From assembly GCA_037951105.1 (NCBI GenBank), contig JBAMJV010010616.1:34176-98175 (forward strand): a stretch of 64,000 nucleotides of DNA, written 5' to 3'. Each line of letters starts with the position of its first letter. The first letter of the stretch is position 1. Below the pieces are notes generated by a model, which did not search any database, had not been told where the DNA came from, and worked only from the letters and a program-made list of their open reading frames with translations. Both the position numbers and the translations under genes were made by a program. Origin of the DNA: Echinarachnius parma (taxonomy: Eukaryota > Echinodermata > Echinoidea > Clypeasteroida > Echinarachniidae). This document shows, piece by piece, positions 1 through 64,000 of this stretch.

Positions 1-103
1 AATGAATTATTCATATGCAGCGACGTGGGCTACTCATGAATATTCATAACTAGGATTGAGTTTGAGGGTTATAATTACATTGAGACCATCCTGACCATCA
101 GCG

Positions 104-175
104 GTTTCCGTGGCCTATTGGTCACGCTGTGGATTTCAAACCTTGGTATCATGGGTTCGAATCCTCTCTTATGAA
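104..175 (+). repeat. tRNA-like Pol III promoter sequence (SINE head or tRNA relic)
   Basis: An A-box match (TGGCCTATTGG, 111-121) is followed 32 bases later by a perfect B-box (GGTTCGAATCC, 154-164), the spacing of an internal Pol III promoter. I could not fold a complete cloverleaf with a good acceptor stem, so I read it as a tRNA-derived SINE head or a tRNA relic. Confidence 0.5.
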
Positions 176-701
176 TCTTATTTTCTTTTGTCATAATACA
201 TGGTGAGTAGCGGTTCATTTAGTAAATGTATCATGGAGAGTTTTCACTAATGTCTGATATCCGACCAGTTCGTAGGAATCATGTGCGCATGCGCCAGAGA
301 CAAAAAGTTCGAAGGAAAACAAATTTCGCGGCCGGGTTAGCTCTACGGAATATCCAATTGAAATGGTCATGGTAGGGAACAATTTTTTCTCCAATTATTT
401 AAGAAATATATTGAACAATCGTACGCATGTTTTAAAATATATACCGAAATGTTTTTAAAACTTGTTTTGATGATCTACTCTATTGAAAAATTATTATTAC
501 AAAACATCACATTCAAATTTTTGTTATTCAACAAACTGTTGAAACTTAGAGTGTCTGGAGGGCGTGTTAATGACTGCTTTTTATTTTACAGTCCTGTAAC
601 TAACCCGGTTATATGTTTTTACTACCATTCAAGCATCTCACAATTGTAACTGTTAGTGTGTAATAATAACTTACCAGTTTAAGTTAACATCCTGTTATTC
701 A

Positions 702-725
702 CCCCCCCCCCCCCCCCCCCCCCCC
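702..725. repeat. Pure poly-C run (24 bp)
   Basis: Uninterrupted C tract in AT-rich surroundings. It is one of about twenty such G/C runs in the window. Its length is likely to be unreliable in any assembly. Confidence 0.9.
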
Positions 726-924
726 TCCAATATAGTGCCCCTTGTCGAGAGTCCAGGGGGGCTCAATCATCAGTGGCTTTTATATTTTTTTAATGTTGGC
801 ACTCTCAAGATGCGGCTTGAAAGATATTGTAATAAGTTAATCTTAGCGCGCATGGTAATGTAGTAGCGAGAGCCTAGCCTGAGATGTGTCCAGTGGCTCC
901 TATACTGAGAGCCCTTGATTGCTA

Positions 925-1735
925 CTTCACACTAAGGCGAGTTGAAAGGTCGAGTTGTGGCGAGTTGGGGAAGGCAACAAAAGCTACGTTCACATTTGGG
1001 TGAATCCTCGCTGCGCAGATTCGCTTTTGTATGAATGTATTTGAAAAATATAACTCGCGATAAATCGTGCAGAACTCGTAATAAAAACTTGCGACAATTC
1101 GGGACAGACCGGGTCAACTCGGCATATTAACTCGACAAACTCTCCAGAACTCGGAGTAAACTCGGGAAATGGTCCGAAAATGTTCAAACTTGTTTGAAAT
1201 TTCGACCAGCTTGCATAAACGTGTGGTTGGTTTGTTTATTCATAATTATATGACTTAAACTCGCATTAACTCGTTTAATTCTCAAAGTCGCTCGTAATTA
1301 ACTCGCTATAACTCTTTGTAACTTGTATTGATAACTGGAGAAGAGCGCTGTATGGTTAAGGTCGTGTTGTTCAGGGTGCTTCAGGCTAGTTAATTTCCAA
1401 TCAAGTTCCATAATTTTATAACTCCAGGTTAAAAATCAGCCGATGCACGGGCATCGATCGGTTTCGAACTCGGATCCCGTGATTTGGAGTCAAGCGCTTA
1501 TCTGATCGTGCCACACCACCTGCGTAAATAATAAAAAAAAACTCTTGCAAAGATCCCCGGGAAAGATCGTATTCAGATCATTGCAACACGTTCCGCGCTC
1601 GGTTAACTCGTATGAAGGTGGTATCTACTCGAATCGCGCTCGGTTCAACTCGTACTATGATCGCGATAAACTCGACTTCGGGCTCGTTAATCACTCGTTA
1701 AATTTCCCGAGCGTTCACGAGTTACACGCAAGTTG
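925..1735. repeat. Degenerate array of a CGAGTT/AACTCG motif, both orientations
   Basis: The hexamer CGAGTT or its complement AACTCG recurs dozens of times at irregular spacing. It is mostly CGAGTT at the left (925-980) and AACTCG further right. The inverted polarity resembles the arms of the short-motif foldback elements elsewhere in the window, but I could not define sharp ends or a target-site duplication. Short open frames here are not credible genes. Confidence 0.5.
1438..1516 (-). repeat. tRNA-like sequence, minus strand
   Basis: Read on the minus strand, GTGGCACGATCAGATAAGCG opens a tRNA-like D-arm and GAGTTCGAAAC gives an imperfect B-box about 40 bases on. It is probably a tRNA-derived SINE fragment. 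The A-box is poor and no acceptor stem closes, so it is not called a tRNA gene. Confidence 0.4.
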
Positions 1736-1961
1736 ACAATTATGTCAACTCATCATCTCGGAACTACAATTCGACAAAGTGTGAGAGTAGCAGCGATTTG
1801 AACAGTACGTACGCAGTGATTTATGTTTATTTGCCCGCGTTCAATTATGTCACTCATTATGTACCGGACTATGTTGCGCGGTCTCTAAGATTGTGCATAC
1901 CAACCAATCACATTTCGAGAAAATTTGAAGGTGTCATGAAATATAGATTAAATAAACTAAC

Positions 1962-2045
1962 CTTTTCTCCTGAGAAAGACAATTAGACTGGCGACAGACA
2001 GTACGGTGATAAACGCCACTGGAATCATTATCGAGGCTGTGAGTA
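1962..2045 (-). CDS. Gene A transmembrane exon (Ig-family receptor)
   Basis: An 84-bp phase 1-1 exon. The acceptor is ccaattatag before TACTCACAG and the donor is AAAAG followed by GTTAGT. It encodes about 28 residues with the hydrophobic run IPVAFITVLSVASLIVF followed by basic LRRK, a single-pass stop-transfer segment. Joining from the constant-like exon at 11936-12307 keeps the frame (phase 1 to phase 1). The layout matches the transmembrane exons at 35173-35253 and 56227-56316, which end in the same GTTAGT donor. The cytoplasmic exon expected downstream would lie beyond the left edge of the window. The assignment is inferred from splice sites and hydropathy; no transcript is available. Confidence 0.72.
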
Positions 2046-2292
2046 CTATAATTGGAAATAAAATTAGTTATGGATTTAAGATTCAAGATTGATACGTCGG
2101 TGTTGTATATGCATTGGTCACGTGGCGGTTTATAACATTATCATGCTAAGAAAAACTATATTCCGTTTCCAACCCACCTGCCTAGCATTGAGATACGAAT
2201 TGAAGGGGGCAATGTTGATATAATTATGAAGAATTATGCCAATTATGAAAATCAGTAAGTTATACGATATTACAAGTTCTCAGGACAATATA

Positions 2293-2562
2293 AAGAAGAA
2301 GAAGAAGAAGAGGAGGAAGAAGAAGAAGTGGAGGAAGAAGAAGAAGAAGAAGAAGAAGAAGAAGAAGAAGAAGAAGAAGAAGAAGAAGAAGAAGAAGAAG
2401 AAGAAGAAGAAGAAGAAGAAGAAGAAGAAGAAGAAGAAGAAGAAGAAGAAGAAGAAGAAGAAGAAGAAGAAGAAGAAGAAGAAGAAGAAGAAGAAGAGAA
2501 GAAAAAGAAAAAGAAGAAGAAGAAGAAGAAGAAGAAGAGGAAGAGGAAGACAAAAGAAGAAG
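2293..2562. repeat. (GAA)n / (TTC)n trinucleotide tract, about 270 bp
   Basis: Long almost pure purine run of GAA on the plus strand, with GAG and GTG interruptions near both ends. It lies in a gene A intron about 250 bp upstream (in transcription sense) of the transmembrane exon, and is pyrimidine-rich on the transcribed strand's sense. It produces spurious Glu/Lys/Leu/Ser open frames. Such mirror-symmetric purine tracts can form triplex DNA. Confidence 0.95.
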
Positions 2563-2705
2563 ATAGTGAACAATCAAAAACTGATTGCCTATAATATAAA
2601 GACATTCAATCATGTTAAACATCTTAAAGGGAAAACCGCCCCAAAATTATTTTCTAATTTATGAAAGTGAAACGAATTAGTGGTTCATTTGATAACACAA
2701 AATTA

Positions 2706-2945
2706 CCGAGCATGATGGCTTAGGGGTTAGAGTGTCTGCCTCATGCACGGGAGCCCCCGGGTTCGAACCCAGACCGGGTCATACCAAAGACTTTAAAAAT
2801 GGTACCGTCTGCCAGGCGCTTGGCATGTATAGAATGCATAAGGGAAAGTTAATCACAAGAGTTACCAGAGGATTGGCCCCCTTCTGTAGCTTTCGCTACA
2901 TTTATTAGACGTGTGGCCGAGGGATAATGAATCATATAAAGTCGT
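2706..2945 (+). mobile_element. tRNA-derived SINE
   Basis: The head contains an A-box (TGGCTTAGGGG, 2716-2726) and a B-box (GGTTCGAACCC, 2760-2770), about 70 bp in total and tRNA-sized. It is followed by a non-tRNA body with GGTACCGTCTGCCAGGCGCT, as expected of a tRNA-derived SINE. The body recalls echinoderm SINEs, but that is a memory-based impression. No tail or target-site duplication could be fixed with certainty. Confidence 0.65.
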
Positions 2946-3189
2946 CGCCTTATGTGCCAACATTTGCACGGGAAGAACTGAAAATTTTTAACTTTTTAAA
3001 CAAAAAGTTCAGAAAAAATTGATTTCCTACAATCATGTGCTCATGGTTCTGCATTGGAACACTTTAAGTTTTACCTGGGAACTAATTCCTCGGTGACACC
3101 TTTGCTTATTTTGCTTACGCATTACTGCGTATTCCCGACGCTGACATGGGCAGTCATACCCAATGAAACGCAATGAAACTTGCTCACTA

Positions 3190-3540
3190 CGTACTCAATA
3201 CGCGGACTAGTCCGCATTGGTTGGTCGCTCGCTAGTTTTTGCAAACAAACGCAAACCTAGGTCAAATTGCCTACGAACCTACGAGCAACCATTGAATGCA
3301 AGCAAAAGCGAGCGAATGCAGGTATACGCAATCATGCGCATCTCTTTTGGAGCGCGTATCACTGCCTATACATGCGTTTCCAAACGATTTACCTCGCTTT
3401 AGCTCGTTATCGCTCGCACGATTGCGCGTATTTTTCCGATGTTGCTCGCACACCGCTCGCAGCAGCACGAACCGTTGCGCTTGCCGCTCGCTACGCTGCG
3501 AGTCTGGCTCGTACGCCATTCGCTTTAAATCGCAGTCGAT
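3190..3540. repeat. Degenerate array of GCTCG/GAGC and GCAAACG-type motifs
   Basis: Short related words (TCGCTCGC, ACGAGCAA, GCGAGCGAATG, GCTCGTTATCGCTCG) recur with inverted polarity between the left and right parts. This matches the short-motif arrays at 7200-7560. It abuts the foldback element that begins at 3549. Apparent open frames here are repeat artefacts. Confidence 0.45.
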
Positions 3541-3558
3541 GGTTCAAGGGTGACACGA

Positions 3559-4022
3559 CATATGCTCCGCCGACATATGCTCCGCCGACAATTGCTCCGA
3601 AAAATGCGACAATTGCTCCGCGACAAATGCTCCGCGATACTTGCTCCGCCGACATTTGCTCCGACGACAATTGCTCCGCCGACAAATGCTCCGCCGACAT
3701 TTGCTCCGCCGACAAATGCTTCACCGACATTTGCTCCGCCGACAAATGCTCCGCCGACATTTGCTCCGCCGGCAAATGCTCCGCCGACATTTGCTCCGCC
3801 GACAATTGCTCCGCCGACAAATGCTCCGAAGATGCGATAATTGCTCCGCGACATTTGCTCCGCCGACAATTACTCCGCCGACAAATTCTCCGAAGATGCG
3901 ACAATTGCTCCGCCGAAAATGCTTCGAAGGTATGCGACAATTGCTTAGCCGACAATTGTTCCGCCGAAATATGCTCCGGAGATACGACATTTGCTCCGGT
4001 GACAATTGCTCCGCAGAAAAAT
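3559..4022 (-). repeat. 15-bp tandem array, left arm of foldback copy 1
   Basis: About 30 units reading CCGACAAATGCTCCG on the plus strand. The core alternates between CAAATG, CATTTG and CAATTG. Some units carry an extra GAAGATGCG-type insertion. The 15-bp period keeps all frames open, which creates long false open frames. Confidence 0.95.
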
Positions 4023-4051
4023 ATGCTCTGAAGATGACAGTACTTCAAATG

Positions 4052-4480
4052 TGACCATACACCACAAAACGACCAATAAGTCGGGAAAAAGTATTGTGCT
4101 GATTTTCACATGACATTACAGTAGAAGTCATTACCTTTAAAATGATATATAATTTGACATATTCGGACCAAGTAACCCTCTGAAAATGAGCGCCAAAGAT
4201 TTGGAAAATGACTGAAGCAGTTTTAAAACAAGGGAGAAATGGGCCATTTCAAAGATTGGCGTCCATTCAAGCGCTGTAATCTGATAATTAATATTCGATG
4301 AAAAAACATATTTAAACATGATTTCTGACTATCAAAATTTCACAGAAGGTAGATTAAAATACTTTCATTCAGGACATACACAAATCTGGAATCTCATATT
4401 TTGAACCAAACTTGACTATTTCAGCTAATAACAGAGAAACTATCTCAGCGACATAACGGTCGTTTTGTGGTGTAAGGTCA
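4052..4480. mobile_element. Nested 429-bp TIR element (non-autonomous DNA transposon)
   Basis: The two 23-bp termini are inverted with one mismatch: the left begins TGACCATACACCACAAAACG and the right, on the other strand, begins TGACCTTACACCACAAAACG. A 6-bp direct repeat CAAATG flanks it (4046-4051 and 4481-4486). The paralogous foldback copy has a single CATTTG (43963-43968, opposite strand) and no insert, so the empty site is present in this window. Extending the TIR by one base would make the duplication 4 bp (AAAT). No coding capacity; superfamily not assigned. Confidence 0.88.
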
Positions 4481-4486
4481 CAAATG

Positions 4487-5840
4487 GTCCAAAAAACAAC
4501 ATATGTTCCTCAACCATAATTGTTCCACCGACATTTACTCCGCTGAAGATTAAACTCTGGAATGAATTCTCAAGTACCTTTGGTATGAAGTGCGCTTTTA
4601 TATGTTATGCGAATCTCTTGTGAAATTGGAGTACAATCGATTCAGTAACCATCGATTCATTCAAATATTTTATTTGGCTGGTTTGTTTGTTTCACGTTTC
4701 TTTATACAGGGTGGGGGGGGGGGGGGGGGGCAGTCAAGCCCAGCGTTGTAAGGATGCGTGACCCTGCAGCCTGCATCTAGTAGCAGAAGGGGAGGCGCAA
4801 TAACACACAACACTGGCTTTAGTTTTTGATGTTACATTGGGGTTCGACTGGAGTCGAACCACGGACCCTCATAGTATCCGAAAATGCTGTGATGAATAGT
4901 ATACTGTTCCAAGCAATCATCAAGCGAAGGGCATGATACTGGTGTTAAGATCGATCATGAATAGAAAAAAGAAAAGTCTTTATAATCACTGCATTTGTAT
5001 TACTCAGACTCTTTATGAATCAAGAAATTGTTCCGCATGAGTTCAAAATTTATCCACGTTTTATCAAAATTCAAAGAACGTTATTTTCACCCACTGTTAC
5101 ATTTTCGGAGTTCCAATTTTGTTTAGATTTGTTCATCGTTCACTGAACAACGAGGGCCCAATTTGTGACACTTCTAAACGCCCCCCCCCCCCCCCCCCCC
5201 CCCACCCCGTAAACGATTAAGGCTGCCTTATTGTCCAACCGAAAAGCACAAACTTCCAATGCATTTTGCATTCGTATAAACGGAAGGATTGGCAGGAAGT
5301 AGCAGAAAATTGAAATTCAATAATCTAAGGAATTGAGGGGTCCTCTTACCTCCACAGTGAGGTAGGATGGACACTTCACCCCTTTAGTGACTATGACGTC
5401 ATATTCCATAAAAAGCAATATGTGATCAATTTTATTGTTAATATGTGAAGAATAGATTGTCTTCTAGACGATGACTTGTGATCTTTATTTAAAGGGGTAG
5501 TACAGTTTTGCTACTTAAGGCTGAACTTTAGTAACCAACCCTGGACAGTTACTTGATAAACTAATGGTTATAACTCCACCATGCTCGAAAGGTATACAAA
5601 ATTACAAACGACTTAGTAAAACGCCTGTTATCATTCAAAAAGAGCCATTCAAACACAAGAGGGCGCTTTTCTTAAAAGGCATTGGTTTCAACCATTTTCA
5701 TACAAAATTATGCATGTGGTGTTTTATTGGAATGATGATTAGATAGAGAGATCATCAACAACTATTCCAAAAATGATTTTGAAAATTTTTGAAAAAGTGC
5801 AAGCATTTTAAAAATATTTTGTTGAAAAAAAATCATCTAA
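4487..5840. other. Internal domain of foldback copy 1
   Basis: Non-array core of the element. It contains a G run (4713-4730), a tRNA-like B-box on the minus strand inside a small palindrome (GGTTCGACTGGAGTCGAACC, 4852-4871), a C run (5181-5203), and from 5490 an incorporated piece of the TTAA MITE family X. Nearly all of it recurs inverted at 42600-43960. It has no gene. Confidence 0.75.
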
Positions 5841-5852
5841 TTATTTGGGCAT

Positions 5853-6212
5853 TTGGCGGCGGAGCAAATGTCGGCGGAGCAAATGTCGCGGAGCAATTAT
5901 CGGCGGAGCAAATGTCGCGGAGCAATTGTCGCAGCTTCGGAGCAATTGTCGGCGGAGCAAATGTCGGCGGAGCATTTGTCGGCGGAGCAAATGTCGGCGG
6001 AGCATTTGTCGGCGGAGCAATTGTCGGCGGAGCAAATGTCGGCGGAGCATTTGTCGGCGGAGCAAATGTCGGCGGAGCATTTGTCGGCGGAGCAATTGTC
6101 GGCGGAGCATTTGTCGGCGGAGCAAATATCGCGGAGCATTTGTCGCGGAGCATTTGTCGCATTTTTCGGAGCAAATGTCGGCGGAGCATATGTCGGCGGA
6201 GCATATGTCATG
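5853..6212 (+). repeat. 15-bp tandem array, right arm of foldback copy 1
   Basis: About 23 units of GGCGGAGCAAATGTC and its AAA/TTT/ATT core variants, in inverted orientation relative to the left arm. The outermost units carry a CATATG core at both ends of the element. Confidence 0.95.
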
Positions 6213-6254
6213 GAACCGGTTCAAGACGCAGTGAGATGCTATACAAATAATACA

Positions 6255-6395
6255 TGATCTAGAGTGCATTGTGTAAATGCATTGCACGCGAGGGCTATGT
6301 TGGCTTTGCGGCGCACGAGGCGTTAGCCGAGTGCGAAAAGCACAGCTAACATAGCCCGAGAGTGTGATGAATTTACATGATGCACGATAATAAGT
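6255..6395. repeat. Small imperfect hairpin element
   Basis: GAGGGCTATGTTGGC at the left pairs with GCTAACATAGCCCG at the right. TGCATTGTGTAAAT and ATTTACATGATGCA extend the pairing. This gives a foldback of roughly 140 bp without a gene. No target-site duplication was identified. Confidence 0.5.
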
Positions 6396-6793
6396 AGTAT
6401 TATTTGTTTTATAAATCGAGCTCAAACACGGAATTGTTTATTTTGCTGGATTATTGAAAACAGACAATTGGTAACCCAGAGTTTACAAAATTCATCAACA
6501 CTTTATCATACTGCACTCGCTTGCGCTTCACTGAATTTTACTCTGCTTGCAGCTCAGCAGATCAATATCACTGTCAGTCGATATGGAATTGCCGATAATT
6601 TCCCGTAAAACTGAGAATTATCAAAGAATTGTATGCATTTCCATTACAAAACTTACCAAGATCAAACCACATATCCATATAATTTACGAAACTGCTAAGA
6701 TTTATTTACTACAGAACAGAGAATTTACAAAACCAAGCATTTTCCATCTTTTTTTGTTCACTTTCGCAAGTTTGTCTTCGAAGGGTTTGTCTG

Positions 6794-6843
6794 TAATCGT
6801 TTGTGATCTTTTATGATCGTTTATGATCGTTCATGATCGTTTA
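6794..6843 (+). repeat. 10-bp tandem repeat (ATGATCGTTT)
   Basis: About four to five units of TATGATCGTT with single-base changes. Confidence 0.8.
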
Positions 6844-7056
6844 GAATATGACTTGTGATCGTATTGGAGGATGATCGGGACTTCGATGTTTGTGCGAGTG
6901 AAGTCATGCGTTGGCTCACCCTGTGGTGAGATTAAATGTTTGTTTGAAACAAACTCCTGGAGACTGTGTTGTCATATAGTCATTATTCATGTTATAGAAT
7001 CCATTCCCTTCATTCAGTCTTCGTAGAGCTATGTAAACAAACATTGTGACGTCACG

Positions 7057-7150
7057 GGGTTGCACACCTTCGGCACGATGGTTGCATACCTTCGGCACGA
7101 TGGTTGCGCTGCTATCGGCACGGTGGCTGCGCGGTAACGGCACGGTGGTG
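7057..7150 (+). repeat. 22-bp tandem repeat
   Basis: Four diverging units built on GGTTGCACACCTTCGGCACG. The first two are nearly identical and the last two drift (CTATCGGCACGGTGG, GTAACGGCACGGTGG). Confidence 0.8.
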
Positions 7151-7199
7151 CAGGTGGTGAAAAGTAATCAATACCCACGTGATCGGTATTAGCCAATCA

Positions 7200-7560
7200 C
7201 GTTACTGAATTTACCAGAGCCGAGCAGCTATTTTAAGCGAGCGGTATACCAGCAAAGAACGAGCTATACATACACAACCTGGCGAGCAAACGGAGTATTG
7301 AATCTTACTACTGCGAGCAACAGCAAGCAATATCGTGGCCATAGGCAACCATATGCAATCATAGGCAACCGTAGGCACTCTTTGTACGAGCGGCATACTA
7401 GCTACGTAAGAGCTAGATACGCAATATATTTAGTGTGACTGCTACCTTCAAAATTAATTTGCCGGTTATTGCTGGGTACGATTCGTATTGATATACACCG
7501 CATAGCGCAGCAATACGCAGCAAAATACGCAAATGTGTGACCCAGGCAAAGGAGCGGTTA
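7200..7560. repeat. Degenerate array of GCGAGC/ACGAGC and GCAATACGCA motifs
   Basis: Words such as GAGCGGTATACCAGC, GCGAGCAAACGG and GCAATACGCAGC recur. It resembles the array at 3190-3540 in composition. No coding potential is supported. Confidence 0.45.
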
Positions 7561-7875
7561 CCAAAGTTCTGTAGAACTATCCTTTTTTCTGCAGACCCAT
7601 AATCATACATGATTCTAAGCAGTAGTTATGTTTATAACGTTTGGATAGAAACATTTTTGGTAACACATATAGAATTGACTACTGAAAACTAATTACATTT
7701 ACACATTCAAAATAGATTATGGTTCCCGTGTTTGCACAATTCATACACAACTTTATCTATTCAAGTATTTTTAAAGTAGCTTGCACAAATTAGTAAAAAC
7801 AATATTCTGTTCATAATTGAAAATGTGTGCACTATATACGGTATTAAATGTGTGTTTGTAAGTGTATACATGTAT

Positions 7876-8790
7876 TGTAACAATTTCTGACGTTTTGACG
7901 GACAGAATCGTTATGGGATGAGGATGATGATAATATAATGGATGTCTGGATGGCCGAGGTTATATAGTTCTAAATCACAATCATAATCACATTCATTCTG
8001 TAAAACACGTTCCACAAGCTTCGATGTAAAGATAACAGTTGGCGAGAGTTATTCGGTTATTCGTTTATTCTTCCATGAACAACTTCGTACAATTCCATGA
8101 CGAACAGGACTAACTATAACTTACTAACTTCTAACAGGACTAACTTCGTACTGTAACTTAATAACTGACTAAGAATGAACTAACAACTGCACAAACTCCA
8201 GCTCCATGATTATCACTCTCCAGACTTAGACTTAGACTTAGTCTCAACGTATATGAACTGACCCCGAATGAGAGAGAGGTCGAGGTTATATAGGCTAGTC
8301 CAGTTTACTGACATAACCCTGGACATTGACTTCCAGTCTGAGCTAGGACAAAGAATGACATCTATAAAGACACCGACTAAGAGGGAACTTAATGCATCAA
8401 AGAACAAACTCTAGCGACTTGACATTACAATGGACTTACTTCTTAGAAATACAGTAATCCCTAAACATTACAGAGCTTAAGTTTAAGCTAACGGCAACAT
8501 CTGAGAGAAGGGTTAACAATACTACTTAGAAATACACCTATAAACATTGCAGGGATTTAAGATTAAGCTTAAAACAGGGTAACGCAGATTTAATAACATC
8601 AAAAAGCATCACCGCTCTTGAGAGGGGTGAACGGGTAAACAATGGCATTATAAGGTGAGGGTTAAGTGGGAACCAATTCACACGGTTTAAGTGAGTGTAT
8701 AAGTTGCTGGTTGGTATACAGCGCAATAACAAAGAAGTAACAGACTTTATACATGGGGACTATTAAATGCATGTATCTACATTCGTAACA
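7876..8790 (-). repeat. 3' LTR (in element orientation)
   Basis: 915 bp, plus-strand ends TGTAACAATT and ATTCGTAACA. By eye it is identical to 10986-11900, with no indels over its length. Confidence 0.93.
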
Positions 8791-8806
8791 ATACCTCCCC
8801 CTTTGA
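8791..8806 (-). promoter_or_regulatory. Polypurine tract of LTR retrotransposon
   Basis: On the minus strand AAAGGGGGAGGTAT lies directly before the LTR start TGTTACG. This is the expected position of the plus-strand primer of an LTR retrotransposon. Confidence 0.75.
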
Positions 8807-10967
8807 AAAATCTCACTGTCCTCAGTGAGGCAACAGTGGAAATAGAAAACAATCAATTATATGGAAAACACCAATAATGCAACTTATACATCAAACAATA
8901 TCTACTCTACAACGTTCAGTTATGCTAACACGGACGCCTAAACACAATTCGCAAACACATTATATAAACCAATAAACATTGACCTAATTATTATATCTAC
9001 CACAAATTATAATTATCTACACAACCATTAACACAGTACCAGCACATGTGCGAAATAAAAACTAAATACATAAACAATCACTTTGTTTAAAGCTCCCAAA
9101 ACAGTCTTAAGTAATCTCGTGAAACATAAGAAAAGCAAACCAGATGTATTCATTTGCAGATCTAATTAATGCCATAACACCAAAATTAAATCAGAACTCT
9201 AACAAAAACAAACTATCAAAACCAAGTTAACAAAGATCACTGAACCAAATGGGAAAACAAAAATGGTAAAGAAAAATGGTACCGACAAGAAAGTCCAGAA
9301 AGGAGGAATTGGTTTAAAAATAAAACAAACATAATCATGCAATTACAAACATCATGGTAATAAGTATAACATCCAATTGTGCTCTTTCTACAGTCATATT
9401 TTGTTTCGTTTCCCATAATTTCCAAATGATTTACCAATTTTGTAATCCATTCAACGAGACTTAACACTATTATTTTAACACCTCCATATTAAAAAACAAC
9501 AACAAATTTCTGTGGTCATATACTGAGTTCATTGTCCAAAGAATTATTTTATATCGGCATGCAATGATAAAGTTCTTTTTCTTCACGAACATCAAGGGAA
9601 TGTCTATATAGTCCATTGTCTCAACTTCCTACTTAATAACATTTTCATTCCTTAACAATTATCGGAATACTGACGATGACCACCACTCCAGCAATCCGCC
9701 GTGATCGATGTCCGTGGTCGTGTACGTCATGTTAAATACTATCTGGATATGCCGGGATAGTACATTCCGATTATCAGCTTCCATGTCGCTGTCGAGGTCG
9801 TTTTCTGCATCGTACGTTATCAAGCGTTTGCGGATTAGTTGACAAAAGGTGATCTCCTACGGCCCGGATAATTCCAGCAAAGGCGTCTGTCTCATGAGAC
9901 GCAGGGCAGGTTGTCTTTTCGTCAACGTCGACCGCGTGGTGGTTGCGATATCTAAAACTACACTATATAAATTACCGGGCTCGTTCCAACGTGCAATGTC
10001 CAACGGTACCATGGCAACGGCCCCTCAGCTCCAATTTCGGCGCGGCCACTTTTACAGATACCCAGTATGTTCCAACACATACTGGCTGTATCACAACGCG
10101 ACTTACATACAAATTAACCTAAACTACATATATCGCACCTCGCTTCATAATCCACAACTGCAACGATGACCTCAAGGCTCCATATCGAAGACAATAATTT
10201 ATCACAATAATACATGCACAAATCTAAATAGCCTTATTTCTCACAAATACAATGAGGTTAAAACACAAACAAATCTCCATGCTCGTTTTAAATCAAAGAA
10301 AGCTCTACATAATTTTGCGAATCATATCCATAACTATTTTCTTTTCTCCGAACAATGTGCTAGCTGAGACTAATGGCGTATAAAGGGTTTCCCTCGAAGA
10401 CGTCGAATTACAGAATATTTGCATTCCGATAGGTAAGGTTCTAGGTAATACCTATGCAGTACCACGCGAGCTCAAGCTTGACCGCACCATCTCCGCACGC
10501 GAGAATGGAATCGTAGGACGGCATCGCGCATGACGTCCGGCGTTGAGATTCCCGCAATCGATGTCGATGAGGTCCAGCATGATGACGGCGATGACCAACG
10601 GTCGGCGAGATGGACGATGAAGACAAAGTCTGCTCCGCCCCTGCTCCATGACAGTGAGGCCACCAGCTCCTCCTCGAACTCATCGCCAACAGATCGATGA
10701 CCACCAGGAGCCACCACATGCCGAACTTAGCCATGCTGGACACCATGACCAACATTAACATCGATCTCTTATTCGTCCATGGTTGACGAAGAACGCAGCT
10801 ACTCTAGACCCAAGCTAGTTTTCCTTTTCTCGTGCATCATCGTAACTTCAGCACCGTATTCGAGATCGTCGAGGTCCATATTATCACTATTTATAAGCGG
10901 CATGTCCGAGGCACGTGTTAAAATCTCCTGTCAGCGGCATGTCCAAGGCACGTGTTGAAGTCCAGCA
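8807..10967. other. Interior of the LTR element, no recognised gene
   Basis: About 2.2 kb between the LTRs. The left half is A/T-rich. The right half (9660-10980) is more GC-rich and has minus-strand open frames at 10441-10761 (up to 106 codons), but none shows a gag, protease, RT or integrase motif I recognise. It may be degraded gag or packaging sequence. Confidence 0.6.
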
Positions 10968-10984
10968 TCCCACTTCTGACACCA
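10968..10984 (-). promoter_or_regulatory. Primer-binding-like site of LTR retrotransposon
   Basis: On the minus strand TGGTGTCAGAAGTGGGA begins one base after the 5' LTR ends, in the form typical of tRNA 3'-end primer sites starting TGG. The tRNA identity was not determined. Confidence 0.7.
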
Positions 10985-10985
10985 G

Positions 10986-11900
10986 TGTAACAATTTCTGA
11001 CGTTTTGACGGACAGAATCGTTATGGGATGAGGATGATGATAATATAATGGATGTCTGGATGGCCGAGGTTATATAGTTCTAAATCACAATCATAATCAC
11101 ATTCATTCTGTAAAACACGTTCCACAAGCTTCGATGTAAAGATAACAGTTGGCGAGAGTTATTCGGTTATTCGTTTATTCTTCCATGAACAACTTCGTAC
11201 AATTCCATGACGAACAGGACTAACTATAACTTACTAACTTCTAACAGGACTAACTTCGTACTGTAACTTAATAACTGACTAAGAATGAACTAACAACTGC
11301 ACAAACTCCAGCTCCATGATTATCACTCTCCAGACTTAGACTTAGACTTAGTCTCAACGTATATGAACTGACCCCGAATGAGAGAGAGGTCGAGGTTATA
11401 TAGGCTAGTCCAGTTTACTGACATAACCCTGGACATTGACTTCCAGTCTGAGCTAGGACAAAGAATGACATCTATAAAGACACCGACTAAGAGGGAACTT
11501 AATGCATCAAAGAACAAACTCTAGCGACTTGACATTACAATGGACTTACTTCTTAGAAATACAGTAATCCCTAAACATTACAGAGCTTAAGTTTAAGCTA
11601 ACGGCAACATCTGAGAGAAGGGTTAACAATACTACTTAGAAATACACCTATAAACATTGCAGGGATTTAAGATTAAGCTTAAAACAGGGTAACGCAGATT
11701 TAATAACATCAAAAAGCATCACCGCTCTTGAGAGGGGTGAACGGGTAAACAATGGCATTATAAGGTGAGGGTTAAGTGGGAACCAATTCACACGGTTTAA
11801 GTGAGTGTATAAGTTGCTGGTTGGTATACAGCGCAATAACAAAGAAGTAACAGACTTTATACATGGGGACTATTAAATGCATGTATCTACATTCGTAACA
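10986..11900 (-). repeat. 5' LTR (in element orientation)
   Basis: Partner of 7876-8790. It is the promoter-bearing LTR if the element is transcribed on the minus strand, the same strand as the host gene. Confidence 0.93.
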
Positions 11901-11935
11901 GTATATTGAGGAGTATTTAAAAAGTTTAAATTTAC

Positions 11936-12307
11936 TTAATGCTGCTAGATTGGAACCATTGGTTTCTTTCGGAAGCGGTGGAGGAGACTGGATGATGATC
12001 TCAGCAGTCATGTTACCATGGTAACCAGGTACTTCAGTAACGACGCAGGAGTACGGTTTCTCACTGGCCCACACGTTGGCCACTATAGACTTGTTTAATG
12101 TTCCATCTTCATTTACTATCTCAAAGGTTATGAGATTGTTGACCTCGTAATACTCGTGAATGAAGAATAGGGTGATGTTAGGATAATATCTATCCACAGA
12201 GCATGTGATGTTTGTAGCTGATGCGGTGAAAGTGCAATTCTGTTTCGTATCCGGGTTTTTTTCTCCAGCGCACTCTGCTATCAAGGGATATGGCTCATCT
12301 GGCGATG
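11936..12307 (-). CDS. Gene A constant-like Ig domain exon
   Basis: A 372-bp phase 1-1 exon (acceptor ctcaacag, donor AA followed by GTAAAT) open over 124 codons. The domain begins near SPDEPYPLIAEC. It contains a B-strand cysteine in ITCSVDRYYPNITLFF, where the YYPNIT stretch resembles the C-x-V-x-x-(F/Y)YP pattern of constant-type Ig domains, and an F-strand cysteine in PYSCVV. N-linked sequons include NIT, NMT and NGS. A proline-rich stalk (SPPPLPKE) leads to the membrane exon. It joins in frame to the V/I-like exon at 24529-24882 and to the transmembrane exon at 1962-2045. No equivalent exon was found in gene B. The exon is predicted from sequence only. The donor is weak (GTAAAT), and the open frame would run on into the LTR element if it were skipped. 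Confidence 0.78.
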
Positions 12308-12474
12308 CTGTTGAGTATGATTTAGAAACAAAGATCGTAATTATATGATTGAATAATGAAGATGTGATTATATCAATTTAAATAATTTATGTGGCATAGG
12401 ACAATGCATATAAGATAATAACAAAGGATCATGCATGCGATAGATTTTCCATCGTAAAGAATGAGTGTGCGAGC

Positions 12475-12622
12475 ATGTGTGTGTTTGTGCGTATGCGTGT
12501 GTGTATGTCTTTGTATGTGTGTGAATGTGTGTGTGTAGGTTTGTGCGTGTGTGTTTGTGTGCGTGTATGTGTGTGCGCGCGTGTGTGTAGGTGTGCGTAT
12601 GTGTGCGTGTGTGTGTGTGTGT
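12475..12622. repeat. Imperfect TG/CA dinucleotide tract
   Basis: TGTGTG-rich stretch with T, C and A interruptions, giving spurious Cys/Val and His/Thr open frames on the two strands. Confidence 0.85.
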
Positions 12623-12627
12623 TACAT

Positions 12628-13322
12628 TCATGTATGAATCAGTTGGAAGCTTGCGCAATGTGTATACCGCTTGTAGTAAACAATTTCGGTTAATTAGGGT
12701 AACCATTGTTATTTTTTTAGACACTCGCTGGCTAGGCCTTGCCAGTGTTTTCACGATCGCATAAATTTAGGTATGTGTTAGTTGGTAGTTGACAGGGGAC
12801 AATCCCCATGATTGTTGGAAGTTATTTTGTTCCAGCATAGTAGACTGTTGTTATTATAATGCAAATTATGGGCATTGTCTTCGCGGGCGTGCCCGTGGCT
12901 TGTCATGCGTGGCAGAGGGGGCCGATGCGCTGTGCAATTTGCATAGAGCATGTGCTCTTTCGGTCATGCAATCGTGGGCGTCGTGGGCGCGTCTGCAAGG
13001 AAGAATGCCAAACTATGTAGTTATTAAGGGTAACCATTGTTATCTTTCAATATTTGATGGCTGCCTAAATTGCCAGTGTTTTTTATGATTGTATAAATTA
13101 ATTGCATGAATCAGTTGGAAGCTTGCGCAATGTGTTTACTGCTTGTAGTAAACAATGTCGGTTAATTAGCGTAACCATTGTTATTTTTTAGACACTCGAT
13201 AGGCCTTGCCAGTGTTTTCACGATCGCATAAATTCAGGTATGTGTTAGTTGGTAGTTGACAGGTGACAATCCCCATGATTATTGGAAGTTATTTTGTTTC
13301 ATTATAGTAGACTGTTGTTATT
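12628..13322 (+). repeat. Tandem repeat units (about 470 bp), left block
   Basis: Unit 1 starts near 12628 (CATGTATGAATCAGTTGGAA) and unit 2 near 13104 (GCATGAATCAGTTGGAAGC). Both run through the shared landmark GACACTCG...GCCAGTGTTTTCACGATCGC. Unit 2 is cut at 13322 by the DIRS-type element and resumes at 18401. These may be 5' untranslated tandem units of the LINE at 20208, which lies downstream in the same orientation, but that link is inference. Confidence 0.7.
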
Positions 13323-13350
13323 CTATTACATAACACTCGTACAAGCATTC

Positions 13351-13490
13351 AGAGGGTTAGCATTTCCGAGTGTTTCGGACAGTGCATTATCACAAAAGGT
13401 ATTCAAAGTAGTTAAAATTCCAACGACTGGAGTTCGCTACTTCGCTATCGCGCCTATAAAGGGGCACGTTCTCAATAGGTATTCATCTTT
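13351..13490 (+). repeat. DIRS left inverted terminal repeat
   Basis: Begins AGAGGGTTAGCATTTCC and ends GTATTCATCTTT. It matches the reverse complement of 18191-18330 by eye over 140 bp. Confidence 0.9.
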
Positions 13491-13514
13491 CTTTAGTGTG
13501 ACTACAGTGCAACT

Positions 13515-13557
13515 ATGTCGAGTGACGAGATTATAGAGGAATCGGAGCTGAAGCGCT
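13515..13557 (+). pseudogene. Possible start of DIRS first reading frame
   Basis: ATG just inside the left repeat encodes MSSDEIIEESELKR, then hits a stop (TAG, 13557-13559 region). Its position and acidic composition suit the start of a gag-like frame. The following 200 bases contain further stops in this frame. It is a weak call. Confidence 0.3.
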
Positions 13558-13949
13558 AGGAGGAGAATTTTGCCTGCCCGGGCCGAGCGGCCAAGCCTGA
13601 GCTGAGGCGGCCGTCGGAGGAAGCGACCCGCTTGGCTGGCCAGCAGGATGGCCTTGGTTGGTCAACAGGGTGGCCGTAGTAGACCGCTCTTTTCATCCAC
13701 ATCGACGGCCTTTAACAGCGACGATTTGCTTAACGTTATGGTAGGCAGACGGAGGGAGTTTTAGAACCCATTCCTTGATATGCTTGATGCGCCTGCTTGC
13801 AGGCAGCTCGGCTATACAGGGTAATAACATACATCATGTATGATGCGCCTAGGAGAAGAATTTCTAACTTGTTGTTGTCTATTAATTTATATTATTTAAG
13901 GGCAAACAACGGGTCAGTCGTATGACCCACTTGGAACGTTCGAATATAC

Positions 13950-14125
13950 CCCACTAACCCAGTTGTATGGGTTAAGTGGAGTCTACCCCAGTTGTATGGG
14001 GTAAGTGGAATCTACCCTAGTTGTGGTAAGTGGATTCTCCCCCAGTTGTATGGGGTAAGTGATATCTGCCCCAGTTGTATAGGGTAGGTGGACTTTTCCC
14101 CAGTTTTATGGGGTAAGAGGACTTT
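13950..14125 (+). repeat. Approx. 30-bp minisatellite inside the DIRS element
   Basis: Six diverged units built on CCCCAGTTGTATGGGGTAAG followed by TGGANTCTA. Each contains the small self-complementary pair CCCCA...TGGGG. Confidence 0.85.
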
Positions 14126-17100
14126 GACGCCATCTTCGAGGAATTAGAAACCGTGCCTTGTCCCGTAATAACGCTTGGTGGGAAGACTATAACCCAAGCG
14201 GGCAGCCTACCTCCAAGAAGGACGCAATCGAGAAGGTTACACGAGTAATGTATATTAATCGATCTCTAATGCCGTGGCCACCCGTGCCCCTCAAGTGGGC
14301 CAGGGATTCGGGGCTTCGGTTGCCGGGCGAGCAACGCCTAAATGCAAAAAGGCATAGGCTCCAGGCAAAGGATACATCCGGGTGTCGACGGATGGCCTCC
14401 AGACTACATGTGTCATGTTATATATATGCATTGCGGATATTTTTAATCCGATCAAGGCGCCCGACGGGTACAGGAGGGAGATGCATGTCGACAAATGTCG
14501 ACGGTTAGCCTTGTATGGTTTACCTATGACGAGACAATTAAACCAGTTGCCAGCTGGGCATGAGGCGCCGGGAAAGCCTCAATCGGTACCCCACCCCAGG
14601 TATCTCGGCTTGCGTGTTGGGTCGGTTTCCGTTTAGCCCAAACCAGCCCCTCCCCGGACACATTCCCGTGTACAGGCTGGGAGGCTCAATTTTCGATGCA
14701 CATGATGGTGCTATGTCGGGTTGTGAATTTATTTAGTCCATATGCCTATTCAATACCGATGACCAGCAAACATCTCCAAGGAGACTGTGGATGTCGGGAT
14801 TCATACCCTTTATGTCAGATAGGACATTCGTCAAAAAGCATACAACTTTTGTTCTGCAATCTTCATTATAATTGGAAGGAGATTGAGTCTTAAAACAGAG
14901 GAGGAAACAAACATCACGATAAGGGTGACATGTTATTTAAACCATGGACCCTAAACAGAGTACTTAGTTTAAGTGCATGGCTTCGCCAGCTTTATTGGCT
15001 CACTTTTGTTCTTTCGTGTCGAAGTGTACATAGCTGGAAACTGGAATGGACAAGGTCTCTTCAGGAATAATGGCGTCTTCGATTGTTTGATGCCACTACG
15101 TCCAAATACAACAAGGAAGCTTGGAAGGTGGATACAGGGTCGGTCGCCAGATGACCTTTCTTTCCATATTTATGACCCGCCAGTCTCTATTGTTATTCAC
15201 AGAAGCATGTTGGAAGCTTGGTGTCAGAATGATTATTCCCCTTTTTCAGGGGGTTTGTGTCCCAGAGATGAATCAACGTATATCGATGCCCTCGGACGTC
15301 TTATAATCAATCGCTACTAAACATGTATAAGTGAATTTCTGACATGCACAATCGTTCGTATACCGATATGGGCAATAACACGTTGTTCGTCTTCTTTAAT
15401 CAAATGCGTGGCATGGAGAGTTGGGTCTACTTTCACGGACCCCTGCGTTCCTGGGTTATTACACCTACGTTTGAACCAGACATCTAAAATTACAAACGGG
15501 TCTCGGTATACGTCTGATAGGTGCTTGACTGCGAGCACGGGAGCCGAGTGCGATCCTAAATCGATTCCCCCAGTACAGCACTTGTGTCCTTCAGCAAGGC
15601 ACGTTATCCATATTGCTGCTCCCTACCCAGGTGCAATATGAGTACTTGACATGAATGAGGGTGTGTAAAGCATGAGTGCACTATAAAGTAGCACCTGCTG
15701 CAATGCTCCCCAGGGAATGGAGATAGTGTACAAGTGCGGATGGGTATCAGATGGCTGTGGCAAAAAGTTATATTAATTACAGGTCCCTATTGGGGACAAA
15801 AGCAAAAGCACCGAAGAGACTAACCTGTCGGTAACTTGAATAAGATTACCGAAGGAAGAAAGAAAACAAAAACATGATCCTAAGGCACCTGTTATTGATA
15901 GTTGTCCGATATCATGGGATCTTCTTACTCATTCTAAAACTCATAATAATCTGCAGACAGATACAACACGATCTGCAATAATAATCGCCCGTTTGGAATA
16001 CCCGACCGTGGCCTAAGTTTGTCGCCCGCTCATCCTTTTTCCAGCGAAAACGGATTAATTAGTACGCCAGTTTCGGGCGATGCTGGGATGCGGCGGACCT
16101 TTTGCCATGTTTGCGACTTGCTCTTTCGGGTATGATCGGCCTCTCCTTGAGCGATCAGACTAGCAGGCAATCTAAATCAGCCTGTCAGCAGTGGACTGAG
16201 CAGATCAGTCCACTCTCGCATTCTATAGCAACTAGTGTTGAAAACATTTCTAACTAAGTAAGAAACTTTCCTTAGGTAAAGTTACTATCGGTTCATACAG
16301 ATTTTATTTTTTCTGTTGTTCTTCACATCACATCGATGGTCGTGCAGTGGGACGACATCCCCTTGTAGTAATTGGTACTAGTGGACGGAATATTCAGTCA
16401 TAGCCTCACAAACCTTCGTACAGAAACGATTCGGGCGACTCTATTTAATTGAGTTTAAATATATATTCTTGACCAACTACTACGTAAACCGAATATGTTA
16501 CCTTCACAATTTACAGAAATTGGTATCTCATATACTTGTACGGGCTTACAGGTCACAGACTTTGTCGTGTTTCTTCATGTTCAATAAATGACAGTAAGGC
16601 GACATTCTTCGATGATTTGTTAAAGACGACGTCAACTATAAGTAGTATAAGTACCGTCCGGAAGATAAGACCATGGAATTAGGAGGTTTTGATAATACAA
16701 TACATTTAATAGAGAACTTGTGTGTTATCCACTCCTTTTAGGATGTGTACCGCTGGCCCAGTTCCGCGAGATGAACAATAATTGTTACTTGGATTCTGCT
16801 AATAGAATAGCAGCAACACAACCATGAGACAAGATGAAGAAGTCCTCTCTTCATTGTTCGTCATTTTGACCAAATACATTTGGCCAGCTCTAATCACCAT
16901 ACTATTATTGCAACCATATTGAAATCATCCATGTGACATCATTGAATAAACTTGACATGTATACCACGGTGAAAGTCTCAAGAGTAGAAAAATAACAAAC
17001 AGAATTCTTCGTTTTACGAATCTGGGATATGTATTCTATATTTTAAGCAGTCGTACGGCAAATCCCTGACCACGCCAATCAGTCAATCTGATATGCCTGA

Positions 17101-17824
17101 CCTATAGTACAGCATAGTTCTTGTGATTATTGGCATGCATAGTATAACCTGCATGTTTGTTCAGCGGTGAAATTGAAGTTGCCTAAATTAGCTAACAGTT
17201 TTCAATCCACCATACTCCGGTCAAGGAGCGAGGGTCGCATAGAGATCAGTAATTAGCACCGCTATAATAGCTAACATGGAGGCTTGTGAATCAGAAAAGA
17301 AAAAAACAAAAAAAACAAAAAAAACAAACAAACAAAAACAAAACAAAACAAACACGGTCACATCGACCGATTATCCTTTTTTAAGGTGTAAAATCAATGT
17401 CACTCCACGAAGTGGAGGATTTAAGCCACACATTGTCAGGCAGGCTCTAAGATTGTATTTTCGTTCATATAGGACAATAATCTTGCAACCTATGTATTTT
17501 GCCTTGCAAAAGGCGGACAGTATCTTAAGTTTAGAAACGTGAACATAATCAAGAAAGGACATATGTATATTCATAATAACTTTCTTTACCTTTCGCCAAC
17601 GTCTATCGAGGTCAAAGAGATTGACTCGCTCCAATTTCTATTGCGATTATTTGTGGACAACAGGAAGAAGAAAAGCAAACAGACGAATTTAGGGGGATCA
17701 TTGTACCTCTGATGATAGTAGTTCAATCATCGTAATGAACTATTCTGTGACATGCTTTCTGCTCATGTCAAGGCCTATAGCTATAGTATATTTCGGGTCA
17801 ACTTCTGTATCTTACTTTGAACAT
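14126..17824. other. Remainder of DIRS interior, no intact gene
   Basis: Contains open frames of up to 116 codons (14158-14508, 14973-15320) that I cannot assign. They could be gag remnants of the element. 15640-17820 becomes AT-rich with no usable frame. A stretch at 17290-17350 is an A/C-rich low-complexity run. Confidence 0.5.
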
Positions 17825-17940
17825 GCTAACCCTCTGAATGCTTGTACGAGTGTTATGTAATAGAATTATTAAATTATGCAAATAATATGAAGTATAATTT
17901 GAATTCTATTAATATTAATGAAGTACAAGTAGAAGAGGGT
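17825..17940 (-). repeat. DIRS internal complementary region
   Basis: 116 bp. The first part is complementary to the left edge (13320-13360) and the second part to the right edge (18326-18400). They are fused at a single AAT, the complement of the ATT seen at both insertion junctions. It therefore records the joined ends of a circle. Confidence 0.9.
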
Positions 17941-18190
17941 CCCACCCTGTGACACTTTGGTGTAACCCACCCATTATACACGGGCACAGAAGTTGACATG
18001 ATTGGCAAAATATGATTTTGCAATGTCCTATATCTATATTATAAAATAGTGTTTGGACTTGGTGGTATGTTTCAGCGCATTTTGGATATTTGAGATGGAA
18101 GGTGCGCTATATTATCATCATTGTTATTATCACTGATGGTACAGTGAGACTACATAAATATTTGTTTGAATTATTCGCTTAAACCTGTGA

Positions 18191-18330
18191 AAAGATGAAT
18201 ACCTATTGAGAACGTGCCCCTTTATAGGCGCGATAGCGAAGTAGCGAACTCCAGTCGTTGGAATTTTAACTACTTTGAATACCTTTTGTGATAATGCACT
18301 GTCCGAAACACTCGGAAATGCTAACCCTCT
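18191..18330 (-). repeat. DIRS right inverted terminal repeat
   Basis: 140-bp partner of 13351-13490. It is followed outward by the right-specific extension (18331-18400) that is copied in the internal complementary region. Confidence 0.9.
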
Positions 18331-18400
18331 TCTACTTGTACTTCATTAATATTAATAGAATTCAAATTATACTTCATATTATTTGCATAATTTAATAATT

Positions 18401-20207
18401 ATAATGCAAATTATGGGCATTGTCTTCGCGGGCGTGCCCGCGGCTTGTCATGCGTGGCAGAGGGGGCCGATGCGCTGTGCAAATTGCATAGAGCACGTGC
18501 TCTTTCGGTCGTGCGACCAAGTCGTGGGTGCGTCGGCGGGGAAAATCTATGCATGAATCAGTTGGTAGCTCGTGCAATGTGCATACCGCTTGTATAGTAA
18601 ACAATGTCGGTTAATTAGGGTAACCATTGTTATTTTTCAACACCTGATGGCTACCCTGCAAGTGTTTTCACGATCGCATAAATTTATGTATGAATTAGTT
18701 TGTAGCTTGACCAATGTGCATACCGCTTGCAATGAACAATGTCGGGTTTTTCGCCGTGACTTCACGCCTCACGGTAATGTAGCCTACATTGTCTAGACAG
18801 GTGAGGATTTCTATAATTGTGTTGGTAGATCTATATTTGGTTCTAGCATAGTATATTGTTATTATAATGTGAACTATGTAGTCAATTAAGGTAACTATTG
18901 TTATTTGTTAACACTAGGCATTTGGCTTGCCGACGGGGGTCGTGAGTCGTGTGCATGCTGTCTGCACACATGGCTATTGTAGCCTACATGAGCAATTTCA
19001 AGTCAAATTCTGGGGTTTGGAATGTGGGTTATCTTTTTTTTTTCTTTGGTAAAAAAAGGATTATCTTGATTAGTCTCTGCTACGGGCGCGCAGCTTCGGG
19101 GTGGTATTTAATACTATGGAGGTTAACTCGCATACTTTGTTAGGAAAGTGTGAACGGGTTCGGAGTGGGTTATATTAGGCTATCTACTCAATTGTATTGA
19201 TGAGTTTGACCTATTCAGTATCAAACTATGTAGAATAATTGATTCTTGCTTTTGAAATTCATTGTAATGGGTTTCAGAGGTGGGGGCTTAGCAATCTGGA
19301 AATAAATGGTTATTGGAATGTACGGGGTATGTTTGGGTCGAGTGGTTTGTAAATAGTTGATGTGCGCACTGGTACGGATGGGCAGGGGATGACATGCGTT
19401 TGGTTTGCCTGGCCACTTTAATGCTAGTACACGTTCTGGTTCACTAATTTATAAAGGTGTATATTATTTTATTTGAATTAGTTTATTTGCGTAGGAATTC
19501 ACGGCACAGCTTCATTAGGGCACGTTCTGGGTCACTAAATTCATGTAAATGTTGTTCGTTTTTTTTTTTTTTTTTTTTTTAAATTGGTATTGGTCCTTTT
19601 TTAAGGGACTATAGTATGTTAGCGTAGGAATTTATGGTAGAGGTTCATTCATGGGTGGGCTATATAATTTATGTTAGTGCCCGAGTGTACGTTCTGTTCA
19701 TTAAATTTATGTAAATGTTGTTTATTCTGTTAGTCCTTTTTTTTTTTTTTAAGGGTCTATAGTATTGTCGCGTAGGAATTCATGGCACGGAATCCATACA
19801 GTGTTTAAAGTATAATACTGTAGTATGACATGGGACTAGTGGACATTATTTGTAAATAACTCATGCATGGGCTGCGTCGGGGAAGACAGGGTGGGCAATT
19901 CTTTCTTCTTTTTTTTTAAGCTGAAAAAAAAGGGGGAGGAGGAGGAGGAGGAGCTGCGAGATAGCAGTCTGTTTTTGGTTTATTTTTTTTACTTGATCGT
20001 CATGTCGTATGGTGGGTTATATTTGTTATATGGTTGGGTTGGGAAGGGTGTGTGTGTGTTGTGTACGGGTTGGGGTCTGCTCACAATCAATATGTTTGTT
20101 GATACGTTAGTTAGGTTTCGTTATAGTTATTTTTTTGGTATAAACATGCTCACGGGGGAAACAGATTATGAGGTCAATTTAAAGACTTTGTATACATGTA
20201 AAATAAA
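18401..20207 (+). repeat. Tandem units, right block, and presumed LINE 5' region
   Basis: 18401-18900 resumes the tandem unit interrupted by the DIRS element and includes another unit start near 18551. 19420-19810 holds three diverged repeats of about 190 bp sharing ACGTTCTG...TTCATGTAAATGTTG and T runs. No ORF1-like protein was recognised before the LINE endonuclease frame. The open frame at 19867-20214 is low-complexity Phe/Glu. Confidence 0.5.
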
Positions 20208-23200
20208 ATGGTGAATTTTTCTTGGATTACTTTAAATGTTAGAGGGTTACGGAATAAGGATAAAAGAACACGCATTTTTGAATGGTGTAAATGTAAAGGA
20301 AGTGATATTTCTTTTTTACAGGAAACATATAGTACTATAGAAGTAGAAGAACAGTGGAAAAAGGAATGCGGCGGGCCAATGTTCTTTAGCCATGGGTCAA
20401 ACCACAGTAGAGGTGTTCTTATTTTATTTTCTCCTCTTTTAGATTCTAAACGGGATGCAGTTGTAATAGATGAAGAAGGGAGGTACATTATATTTAAAGG
20501 GGAAATACAAGGGGTTAAATTTTTGTTGGGAAATGTGTATTTCCCTACAAGAGATAAAGTACAATTACAGATTGATTTTTTGAATAAGGTAGACAAAGGT
20601 ATTTGTGAAGTTTTTGATAAGGATTATTCAGTAATATTAGGGGGAGATTTTAATACTGTAATGGAAGGGGGCATGGATTATGAAGGGCCAAACACAGTAT
20701 TAAAATCTAGGTTTATTGAGGTATTAATAAGATTTTTGAATAAATATGATTTAGAAGATATATGGAGGAAAAGGAATCCTAATGCTAGACAGTTTACTTT
20801 TAGACAAAGGTCGCCCTTAGTCCAAAGTCGTTTAGATTATTGGTTTATTTCATGTAGTTTAGACAAATTAGTAAATAATTGTGAAATTTTGGTATCGATA
20901 ACACCGGATCATTCGGGTATTAAATTGCAATTTCAGCATATAGTGGATAAGTTTGTTTTTGGAAAATCGTATTGGAAATGTAATAATAGTTTATGTATGG
21001 ATAAATATTTTGTTGAGGGGATGCATGACCTAGGATTTCGAATAAATTAGTATTTCGGGATTTTTAAAAAATGAAAATGAGGGAATACGCCATGAAATAT
21101 TCACGTGAAAAGGCGAAATTAAGGAAACTTGAAATAGAGACGTTGAAGACTGATATTAAGGATTTAGAAAATCAGTTAGTCGAAGGCGCAACTAGATTTG
21201 TTATTGATAGTATTAAATTGAAAAAAGAAAAGTTGAATAAATTGTATGATTTTTCTAGACAGGGCATTAAAGTTCGTTCTAGAGCAGCTTGGTTTGAAGA
21301 AGGGGAGAATAATATTCAGTATTTTGAACAATTGTTAAAAGTAAATAAGAGGAAAAGTGTCATTAGAGAAGTGTATAAGGAAAATGGAGACATTACTAGA
21401 GATAAAAATGACATTTTAAAATAGATAAAGAAATGTTATGAAAAATTATATTCTTTGAGGAATAATAGTGGTCAAAATAATGGTTTATTTTTTGATGATA
21501 TTTTAAAGTTAAGTGAACAGAATAAAGAATTATGTGAAGGTAAAATGACGAAAGATGAGTGTTTTAAAGTTTTGAAAGAAATGAAATGGAATAAATCCCC
21601 TGGAAATGATGGTTTTACGGTGGAATTTTATGAAACATTTTGGCCCATATTAGGGGATTTGTTGGTAGAAGTATTGAATGAAACATTTGTAAGGGGGGAA
21701 TTGACGGTATCTCAAAAACAAGGGACTATAACATTGATAGAGAAAGAGGGAAAAGATGCGACGCATATTAAAAATTATAGACCCATTACGCTGTTAAATG
21801 TAGATTACAAAATATTATCGAAGGTTTTAGCAACTAGGATTAAAAAGGTTTTAATTGAAATAATTCATTATGATCAGGTGGGATATATAAAAGACAGGAA
21901 TATTGGGGAAGCGGTTCGATTAATAGAGGATGTATTATTTTATTCTAAACATTTGGAGCAAGGACAGGGGTTTCTGGTTGCGGTAGATTTTTAAAAAGCT
22001 TTTGACTGTATCCCATCAATATTTATTGAAAGTGTTAAAATTGTTTGGTTTTGGTGATTCATTTTGTTCTTGGGTGAAAATATTATATAATGGTATAAGT
22101 AGTTGTATTATGAATGGGGGGAATTCTACTGGTTATTTTAATATAGAAAGGGGGGTCAGACAAGGTGATCCATTGTCGCCATATTTGTTTTTGGTTGCAA
22201 TAGAATTATTGGCACATGAAGTAAGGAGGGACAAAATAATTAAAGGGATACATTTTGGGGACCAGGAAATAAGACAAATATTGTATGCAGATGATATGAC
22301 AATTTTTTTGAAAGATATAGACTCTATAAGAAGGTTGCAATATATATTTGAAGAATTTGAAAAAGTAAGTTGCTTGAAAGTTAATAAGGAAAAGACACAT
22401 TTTATGTATATGGGTGAGGAAACTGGGAAACCAGATGGGCCTTTATTTGGAAAATTTGTTAAGGAAGTAAAAATTGTAGGTGTTAATTTTTCGGTCGATT
22501 TTAGATTAAAAGACGATCTAAACTATAAAGAAATATTAAGCAAAATTAAAAAGCTTTTAGGTTGGTGGAAACAACGGGATTTGACTATTATGGGTAAAAT
22601 TTATTTATTGAAAACGTATGCATTAACAAAGTTGAATTATGTTTCATCTCTCCTTGTTGTTCCCTTATGGGTTTATATAGAAGTGGAGAAAATATCGTTT
22701 GATTTTATATGGGGAGGAAAAGATCGTATAAAAAGAAAAATTATGTATCAAAATTATTATTATGGTGGAGTAAAAATGATTAATTTTGAATTATTTGTTA
22801 GAACGCAGCGGATAATGTGGGTGAAACGATTATTATATGGAGAAAGAAATTTGGGATGGAAGTTATTTTTTGATTATTACTTAAGTTCAGTGGGAGGAAG
22901 GCTAATTTTTGTATGTGATTATGAAATGCAAAAGATGAAGTTTAGTTTGAAGATTCCACCTTATTATTTGGAAATGTTGAAAGCTTGGAAAGAGAATGAT
23001 AATTTAAGGCATGCTAATGGTTGTATGAATCCAATTATTTTTAATAATAGGAACATATGTATTAAACAAAATAAGATGGTATTTGATAAAGAGTTATTCG
23101 AACGAGGGATCGTTATTTTGAATCATATTATTGATAATGGACAAGTTAAACCCGTTGCATATTTTTCAAACCATGGTATGACAGGTGAGAATTTGCTTAC

Positions 23201-23849
23201 AATAATTGATATATATCATGCGATTCCGAGCGATTGGAAAAATGAGCTAGGTTTGATACAATTTTGTGAGGTAGATTTAATTAATTATAATATAAACTTA
23301 CATATTTTGGAAAAACATTAAGTTTTAAGGATGTACCATCAAGAAAAATATATGATTACTTTATTCGAGAACTGCAAAAGTTATATGATTTACAAATAAG
23401 GGATGGACAAAATAATTATAATTATATAGATAAAGAACTAAGTGAATGTTTTTTTTAGACCACGAATAACATTAATGATAGGGAAGCAGAGAGAGTTTCA
23501 ATTTAAGTTGCTGCATGGGGCAATTTATACTAAAGAACATTTATTTAGATTTGGATTTGTTGAAGATAATTTATGTTCGTACTGTAAACAGGAAAAGGAA
23601 ACATATTCACATATATTTTTGTTTTGTTTAAATGTAAAATGGATATGGCAAGCTTTGATACAACGTTATGAGTTAGGTGAATTGAAGGACTTAATTTGGC
23701 GAGATATATTTGTTGGATTGTCGGGTAATTCAAATAGAATAAAAATGTGTAATACTATAATTTTTATGGTAAAATATATTTTATTTGTATTTAGAAAAGA
23801 GGGTGTATTACCAACCATTGATAAAATACAGAAACTCTTATTAGATTAG
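20208..23849 (+). pseudogene. LINE ORF2: apurinic-type endonuclease + reverse transcriptase + C-terminal zinc knuckle, broken
   Basis: 20208-21050 is an endonuclease domain (LNVRGLRNKDKR, FLQETY, GGDFNT, SRLDYWFIS, then TPDHSG where SDH is usual). The RT follows: GNDGF and NYRPITLLN (about 21600-21800), the motif A region near 21990, GVRQGDPLSPYLF (about 22155), and YADDMTIFL (about 22267). 23570-23640 encodes the CSYC...H...C zinc-binding pattern seen at the C-terminus of many LINE proteins. There are in-frame stops at 21422-21424 and 21992-21994 (the latter inside RT motif A). Frame changes occur near 21050-21071, 21995-22004 and 23310-23442. It is therefore not functional. The motif set fits the L1/Tx1 group; the exact clade is unresolved. 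Confidence 0.9.
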
Positions 23850-24067
23850 AAGAGAAAATAGCAATTAAAATGGGGAAATTAGGGCTACACTTACAAAAAT
23901 GGGAAACAGTTAAATTATAATAAGATTTAATTTGTAAGGCAGTTTAGAATAAAACGATATTTCTCCCGTGAGCTTGTCTAAGTATTAATAATTATGTATT
24001 TTGTAAAAAATCATTTCTAAAGGAATCTGAGCAGATTACCGACCAGGTGTGAGCGAGTGAGTGTGCA

Positions 24068-24089
24068 GGGGGGGGGGGGGGGGGGGGGG
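24068..24089. repeat. Pure poly-G run (22 bp)
   Basis: Within the LINE 3' untranslated region. Followed by GTAGGGGGTAGAGAGAG. Confidence 0.9.
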
Positions 24090-24415
24090 TAGGGGGTAGA
24101 GAGAGAGGGTTTGTTTCTTTGTTTGTTTGTTTTTGTTTGTTTGTTTTTGTTTGTTTGTGTTTTCTTCTTTTTATCATAGCTTAAAAACCTCCAATTATCA
24201 TTATTCGTCTGTAGTTTATAATTATGTGATGTAAGATTTGTAATTGTTTATGTATGCAAGGTAATTATTTATACTTTCTTTCATTATAATTGTAATTTGT
24301 TGTATTCTTTGTTTAATATGTTCACATTGAACATATTTTGTTTATGTATATTGAATTGTAAATGTATTAATTTGGAGGAATAAAAATCATTTAAAAAAAA
24401 TTTAAAAAAAAAGTG

Positions 24416-24460
24416 TGTGGGTGTGTGTGTGTGTGTGTGCGGTTTTTTTGTGTGTGTGAG
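24416..24460. repeat. TG/CA tract after LINE tail
   Basis: GTGTGGGTGTGTGTGTGTG with a T-run interruption, immediately beyond the A-rich tail. Confidence 0.8.
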
Positions 24461-24528
24461 GAAAGGTATAGTCAAGACATATTACTTAAAACGATATATA
24501 CACCCTCCAATAAAAAGACATTGCTTAC

Positions 24529-24882
24529 CGAAAATATCGACATCCGTTTTGTTAAATAATAATTTTCCCGTATCAATGTCAGCAACCTCACAAGAGTATA
24601 CACCTTCGTCTGATATCGCGACCTGCTTGATGATGAGAGAGAAGTAATTGGCGTCCATATCGAAATATCCTTCATCGTACCCAGGCCCACCTTTGAAGCT
24701 TGGGTTGGCAGTAAAATCGATGAAAATAATGATACTCCGTGTCTGGTTTGTAATGAGTTTATACCAAGCAACGGAGTAAATGTCCCCATCGACTCTGCAT
24801 GGTAGCTCAGCTCTGCTGCCCTTTTCCAGAAGCGATGTCGGGTCGGTGTCGACGATAGCTTGTTCACTTGAATGACGAAGAA
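24529..24882 (-). CDS. Gene A V/I-like Ig domain exon
   Basis: A 354-bp phase 1-1 exon, open over 118 codons, with acceptor ttgccattgcag and donor TTCG followed by GTAAGC. It has the Ig hallmarks: B-strand cysteine in AELPCRV, C-strand tryptophan in YSVAWYK, and the F-strand pattern ISDEGVYSC with its cysteine. It ends in a G-strand-like KTDVDIF. Sequons include NQT and NKT. It joins in frame to the signal exon (25407-25488) and to the constant-like exon (11936-12307). It is clearly homologous to the broken exon at 38878-39232: both share VDTDPT, LLE-G-RAELPCRV and SLIIK. It acts presumably as the ligand-binding ectodomain of a surface receptor; the ligand is unknown. Confidence 0.85.
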
Positions 24883-25406
24883 CTGCAATGGCAAAATGTT
24901 TTTTTTTAATTGATGCGTTGATTGTGGAAATTGAGAATAGAAAGTGAAAATTGATGCGTTGATTTGATACATATAATCATTCAAGAAGAGCCACATGGAA
25001 AGGCACTACGGGCAATTAGAATCCTGTCTGTACCACCGGTCCCGACAAAAGAACGAATTATTGTAATTTGTCTCAATTGAACGCATTTAATTTTCACGTT
25101 TAATTGATATACACTTTTATTACATGAAAATACGATTTCATGTCATTTTTTCATGGTTATCCCATTAAACAAAATAGATGACCATTCATAACACGGTAAA
25201 AATGTTTATTAGCATGTCTTCATCCACTAACCAAAATGCAGATGTATTTCAAGTGACTCTTAATATCCATATGGCGCTGAAGTTTTATTTACAAATATTT
25301 GTCTTGTGTTGTATCAAATTTTCGAATTAAATATAATTATCTAGAAGTTAAAATTATTAAATTAATTGTCGTTAGAATATTAATTGAGTTCAACATGTAC
25401 ACATAC
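24883..25406 (-). other. Gene A first intron (524 bp)
   Basis: AT-rich intron with consensus-like GTATGT donor and TTGCCATTGCAG acceptor. No repeat or exon was recognised within it. Confidence 0.7.
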
Positions 25407-25488
25407 CTGACAGAAGGATGATAGCATGCACTGTCGCATAAAATCCGATACGCGTTGAGCTCTGTCCCCTTTCATTAGCCATGTTCAT
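25407..25488 (-). CDS. Gene A signal-peptide exon
   Basis: 82 coding bases ending in phase 1 (CTGTCAG followed by GTATGT). Translation from the first ATG begins MNMANERGQSSTRIGFYA and continues into the hydrophobic VHAIILLS. Joining to the next exon gives VLRHSSEQ, so a signal peptide with cleavage near the exon junction is plausible. A second in-frame ATG (25482) follows two codons later and has the better context (GAACATGG). Short upstream ATGs in the leader close quickly. The gene runs leftward through 24529-24882, 11936-12307 and 1962-2045. Confidence 0.72.
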
Positions 25489-27247
25489 GATTAGTAAAAC
25501 TTTACATGTAGATCCATGTTGAGGTAATGCGGATTAGTCAAGATATAACGCTTTAAAGACGGTGTATAGTTGCTCTTGTCTTACTATAGTAGACTGTTGT
25601 CTTCGTCTTTATTACAAAGAAGTTTGACTAAAAGAAAAAAAGTGCCCTAACTGAAAGTGAGCCCGTCATGTGACCATATCATATAAATGTTATGGTCGAT
25701 CACTATCGTGATATTTGTATTAATTAATTCTCGCACAATATTATTCATGAATGTTGTTGACATGAAATATTAGCATTTAATAATGTTTATGTGACCATAT
25801 AAAGTTATGGTCGATCACTATCTTGATATTTGTATTAATTAATGCTCGCACAATACTATTCACAAATGTTATTGACTTCAAATATTAGCACTTCATAAAA
25901 ATGGTCTTGGGTTCTTGGTAATAAACATTACGAGCATGATGAAGAATAATCAAACATAGGAATTATTATTAACTTAGATTATTGCTCGCCAGTTTGGAAT
26001 ATTACTTTCGAAAACATCTTTAATTACGAGTGTTTCAAAAGAGGGCTCTGCAAATTGTATCATATAAGTAGATTACACTGTGAGTTCAAATATTTAGTTT
26101 TAGATTAAAAGTGGGCCCAGTAGAAAAAGGAAAACAAATTTGATTTTAATGTTTAAAATAATAATATTCATAATAAAAATGAACCTCAATATTTTATTCT
26201 CTCGGATTCGAATGAAGGGTTATTCGTAAATATAGCTTACGTCCTTCTCAATGTCAACTATTGTTGTTAAAACCTAAAACCGACTTACTTAAACGGAGAT
26301 TGATTTATTCAAGTGTTAAGTTTTTTAATTCACTACAACTATAAAACTAGGCAATTGGCTAATATCAAACCATTCTTATTTGAAATTAGTCACGAATTAA
26401 TAACATAAATATATATTTATATATTATATTTGTTTGTATATATTATATTGCGGTGTTTTTTAAAGCATATTTAACTTATGTTTACTGGTTGGATAATGTG
26501 TATGATTATTTTTTAATTAAAGCATTGCGTCTTTTTTCTATTCATATTTAACTTATTTATATTGTTTGTATTATAATGCTTGTAATATCTGTATTTTAAT
26601 TGTATGGGACCCCTTTGAAAATCAGCTACTTCTGAAATGGCAATCCCACACATTTATGGAAATAAATGAATAGGTACAAACAAATATAGGGGAAATGATC
26701 GAGCAGAAATGGAGTGGAGATATCATTGTTCGCTGAAGATTATTAGAGTAATAATTTACAACATTTACATCAATAAATGGCACCGCCCCAATTTTAACGT
26801 ACTGCAGTACTCATAAACCAAATATAGAGGCATAACTACCACTAGCTTTGAAGTGCATCGCCGTATCATAAATGCTATAATAATTGATATTTTATCGAAC
26901 AAATGTAGTATTTGTATCATCTTGGTTTGATTATGATGTGACGCATCGTCTCGGGGTTGTGGGGGCAGGGGATGAAATATAAACTGCGGCAAAAATAAAT
27001 AAATTCATTTATAGAGAATGTCCCTGTAGACAAGTACGAAGACTGCCGCTTCAATATGAATTACCCAAGGTAATATGGTATATGTCACAAAGTAACCGCC
27101 CCTAAAAATTGAATCTCCCTGCGCCTTGTTTTCATCTACCTAACAACAATCCTTTTAAAGTGCCGTCTAAACCATAACTTTGCAATGAATATTCCTTCGT
27201 CTATTTATTGTTTTAATACACAATACGTATGGATAATCAATATTCTA
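25489..27247. other. 5' flank of gene A
   Basis: AT-rich sequence with a duplicated block (25671-25907). A TATATC-like string on the minus strand about 60 bp before the ATG could serve as a core promoter element, but this is weak. The rest, to the MITE at 27252, shows nothing recognisable. The open frame at 26765-26992 has no support. Confidence 0.4.
25671..25907. repeat. Two tandem 120-bp copies upstream of gene A
   Basis: Both copies run through GTGACCATAT...TTATGGTCGATCACTATC...GATATTTGTATTAATTAAT...CTCGCACAATA, with scattered differences. They start about 180 bp upstream of the gene A ATG. Confidence 0.85.
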
Positions 27248-27251
27248 TTAA

Positions 27252-27788
27252 AGGGGTAGTTGAGTTTTGGTATAGAGGGCGCTACACAAAATAACTTGTT
27301 TATGAGATGATGAAAATCTGAATGTCAAATTTGAAAAAGCATACAATTTTAATAACCGAATAATCTTATTTGATCAAAATCGGTTCTGAAATGGCTGAAA
27401 TATCCATAAATATATCAATTTGTAATATATAATTGTGGGCCTCACGATAATTCGATAATTTTGAACCAGCCGTTAAAAAAATATATAATGCTTCCTCTTT
27501 TCAAAATAGTTCTAAAGAGGTTTTTAATTAGTTGTTGATTACCTCTCTATCGTCTAATCACTTTTTCAAAAAAGATCTTATGCACACTCCAATGAGTTAT
27601 TAGAGAGCGCCCTCTTGAGTTTTAACGGCCCTGTTTTTTAATTAGTCATTTGTAATTTGTTCTTATTCATTTCGAGCATGGTGGAGTAACTATTAGTTTG
27701 TAATCTAATGGTGCAGGTTTTGGTTACTAAAATTTACTTTGACCAAAACTGTAGGTACTCACTTTTAAACCAAATCTCAACTATCCCT
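27252..27788. mobile_element. TTAA-flanked MITE, family X
   Basis: 537 bp between TTAA duplications (27248-27251, 27789-27792). Inverted ends AGGGGTAGTTGAGTTTTGG and CTCAACTATCCCT. TTAA targets suggest a piggyBac- or Kolobok-like source. It has no protein. Confidence 0.85.
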
Positions 27789-27879
27789 TTAACAGTTTCA
27801 TAATAATAATGCCCAATAATTTCTTTTTTTACAACTTCTTATTTCGAACTGTAGTGGTTCTCTTTGACTTATACCATGT

Positions 27880-28192
27880 TGTATTTGTATTACCAATAGC
27901 AGAATGGAATCGGTTTATCCAATATCCCTTCCTATAGATAAAGATATTTACGATTGAAGTGTTCAGAATGTTAATTATCCACTGGAAAATTATAAATGTG
28001 TGAAAAGTCTGTGCTCTGAATTAGCTAAAAACACTTTGCATTTTCACTCATTACTTGGCAATATAACATCCAATTAACATAAAATTGTCACGCCTTACCA
28101 TGCAAGTGGACATATCACCTCACAACAATACACATTTTATCAACCATTCATCACGTTTTGCATATGTCAACAAAGTTACAAGTTCTCTTTAA
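27880..28192. mobile_element. Repeat family Y copy (partial)
   Basis: Shares GTGGACATATCA...CAACAATA...ACCATTCATCAC...TGTCAACAAAGTTAC with copies at 40010-40395, 51373-51782 and the interrupted copy from 56351. The right end reaches TTAA. The left end is not clear. Confidence 0.6.
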
Positions 28193-29106
28193 TAACAAGG
28201 AAAATATCACTATTGTATGGCTACGTGTATTCATGACATAAAGAGGCGTAGCCGGTGTAATGGAAAAAAAGTGGAATCTTAATGAAAATGAACTGAGAAA
28301 ATATAGCCCAATGGCACATGTTTTATTTGTACGCATCACTCCGCCCTATCACTGATTACGCCACACATATGATATCAATTTCCGGCTTACACTGGTACAA
28401 TACTGCGTGGCGTTGAAACCGGAGCAATAATGCGGCGAATATGCATCCCTGCCAACACTTAAACGTGAAATTCGTTCAGTACATATTACTTTTGTTTTAT
28501 TTGAACTATATTTTAATACAAAAGTATCATTAAGATGAAAGGAGATCTATTTTGATTATAGCTCGTCTATTTATACGGTGCGAGTAAAGATCTGTGTGAG
28601 ATGAGGGGGGCAGCGGCGACATATCCCTTTATCTAATTACAAAAACAATCATATTGAATCGTATTTGTATATTGTTTTCATGTTGGGACTTATTGTATAA
28701 CATTCAGACTAACATTATTACAAATTGTAAATTAAAATTGTACCTTTTTAACATAAATTTGCTCAATCCATGAAAATGACGAAAATTTGCGGACTTTCCG
28801 TTCAACCACATGGTCTATAAATATCAAAAGCATCTGTATTTGTCAACATAGACTACAGTATATTAAATTTAATTGCATGTGTGCTTACAGACTGCGCGAA
28901 TCAAAAAAGGTTGCATTGTAAACATCGACATCGAAATGATATAATACCGCCCTTTCATCTTTATCAACCTCAGGTGGCGCTGTCACAAGAGCACTGACGC
29001 TTTATAACTGTATTTTCTGCAGTTAGATAATCTCTTGTTTATGTCGTATGACTATCGTATATCGTGTGAGTGCATTCATAATATAGCAGTTAAGACCGAG
29101 TTGAGA
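28193..29106. other. Unassigned intergenic sequence
   Basis: AT-rich sequence with no convincing frame, repeat or RNA gene that I can see. Confidence 0.5.
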
Positions 29107-29345
29107 CACGTCGGGGGCAGCCTTGAGTTTTATCCTAAGTTGTGGCTTTCAGAATACAAATCTGTCTAATTTGCAGAGTCTTAACTTTGAGCTCATTTGC
29201 ATACGTGTCTTAACTTTTAGCTCATTTGAATACGTGTCTTAACTTTAGGATGTCCTAAATTAGGACTTGTCTTAAGTCCTGTTTTCAGAATACAAAAATA
29301 GTTAAGACTCGTAACTTAGGACAAAATCCATGTCTTATCTTTTTC
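29107..29345. repeat. Diverged tandem/inverted repeat around GTCTTAACTTT
   Basis: GTGTCTTAACTTTnAGCTCATTTGnATAC occurs in about three tandem forms (29174-29245). It is bordered by inverted pairs such as TTTCAGAATACAAA, and TCCTAAGTT against AACTTAGGA. It is probably a decayed short TIR element. Confidence 0.55.
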
Positions 29346-29358
29346 AGAATGCCCCCAG

Positions 29359-29514
29359 GGCCCCGTTGCAGAAAGATATACAATCGATTGTAAGTTACAA
29401 TTAATTGTAAGTCAGACATTTTTTTTGTTCTTTTTCGACCAATCGGATTTGTGCATAGAACACATGATGTGACTCCCAATTAATTCGATAGTTATCTCTT
29501 TCTGCAACGGGGCC
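29359..29514. mobile_element. Short TIR element (about 156 bp)
   Basis: Inverted ends GGCCCCGTTGCAGAAAGATA and, on the other strand, GGCCCCGTTGCAGAAAGAGA. They enclose ATCGATTGTAAGTTACAATT and a GATTTGTGCATAGAACA core. The target duplication is not resolved. Confidence 0.75.
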
Positions 29515-29589
29515 AAGGTCTTGTCAAAATGTTCTCTACACGGCGCTCGTTCAATGCAAGCAACTTCAAGATGGGGTTTCTGCACTTAA

Positions 29590-30135
29590 AGGGATAGTTG
29601 AGTTTTGGTAGAGAGCGCGCTAGACTACGTTTTTTTTGTGTGAGGTAATGAAAAACTGAGTGTAAAATTTGAAAGAGCATAATATAAAATCATCTTTGTT
29701 TGATCAAAATCGGTTCAGAGACGGTTGAAATATCCATAAATATAACAATTTGTAATAAAGCTGGGGCCCCAAGGTTTATTATAGAATTTTGAACCAGCCG
29801 TTAAGAATTCAAAAAAATGCTTCCTCTTTTCAAAAAGTTACAAAATAGGTATTTTAATAGTTGTTGGTTATTTCTCTATCTAATCACTATTTCAACAAAA
29901 CATCACATGCACAATATTTTATTCAAAATGGTTGAAACCGATGAGTGTTTAGAGAGCGCCCTCTTACGTTTTAACGGCTCTTTTTGAATGATAGCATGAT
30001 CTTTACTACGTCATTTGTAATTTTGTGTTCCTTTCTAGTTACAACTATTAGTTTGTAATGTAATGATGCAGGTTTTGGTTACTAAAATCAGTTTCACCAA
30101 AACTGTACTCTCCTTACCAGAACTCAACTATCCCT
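29590..30135. mobile_element. TTAA-flanked MITE, family X
   Basis: 546 bp with TTAA at 29586-29589 and 30136-30139. Ends are AGGGATAGTTGAGTTTTGG and the inverse CAGAACTCAACTATCCCT. Confidence 0.88.
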
Positions 30136-30139
30136 TTAA

Positions 30140-31430
30140 GAAATGCTATACTTGTGTCTATAATTATATTTTTTATAAATTTAAGGCATCAAAACTATAA
30201 ATTACTCCTTATTTGTGTTGCTCAAATCACTTTTATTGTTTTGTTTGCTTACAGTCTATGTACGAATCACCCATCATGCTGTTTATCGCAGATGTCGCGA
30301 ATGAACACACAAAGTTGTCACCCTACCGTTTTTGCTCAGATTATTGCTTATGATTTATTCATCTTTTTAACAGCAAACATCTTAAATTTCTACGATGGAA
30401 TTTAATTCCCATTTTGTACAACATTCATGCTATTCAGAATTTGCTATAATCATGATTATAATTATGTAAACATAATACAAATCTGTAATGTTCGCAGGTT
30501 TTTGTCTACTGAATATGTACATGATGACTTATCGGATATCTCTTTTTTGTCTATTATTTTATTATGAACAATGCTCAGACCTGATAATCCTTACTCTATA
30601 TACGCATGTAACAGATAGTACATTATGTACATCTCGCATGGTATTATGTATACACAGCACAAATGCACACCAACATTTTTTCAATTTTCATAATAAAAAA
30701 GTTATGAAATAATATAGTACGCACACTGAAAATAATATAATTCACCCAAGAAAACTGTGTATATAATAATTATTATATGATGCGGAGGCTGATTGTATCA
30801 TGTATTAATAACAATTAATCTTCTTATTAGGGTTATTCCGTAAACCAATTAACCACTAGTACAGTGCGGTTTACTGGGCCTGTGTATTGGCACCAGAAAA
30901 CCTCTGGGACATGTTGAATGTCTGAGATCCTTTGGGGTTTTTTAATCGACCATAATATTATATTTGTTTAGCATATCTTTAAGTTACTTGTGCATTTTTG
31001 ACGTGATAAGTACTATGCTTTATACATCATTAGCATCATCACTATCACAATATTATACCTGTTAAGACGTGCACATTATTTTTGAGATTTCGCTTTCAAT
31101 TTAGTTTGTTTGCACGACTTAATTTGAAATGTCATAAACATTACATATCCAAGCTATAGCATATACACTTCAAGCTAAATTGCAACATAATGAATGTATA
31201 TTTAAATTCTGTGGCGGAAGCAGTATAGGCCTCTGCGCCCGGTGGTGTCACCTCGCATTCAGAGGTAGGACACATGATCGTTCTAGAGGTTGAAAATGAC
31301 CCCCTATTTCGCAGGGTTTCAAGTACATTTTCAGGAAATTAGACCCCTTTTTACCGCAAAAACGAGTACAATGTGGCCTTTGAGAGAGGCCCTAATTTTT
31401 GCATTTCAGGTACATACTTTACAAAGAGTC
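30140..31430. other. Unassigned intergenic sequence
   Basis: AT-rich. Plus-strand open frames at 30154-30405 and 30488-30712 have no recognisable domains or supporting signals. Confidence 0.5.
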
Positions 31431-31432
31431 CA

Positions 31433-32995
31433 GGGGCGTCGATCACGGGGGGGGGGGGGGGGGGGGATGGAAGGGATATATCGCCCCCCCCCCCCCCCCC
31501 CATATTTCAGGTGGGGGGGGGGGGGGTGGCCTGTATTATCATCCCCCCAATATTTGGGGTTCAAAAATAAATAATAACATTAAAATTAAGGAGCATTGCC
31601 CCTCTCATGAATGGAAGTGGTTACTATGGTCTTCTTTAAACCACTTTTTGATAATGCTAAACTGCCCAAATCCAAAATCTTCCGGGGCTGCGCCCCTGGA
31701 ACCCCCATTAAGGTTATTTGACCCAGTACCAGCCATGTACTCATTCAGGACTTCTCTCTTGGCAAACTTCCAGGCGATCCTGGCCCATTGTACGTTTGCG
31801 CTTCGCTCACTAAAATTGAGCTAACTATTCAATAGTTAATTGCATTTCTGGATATTACAAATCCCAAAGCTTCCGGGGGCTTCGCCCCCTGCACCCCCAA
31901 CAAGTTTTCCAATGTGGGTATCCCTTCACTTATTCTATTCAGGGTTCCATCAGGATGATTGCAATCCACAGTATTTATCTATCAGGCTAAAATTCATCCA
32001 TACTTGGACAGTGCCCTCATCATAACAGGATGCTTGCAATGTGCACTTAATAATCTTCCAATCTCTAAACAGCTAATTCAAAAGCCAATTAACTAAAGAA
32101 TAGTTAACTCTATATTTACATATAGACACCATCTTTATATCTGGATATTACAAATCCCAAAGCTTCCGGGGGCTCCGCCCCCTGGACCCCCGATAAGCTT
32201 CCAAATGTGGGTATCCCATGACTGATGCTATTCAGGGTTACTAAAGTTCATATTGGACAAAGCCCAGCTCGTAACATGATGCTTGCAATGTGCACTTAAA
32301 GAGCAATGAAATTATGGCGTTCGGCTATTATTATCGTTTAGAGGGTGAACAGACATTTTATTTGATACATAACTTGGCAATTTTGGCCTCCTGGATCCCA
32401 TGAAATCCTTACGTGAACATACCCACATTTTACTAATTCTTACGGCGGCAAAAGGTGATGGGAGCGGCCATGTTCTTGTAATTGCCCGACATGCTTTGCA
32501 AACTATGACGTGTGTGCTACGGGCCGAACAAAAAGCTTTTCACTGATTTGCAGACTCGTCAAATCATCTACAAGTATTCAGACAATGGTTTGAATAGGTG
32601 ATATTGAAATGCATTAGTGCATATCACTGACCGTAAGTCCGCACACACCTAATAATGGCGGCCTCCATGTTTGCATGAATAGTGGTAAACCCGATAGAGT
32701 TTTCACATATTTCTCCCAAAGCAGAAATCTGAGTCGGAGTTATGTTATATATAATTAAAAGGTATAATTACGATGTATCAAGTAGGATAAACTCTATTCT
32801 TGAGTTGCATTGCCCTTTAATAATCTTCCAATTTCTAAACAGCTAATATTAAAAAGCTTTGCCCCCCCCCCCCCCCCCCCCCCCCCCTCAGCCATAAAAA
32901 CCCGGGCACGCTGCTGGGTTGTCGCTTCGCTCCCTCGCCAGAGATGGTCAAATTGACAAATCATCCCCCCAATGGCGAGAAGAAATCGACGCCCT
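31433..32995. mobile_element. Probable TIR repeat element with G/C runs
   Basis: AGGGGCGTCGATC near 31434 is matched inverted by GAAATCGACGCCCTTG near 32985, suggesting element ends. The interior has G runs (31447-31466, 31513-31526), C runs (31484-31501, 32862-32887) and three repeats of CCAAAGCTTCCGGGGGCT...CCCCCTGGACCCCC. No protein was found. The boundaries are tentative. Confidence 0.5.
31668..32290 (+). repeat. Three diverged tandem copies of about 190-295 bp
   Basis: Landmark CTTCCGGGGGCTnCGCCCCCTG lies near 31680, 31869 and 32163. Each is followed by a stretch sharing AATGTGGGTATCCC...TATTCAGGGTT and, in the last two, GCTTGCAATGTGCACTTAA. Confidence 0.75.
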
Positions 32996-33511
32996 TGACA
33001 AAGACCCTCTATTTTCACGAACAAAAAACTAGTAGCCTTGCGAAATGTTTTACATCTGGCGAACATCGTCGTGCATGAAAATAAACATTGTAGCCATCAC
33101 AAAAACATACCTAAATTTCAAATTTCGCGAACATCGTCAAGTAAAAAATTGTCGCGTACATCATCTTGAAAAAAGACCCTATTTATGAATTTTGAAATGA
33201 AATTTCAAAAATAAAATTTCAAATTACATCGCGTACATCGTGTACATCGTCATGAAAAAAGACCCTATTTGTCCATTTGTCCTATACATCCTATACATCC
33301 ATAAATATATTAATTCTTATAGTTAGGTCAAAATAGTACTTGTATAGTATGGTACAAATAAACCTAGACAACACAACATTTTCAATAAACGATGCAATTT
33401 TTGTCATACACTATAAATGAATACAAACAACACGATTTCCAAACCTAGTTATACTTGAATCATGTGTCCCATAAAATAAATCGTTAATATTCTCGGTTAT
33501 GACCGTATAGT

Positions 33512-33795
33512 TCACAAGTGAGTGAATTGAACATCACTAATGTTGTTATTAAGAAATACATGCAGACTCTCGCTTTCTCGTTTCAGCTCTTCAACCCTGT
33601 TCTCCAGTTCAATTATTTTCTCATTATGTTCAGTATCACTTCCTTTCAAGATCATCAGCTGTGCCTTCAATTCCTCTACAGTGACCTGGGTAGCTCTGAG
33701 TTTGCTTTTTATCTCATCACGGTCGGTCTTCCTCATGCCAATGTTAATATATGTCGTTTCTGGTTCCGTCTTTCCTTGATGCCGAGTTTCGTTAC
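33512..33795 (-). CDS. Gene B terminal cytoplasmic exon: ITSM-like motif and coiled coil
   Basis: 284 bp, acceptor TTTGTTGCAG, ending at a TGA stop. It encodes 93 residues after the junction glycine. Near the start, ETTYINIG contains TxYxx(I), the form of an immunoreceptor tyrosine-based switch motif, and YIN also fits a Grb2-type YxN site. The rest is strongly charged with leucine heptads (VEELKAQLMILKG, IIELENRVEELKRESESL), predicting a parallel coiled coil. Together with the upstream transmembrane exon it forms a cytoplasmic tail that could be phosphorylated and oligomerise. Gene C has a similar coiled-coil tail without the tyrosine motif. Function is inferred from motifs only. Confidence 0.78.
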
Positions 33796-35172
33796 CTGCA
33801 ACAAAAATGTATTATAATATTAGCAAGTTTAAGCAATGCATCCGTGATTATTCAAATGATTAGGAACTACACAACAGTCCCTCTATAAATGGACACATTT
33901 GGTCGATGAAATTTGCTCATGAAAAAATATCTCAGATTACCAATGCTATTTAAAATTATATAACACCTTAGAATGTTCACGAGTTGTGATTGGTTGAATT
34001 TAGGTCACATGATATTCAGTGGAAATTGTCTATTGTAATCCCGACCGTGCAATAGTGCACTATTGCACGGCCAGTGACGTCACTCGTCATGAGCCGTGTC
34101 GTGCACCAGTGCACTATTGCACGAGGTACGACACGGCTCATGACGAGTGACGTCGCTGAACGGGCGATGTACCAACTTGTTTACTACATTATGCACGTCT
34201 AGATCTACACGATTTGCAAGCCAATACGCCGTACGCGTACGCGCTAGCTACATTACACGGTCTAAAAGTGAAGCGCTCATGTTATTCTCGCAGCGCAAAG
34301 CACATTGAAAATCACCCAATATGCAGCGCCTTCCAATTCCAACTTCGAACGGTACGTGAGAGAACTAGGACTAGGTCTAGGTCTCGTCTACTGTCAAGTC
34401 AAGTACCGTCTTTACGCGTTTATTATCTTGGCCTAGCCTAGCTTTGCATATTTCGGGGAATGCGTCGCGCGTTGCCGGGATGGACATAATGGACATAAAA
34501 GGTAGAATTCAAAACAGCACTTTAGCTTGTATTTTTGCAATTTGGAAAAATTAAATTCAGCACAGTATGAGTCATGGACATGGGCATGGCTAGTCTTTCA
34601 TTGGGTTGTTGAGGTGTTATATAAAGGAAATAAGGAATGATTTTGTCTGTGCAATGGGACCGATAATATTTCACTCAATGCGAGCCTCGCCTCTGTCATG
34701 TCTGTCTACTTCAACTCTGCGCTGCGCACCTCGTAAAATAGACTGGCTTGAATCGCATTTCGTGCAATGTTATTTGGCCATTGTACGCAAAATCATTCAT
34801 TATTTCTCTATTCTATCAGATTAGTTCCTCAAAATTTACAATTCAAACTCGATATCAATTCAATGGCAGTAATTATTTGTTGCGTATTTCTTGTATACTC
34901 TCACGCTCGTATCGAGGTTGAATCACTGTTCCAAAAGTGTTTTTGTTTTGATATGCCTAACCTGTACTGTAGATTGCTTTGATATGACTGCATCATTGGT
35001 GCACTTTTAAAATAAATTTTTGAACTGGTTAATCAATTCAACGCTATTAATTCGATAAGTTTCGCACATTCGTATGGGACAAGGGATTTGTGATGTCCTG
35101 CGATTGGATTGCCACTTAATCACCTCACAGTGATTTAACCGTAAGTGTAAAAATATTTTCATAGAAACTAAC
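33796..35172. other. Gene B intron between transmembrane and tail exons
   Basis: 1.4 kb containing the palindromic block at 34046-34155. The rest is unremarkable, and the open frames at 34214-34441 and 34606-34824 are unsupported. Confidence 0.6.
34046..34155. repeat. Palindrome cluster with CRE-like TGACGTCA
   Basis: A 24-bp perfect palindrome (34046-34069, half-site CGTGCAATAGTG) is followed by GTGACGTCACTCGTCATGAG. The reverse complement of this stretch returns at about 34127-34155. It is probably a small foldback element. Confidence 0.75.
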
Positions 35173-35253
35173 CTGTATGAAGCCTTTTCCATCTGAACCA
35201 AACGATAATACCGGTGGTAAGTGCTATTCCCAACGCCAGGACAACTACAGACA
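35173..35253 (-). CDS. Gene B transmembrane exon
   Basis: 81 bp, phase 1-1, acceptor TTATCCTCAG and donor ACAG followed by GTTAGT. It encodes SVVVLALGIALTTGIIVWF and then basic RWKRLH, a single-pass membrane segment with a positive inner flank. It joins to the terminal exon (GGT glycine split across the junction). It is equivalent to 1962-2045 and 56227-56316, and it shares the HTG end with the gene C exon. Confidence 0.8.
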
Positions 35254-35689
35254 CTGAGGATAATATAATGAGCACGTGGTTAAAATTATGGCACGTAGAT
35301 GGTATGTAATTTTTTCTTTCTTTTTTCTTTCTTTTTCTTTTTACAGAGAGAAAAGAAGGGGCGCTGGCTAGAATTCTCATCATTGTCACAAATTTAGTCC
35401 AGGCTAAAAACACAGACATTACTAGTGACTCTCTAAAGCATGTCGCATCTGTGGGATTTAACTAGCTATTTGTTTGTCGTCATTATCAATGCATTTTCCT
35501 CTGCAAAGATATTTCAGACAAAGCCTTTATTTACACTCCAGTCATAGTATACCTAGTAATCATGGCAATAATTATTGTGTCCTGGAGTGGATCATTCATG
35601 ATAATGGTAGCAATCAAAATAATGAATCCAGTCCATGCAGTCCTGACCGATGTAGGTGATGCAGGTGCAGGTCTGATCCTGGATGGGGA

Positions 35690-35985
35690 GGGGAGGGGAG
35701 AGGGGGGGGGGGGGAAGGACGGGATGGGGATACTCGAATTATATTTTAGCAGGGATATGCCTCAGCAGACTTCATAATGGGGTATAATAAGGAGCTGTTG
35801 AAAGGAGGTTTAGGGAGCGGTCCACCTGAGTAAAAACGGAGTTCTAAAGAGCGGGGGTGTGCCTCGGCCAACTTCAAAACGGCGATGTTAGAAGTGGGGC
35901 ATGCCTCAGCCAACTTAAAAACGGAGGTCTAAAGGAGCGGGGGTGTGTCTCAGCCAACTTCAAAACGGGATATAAGGAACGGCTA
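35690..35985 (+). repeat. Degenerate tandem repeat of about 45 bp
   Basis: Units share GTGCCTCnGCCAACTTCAAAACGG and GGAGTTCTAAAGAGCGGGGG with heavy drift. The open frame 35857-36069 (containing repeated QLKNGG) is a by-product of the repeat. Confidence 0.75.
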
Positions 35986-36252
35986 TTTTTAAAACCCATA
36001 GTCTATAGACAGATAGAGCGTCTATGCTTTTATCATTATATAGGTAAAAGAGCTGATTCTGAAGAGTAACTACTATGAAAATGAGACCCTTAGCAGCGGC
36101 GAGCGGCCTTATGAGGGTGCTGTTATATAAATTGGATGATTAATGAAGTTTCAATAAGAAGATGCTTATTATACATATAGTGCAAGGTTGGGAGTGGAAT
36201 AAACCAGAATATACACTAAAACATGTTGAATTTCTAGAGTGCATTTAATATT

Positions 36253-36700
36253 GCTCAACTTGCGCCCGGCCAAAAAAGACAAAGACTACGGGTATCCAGT
36301 TAAACCATTTTGCACCTGCAGACCTATTGTGTTGTCGCTATTGGTCCCCGGAGATATACTAATTGTTTCCTTTCATTATCCTGTCAATCCCTTGAGTTCT
36401 GATTACAGGCATCATGACAATGGGCCCTTTGAAATTCAGTCATAGTATAGTCGGTCATCGGCCAAATTGCGTCCAGGATCATCCTGGACATTGTATTGCT
36501 GGTTATACTATGACTGAATTTCAAAGGGCCCGTTGTCCTGATACCTATAAGCAGAACTCGAGGAATTGACTGGATAATGAAAGGAAACAATTAGAATATC
36601 TCCGGGGACCAATAGCGACAACACAATAAGGCTGCAGGTGCAAAATGGTTTTACTCGTTACCCGTAGTCTCTGTCTGTTTGGGCCGGGCGCAAGTTGAGC
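36253..36700. mobile_element. 448-bp foldback element
   Basis: Ends GCTCAACTTGCGCCCGGCC and its inverse. The arms are about 190 bp and highly similar, including CATTTTGCACCTGCAG...TTGTGTTGTCGCTATTGGTC. They surround a loop of about 50 bp near 36450-36500. No clear target duplication and no gene. Confidence 0.8.
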
Positions 36701-36779
36701 CACTGATGAGAATTCGGGCCAATTGGTGTATGTGTATGTGTGCGCGCGCACGTGTGTGCAAGGGGAAGGGTAATATTGC

Positions 36780-36990
36780 GTTTTCTCTTTATTGTATTAT
36801 CTTTGTGTTTGTGTACGTTTTTTTAGCTTATCTTAAAATTCGCCAGTTCTTCTTATGTGAAATTGTTGATATAAATTGGTATATGTTTACTAACATGTAT
36901 GTAATTGATCATTAATTTGTATTATGTTCATGCATTGGAACCGTTATCTATTATGTTTTTTTGCTAAATTGGAGGAATAAAACATTATGG
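36780..36990 (+). mobile_element. Possible 5'-truncated LINE tail
   Basis: Ends in AATTGGAGGAATAAAA, matching the end of the LINE at 24374-24390 over about 16 bases, after a T-rich stretch. The similarity upstream is weak, so this is tentative. Confidence 0.3.
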
Positions 36991-37339
36991 GAGAAATTAA
37001 AGGTATGGTGACAAGAAAATCAGCTGCAAATGGTATTTTAGCCCTTCAGAAAGCCACTTTCATGTAGATTTCGAATAAAACAACCGTTTTGCACTTGGAA
37101 AATTATTTATAAATGATATGAGGACCTGAAAATTTGCTTAGATAATGCCCTCCAAAAAAATTGAGTCCGGGCGAAGAAAAATGACGTCATTGTTGTGACG
37201 TCACATGCAGGCAATCGCAGGATCCCCGATACTCGAATTGTCATAGACGTACACGCTGAGCGCATCTAGTCACGTTGACAGAGAGATATTATTTCGATTT
37301 TGTTTCAATATCTACATACATTTGTTTGAGTTTATAATT

Positions 37340-37516
37340 ATGGAGGATCCACACTCAGATTCAACTGATTCTAACAATGAGCGTGAATCAGACGAAGGAT
37401 CTGGATCAGAGTCAGAATCGAGTTTTGAATTGACAGATCCTGAAGATAAAATTCCAAATGTGCGTCGGCAGCCAAAATGGAGTGGCAGTAATAGTGGTGC
37501 AACCGTACAGATTTGA
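37340..37516 (+). CDS. Small acidic Ser/Glu-rich open frame, possible first exon or fragment
   Basis: 58 codons from MEDPHSDSTDSNNERESDEG through a SESESSFELTDPED region to a stop. It is not low-complexity DNA, and two CRE-like TGACGTCA sites lie about 150 bp upstream. Shifting one frame at the end reads VQPYRFEPVAEQIHDNFP. Acidic leaders followed by a PYxFEP-type motif occur, as I recall, in invertebrate proteins annotated as P2X7-like. A splice site or frameshift may hide the continuation. It lies antisense to gene B in its intron. The identity is not established. Confidence 0.35.
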   Translation: MEDPHSDSTDSNNERESDEGSGSESESSFELTDPEDKIPNVRRQPKWSGSNSGATVQI

Positions 37517-37865
37517 GCCTGTGGCTGAGCAAATTCATGACAATTTCCCCAGAATTGCAGACACCATTTTCATAATTCTTATTTCATTATTTGTCTCCAC
37601 AAATAAAACAAATATAATTGCCAACTAAAGGCGCATACTTACTCTAAAATCGCTTCGAGGATGTCTCCGATATGATTATAGCAACCGTATATATACCCAG
37701 CACGGTCTTCCGGCCATCAGCACGCAAGAGCGCTGCGGCTAGCGCAGGCCTAGCCTATACCCTAGTAGCCCCTAGTGGGCGGCTTCATCCGATCACGTCT
37801 CAAAACACGGTGTACAAAAATGCGGTGTTTCGCACTCAAATTCATCTTTTTACGCGGCAATAAAA

Positions 37866-38099
37866 ATGACAAGCATCAATGATTTGATGGATCTATTTAA
37901 TAATATTTACGGAAATATAGCCTATTTACAAAACATTCAGAATGACCTCAGTTTTGAGCAAAATATTACTTTTCCCGAAGTAAACAAATCCACAACTCAA
38001 GTCGTTGGCGAGCGTGAACATAGTCAATCAATTTCTGGGCATCGATATCATACACGTAGCCGTTTGCAAATTAACAACAAAACTACAAATGAGCGCTAG
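37866..38099 (+). CDS. Unidentified 77-residue open frame
   Basis: ATG in context AAAAATGACA, with mixed composition, an asparagine-rich helix-like first half and a basic HRYHTRSRLQ end. No family recognised. It follows the acidic frame at 37340 by 350 bp on the same strand and may belong to the same decayed gene or element. No promoter or splice evidence. Confidence 0.25.
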   Translation: MTSINDLMDLFNNIYGNIAYLQNIQNDLSFEQNITFPEVNKSTTQVVGEREHSQSISGHRYHTRSRLQINNKTTNER

Positions 38100-38877
38100 G
38101 TTCAGTTCACCTGGTCCGAGCGAGTAAAACATAATACCGAGATTATCAGCGCATTTTCTGTGCCGTTTTTGCAGGTTATCGTTCTTGTATTTGTTTCAAA
38201 AGCCATGCAAACATGTAAGTTAATTAAGAAATAGTCTAGAATAGGTGCGATCGTAATAATCTTGCATTTTTGTTTTTCAGAACTTTTAATAGGTAGTTGG
38301 CGCGGCAGCTAGCCCGCGAGAGCATAACCTGTCTTGCCGCGCGGGCCCCCAGAAACTCCGGCAGACCTGCACACACTCGCTTGGTCCTTCCCAGTCGGCT
38401 CTCGTTAATTTAACTTTTGAGTTCTAAATCCGCCTCATGCGTGGATCCTTAAAGAAAACGGTGCAGGCTAATACTTTCCTTAGATGTGTTGTTGCATCCT
38501 GCTAAAATTCATTCCTGAGGCAATTTCAGTTAATCCTCAATTTGCAAGCAAATACGAGTTTGTTTTACTAGCACGTCAAAGTGTTTGCATTGAACCACGT
38601 TGTAAACATTTCTCGCTCTTCCGTGTTATTGCCTGCATGTGACGTCATGACTCATGAGCTCATCGCTCCGCTATAAATAATTAATAAATAATAACGCCGA
38701 CGCGAAAAAGAGCAAAAAATGTGCATGAAATTTTCCTTTTTTGCCCAACTTAAGGATTTTTTTGAAAAAAAGAATGTGGTATATCAATAAAGGCACATAT
38801 TCAAAGCTATAAACCTGAATCAAAGCCGGGATTTTCCCCCTCCTTAAGAACAGTTTAGAACGAAAGACGGTGCTTAC

Positions 38878-39232
38878 CAAAAATATTGACATCAGTTCTG
38901 TTTTGAAGGAACCTTCCTGTATCAAAATCAGCAACCTCAGACGTACATGCCTTCGTCAGATATATTCACATCCTTGATGATGAGAGAGAAGTTCCCGTCC
39001 ATATCGCAAGAGCCATCTTCGTATCCAGGCCCACCTTTCTCGCCAGGGTTGGCAAAACGATCCATGAAAATTGTGAGATTTCCTGTCTGGTCTGGATTAG
39101 TGCGTTTGGACCAACTAACCGAGTAAATGTCTCCATAGACTCTACATGGCAGCTCAGCTCTGGTGCCCCTTTCCAGAAGCGCTGTGGGGTCGGTGTCGAC
39201 GATAACTTGTCCGCTCGAGTGAGAATGACATA
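38878..39232 (-). pseudogene. Gene B V/I-like Ig exon with 2-bp deletion at the F-strand cysteine
   Basis: Acceptor ttttcag before TATGTCATTC, donor TTTTTG followed by GTAAGC, same phase pattern as 24529-24882. It encodes VDTDPTALLERGTRAELPC, then YSVSWSKR and SLIIKDVNISDEGMY, and then hits TGA (38940-38942 region). Compared with the gene A exon, the bases between the tyrosine codon and GAGGTTGCTGA are four instead of six. This removes the canonical second cysteine and shifts the frame. The exon is 355 bp, whereas 357 would keep phase. Either gene B is a pseudogene or polymorphic null, or the deletion is an assembly error. Flanking splice sites are intact. Confidence 0.82.
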
Positions 39233-40009
39233 CTGAAAAATAAGGATATAAAACATGACCCACTGAAAATGTAGAACCACCCCCCCCCCCCCCCTATTTA
39301 TCATACCTCATGCCTCTTATTTCTTATTGCGAGATGGCTGGTCTAGTAAAGTGACATTTAGTTGCGCATTATTTCCCAATTTCGCAATCTCCCTCTTATA
39401 CTCGGCTTCCCTTTTACTTCCTTTTATTTGCTACATTTATTTCTCCTCCCTCGTCATTTCACTCTTTCCGATCTTCCTCATTGTATCATCTTACTCTCGG
39501 CAGTCTCCATACATTTCTTCCTGCTTATCCTTCTGTCCTACCTACGGGGTGGGGGTGCGCACGGGGGGGGGGGGGGGGGGGGTGCGCGCGGGGGTCTCAG
39601 AGCTTTAACAAAATACAAACGGAAAATTACAACAACAAACAAGAAATACATGGAGTGTGTCAAAATGAATTCGCGCGGCCCTCGGTCCAGTCAGTCCGAC
39701 CACCCTACACCACTCTCCACCCTCCATATGCCCGCAATCATGACATTAATTATGACCATCCTGCTCTTATGATATGGGATATGCAGATATGCAGTTTTGA
39801 CAAATTCGAGGCCCTTTTACTATCAAGATGAATATCACACGAATTGTGCATCTGGAGATGTTATAAGGCAGCATTTACCCCTAAACAGTTAACATAAGCA
39901 CATTTCAATATTCTTTTCTCTAGTCTGAGACACCTTGCGTGCAATTTTATGTCGTAAGCGAACAATGCTATACATAGTTCATATACGGGTTGACAACGTA
40001 CAATTTGCT

Positions 40010-40395
40010 AAAGAGGGTCTAGTAACTTTATTGACATGAGCAAAAAGTGATGAATGATTGTTGTGATCTGATATATCCACTGAGTAATGTTTTAAAATGT
40101 CATCCTAAATGGATGTTATATTGCCGAGTATAATGAGCGAAAAATGCTGTGATATTCGCTAACTGTATTGCACATTGTCCACGGTTATGACTATCCAGTG
40201 GATAGTTAACAATCCGAACATGTCAATCGTAAATATCTTTTCAACGAAAGGGAAATTTGAAGAAAAAAAAACGAAACCTGTTCCATGCTTCTTATGTTAA
40301 AATGAATACAACAAGGTTGGAAAGAAACGCTGAAGCTGCTCCAAGTATACTTTTTGAGGATTTGGACAATGTTACTACTTACTAGATCCCTTTAA
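40010..40395. mobile_element. Repeat family Y copy
   Basis: Ends AGGGTCTAGTAACTTTATTG and ...ACTAGATCCCTTTAA, inverted with respect to each other, and TTAA lies at the right end. The body shares TATCCAGTGGATAGTTAAC and AAAGGGAAATTTGAA with the copy split by the element at 56403-57386. Confidence 0.65.
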
Positions 40396-41299
40396 TAATG
40401 ATTTACCAATCCGTCAGTATGATTCTCTGACGAACACAACATGCACTGCTTCATGTTGGTGGCTGTGTGTTGTTATTACAACCGATATTGCACGTGGTTT
40501 CATTTTGGCACTGAGCCTGATGGGGACATTGATGTAAACAAATAGTTGTTCGTTTCATTCCGTTCAATTGCATTTATTCAAATGCAAATACATGTGCAAC
40601 AAAAGAGCTGTAATGGACTGAGAAGCAAATTTTAACCCATTGTCTACGCTATACTGCAATCTCCGCAGGCTATACATGCAACACTATAGTTACAGAAGTG
40701 AATAAAGTTACGGACTACTGGATTCTCTCTGTGGGGTAGGTTCATTTGACATGAATGAAAGAAAAATAATAGTTATCCAAATCAATTTCCGTTGAATGAT
40801 AATTATATTCTAATTGTTAATGAGTCACTATGTGTATCCCTGTGTTCTGATTATGTAAAATGTATTATTGATTTTATTGATATTATACTAGAGTGAATAT
40901 ATCTTAGCTCATGGACATTGTCACGATTAATGTAAAAGCTTCATTTGAATGTTATGTATATCAACAAACAAGTGTAGTTATATGTACAACAGTCAAGTAT
41001 AAGCTGGATTTACATTGTATACCATACAATTTATTGCTAAGTGATTGTTCTTTTCAGACTTACCCAGCCATAATATACAATGCCAGCCTGCACAAATTGT
41101 GTGCACCATCCCACCCCCAGGGGAGTATTTCTTCTAAACGGCTTCTGTGCATATCACTCACACAAAGGCATCAACTCCTAGCGGGTCCCCATTTTATATA
41201 GTTCTCTATTCCCCATGAACAAAATGCCTACACATTTATTGTTAGAGTTGAAAACGTGAACGGTTGCTGGTTCTTTTTTTTCCGACAATCAATGCATAA

Positions 41300-41715
41300 T
41301 TCCGGTACTATCCTACGGGGCAGAGACTTGGGCAACAACTAAGAAATTGGAAAAGAAGCTAGAGTCACAGAAAGAGCAACGGAGAGGAATATGGTAGGAG
41401 TTACAAGAAGAGACAAGGTCAGAAATTATATCATGCCAGGGATATCATACAGGAAATAAAAACAAATAAATGGAGATGGGCAGGCCACCTTGCAAGACGT
41501 AAAGATAATAGATGGACACATAATATAACTAATTGGACACCAATAACACAAACCAGACGAAGAGGCAGACAGAGTAGACGTTGGATGGATGACATCAAAG
41601 AATTTGGGGGCGTTACATGGATGCGACTAGCACAAGATAGAAGAAGATGGAATGGTGATGAAGAGGCCTTCCTTCTGTAGTGGAGAGACATAGGCTAGAT
41701 AGATAGATAGATAGA
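41300..41715 (+). pseudogene. C-terminal fragment of a LINE reverse transcriptase with ATAG tail
   Basis: Across frames the sequence reads LSYGAETWATTKK, then KWRWAGHLARRKDNRW, TRRRGRQSRRWMDDIKEFGG and RRRWNGDEEAFLLQWRD. This pattern is typical of the C-terminal end of RTE/CR1-group LINE proteins. At least two frame changes break it, between 41370 and 41460. It ends with TAG and a GATA/ATAG tetranucleotide tail (41694-41719), as some of these LINEs do. It is 5'-truncated. Confidence 0.7.
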
Positions 41716-42365
41716 TAGAATGTTCTATGACTTTTGACTATTCTCTGCGATTTATATTATCTATTGTTAACGATGTTGTTGTTTGGTAAATAAATTTAGG
41801 TTCGGGCCTAAATGATTTCAGTATATTTGAAATAAGATCATGTTTCCAAATAAACAGTAGGTTAGGCTAAAAATGTTACAATACAAATGTTCCAAATGGA
41901 AAAATATATAATACATTTAATTTCCAAGTGAGAGTCGTAAAAAAGATTTGGAACAAAACGTCAAATTTGATATAAAAAAGACGCAAACAAAAATGTCAAA
42001 AACGCACCTTTCATCAGGAATATGCTACTGCCTACCACCTGTTACCTGCTACTTAAACCCCATCCGATATCAGCAGAGTCCCATTTGTAGTTTTGTTATT
42101 ATCCAATTGTAATCACTTCATACTTAAAAGAGAATACCGATTATTGCAACAAATGCATCGTTGTGAAATCGCACACAATCAGTAATAACTCAAGATCCAC
42201 CCAATGACAATGCTTCAAAGCCCATTACAAAGTACAACTCTTTGCCTTTATGACACAAATTGTAAGTTCATCATTACAAAAACTTTTGCTGAGTTCACTA
42301 ATTTTCTTAGGCACACAGATAAGCGGATCATCAATCGTTTGTTGATTTATATATATCAAAAGGTT

Positions 42366-42600
42366 CCATGACATATGCTCCGCCGACATTTGCTCCGCAA
42401 AATGCGACAAATGCTCAGCGACAAATGCTCCGCGATATTTGCTCCGCCGACAAATGCTCCGCCGACAATTGCTCCGCCGACAAATGCTCCGCCGACATTT
42501 GCTCCGCCGACAATTGCTCCGCGACATTTGCTCCGCCGATAATTGCTCCGCGACATTTGCTCCGCCGACATTTGCTCCGCCGCCAAATGCTCCGCAGACA
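42366..42600 (-). repeat. 15-bp tandem array, left arm of foldback copy 2
   Basis: About 15 units of CCGACAAATGCTCCG and variants. It is shorter than the corresponding arm of copy 1 (5853-6212). Confidence 0.95.
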
Positions 42601-43984
42601 AATGCCCAAATAATTAGATGATTTTTTTTCAACAAAATATTTTTAAAATGCTTGCACTTTTTCAAAAATTTTCAAAATCATTTTTGGAATAGTTGTTGAT
42701 GATCTCTCTATCTAATCGTCATTCCAATAAAACACCACATGCATAATTTTGTATGAAAATGGTTGAAACCAATGCCTTTTAAGAAAAGCGCCCTCTTGTG
42801 TTTAAATGACTCTTTTTGAATGATAACAGGCGTTTTACTAAGTCGTTTGTAATTTTGTATACCTTTCGAGCATGGTGGAGTTATAACCATTAGTTTATCA
42901 AGTAACTGTCCAGGGTTGGTTACTAAAGTTCAGCCTTAAGTAGCAAAACTGTACTACCCCTTTAAATAAAGATCACATCGTCTAGAAGACAATCTATTCT
43001 TCACATATTAACAATAAAATTGATCACATATTGCTTTTTATGGAATATGATGTCATAGTCACTAAAGGGGTGAAGTGTCCATCTTACCTCACTGTGGAGG
43101 TAAGAGGACCCCTCAATTCCTTAGATTATTGAATTTCAATTTTCTGCTACTTCCTGCCAATCCTTCCGTTTATACGAATGCAAAATGCATTGGAAGTTTG
43201 TGCTTTTCTGTTGGACAATAAGGCAGCCTTAATCGTTTACGGGGTGGGGGGGGGGGGGGGGGCGTTTAGAAGTGTCACAAATTGGGCCCTCGTTGTTCAG
43301 TGAACGATGAACAAATCTAAACAAAATTGGAACTCCGAAAATTTAACAGTGGGTGAAAATAACGTTCTTTGAATTTTGATAAAACGTGGATAAATTTTGA
43401 ACTCATGCGGAACAATTTCTTGATTCATAAAGAGTCTGAGTAATACAAATGCAGTGATTATAAAGACTTTTCTTTTTTCTATTCATGATCGATCTTAACA
43501 CCAGTATCATGCCCTTCGCTTGATGATTGCTTGGAACAGTATACTATTCATCACAGCATTTTCGGATACTATGAGGGTCCGTGGTTCGACTCCAGTCGAA
43601 CCCCAATGTAACATCAAAAACTAAAGCCAGTGTTGTGTGTTATTGCGCCTCCCCTTCTGCTACTAGATGCAGGCTGCAGGGTCACGCATCCTTACAACAC
43701 TGGGCTTGACTGCCCCCCCCCCCCCCCCCACCCCCCACCCTGTATAAAGAAACGTGAAACAAACAAACCAGCCAAATAAAATATTTGAATGAATCGATGG
43801 TTACTGAATCGATTGTACTCCAATTTCACAAGAGATTCGCATAACATATAAAAGCGCACTTCATACCAAAGGTACTTGAGAATTCATTCCAGAGTTTAAT
43901 CTTCAGCGGAGTAAATGTCGGTGGAACAATTATGGTTGAGGAACATATGTTGTTTTTTGGACCATTTGAAGTACTGTCATCTTC

Positions 43985-44475
43985 AGAGCATAGATTTCTG
44001 CGGAGCAATTGTCACCGGAGCAAATGTCGTATCTCCGGAGCATATTTCGGCGGAACAATTGTCGGCTAAGCAATTGTCGCATATTCGAAGCATTTTCGGC
44101 GGAGCAATTGTCGCATCTTCGGAGCATTTGTCGGCGGAGTAATTGTCGGCGGAGCAAATGTCGGCGGAGCAATTGTCGGCGGAGCAAATGTCGGCGGAGC
44201 AATTGTCGCATCTTCGGAGCATTTGTCGGCGGAGCAATTGTCGGCGGAGCAAATGTCGGCGGAGCATTTGTCGGCGGAGCAAATGTCGGCGGAGCATTAG
44301 TCGGCGGAGCAAATGTCGGTGGAGCATTTGTCGGCGGAGCAAATGTCGGCGGAGCATTTGTCGGCGGAGCAATTATCGTCGGAGCAAATGTCGGCGGAGC
44401 AAGTATCGCGGAGCATTTGTCGCGGAGAAATTGTCGCATTTTTCGGAGCAATTGTCGGCGGAGCATATGTCGTGT
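43985..44475 (+). repeat. 15-bp tandem array, right arm of foldback copy 2
   Basis: About 31 units of GGCGGAGCAAATGTC and variants, including the GCATCTTCGGAG-type irregular units also present in copy 1 left arm. Confidence 0.95.
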
Positions 44476-44765
44476 TACCATATCAAATACTCATGAATAT
44501 GTACGATAAATGCTTTCAGCAGAAAAGTACAGACCTACATTTCGATTATCTATGGGGAGATAAAAAGTTACCTTTGAAACACATTAGTATAATTATAGGT
44601 ATGATAATAGTTCATAAACTTAAATGTAAATATTTCAATGAAATAGTTGTTTTGGAATTACTCTATGCGTTGTAAAAACGTGCATGTTTGTGTGACTATC
44701 ACTGTCTGCAGCCAACATTAATGCATAATGCCCCCCAACAAAAAAAAAAGATTGATGAGACTTAC

Positions 44766-44811
44766 CAATTGACATCAGAAAAAGCACCAAAAACGAAGTT
44801 GTTTGAGCCAT
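44766..44811 (-). CDS. Gene B signal-peptide exon
   Basis: 46 coding bases ending in phase 1 (TCAATTG followed by GTAAGT, a near-perfect donor). The start ATG has an ideal context (ACCATGG). MAQTTSFLVLFLMSI is a classic signal-peptide core. Joining to the acceptor at 39232 gives VCHSHSSGQVIVD, so cleavage near the Ser-rich junction is likely. An in-frame ATG 34 codons upstream is disfavoured because it would bury the signal peptide. Confidence 0.78.
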
Positions 44812-46692
44812 GGTTACCGTGTGCAGTGACGGACAAGGCGATCCTAACTTCCCAACTTCCGAACAGTCGTATGTAAGATTGCACCGCGCGCCAGAATAAC
44901 GAATCCGCACCACATTGAAATTGACATGAATATAAAAGAAGTCCCCCTAAGTTTTTAATAAAGCATCACTAAATGCTGGAATCATGATATACTAACTGCA
45001 TCATTTGATATAGTTAATATAATGCAATTATTTTTTTTTTCAAATTAGGGGGGGGGGGGGTGGGGCGTATGTCAATCATGCCCCCCCCCCCCACCTGCTG
45101 TAGCTACAGCAGGTGGGGGGGCATGATTGACATCGAACGCGCAAGGAAACACCAATAATTTAGACCCCCTGTAGCACTGACTCACCCACAAGTATACACA
45201 CACAAATACACATCATGCACACATACTTATATCACATGTCTAATTAACAAACAAATATGTAACATTTTACATTTTGCTAAAAGAACCAGGGTATTCAGCA
45301 TTTATTACAAGGTATTTTACACATATTTTACTCAACTTCAATTCGATTTAATGCAGTTTTTAAGTTTCCAATTAACACAATGCAAAAGTATATACAATGA
45401 GCATTTACCAGTCTATGATAAAATGAAAATTGTTTTCTTGGTTACATAATACAGATAATACAACTAACATTGCAACAAATAAGCATAATATTTCAATTCC
45501 AAAGAAAACGTTAGTTCTTAATTAACAATAATGTGCAAACGATCTACAGTATATAGCTTTCATTGCATGATGACATCCAATAAGACCTATCGACATACGA
45601 TTTATCAATAAATTATCCAAATAATCAAAAACATAAGAAATAAGCAGACTTTTCCAAACAGTGTATTGTTTATAATTCCAAGTAGAATATAATTATATTA
45701 TTATGTAATAAAATTCAATGCTCTATTACGAACAACATATGCTAAATGGGTACAAATATAAATTCTTGGACTTAATTTTCACAAATGACCATAGATATGT
45801 AAATGAGTGAATGCAGTATTCTACACACTTTACTAGACACATAATAATGCAACCCCGAGGCAGGAAACAATTCTGAATAAGCCCGTGCTATTTTAATGGG
45901 AGCTAGCTCCAGTTTCCCTCGTGTACTTTTTTAAAATGCAAAACAGGAGAACCGACTAGCCTTTCAAAGTCTTATCCCAATAATATAGTAGATCGAATAA
46001 ATGATCCATGAAATAAAAATTATGACTCATTGTTAACAAAGACATTTGTATGGCGTCCCCATTCAAACTTATTGGAAACATCGCCGGAGGGCAAAATAAT
46101 TTGACAAATTGTTAATTTTGGAGGTAAAATATCTCTATACATTATAACATGTACATCTTATGATCTGGTAATAAGGAACATAGGGGAAATATTATCGCAA
46201 TTTAAACATATCTCATAAAGACGTTGCATGAAAGCATATTACATGTATCACCACCCCCCCCCCCCCCCCCTAAAAATAAAGTGTTTTTTTCTGTTTTCAT
46301 TTTGCTCAAATCTAACCAAAAACTAATCCGTTTGCCATTTCATTTTTCACAGACTATGTGTTTATTTTGATAAAGGTAATTGAACGGATATATATATTTC
46401 CCATTCGACTAATGATTTGTTTACATGATAAAGACTACTAAGTGCCTATACAGAGTAAAAGATGGTTTATGTAACATTTTCAACAATCTTACTGTACATA
46501 TTAATGTAACACATGCACATTTAATGCAATGTGAAGTGGGAATTAAAGATGATTACAGAGACACCCAAACAAGAAAATATGAATGCTTGGTGTGTGTGTG
46601 TGCGTATACGGAGCAAGATTCAAATTGTTCAATAGTCATGAACAAAATACAATTGAATAGTCAAGAGATGAATATACTGTATTGTTTTCCTA
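44812..46692. other. 5' flank of gene B / spacer to gene C
   Basis: Holds the hairpin at 45070-45132, a G run (about 45049-45060) and a C run (46254-46270). The rest is AT-rich. The plus-strand open frame 46425-46712 has no recognisable domain. No promoter element could be called. Confidence 0.5.
45070..45132. repeat. Near-perfect hairpin with C12/G7 arms
   Basis: TGTCAATCATG, a C run and ACCTGCTGTAG are followed directly by the exact inverse CTACAGCAGGT, a G run and CATGATTGACA. The centre has no loop bases. The arms differ only in the homopolymer length. Confidence 0.9.
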
Positions 46693-47971
46693 AAGGCCCA
46701 GTCCCATACTGACGATTTTCACGGCGACTCGCAACGACTCGCAACGATTTACTAGAACGAATCGACTCGATTTAGCCACGATTTAACAACGAATTGGGAA
46801 GAATTGTACGGCGACTCAAGACGAATATTCGTTCTTCGTCGTTGTTCGACGAGTCAGCTCGTCCTTCTTTTGTCTTTAACCATTGCGGTAGAAAAATCGT
46901 GGCAGAAAAAAAGTTGTGGTCCCATAGTGGCGATTTTTGCGGCGACTCGCAACGAATTATCATTCGTGGAGAAAATCGCTTGAGTCGTCGCGAGTCGGTG
47001 TAGTTCGTTGCGAGTCGTTGTAATTCGTTCTGCGAACCGTTGCGCATCGCGAAGAACGCCATGAATCGTGTTAGCACAACGAATGTTTTGGGACTGTTCA
47101 AAACTATCGCCATGTCGCGACGATTTCCTTTCATTCTTTTTATGGAACAATAGGGCAGTGCACCATATGAACAATCGGACTTGTTTGAGTCAGTTCCACG
47201 GGCGTAGAGCTGTCATTGATACCTTTCAACAGGGGGATGATCTATTCATTCACCCCCCCCCCCCCCCTCGTGATGAATAGGTATTACGTAAGTCTCTACG
47301 CCCATGGTCAGTTAAAAAACGGACAGCGGCGATCTTCACAGCGAAGCGATACGACTCGCAACGAATTGCAACGATGTGGAACGACTTGACACGAATATGC
47401 AACGGTAAATACAATGAATTTTGGTGAAAATCGTCGTGGCGTGGCGATTGTTTTGAACAGTTGAAGACGGCGATTTTCACGATTTTCTTCACGATGCGCG
47501 ACGGTTTTGGGGGAAGAACCGATACGATGTAACACGACGCAACACGACCTAATGCTATGGTCACAACCCCAAAAAGTAGCCTGCTCGGCGGCCGGGCGGC
47601 GAGTTTTTAGCCAAAATCGCTCGGTCACCGAGCGGCGGCCGCCCAGGCACCGCTGGTTTTTAGGCATCGCTCGGTCGCCGCTGAAGTTTTAGCGCGGAGT
47701 TAAAATTTGGGCGGCGCCTGCTCACTTTTCACTCGCCGCCCAAAATACGCTCGGTGGCCGAGCGGTCGCCGTCCGGGCACCGACCTAATCGAGCGGTCGC
47801 CGTCGAGCGATTTAGGTCAAAAATAGGTCAAATAGGTCATCGGCTGCCGCCCGGTCGCCGATGGGAGATCAGTCGGTCACCGGGCGGCGACCGCTCGGCA
47901 GCCGATGACCCATTTGACCTATGTTTGACCTAAATCGATCATTGTTTGGTATATATATAGGCGCTCCACAA

Positions 47972-47972
<1 letters not shown>

Positions 47973-48009
<37 letters not shown>

Positions 48010-48010
48010 G

Positions 48011-48046
<36 letters not shown>
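47973..48046. repeat. (TG)n tract
   Basis: Nearly pure TG dinucleotides with three TGCG interruptions. Confidence 0.95.
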
Positions 48047-48162
48047 ACTTTCGGATACAAAGGTGTCTAGAAAATGTGTTAAACATGCATACTTTGTTTT
48101 GCAAGTTGATTCATGGCTGTCATACTATGCACACGCATATATTATGTACGCATACACACACG

Positions 48163-48325
<163 letters not shown>

Positions 48326-48476
48326 TACATGCGAGTCTACATGTAATCATATCATTTTACTCTTTCATGTACCACCGCACTATGCGCTTTAAATAGTCCT
48401 GAATTCTGAAAACGATTTTCATATCTTCGTCATATCTTCGTCACTAAAATATGACACTGTACTTAAAGGGATATTT

Positions 48477-49016
48477 GAATGTTGGTAGAGAGGGCGCTAC
48501 ATACAATGATTTTTGTGAGATAATGAAAAACTGAGTGAAAAATGTTAAAGAGCACCATATTTTAAAGCCAGGATAAACTTTATTTGATCAAAATCGGTTC
48601 AAAAACGGCTGAAATATCCATAATCATAGTCAATTGTAATAAATGTGGGGCCCCACACTTATTCGATAATTTTGAACCAGCCGTTAAAAATTTAAAAAAA
48701 TGTTTCCTCTTTTCAAAAAGTAACATTTAATATTTAAATAGTTGTTGGTTATTTCTCTATCTAATCACTATTTCAACAAATAATCACATGCACAATATTG
48801 TATTCAAAATGGTTGAAACCGATGAGTGTTTAGAGAGCGCCCTTTTACGTTTTAACGGCTCTTTTTGAATGATAATATGATCTTTACTAAGTCATTTGTA
48901 ATCTTGTGTTCCCTTCTAGAATAATTATTAGTTTGTAGTCTAATGATGCAGGTTTTGGTTACTAAAATTCAGTTTCACCAAAACATTACTCTCCTTACCA
49001 GAACTCAACTATCCAT
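48477..49016. mobile_element. TTAA-flanked MITE, family X, third nesting level
   Basis: 540 bp with TTAA at 48473-48476 and 49017-49020. It lies inside the TAA-flanked element. Its flanks (TCTTCGTCACTAAAATATGAC and TTTTAGTGACGGAGATATGA) are themselves inverted, so it landed near the centre of a host palindrome. Confidence 0.85.
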
Positions 49017-49020
49017 TTAA

Positions 49021-49990
49021 GGAATAGCGACTTGCGAAAACATATTTTAGTGACGGAGATATGACGTAGATACAATTTTAACATAATTTTAACTTAAAGT
49101 GGTTTTCAGAATACACCCCACTAGTCTTCAATTTTTCCACTTTTGCAAGCCAAAATTCAAAAGTTGCGAGGTTATTGTCTTACATGAAAGGAAATGTCAT
49201 TTAATAGCATGCCTGAAAAAATTAGGGCTTGAAATCTCTTTTTCGTGGAGTTATAGACCTAAAACTGAATAAACTGAGGGACGTCGGTTAATTAGGTACA
49301 TACGTATTTTCGGCCGGTGAGTAAGTTCGTACATAGATTTCACGGAGTGCCAGATCGGTATGCATGACCCCTACGTGAACCGCGCTAGCTACGTGACTCG
49401 CGCATAAGTACTAATGTGTGAGCGTTTACCAAGCAAAATACCCAAACATCGCTTAAACTGACTACATGTAATTATATATTCTTTCTTTTTGAGATCTTTT
49501 TCCGTGACATACGTTAACAAATGTCGGCTTCACAATACCTTTACGAGAATTAGTACTATATTGTTGTAATATTATGCTAAATCAGTTGAACTCCTTTATT
49601 GACCGATATATAGTTTAAATGGAGGGACGCATTCGTTTTTCATTCGTAGAATCCAAATTAGAGGGCTGTTCGCTCTGATTTTTTTTTTGCTTGTTACATT
49701 GATCCCCATCCGTCAACTGAAAGCTGTTCAGACGTTTTGTAAAAGTGGACCTGTCCCTTTAAAGACTCTTCATTAAAAACAAAGAATAAGGTACAAGGAA
49801 AGATCAGAGTAAATTCAGTTAAAACTACATTGTATTAGGCTTGATTTACTTGGCACATCATGAATTTCTTTCTCAGGTGACAAATCATACAAACAAGGCA
49901 ATTACCGTAATATTTCTTGCCCGCTTGCGCACTTTTGGTTACAAACAAATGCAAGGTTGTGTATAAATTATCAAACATTATAAAGTCCTG
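49021..49990. other. Interior of nested element, no gene
   Basis: AT-rich sequence between the MITE and the right GC-rich arm. No frame or motif recognised. Confidence 0.5.
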
Positions 49991-50486
49991 TACGGAACCC
50001 AGGTTGCCCGGCGGAGACCGGCGGGTCGCCGCCGGTGCACCTACGGGACACCTACAGGTGACCCGCCGGTCACCGTCCGGTCGCCGGGCGATTTCTTAAA
50101 AATCAGCCGGTGACCGGTGGGAGACCGCTCGGGAACCGGTGGGTCATCGGTCGGTCACTGCCGGGACGCCGCGCGGAGAAACCCCCTAATTTAGCCCAGT
50201 TGTGACCTAAAATCGACCGGTGACCGACGGGACACCGACAGGGCACCGCCCAGGCACCGCTGGGGCTCTACAGCCTGCTCGACTTCCCCAAAATCGTTGG
50301 GCGATGCCTAAATTCCAGCGGCGACCGAGCAGGCTACAAATCGGGCGGTCGCCGCTCTGAGTTGTGACCGTAGCATAAGCAATTTTCTCGACGAATGTCA
50401 AATCGTTGCGATTCGCCGTGAAAATCGTCAGTATGGGACTGGGCCTTTATACCAAGCAATACGACGGCTTTTCATAATTCAATCTA

Positions 50487-51023
50487 AACTGGGCTCCAAA
50501 AGAAACTCATCACTTTTTCAGAGCGACGCTCACTAAAATCCATAGCACCAAATTGATTCATATTTAGACACAGATAAGCTATTATTCTCCTTATAAAGCA
50601 TATCTCAAAAATTACAAGTTTGTTTTTGCCAAAAAAGAGAAAAATGTCATGGAATCACTACAGGTCACTTTTAAAAAATCACAGAAACTGCTCGCTGCGA
50701 ACCACCACGAAAGGCGGTCTATTCAGAACTTTCAATAGCTATTCATTCAACTTCAAAGCGGGTTATGTAACCACTATACTGGCTATTGTCCATACCGCGG
50801 CTCTGTGCCCGGAAAGCGAGCAGTTTCTGTGATTTTTGAAAAATGACTTCTTGCGATTTCACCTTATTTTATTCTTTGTTGACTAAAGCAAACATAATTT
50901 TTTAAGATGAGCTTGCTACGGAGTATTATATCTATTCTATGCCCAATTATGATTACTTTTTATGCTTTGGATTTTAATGTGTGTCGTTCTGAAGAAGTGA
51001 TAAGTTTCTTTTGGAGCCCAGTT
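50487..51023. mobile_element. TA-flanked 537-bp TIR element
   Basis: Ends AACTGGGCTCCAAAAGAAAC and its inverse, with TA at 50485-50486 and 51024-51025. A second inverted pair inside (AATCACAGAAACTGCTCGCT near 50689 and its inverse near 50815) suggests a nested palindrome. Small Tc1/mariner-like MITE. Confidence 0.8.
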
Positions 51024-51372
51024 TATATACACGAGGAATAAATAGATGTAAGTGAATATCTCCATTACCAAAATGTAAATAGATTACAAGATAACACATT
51101 TATATAAAAGAAGTTAACATGTTGTACATTGACAAATGTACATTGCACGTTATTACTATATAAATTTTAGTTAATGTAAGGTTTTTAAAATGTGATTAAA
51201 TAGAATAAGCAAAACTAAGCATTAACATGGTCTCGCATTCACCTAGTAAGGAATTTAAGTGAACTATTTTTTATCTCCTAGACCTATACCATGTATTTCT
51301 CACAAATATGTTTTAATATACTATGGCTTCATATAAACGGTGTTGAATAGGAATCCATTCGTGTTCATTTAA

Positions 51373-51782
51373 ATGGATCTAGCAACATTGTCCAAAATCC
51401 TCAAAATCTAGTTGAATCTAGCAACATTGTCCAAAGTCCTCAACATCTAGTTGGAATTCTAGCGGTTCCCGCATATCTTGTTGTATGTGTATTAACAATA
51501 GAAGCATAGGACTGGATACTGTTTGTCAAATTTCACTTTCGTTAAAAAGATTGAAGTGTTCACATGTTAAACTATCCACTTGATATTCGTAACCGTGTAC
51601 ATAGTCAGTGCAATGAGCAAGTGAATATCACTGTGCATTTGTTTCATTACTCGGCCATATAACGTCTATGTAGCTTGAAATTTCCACACAATGCCCAGTG
51701 GACATATCAACTAACAACAATATTCAGTATATGAACCATTCATCACTTTTTTTGCACATGTCAACAAAGTTACTAGATCTCT
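51373..51782. mobile_element. Repeat family Y copy
   Basis: TTAA lies at both sides (51369-51372, 51783-51786). The left end has GATCTAGCAACATTGTCC, duplicated once in tandem (near 51378 and 51416). The right end is CAACAAAGTTACTAGATCTC. It sits 150 bp downstream of the gene C stop codon. Confidence 0.7.
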
Positions 51783-51933
51783 TTAATGTTGTGTTACGTT
51801 CAGGGAATGCTGTACATTGCATGCTAACACCATTATCTTTACTAAAATACGTCCTTTTACTTTTGATTTCAGGAAAGAAAAAACATAACGATATCAATAT
51901 TTACATCGTATGATTAATAAGGTGTACCACTTG

Positions 51934-52223
51934 CTATGCACAAGGCATATTGTTATTCCCATTTTTAAAAGTTTTTTCAAGTTCTTGTATTACGGCATGT
52001 TTACGATCTATACTCATAGAAACTCTTTTCCCAAGTTTAGTTATTTCTTTCTTATTGTCAGCTTCATTTTGTTTTAAGAGGTCTATGTCTTTCTCAAGTT
52101 GTTTTATTTTTGTTTCGATTTCTTCAAGTTCGATGTGAATGTCAGCATTTTTACGGAAATATCTTATTTTTTTTAGGCGGACTTGTCCATTAGACGCAGT
52201 TCTGTCATTCATTTCCCCTGCAT
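51934..52223 (-). CDS. Gene C terminal cytoplasmic coiled-coil exon
   Basis: 290 bp, acceptor TATATTTTCAG, ending in a TAG stop. It encodes 95 residues after a split aspartate. It starts AGEMNDRTASNG and then has a basic patch VRLKKIRYFRKN. A coiled coil follows (IELEEIETKIKQLEKDIDLL, KKEITKLGKRV, VIQELEKTF) and it ends NNNMPCA. It matches the terminal exon of gene B in position, phase and coiled-coil character but lacks the TxYxxI motif. It joins in frame to 56227-56316. Interpreted as the cytoplasmic tail of the third receptor; no transcript evidence. Confidence 0.75.
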
Positions 52224-53174
52224 CTGAAAATATAAATTATTAGAAAAAGGAAAATTCAGTTATTTTGAAACATTCACACACCGTAATTAAAATTGTTAGT
52301 CAATGGCTTATTCTATATCCCAGTTTGCTATGAAGGTAAATAGAATTTGGTAATATCAGTTGTAAGACGTAATTGCGTATTGATAATGTAGAACCTTGTT
52401 ATTTTGTATTGTTTATTTGTATCAAACTCTTTAATTCGTGGGATCCACTATTTACAAGCGTTGCTTCATAGTAGATCCGTTCATTTTTACTTCAATTATC
52501 ATATTTTGTAAACAAATGTTATTTCGTATTTTTGTTGCATTGATTATTCAGTTTATGTTACATTATTATAAATTGTACATTTATTTTATGGAAATTTAAA
52601 CAATACATTTGAACTTGCAACTTGAAAGTATACTAAGAAGTATCTATTTATCTGTTTAAAGTAGAAATAAAGACAATTTAATCATTTTAAAGAAAAGAAC
52701 AAAATGCGAAATTAAAGAGCAAGGGGCCTAGAAATCAACATTGTACATTTTTTATATTCCATATTATCACATCATATGTATTAGAAAACCAAATATTTTA
52801 AAATCTATCTCAGAATCGGAGAAACACTTGTTGTACTAAAACACCAATGTTTTGATGACGTAACAAGTGGCGAACGATACCTCATTGAAAGTACACATTG
52901 TCAGTGCATGCGCGCCTGTTCTCTGTTAAACGTTCATTGTAGCCATGAATACACATCAATTTAAAAGAGTATTTTCTGCTGATTATACATCTTAGATAAT
53001 TCTAGGGCCTAGAAATGTCAAATAAACAATTGCTCTAAATATTTTAAAAGAAAAATCTGCATTGTTGCCACCTTAGCAACATTAGGCATTTAAGCATTAT
53101 ATATATAATGAGGGGATTTGCACATTTCTTAAATAAGGTCAGACGTACATTTTTATTAAAGGGATCGGAGTTAA

Positions 53175-53779
53175 AGGGATAGTTGAGTTTTGGTAGAGAG
53201 AATCCAGTTTTAGTCAGACTGAATTTTAGTAACCAAAACCTGCACCATTACATTACAAACTAATAGTTATAACTCCACCATGCTCAAAAGGAATACAAAA
53301 ATAACAAAACACTAAGTAAAAAGCTTTTTTTTTCAATGATAATAATAATAATTAGTATTATTGTTATCATTCAAAAAGAGCTGTTTAAACTAAAGACGGC
53401 GCTTTCAAAAAAATGCATTATGTTTAAACCATTTTAAATAAAACATTGTGCATGTGATGTTTTGCTGATAAAGTGATTAGATAGAGAGATAATCAACAAC
53501 TATCTAAAAACCTCTTTTGAACTTTTTTGAAAAGAGGAAACATTTTAAAACGAATTTTAACGGCTGGTTCAAAATTATCGAATACTTGTGGGGCCCCACA
53601 TTTATTACAAATGATTATGTTTATGGATATTTCAACCGTTTCTGAACCGATTTTGATCAAATAAAGTTTATTCTGCCATTCAAATGGTATGCTCTTATAA
53701 ATTTGACACTCAGTTTTTCATTATCTCACAGAAAAATTATTTTGTGTAGCGCCCTTTCTACCAAAACTCAACTATCCCT
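53175..53779. mobile_element. TTAA-flanked MITE, family X
   Basis: 605 bp with TTAA at 53171-53174 and 53780-53783. Ends AGGGATAGTTGAGTTTTGG and its inverse. The interior includes the conserved GTGGGGCCCCACA palindrome region and GATTAGATAGAGAGATAATC. It has an AATAATAAT stutter near 53340. Confidence 0.87.
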
Positions 53780-53783
53780 TTAA

Positions 53784-54362
53784 GTTTTGGTAAAGAGAGT
53801 ACAGTTTTGTCAAACTGAATTTTAGTAATCAAAATCTGCATCATTACATTACAAACCAATAGTTATAACTCCACCATGCTTGAAAGGAATAAAAGATTAA
53901 AAACGACTAAGTAAAAAGCCTGCTATAATTCAAAAAGAGCCGTTAAAACTCAAGAGGGCGCTCACTAAAAACTCATTGGTTTCAAACATTTTAAATATTA
54001 CATGGTGCATTTGATGTTTTGTTGAAATGGTGATTAGATAGAGAGATAATCAACAACAATGTTTGGTTTTTATTAAAGACCTCTTTTGTAAATTCTTTAT
54101 ATTTATACCCCATAGTATGGTGATAGCAAGCATTTTTTTTTTAACGGCTGATTCAAAATCATTGAATTTTTGTGGGGCCCCACATTTTTATTTATTACAA
54201 ATGGTTATGTTTATGTATATTTCAGCCATTTCTGAACCGATTTGGGTCCAATAAAGTTTATTCTGTCATTAAAATTGTATGCTCTTTCAAATTTGAGACT
54301 CAGTTTTTCATTATCTCACAAAGAAATTATTTTGTGTAGCGCCCTCTGTACCAAAATCTCTT
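53784..54362. mobile_element. TTAA MITE family X, adjacent decayed copy
   Basis: Starts directly after the previous copy (AAGTTTTGGTAAAGAGAG) in the same orientation and ends ...GCGCCCTCTGTACCAAAATCTCTTTAA. The terminal bases are eroded. Confidence 0.75.
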
Positions 54363-54796
54363 TAAGAAATAGGAAAAGTGATAACAATATTCATTCTAGT
54401 GTATTTTGGGGTAAGAAGTCAATTTCCAGACTTTAACACCCTGAAATCCAAGATGGCTGTCATTAATGTGCATAGTTATGAATATTATTGCATTTCAGTG
54501 GCTAAATCTATTGATAAGCAATAAGTACAGGGTATGTATTGAAGATATTTCTGCTTTGGGCAATGCATATACTCATAATTAGCATAAATTTATTTTCTAC
54601 CTAGAAATTCCTAGAAATTGAGTAAAATGCTATATTGTGAACCGGAAAGGTAAATGATGAGCGGTACCACGATTCCAAATGTCTGGGGGTTAATCTTCCG
54701 GCGGGTAATTGTCTGGGGGACGGTAAAGGTCTGGTCGCTATTGTCTGGGGGTATTCTTCCGGGGGTATTGAGCCTTCCGGGGGTATAGAGCCATTA

Positions 54797-56116
54797 TGGG
54801 CCGGTCATACTTACGGTAGCGAACGTAGTGATCCGTAGGGTAATTACTTGTGGGTCAGACGTGGTGTAAGTACGTTAAACTAGGTTAAACTACGATACAA
54901 TACGTAAAGGTACGGTGATGAGCCACATAAGAGTACAGATAAGTACGTTCAAGTACCATAAACTACGCTACACTGCGCTAGACTTCGGTAATGCGGGTGC
55001 AGCTCGCTTACGGACAGGTACGGAGTGGTACGTCTGACTACGCTTGAGTACGGTAGACTACGGAAGCAACTACGCTAGACTACGGAAGCAACTACGCTAG
55101 ACTACGCAAGACTACGCTAGACTACGCTAAACAACGTCAATATGGTATATTTATCAAATCCACAGGGAAGTATGCAGCCAGCCCGCGGTCTGGTACGGCC
55201 ATGGTGCGCTCGTGAAATTTGTCTTATTTTTTTGCTTAAACATGTCTGGAACAAAGTTGAAGGTAGTTGAACGTACTAGCATCCGTATCTACAGTACGGT
55301 ACGGTACGGTACGGTACGGATGCCGGTACGTTCAGCTACCTTCAACTACCTTCAATTACGTTCAACTCCGTTAGCCTCCACTACGTTCAACTACGTCCAC
55401 TACCGTTGTTGATCGTGGTTGAACGAAGTTGAAGGTAGTTGAACGTACTAGCCTCCGTATCGTACCGTAGTTGTCCGTGATGCTCACTTGGTATTAACTC
55501 GAGGGAGCCGTGATCTTCGATTTAATTTTTGAACATGTTCAAAAGAGCGGTACGTTAAAGGCATCCGTGATGCTAACGTACTAAACCGAAGTCTAACGTA
55601 GTATAACGCAGTACAACGTAGTCTAATGTAGTTTAACGTACTTCTTAACGTACTCAAACGTACCCTAGCGTACTCTAACGTACTATACCATGAACAGAAC
55701 TATAGCATCAGCACTCTTGGTCCAGGCATGTTTCAGCAAAAAAAAATAGACAAATTTCACAGAACTGCTATGTTTGAAAAACAAGCGCACAATGGCCGTA
55801 CCACACCACCGGCTGGCTGTTATACTCCGTGTGGAGTTGCTATTTACCGTAGTTTGACGTTCTTTAGCGTAGTCCAGCGTAGTGGCTACCGCAGTCTCTC
55901 GTACTCAAGCGTAGTCAGACGTACCACTCCGTAGTTAAGTGTACTTAAACGTACTTATCCGTACCCGTGGCCAACGACCGTATCTTAACGTAATTCAACG
56001 TAGTTCCACTTTGTTCAACTTAGTTTAACCTAGTTTAACGTACTTAAATCACTTCTGACCCACATTAAATTAACCTACGGATCACTACGTCCACTACCGT
56101 AAGAATGACCGGCCTT
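54797..56116. mobile_element. TA-flanked foldback element built from TACG-rich arrays
   Basis: 1320 bp with TA at 54795-54796 and 56117-56118. Ends TGGGCCGGTCATACTTACGG and, on the other strand, AAGGCCGGTCATTCTTACGG. The arms extend more than 100 bp (GTGATCCGTAGG, GTTAAACTAGGTTAAAC). The interior is a degenerate array of words such as CTACGCTAGACTACG and ACGTAGTNNAACGTA, inverted left against right. It has no transposase and no credible gene. Confidence 0.82.
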
Positions 56117-56226
56117 TAGTACTTTTAGTAATTCGTAAACAACAACACAATCATAATATGTATTTCTATTTTGAAAGTGAATGGAATTTTATACTACACA
56201 TTTTATAATTAGATTTGCAAACTAAC

Positions 56227-56316
56227 CTGTATGATATGTTTTCTTTCTGAGAAAGAATATAAGACAGGCGATAGACGATGTGATGATCGTCGCTGCAATC
56301 AATACCACGGGCGTAA
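56227..56316 (-). CDS. Gene C transmembrane exon
   Basis: 90 bp, phase 1-1, acceptor CCAATTATAG and donor ACAG followed by GTTAGT. It encodes VVLIAATIITSSIACLIFF and then basic LRKKTYHTG. The acceptor string and donor are the same as in gene A (1962-2045), confirming paralogy. It joins to 51934-52223 through a split Asp codon. The Ig and signal exons are not visible in 56317-64000 and probably lie beyond the right edge. Confidence 0.78.
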
Positions 56317-56350
56317 CTATAATTGGGAGCAAAACGAGTTTCAGGCTTAA

Positions 56351-57700
56351 AGGGATCTAGTAACTTTGCAAAAAGTGATGAGTGGTCAAAACAATATATA
56401 TACTCCGCAAAAAAAGAAACTGTACACTTGTATAAGTTGAAATATTTCATACTAACGTACGATAAAATGTACATGATCATGTATCAAATTAAAGGGAATT
56501 TAATCCTCTACATGCAGGGTATAACTTAAAGATGTAATCGTCCATGCATGAAATGCCATGGTCAATTAACAATAGCAAGGTCTGTTTTCAAAAATAGCAA
56601 AACAATGAGGGACCACACCATTCGACTGAAATGATAGTAAGCGTTTCACTTAAAACAAGATGAGCGGGGCAACTAAATTATGACATTATTCAACTTTATT
56701 GTTATAAACAAACTCTGGAAATACAAATTTGTCAATAAAACAGGGCCAGGTTATGAGAGCATTATCATACTGGTCTGTATTAGAGGCATGAAGCTTGTCT
56801 ATTTCATGTGTCCCCTGCAATTTTAACCATATTTACCTAGAGAAATGGCATGTTAAAGACTGCCCAACTGTTTGACCAAGTGTGACTTCAGGTTTTGAAG
56901 ATCTTTGTACTACGGTAGAATTCTTGAGAAGAATTTATACCATTTTCATGCTGAAATAAGGGCACAAACTATGGTTTTGACTAATAAAGCTTTGCCATGG
57001 AATTCCCCATTTTGTTACTTTTTGATTAAATACCACCTATAACGTTCACAATTTGTCTTCATTTATACTCTTTATTGAGATGAAGATAGAAAAGGTCACA
57101 TTTGTAATAAAACAATATGCCATCTCATGAATATAACGTTTTAGATTATGCTTATCAACATTTATATGGTTGCGTGGATGTTCCATTTTTGCTATTTTTG
57201 AAAACAGACCTTGGTGTGGTTAATTGACCGTGACAAGTCATGCATGAATGATTTCATCTGGATGTTATGCGAATATTGAAAAGGGTAATTTTATCTTTAA
57301 TTTGATATACAATATCATATATTTTATCGTTAATGAATACGAAATATTTGGTCTCATACAAGTGTCCAGTTTCTTTTTTTGCGGAGTATATTATAGTTAT
57401 CTTATATGTCCACTAGGTGTTGTGTGAAATTTCAAGGTAAATGGACTTTATATGGCCGAGTAATGAGTAAAAATGCAAAGTGACATTCACCAATTCATTG
57501 CACTCACTTTGTGCACGGTTCTGACGATCCGTTGGATAATTTGACATCTGAACACTTCAATCATAAATATCTTTTTAACGAAAGGGAAATTTGAAAAACT
57601 GAAACCTGTCCCATGCTTCTTTTGTTGATAAGAATACAACAAGGTATGAGGGAACCGGTAGAATTTCAATGGGATTTTGAGGATTTGGACAAAGTCCCTT
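56351..57700. mobile_element. Repeat family Y copy, split by a nested element
   Basis: TTAA (56347-56350) precedes AGGGATCTAGTAACTTTG. The family body resumes after the insertion with TTATAGTTATCTTATATGTC and runs to GATTTGGACAAAGTCCCTTTG near 57700. Starts only 31 bp upstream of the gene C transmembrane exon in transcription sense. Confidence 0.7.
56403..57386. mobile_element. TA-flanked 984-bp long-TIR element
   Basis: Ends CTCCGCAAAAAAAGAAACTG and its inverse, with TA at 56401-56402 and 57387-57388. The imperfect inverted arms continue for roughly 200 bp (GGTCTGTTTTCAAAAATAGC against GCTATTTTTGAAAACAGACC). Tc1/mariner-like non-autonomous element. No frame of note. Confidence 0.87.
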
Positions 57701-57895
57701 TGTATCCATGGGTAACAAATTATCTTACTGTCACATTACATATTTCCATGTTTTAGGTGAGAAATTCTTCTGAAGATATGAGATTCATATGAGGAAGCGA
57801 ACGCGTTGCACTCCACTACAGATTTACTCTGTTCACGTATGATTACTATGAATAATGATACAACAAAATGCCTCGATGAGATTATTGTTTCTTAA

Positions 57896-58092
57896 AGGTA
57901 ACGTTGAGTATTGGTCAAACTTAACTTTAGTAACCAAAACCTGCACGATTACGGTACAAACTAATAGTTATAACTTCACCATGCTCGAAAAGTATTCACA
58001 ATTACAAACGACAAAGTAAAACCCCTGTTATCATTCAAAATGAGCCGTTACAACTCAAGTGTCAAATTAACTTTAGAGAGAAGCGCTACCGT
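57896..58092. mobile_element. TTAA MITE family X, truncated
   Basis: TTAA (57892-57895) then AGGTAACGTTGAGTATTGG and the family sequence TTTAGTAACCAAAACCTGCAC...TAACTTCACCATGCTCGAAA. It breaks off near 58090. Confidence 0.65.
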
Positions 58093-61000
58093 TCTAGGTC
58101 CTCCTAATACAGGACTGTAATGCGCGGTAATAGTTACCGCGCATATTCATGTATTCTGTTCGGAGTCGCGCTAACACATGGAGAGAAGTCGAGGAGGCGC
58201 ATATATCACTGATTTTTTGCGGAATGGAGGGAAAAATCATAATTTTAATAGTTGGATCACATGATAGAGAGTGAATTGGTGGTAAGTACCGTATCATATG
58301 TATAGTTTTAAGCACAATTAGCATGCTTACAAATATTAATTCTCAGTCCCGTATTAAAGCTGGTCTGACATGCAATATATTTGAATAGCTCCCTCTTAAG
58401 GTCATCAATTTTATTCTGGTTATCACTAAAGGGCGCACGGGTGTAATTCAGGCTTTTCGACTTTTTTCTCAAAAACGCGGAGGAATAATGACGTCATTTT
58501 TTTTCAGAAAATAAATCAGAAACAATACTTAAGTTGTTATTATCTGTATTTTTATGTTGGATTTGGCATTAAGGTAATGCTATCTTCCATAATAAGCCCA
58601 AATTCTGGATAAATCTGGTAAATGATGTCTTTTTTTGATTATTCAGTGCAAAGCATGGAGATCTGGAATCCTGTAGACAAGACCAATACAAAATATGTAT
58701 TCTTCGTTCAAGGCTCATTTTATTAATTTTCCGCTGCATCAATTTTTTTTAAATTTTTTCTGTTGATAGATCTACCATGATATAGAGATATATCAAAAAA
58801 ATAGGAAACTTCATGCAATCGTTTATATTTTATCTTGGATTGAAATCATGGTGTTTAGTGTGTAAGCCTATGGGGATAATATTTACTACCGTGTGTCCTC
58901 TAGAGCTGAAAATTGCTAGTCTACAACCAAGGCGCAACTATCATATTTTTATGTTAATAAAGTTTTAAAATGTGTATTTTGTCATTAATATAATATCATT
59001 CTCATTAATGGTATTGATGTATAAAGTATCAATATTTTTGCTTCATTACTATTGCATAACTTTTAATAGAGATATGCATTCATTATGTTGACTATTCGAC
59101 ACAATGAGACTAGATTGGAGACTATCAACTATGGTCATTTGATCTGGCTGGAGGTCATTCCCCACTGTGCTGAGGCCAAGGGTTAAGTGGCGTAAACCCC
59201 CAGTATATGACATATTTATTACTTTGAGTCCAGTACTCCTAAAATAATGACCACCGCAATTGTCAGTCTACTATAGTCACGCTAGTTTTTTTTTCGCTGC
59301 ATAATTATAGCGCATGTAATAAATACTATACCGGTTTATATTCCTTACACGTACGGTACGAATCTATTATTCTTCAATCCGACTTCAAACTTCAACAGTA
59401 ATCATGGATTTGCGGTGGGTAGCCATAATGCTACTGTTCCGTGCAATTCACAGCATGCAAACTTGTTAAACTTCCAATTTTTATATTCATAGTATTATAA
59501 CTTGTATTATTTGGGCAAATTTAAGTCTAAAATTAGGAGTATGTGGAATAATGTTTGTGTGTGAACTTACAGCAGTTTAAATTGGCAACCTTGTTTACAA
59601 GAATACCACATGTTCCCGATCCAAAACGCGATCGCTGCAATGTTTACATTTTTTACGGCCATGACGTCATCTACCCGGGTAACGTTCTGCGCTTTTTTAA
59701 TACAATGTTTATCAGCTTAACATCCTGACAACGTCCTGACGTTACCTCGCTATTACCCTAGCCCGACTAGGTTGAATCCTACCGCGCTGTTGTCAGGACG
59801 TTACCCCGATTGGACCTTTTTAATACAAACGCGGTAGAATGTCTTCCTGACAACGTCCGGACGTTACCGCGACTATTTTCCTCAATTAAAAAGGGGTTTA
59901 AGTCACTTTCCTATTTCAAATTTGCATTAATGCAATGTGTTCAGTAAATGGTCGTATCTAATTAAATATTACCTTATTATTTTCCCCCCTTTTTTGCAAA
60001 AAAAAAATCCCCGAGTCTTAGAATGAGTATTCCTTATACATGCATTGGCCAGCTGATGGGAACAAGTATAATTTTTATAGAGTTATTACAGTTTTGCAAA
60101 GTAGTAGTCTGTCATTCTGTCATCTAAACATCATTGTATATGTAAGTTTTTTAGCGGGCGTCTTCAAAAGCAGAATAAGATAGAAAACTTGAGTTTAGTG
60201 TATGAACTCAGCACAGTAACCTTACTTTTGATTTACACTTATGATGTGTTTTAAACATTGTGCCATGATGGTGTCTGGTTTAACTCCACATTTTATACCA
60301 GTGATATTTTAATTCACATGGTGATACAATGATTATCAATATATACTTGGGTGTCATTGATGACTATTTATGAAAATGGCTGTGAGGAAAGAAGAAGAAA
60401 ATAGAAGTATAGAATAAGAGAAATGTTTATGTGTGGACACACCGTAATACTTAGAGTAATAGAGTACACCATCTGGAACATGCATGAAAGGAAGTGTGAA
60501 CCCAACTATATTTTACGACTTGTCCACTCTAGCTGAAATAAATCCTAGTGAGTGGTCAGGGGTTAGAGGGATCAAGGATATTTGTATTAGATTGGTACAT
60601 GCAGTATGTTGTAGGGACCACATAGCTAAGATTAGAAAATGGAAGGGTATTATCATTAAAAAAATACAACAACAATGAGATAGATGTGAAAGAACATTGG
60701 AAGAATGAGCAGAAAATTATCATGGGAAGAAAATAAGGCAGGAAACAAAAACCAAAATAAGATACAGATTTGGAAAAAAAATGTAAGTATTATACAGACA
60801 ATAAGAATAGAAGGAGAAGAGAACTATTCATTGGAAAACGGGAAATACAAGGAGAAACATCAAGAACATATAATCTGTACTATAATAAAGACGTCATATG
60901 GTATGTATGTAGTAGAAAAGAGAAAATATGAGAAGGCTGAATTGGAAAGATGACCAATGAAGAATTGGAGGAAGCTGAAATAGACAAAAAACAAATAAAC

Positions 61001-61141
61001 TAAAGCAAAAGTGATGCCAATTATGTAAGAAGCTGCAAAAAAGAAGAAGATCAAGGAAACCAAGAAAAGTGAATGAAAATGGAAAAGTATGATGGAAACT
61101 ATCTAAAGAATGTAATGTCAAAGATAGCTGGAAGAATTAAG
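58093..61141. other. Unassigned sequence right of gene C
   Basis: AT-rich, with small palindromes (ATGCGCGGTAA...TTACCGCGCAT at 58119-58143) and repeated CTGACAACGTCCTGACGTTAC words (59725-59870). Purine-rich plus-strand open frames at 60484-60678 and 60705-60953 have no recognised family, and I do not call them genes. Confidence 0.5.
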
Positions 61142-61145
61142 TTAA

Positions 61146-61572
61146 AGGGATAGTTGAGTTTTAGTCGAGAGGGCGCTACATACAATTATTTTTTGTGAGA
61201 TAATGAAAAACTGAGTGTAAAATTTGAAAGAGTACAATATTTTAATGACAGAATAAACTTTATTTTATCAAAATCGGTTCAGAAACGGCTGAAATTTCCA
61301 TAAACATAGCCATTTGTAATAAATGTGGGCCCTACAATTATTCAATAATTTTTAAATGCTTCCTCTTTTCAAAAAGTTACAAAATAGGTATTTAAATAGC
61401 TGATGGTTATTTCTCTATCTAAGCATTATTTCAACAGAACATCACAATATTTCATTCATAATGGTTGAAACCGATGAGTGTTTAGAAAACGTCCTTTTAC
61501 CTGTTAACGGCTCTTTTTTAATGATAACATGATCTTTACGAAGTCATTTGTAATTTTGTGTTCCGTTCTAAG
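61146..61572. mobile_element. TTAA MITE family X, 3'-truncated
   Basis: TTAA (61142-61145) then AGGGATAGTTGAGTTTTAG. It follows the family to ...TTTGTAATTTTGTGTTCCGTTCTA and then stops without the right terminus. Confidence 0.75.
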
Positions 61573-62469
61573 GGTTCTAAACCCCTCAAAAAAAGTTTGA
61601 TCGATCATAATTATCTCTCATATTTTTAAATAAGCATATTCGAACTTTGTGTCACAATAAAGCCCCATTATATACCTTTCAAATGGTGCATGTGATTGTG
61701 TAAATGGGGCGATTGCAGTAGCCCAGAGAATAGGGGGAGGCAGGAAGTGAAATGTCGCGAAATGGCTCAATGCAAGTTAATTTACGAGTGCATGACTGTG
61801 CAAAAATATACCGTGGGCGAGGCATGAAAAGGGGCTTAGTTTTTGAGTTCCGTAGTCCAGTTCTGGAAAGTACTTTATTTTGTCCTAGACATGTTCCAAA
61901 TATGTATATAAACCAAAAATGCAATGTTCCCATTTGCAAATTTTGGGCGTTAAGAATAAACGGCTAAAAACAAGAAATAGTTAAAATCGGTTGCTAGGGG
62001 CATATTTCTCCCTAGCAACGGTGACTATGTCCCACTTTATAACCAAATTTTGTTGTAGTATGTCCAATAAGGTATTTGAAGCAGAAAGCAATGTTCTCGT
62101 TATTAAAAATGTAGCGATTGACTGGTAAACGGCTAAAAACAAAGAAATAGTTAGATTTGGTTGCTATGGAAAAGTGCTCCTTAGCAACGTTGACAAATGT
62201 TCCTTTAAATATACAATTTTCTCTGTTTTAGATGTATATGAATACGGAAAGTAATCGTCCCTCTTTAAAAGAATAAATATTATGGATTGACAGCTGAACT
62301 TTGGTTGCTAGGGACATATTTCTCCATAGCAACGGTAAAATATGTACCTATAAATGTCCTTTTACTACCCTAAATTGTTTATATTATTTTGTTATGCAGA
62401 GAATAACTGACACCCATCAAACCATACAAACATGCATTCTCTTAACCACCTACCATGCCTTCTCCCATT

Positions 62470-63235
62470 GGGGGGGGGGGGGGGTGGGGGGGGGGGGGCG
62501 CTGGAGACACCCCCCCCCCCCCCCCCCCCACTTAAAATAAATTGCAAAAGCATAAAATAACAATTATTTGATAAATTATACTCATTGTGGTGTGAGATGG
62601 ATTGGGATGGGAGGGTGGTGTTCAACCCCTTATTTGCCCCCCCCCCCCCCTCGTCCTACCCAACCCGGGTGCGACCTATTTTTGTGGTCAGTAATGCGGA
62701 AATTTCAATATATGAACATTGTTGTCTTTAATAATGCTTATCAAACACAAGTTTTGTATTAACAAAAAATGGTTCAAGTCTGCTACATTTCAAAAAGACA
62801 AGTTGCATTCTCTGTCCTAAATGTTTGGTCTGATTCCATTACATTGTTGTTAAAATACAAAGTAAATGGAAAGTAACATTTAAACGAAAAAAGGCAGTAG
62901 AAACATTATGCCTTTACACAGTTATTTCATGCCTCTTATTATGATGACCAATATGAACTACGGTGCAGTGCGTACCCAGGATTTGGGGGGGGGGGGGGGT
63001 AGTCGTAGACAATTTTTGAAGCCAAGACCAATATTTTCGACATTTTCGAGGCCGAGACCACGGTTTATCGACATTTTCGAAGACAAGGCCACCGTTTTTC
63101 TCACTTTCGAGGCCGAGACCATCAAAAATGACGGTCGAGACCGCTAAAATTTGAAAAGGGGGGTGGGGGGGGGGGGGGGGGTTCAAACCCCCCAAAACAG
63201 TCATTTTTGGTCAAGAGGGGGGGGGGGGGGGGGTT
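62470..63235. repeat. Cluster of G and C homopolymer runs
   Basis: G runs at 62470-62484, 62486-62498, about 62985-62999, 63165-63181 and 63218-63233. C runs at 62511-62529 and about 62637-62650. Between them are degenerate repeats of TTTTCGAGGCCGAGACCA (63010-63140). Open frames here are repeat artefacts. Confidence 0.85.
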
Positions 63236-63437
63236 GAACCCCCCAACCCATCATTTCATGATGTTTTGTGAAGAATGTGTCATACTATTATTTGTTTAAC
63301 CTGTTAAAATATGGCCGAAAAAACTTTTTTGATGAACGAATGATGATGACTCGAGTATTTTTATGTGTGTTGGGGTAGACAAATGTGTTAATTAGTCTTA
63401 TACTGTACACATCTACAATATGTGAACATGTGTTAGT

Positions 63438-63510
63438 TTGTATGTGTGTGTGTGTGTGTGTGTGCTAGTGTATGTGTGTGTTTGTGCATACGTGTGTATG
63501 TGTGTGTGGG
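63438..63510. repeat. TG-rich tract
   Basis: GTATGTGTGTGTGTGTGTG and related words up to GTGTGTGGGAGAAGC. The remaining sequence to 64000 repeats parts of 63270-63420 (ATACTATTATTTGTTTA...GTTAAAATATGGCCGAAAAA) in direct orientation. Confidence 0.8.
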
Positions 63511-64000
63511 AGAAGCAAGGTAGATGGTTAAGAAAATGCATGTTTGTATGGTTGGATGAGTGTCAGTTATTCTCTGCATAACACATGCAAACAATGTAGG
63601 GTATTTAAAGAAAATTTATAGGTACATATGTTACCGTTGCTAGGGAGAAATATGTACCTAGCAACCAAAGTCCAGCTGTCAATCCATAATATTCATTTTT
63701 TTAAAGAGGGAAGATTAAATTTTGTATTCATATACATCTAAAACAGAGGAAAATTGTATATTTAGAGTAACATATGTGTCATACTATTATTTGTTTACTT
63801 GTTAAAATATGGCCGAAAAACAACTTTTTTTGATGAACAAATGATAACTCAAGTATCTATGATTGTGATGTGTATGTGATTTGTGTGTTGTGGTAGACAA
63901 GTGTGTTGTGTCTGCATTACTGATAAAGGGTGTGTTTGTGAATGTATGAGTGTGTTGATTAGTATTACTGTACACACCTAAAATATGTGAACATGTGTCT

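Follow-up and report, generated by a model that had tools for sequence, protein, structure and literature searches.

A putative V-set/C1-like receptor family with coiled-coil tails in an echinoderm genome and its likely history of V and C exon exchange

Are the Ig-type, transmembrane and coiled-coil exons lined up on one strand of this DNA the parts of receptor genes, and if so, of what kind of family? We analyzed a stretch of 64,000 nucleotides (here, the window), which spans bases 34176-98175 of contig C10594 (98,175 bases) and whose right edge is the contig end. With a probability of about 0.58, we read its exons as part of a large family of echinoderm single-pass receptors, with V-set, C1-like, transmembrane and coiled-coil parts, that would signal through tyrosine and have diversified by exchange. 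The first-pass annotation had listed eight intact exons and one broken exon, all on the minus strand, with GT/AG borders and phase 1 joints. All nine were recovered, and they fall into three genes.

Three incomplete genes in the window

Gene A is represented in the window by its last two exons, since the contig ends there. The first is a 90-nt candidate transmembrane exon, T1 (56227..56316, minus strand), with the acceptor CCAATTATAG, the donor GTTAGT and phase 1 joints, and it resembles the membrane exons of paralogues. The second is a terminal coiled-coil tail exon with a stop codon (51934..52223, minus strand; E of 7.7e-30 against a tail profile of which it is itself a member). Gene B has a candidate signal-peptide exon (44766..44811, minus strand), the sole match when the whole strand was scanned for ATG exons that are hydrophobic and have a strong phase-1 donor; a 355-nt V-set exon, V2 (38878..39232, minus strand), which resembles V1 of gene C and has a broken frame; an 81-nt transmembrane exon, T2 (35173..35253, minus strand), preceded by TTATCCTCAG and followed by the donor GTTAGT; and a terminal coiled-coil tail exon with a stop codon (33512..33795, minus strand), which has relatives on contigs C6191 and C5154. 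No constant exon of gene B was found in the window. Gene C has a 354-nt V-set exon, V1 (24529..24882, minus strand; Pfam V-set E of 5.6e-11), with phase-1 acceptor and donor; a 372-nt constant-type, C1-like Ig exon, C1 (11936..12307, minus strand); and an 84-nt transmembrane exon, T3 (1962..2045, minus strand), with the acceptor CCAATTATAG and the donor GTTAGT. The tail exon of gene C falls approximately 9.2 to 9.5 kb past the left edge of the window (C10594:24671-24961). The signal-peptide scan found no such exon for gene C, and the 1.5 kb upstream of each of 30 V loci, V1 included, gave only low-complexity or poor candidates.

Thus, none of the three genes is complete within the window. The repeated exon order proposed in the first-pass annotation is real in its parts and is kept in paralogues, but the full order is a composite. 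The splice signals said to recur at the membrane exons do so at all three for the donor GTTAGT, but at only two of the three (T1 and T3) for the acceptor CCAATTATAG. Profile scans of the window for additional V, C or tail exons gave none with an E below 0.05, and Rfam and tRNA scans of it returned no matches. Introns in the window measure 10 to 12 kb and hold a LINE and many repeats.

The state of the three genes differs. Over 90 residues, V2 shares ~67% identity with V1; it is then 2 nt short relative to V1, at the second canonical Ig cysteine. Because of this shortfall, and because no C exon was found, gene B is probably a pseudogene. The V exon of its relative on contig C6191 is open and 90% alike, but the C exon there is split into two pieces ~5.7 kb apart. 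Gene C could be functional. It is quite conceivable, though somewhat short of an even chance, that, regardless of what the family does in other places, the window holds mostly decaying copies and its three "genes" are remnants in repeat-rich DNA. The broken frame of V2, the missing C exon of gene B, the long introns with their LINE and repeats, and the truncation of gene A by the contig end all fit such decay, as do the near-neutral tails of the gene-B clade (dN/dS of 0.84, 0.92 and 0.95), which indicate weak constraint there and count against our main reading. Against decay, gene C has open frames and good splice sites in V1, C1, T3 and the tail beyond the window.

Paralogues across the genome and the nature of the two Ig domains

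We searched the genome (1.2 Gb in 14,790 contigs) for relatives of these exons. Among 150 V matches listed, 34 places, V1 and V2 included, have at least 57% identity over at least 80 residues; counting one split V exon on contig C8861, there are at least 35 close V places on at least 26 contigs. Of 65 C matches listed, 28, including that of gene C, have at least 56% identity over at least 97 residues. Among the matches listed, a V lies upstream on the same strand for 27 of the 28 close C places, at a spacing between match starts with a median of 1,069 bases and a maximum of 12,590. Five tail queries identified 20 places on 14 contigs (two adjacent rows on contig C5246 being one place), 18 of which have a V or C place on their contig among the matches listed; the strand agrees for all 18, and 15 are downstream of a V/C place. 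Some of these copies carry stops or are incomplete, and the counts may be inflated by haplotype duplicates. The earlier proposal of an expanded Ig receptor family with coiled-coil tails is thereby borne out by the numbers of V and tail places and their one-strand order. The proposal that the cluster continues beyond both edges of the window holds on the left for the tail of gene C, but none of the other V or C matches listed falls in the rest of the contig on that side (34 kb); on the right, the contig stops at window base 64000. The copies are scattered across many contigs, with up to three close V exons per contig among the matches listed.

The splice borders are conserved along with the coding sequence. 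In 27 of 28 aligned V exons, a phase-1 GT donor is at the same place, and the same proportion (27/28) has a phase-1 acceptor just upstream. We fetched 30 C loci and dropped 3 that were broken or partial; of the 27 tested, 22 have an acceptor AG at the same place and, by a looser test, 25 have an in-frame phase-1 GTAA or GTGA donor inside a 140-base span. Because phase-1 borders are conserved in the V and C paralogues of the genome, we concluded that the exons are more than chance; homology, phase and exon order in the paralogues rule out chance open frames, and most frames in the family are open. More distant V-C pairs are also present in the genome. One such gene, on contig C14760, showed no membrane or tail exon in the 4.6 kb downstream, which counts against the main reading, and hence the coiled-coil tail may be restricted to the close branch.

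The V domain is a V-set by its sequence. All 28 aligned V exons (of 30 loci, 2 with stops being left out) match Pfam V-set, and V1 scores 42.8 to 43 bits against a cut-off of 26. The end of V reads ...TDVxIF, and the sequence continues beyond the splice with A-SPxEPY, which rules out V segments that need a J; no J-type FGxG motif was found following V. The constant domain is only weakly C1-like. For the 25 aligned C exons (of 30 loci, with 3 that have stops and 2 that are partial left out), C1-set is the commonest Pfam match, with 19 of 25 at an E of 1 or lower (best, 1.5e-4). The B-F cysteine pair and the [FY]YP and YxC stretches are hallmarks of C1-set Ig domains, and all are present in the C exon of gene C. 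Its cysteines C35 and C87 (of 123 residues) and the proline P42 are invariant in the 25 sequences, and Y40 and Y85 are nearly so. However, this exon scores 13.6 bits against C1-set, below the curated cut-off of 21, and the tryptophan expected in strand C of an Ig domain is absent from the aligned C exons, which have F, L or S there; both points count against the main reading. Fifteen places in the genome, gene C's exon not among them, are above the C1-set cut-off, and 10 of these are downstream of a V-set match on the same strand. Structural matches of C included both C1 and adhesion Ig domains, with scores within 1 to 2 Z of one another.

Both domains are under purifying selection (dN/dS of 0.27 for V and 0.32 for C). 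Over 24 V-C pairs, the mean nucleotide distance is 0.235 for V and 0.290 for C, so that V is the less variable on average, and dN exceeds dS in only 1 of 267 usable V comparisons (of 276). These values weaken the case for strong diversifying selection on V. A conservation pattern of this kind is unlike that of a hypervariable recognition domain and counts against the main reading.

Conflicting histories of V and C exons

We then compared the histories of the two domains in 24 V-C pairs chosen from the close V and C places; 2 of the pairs have a stop codon. V and C distances are weakly correlated (r of 0.31, reached by 0 of 2,000 permutations), indicating that V-C linkage is partly kept. The trees nonetheless conflict. 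For the 21 pairs that remained after three with V and C more than 5 kb apart were left out, the V data rejected the C tree by 121.7 log units, and the C data rejected the V tree by 277.7 log units. As controls, we set parts of single exons against each other. Odd and even codons of the same exon also rejected each other's trees, less strongly (19 to 34 log units; p of 0.003 to 0.008), which weakens the p-values of the tree tests. First and second exon halves differed by 72 to 83 log units for V and 16 to 54 for C, and half-size V against half-size C gave 72 to 187. The result for V halves suggests exchange inside V too, or else noise of that size. Our argument for conflict is based on effect size and on breakpoints rather than on p-values.

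The breakpoints were found by comparing individual loci. Contigs C9958 and C7227 are 96.3% alike for 1.9 kb from the C exon border onward, whereas their V exons are 78.6% alike; no alignment was found immediately upstream of the C exon. The C exons on C12791 and C9780 are identical and sit in a region of 1.3 to 1.8 kb that is 97 to 98% alike, but V is 82 to 88% alike, identity breaks a few hundred nucleotides past V, and almost nothing upstream is alignable. On C3698 and C658, windows of 95 to 99% identity form an island around C, and the block around V is at 84%. The opposite pattern is seen for C7693 and C3491 (87% around V, 73% around C), although V and C of C7693 are 10 kb apart, making their pairing less sure.

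Because the V and C trees conflict and near-identical C halves lie beside diverged V halves, germline exchange or conversion of V and C exons between genes is likely. The main rival is an artefact, in which chimeric contigs, unpurged haplotypes or wrong V-C pairing would have produced the conflict. The fragmentation of the assembly into its many contigs is compatible with such an artefact, as are pairs of V-set matches on C2006 and C7091 that are equally spaced, as haplotype copies would be, and V-C pairs at least 10 kb apart. However, several pairs conflict and break at differing places, namely, at the C border (C9958/C7227), past V (C12791/C9780) and on both sides of C (C3698/C658), and the exclusion of widely spaced pairs from the tree tests argues against wrong pairing. 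We consider the artefact improbable.

Tails, possible function and known relatives

T1 to T3 were judged to be membrane helices by hydropathy only. Elsewhere in the genome, candidate membrane exons are present within 1.5 kb at 8 of 30 C loci; on contigs C6191 and C5154, the interval from C to the tail showed none, which counts against the receptor reading. All seven aligned tails share one tyrosine, and in five of the seven it is part of an [ST]TYxN motif, which resembles Grb2-type SH2 docking sites. Genes A and C lack the N in their tails, another point against. Heptad scores were matched by 0, 0 and 0 of 500 shuffles for the tails of gene A, C9958 and C1764 and by 9, 13 and 31 of 500 for those of gene B, gene C and C6191.

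We favor a receptor family because V is so regularly upstream of C and tails share contigs with V/C places (27/28 and 18/20 among the matches listed); because phase-1 borders are kept, V-set is matched throughout (28/28) and C1-set is the commonest C match; because of the candidate membrane exons (8/30), the tail tyrosine (7/7), its motif (5/7) and the heptad scores; and because V and C trees conflict, with sharp breaks in identity. The sequence itself shows exon order, phase, mostly open frames, homology of each part among paralogues and the V/C tree conflict; splicing, pairing, signaling and an immune role we infer. Such a receptor would consist of a signal peptide, a V-set domain, a C1-like Ig domain, a transmembrane helix and one terminal exon encoding a coiled coil and a short linker that bears a tyrosine. 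The V domain would bind ligand and the C1-like domain would act as a stalk. In the cytosol, the coiled coil would pair receptor chains and so bring together the docking sites formed by phosphorylation of the linker tyrosine, often within [ST]TYxN. Diversity would be germline encoded, by gene duplication, scattering and swapping of V and C halves around the intervening phase-1 intron. The common coiled-coil tail and tyrosine thus yield a concrete signaling hypothesis, and V exon exchange between genes, if true, would be receptor diversification without somatic rearrangement.

Alternatively, the proteins may be adhesion or self-recognition receptors, whose V domain would bind V or other cell-surface Ig proteins and whose coiled coil would lead to a scaffold rather than to defense signaling. 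We think this rather unlikely; a common fold proves no function, and family size and V/C mosaicism better fit diversifying recognition. A bolder version of the receptor reading, which we hold only tentatively, is a germline combinatorial repertoire in which V exons are reassorted against C1-membrane-coiled-coil cassettes with paired tyrosine tails, by repeated recombination around one phase-1 intron. If true, and taken with the C1-set relatives in this genome, it would make the V-C1 plan older than jawed vertebrates.

Several known systems resemble this family in part. Butyrophilins have a V domain, an Ig-C domain and a membrane helix followed by a coiled coil, all of which the present family also has, and the Pfam BTN3A2-like Ig-C model matches 8 of 25 C exons at an E of 1 or lower (best, 0.0042). 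In the present family, by contrast, a single terminal exon holds the coiled coil. B30.2/SPRY occurs at 13 places on 13 contigs, none shared with the listed close V or C places, which rules out membership among B30.2-bearing butyrophilins; B30.2 is missing from many butyrophilin relatives too. The B7 family and SIRP share the V and C ectodomain, and the top solved-structure matches of the C profile are CD276/B7-H3 (8e-6, a sum over two stretches with E of 0.43 and 0.66 each) and SIRP-alpha (5e-5). Vertebrate B7/SIRP tails are short or carry ITIMs and are not known to contain a coiled coil. Unlike the domains of TCR/MHC, V here ends without a J-like motif, and there was no sign of rearranging segments.

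Among echinoderms, sea urchin IgV-IgC1 putative transmembrane receptors have been reported (Hibino et al. 2006, Rast et al. 2006, as summarized in PMC3308324). Compared by description rather than by sequence, they share the V-set and C1-type ectodomain and the putative membrane anchor; section 7 of that review makes no mention of a coiled-coil tail, a tyrosine motif or V/C exchange. SpTransformer (Sp185/333) of sea urchins is likewise an echinoderm multigene family with mosaic members, but the portions of text consulted do not describe it as Ig receptors of the V-C1-TM-coiled-coil plan. V-C1 membrane receptors in sea urchin are therefore known already; in the openly licensed full-text literature, which leaves subscription papers mostly uncovered, we found neither a V-C1 family with coiled-coil tails nor V/C exchange described for echinoderms. 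In the parts consulted, one review limits IgC1 domains to jawed vertebrates (PMC7916673), and the other places V-C1 receptors in sea urchin (PMC3308324). With 15 places above the C1-set cut-off and a large V/C1-like family in one genome, the origin of the V-C1 plan becomes directly testable, and the apparent domain swaps among echinoderm Ig receptor genes bear on the origins of vertebrate immune receptors.

The mitochondrial genes mark the genome as that of an echinoderm. Their order, 16S-COX1-tRNA-Arg-ND4L-COX2, suits sea urchins or sea cucumbers better than sea stars, and COX1 follows the echinoderm code: AAA, at one position where other animals have Asn, stands for Asn, and by the same kind of comparison AGA stands for Ser, ATA for Ile and TGA for Trp.

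A wider V-C1 superfamily

More distant pairs of a V-set and a C1-set Ig domain, with the C1 domain scoring over the Pfam cut-off, were found on nine other contigs of the same genome (C5340, C9943, C10204, C183, C8998, C2213, C2191, C7000, and C3402). These pairs make up a wider V-C1 superfamily in Echinarachnius parma. A further distant V-C gene lies at C14760:5300-9900; the frame of its C exon continues into a basic, amphipathic-looking end, and no membrane exon was found within 4.6 kb. The product of this gene is perhaps secreted.

Repeats and mobile elements in the window

The intron between the V1 and C1 exons of gene C contains a decayed LINE-type element (20202-23321, plus strand) with Pfam matches to an endonuclease (E = 3.9e-10) and a reverse transcriptase (E = 4.3e-18). 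In the 20001-24000 block, the GC content is 30% and the GC skew is 0.45. A 15-base minisatellite forms arrays at two sites (3555-6209 and 42370-44472), and at each site the arrays flank a copy of a 1.6-kb block. The two copies (4481-6085 and 43968-42370) are inverted relative to one another and 96% identical, and the block is probably a mobile element. Several copies of a dispersed repeat of ~0.5 to 0.6 kb, roughly 70 to 86% similar to one another, are spread across introns (27248-30144, 48457-49025, 53170-54356, and 61142-61570).

Direct duplication near the C1 exon

A 918-base sequence is directly duplicated at 7876-8793 and 10986-11903, with copies 99.9% identical. The duplication ends ~30 bases downstream of the donor of gene C's C1 exon.
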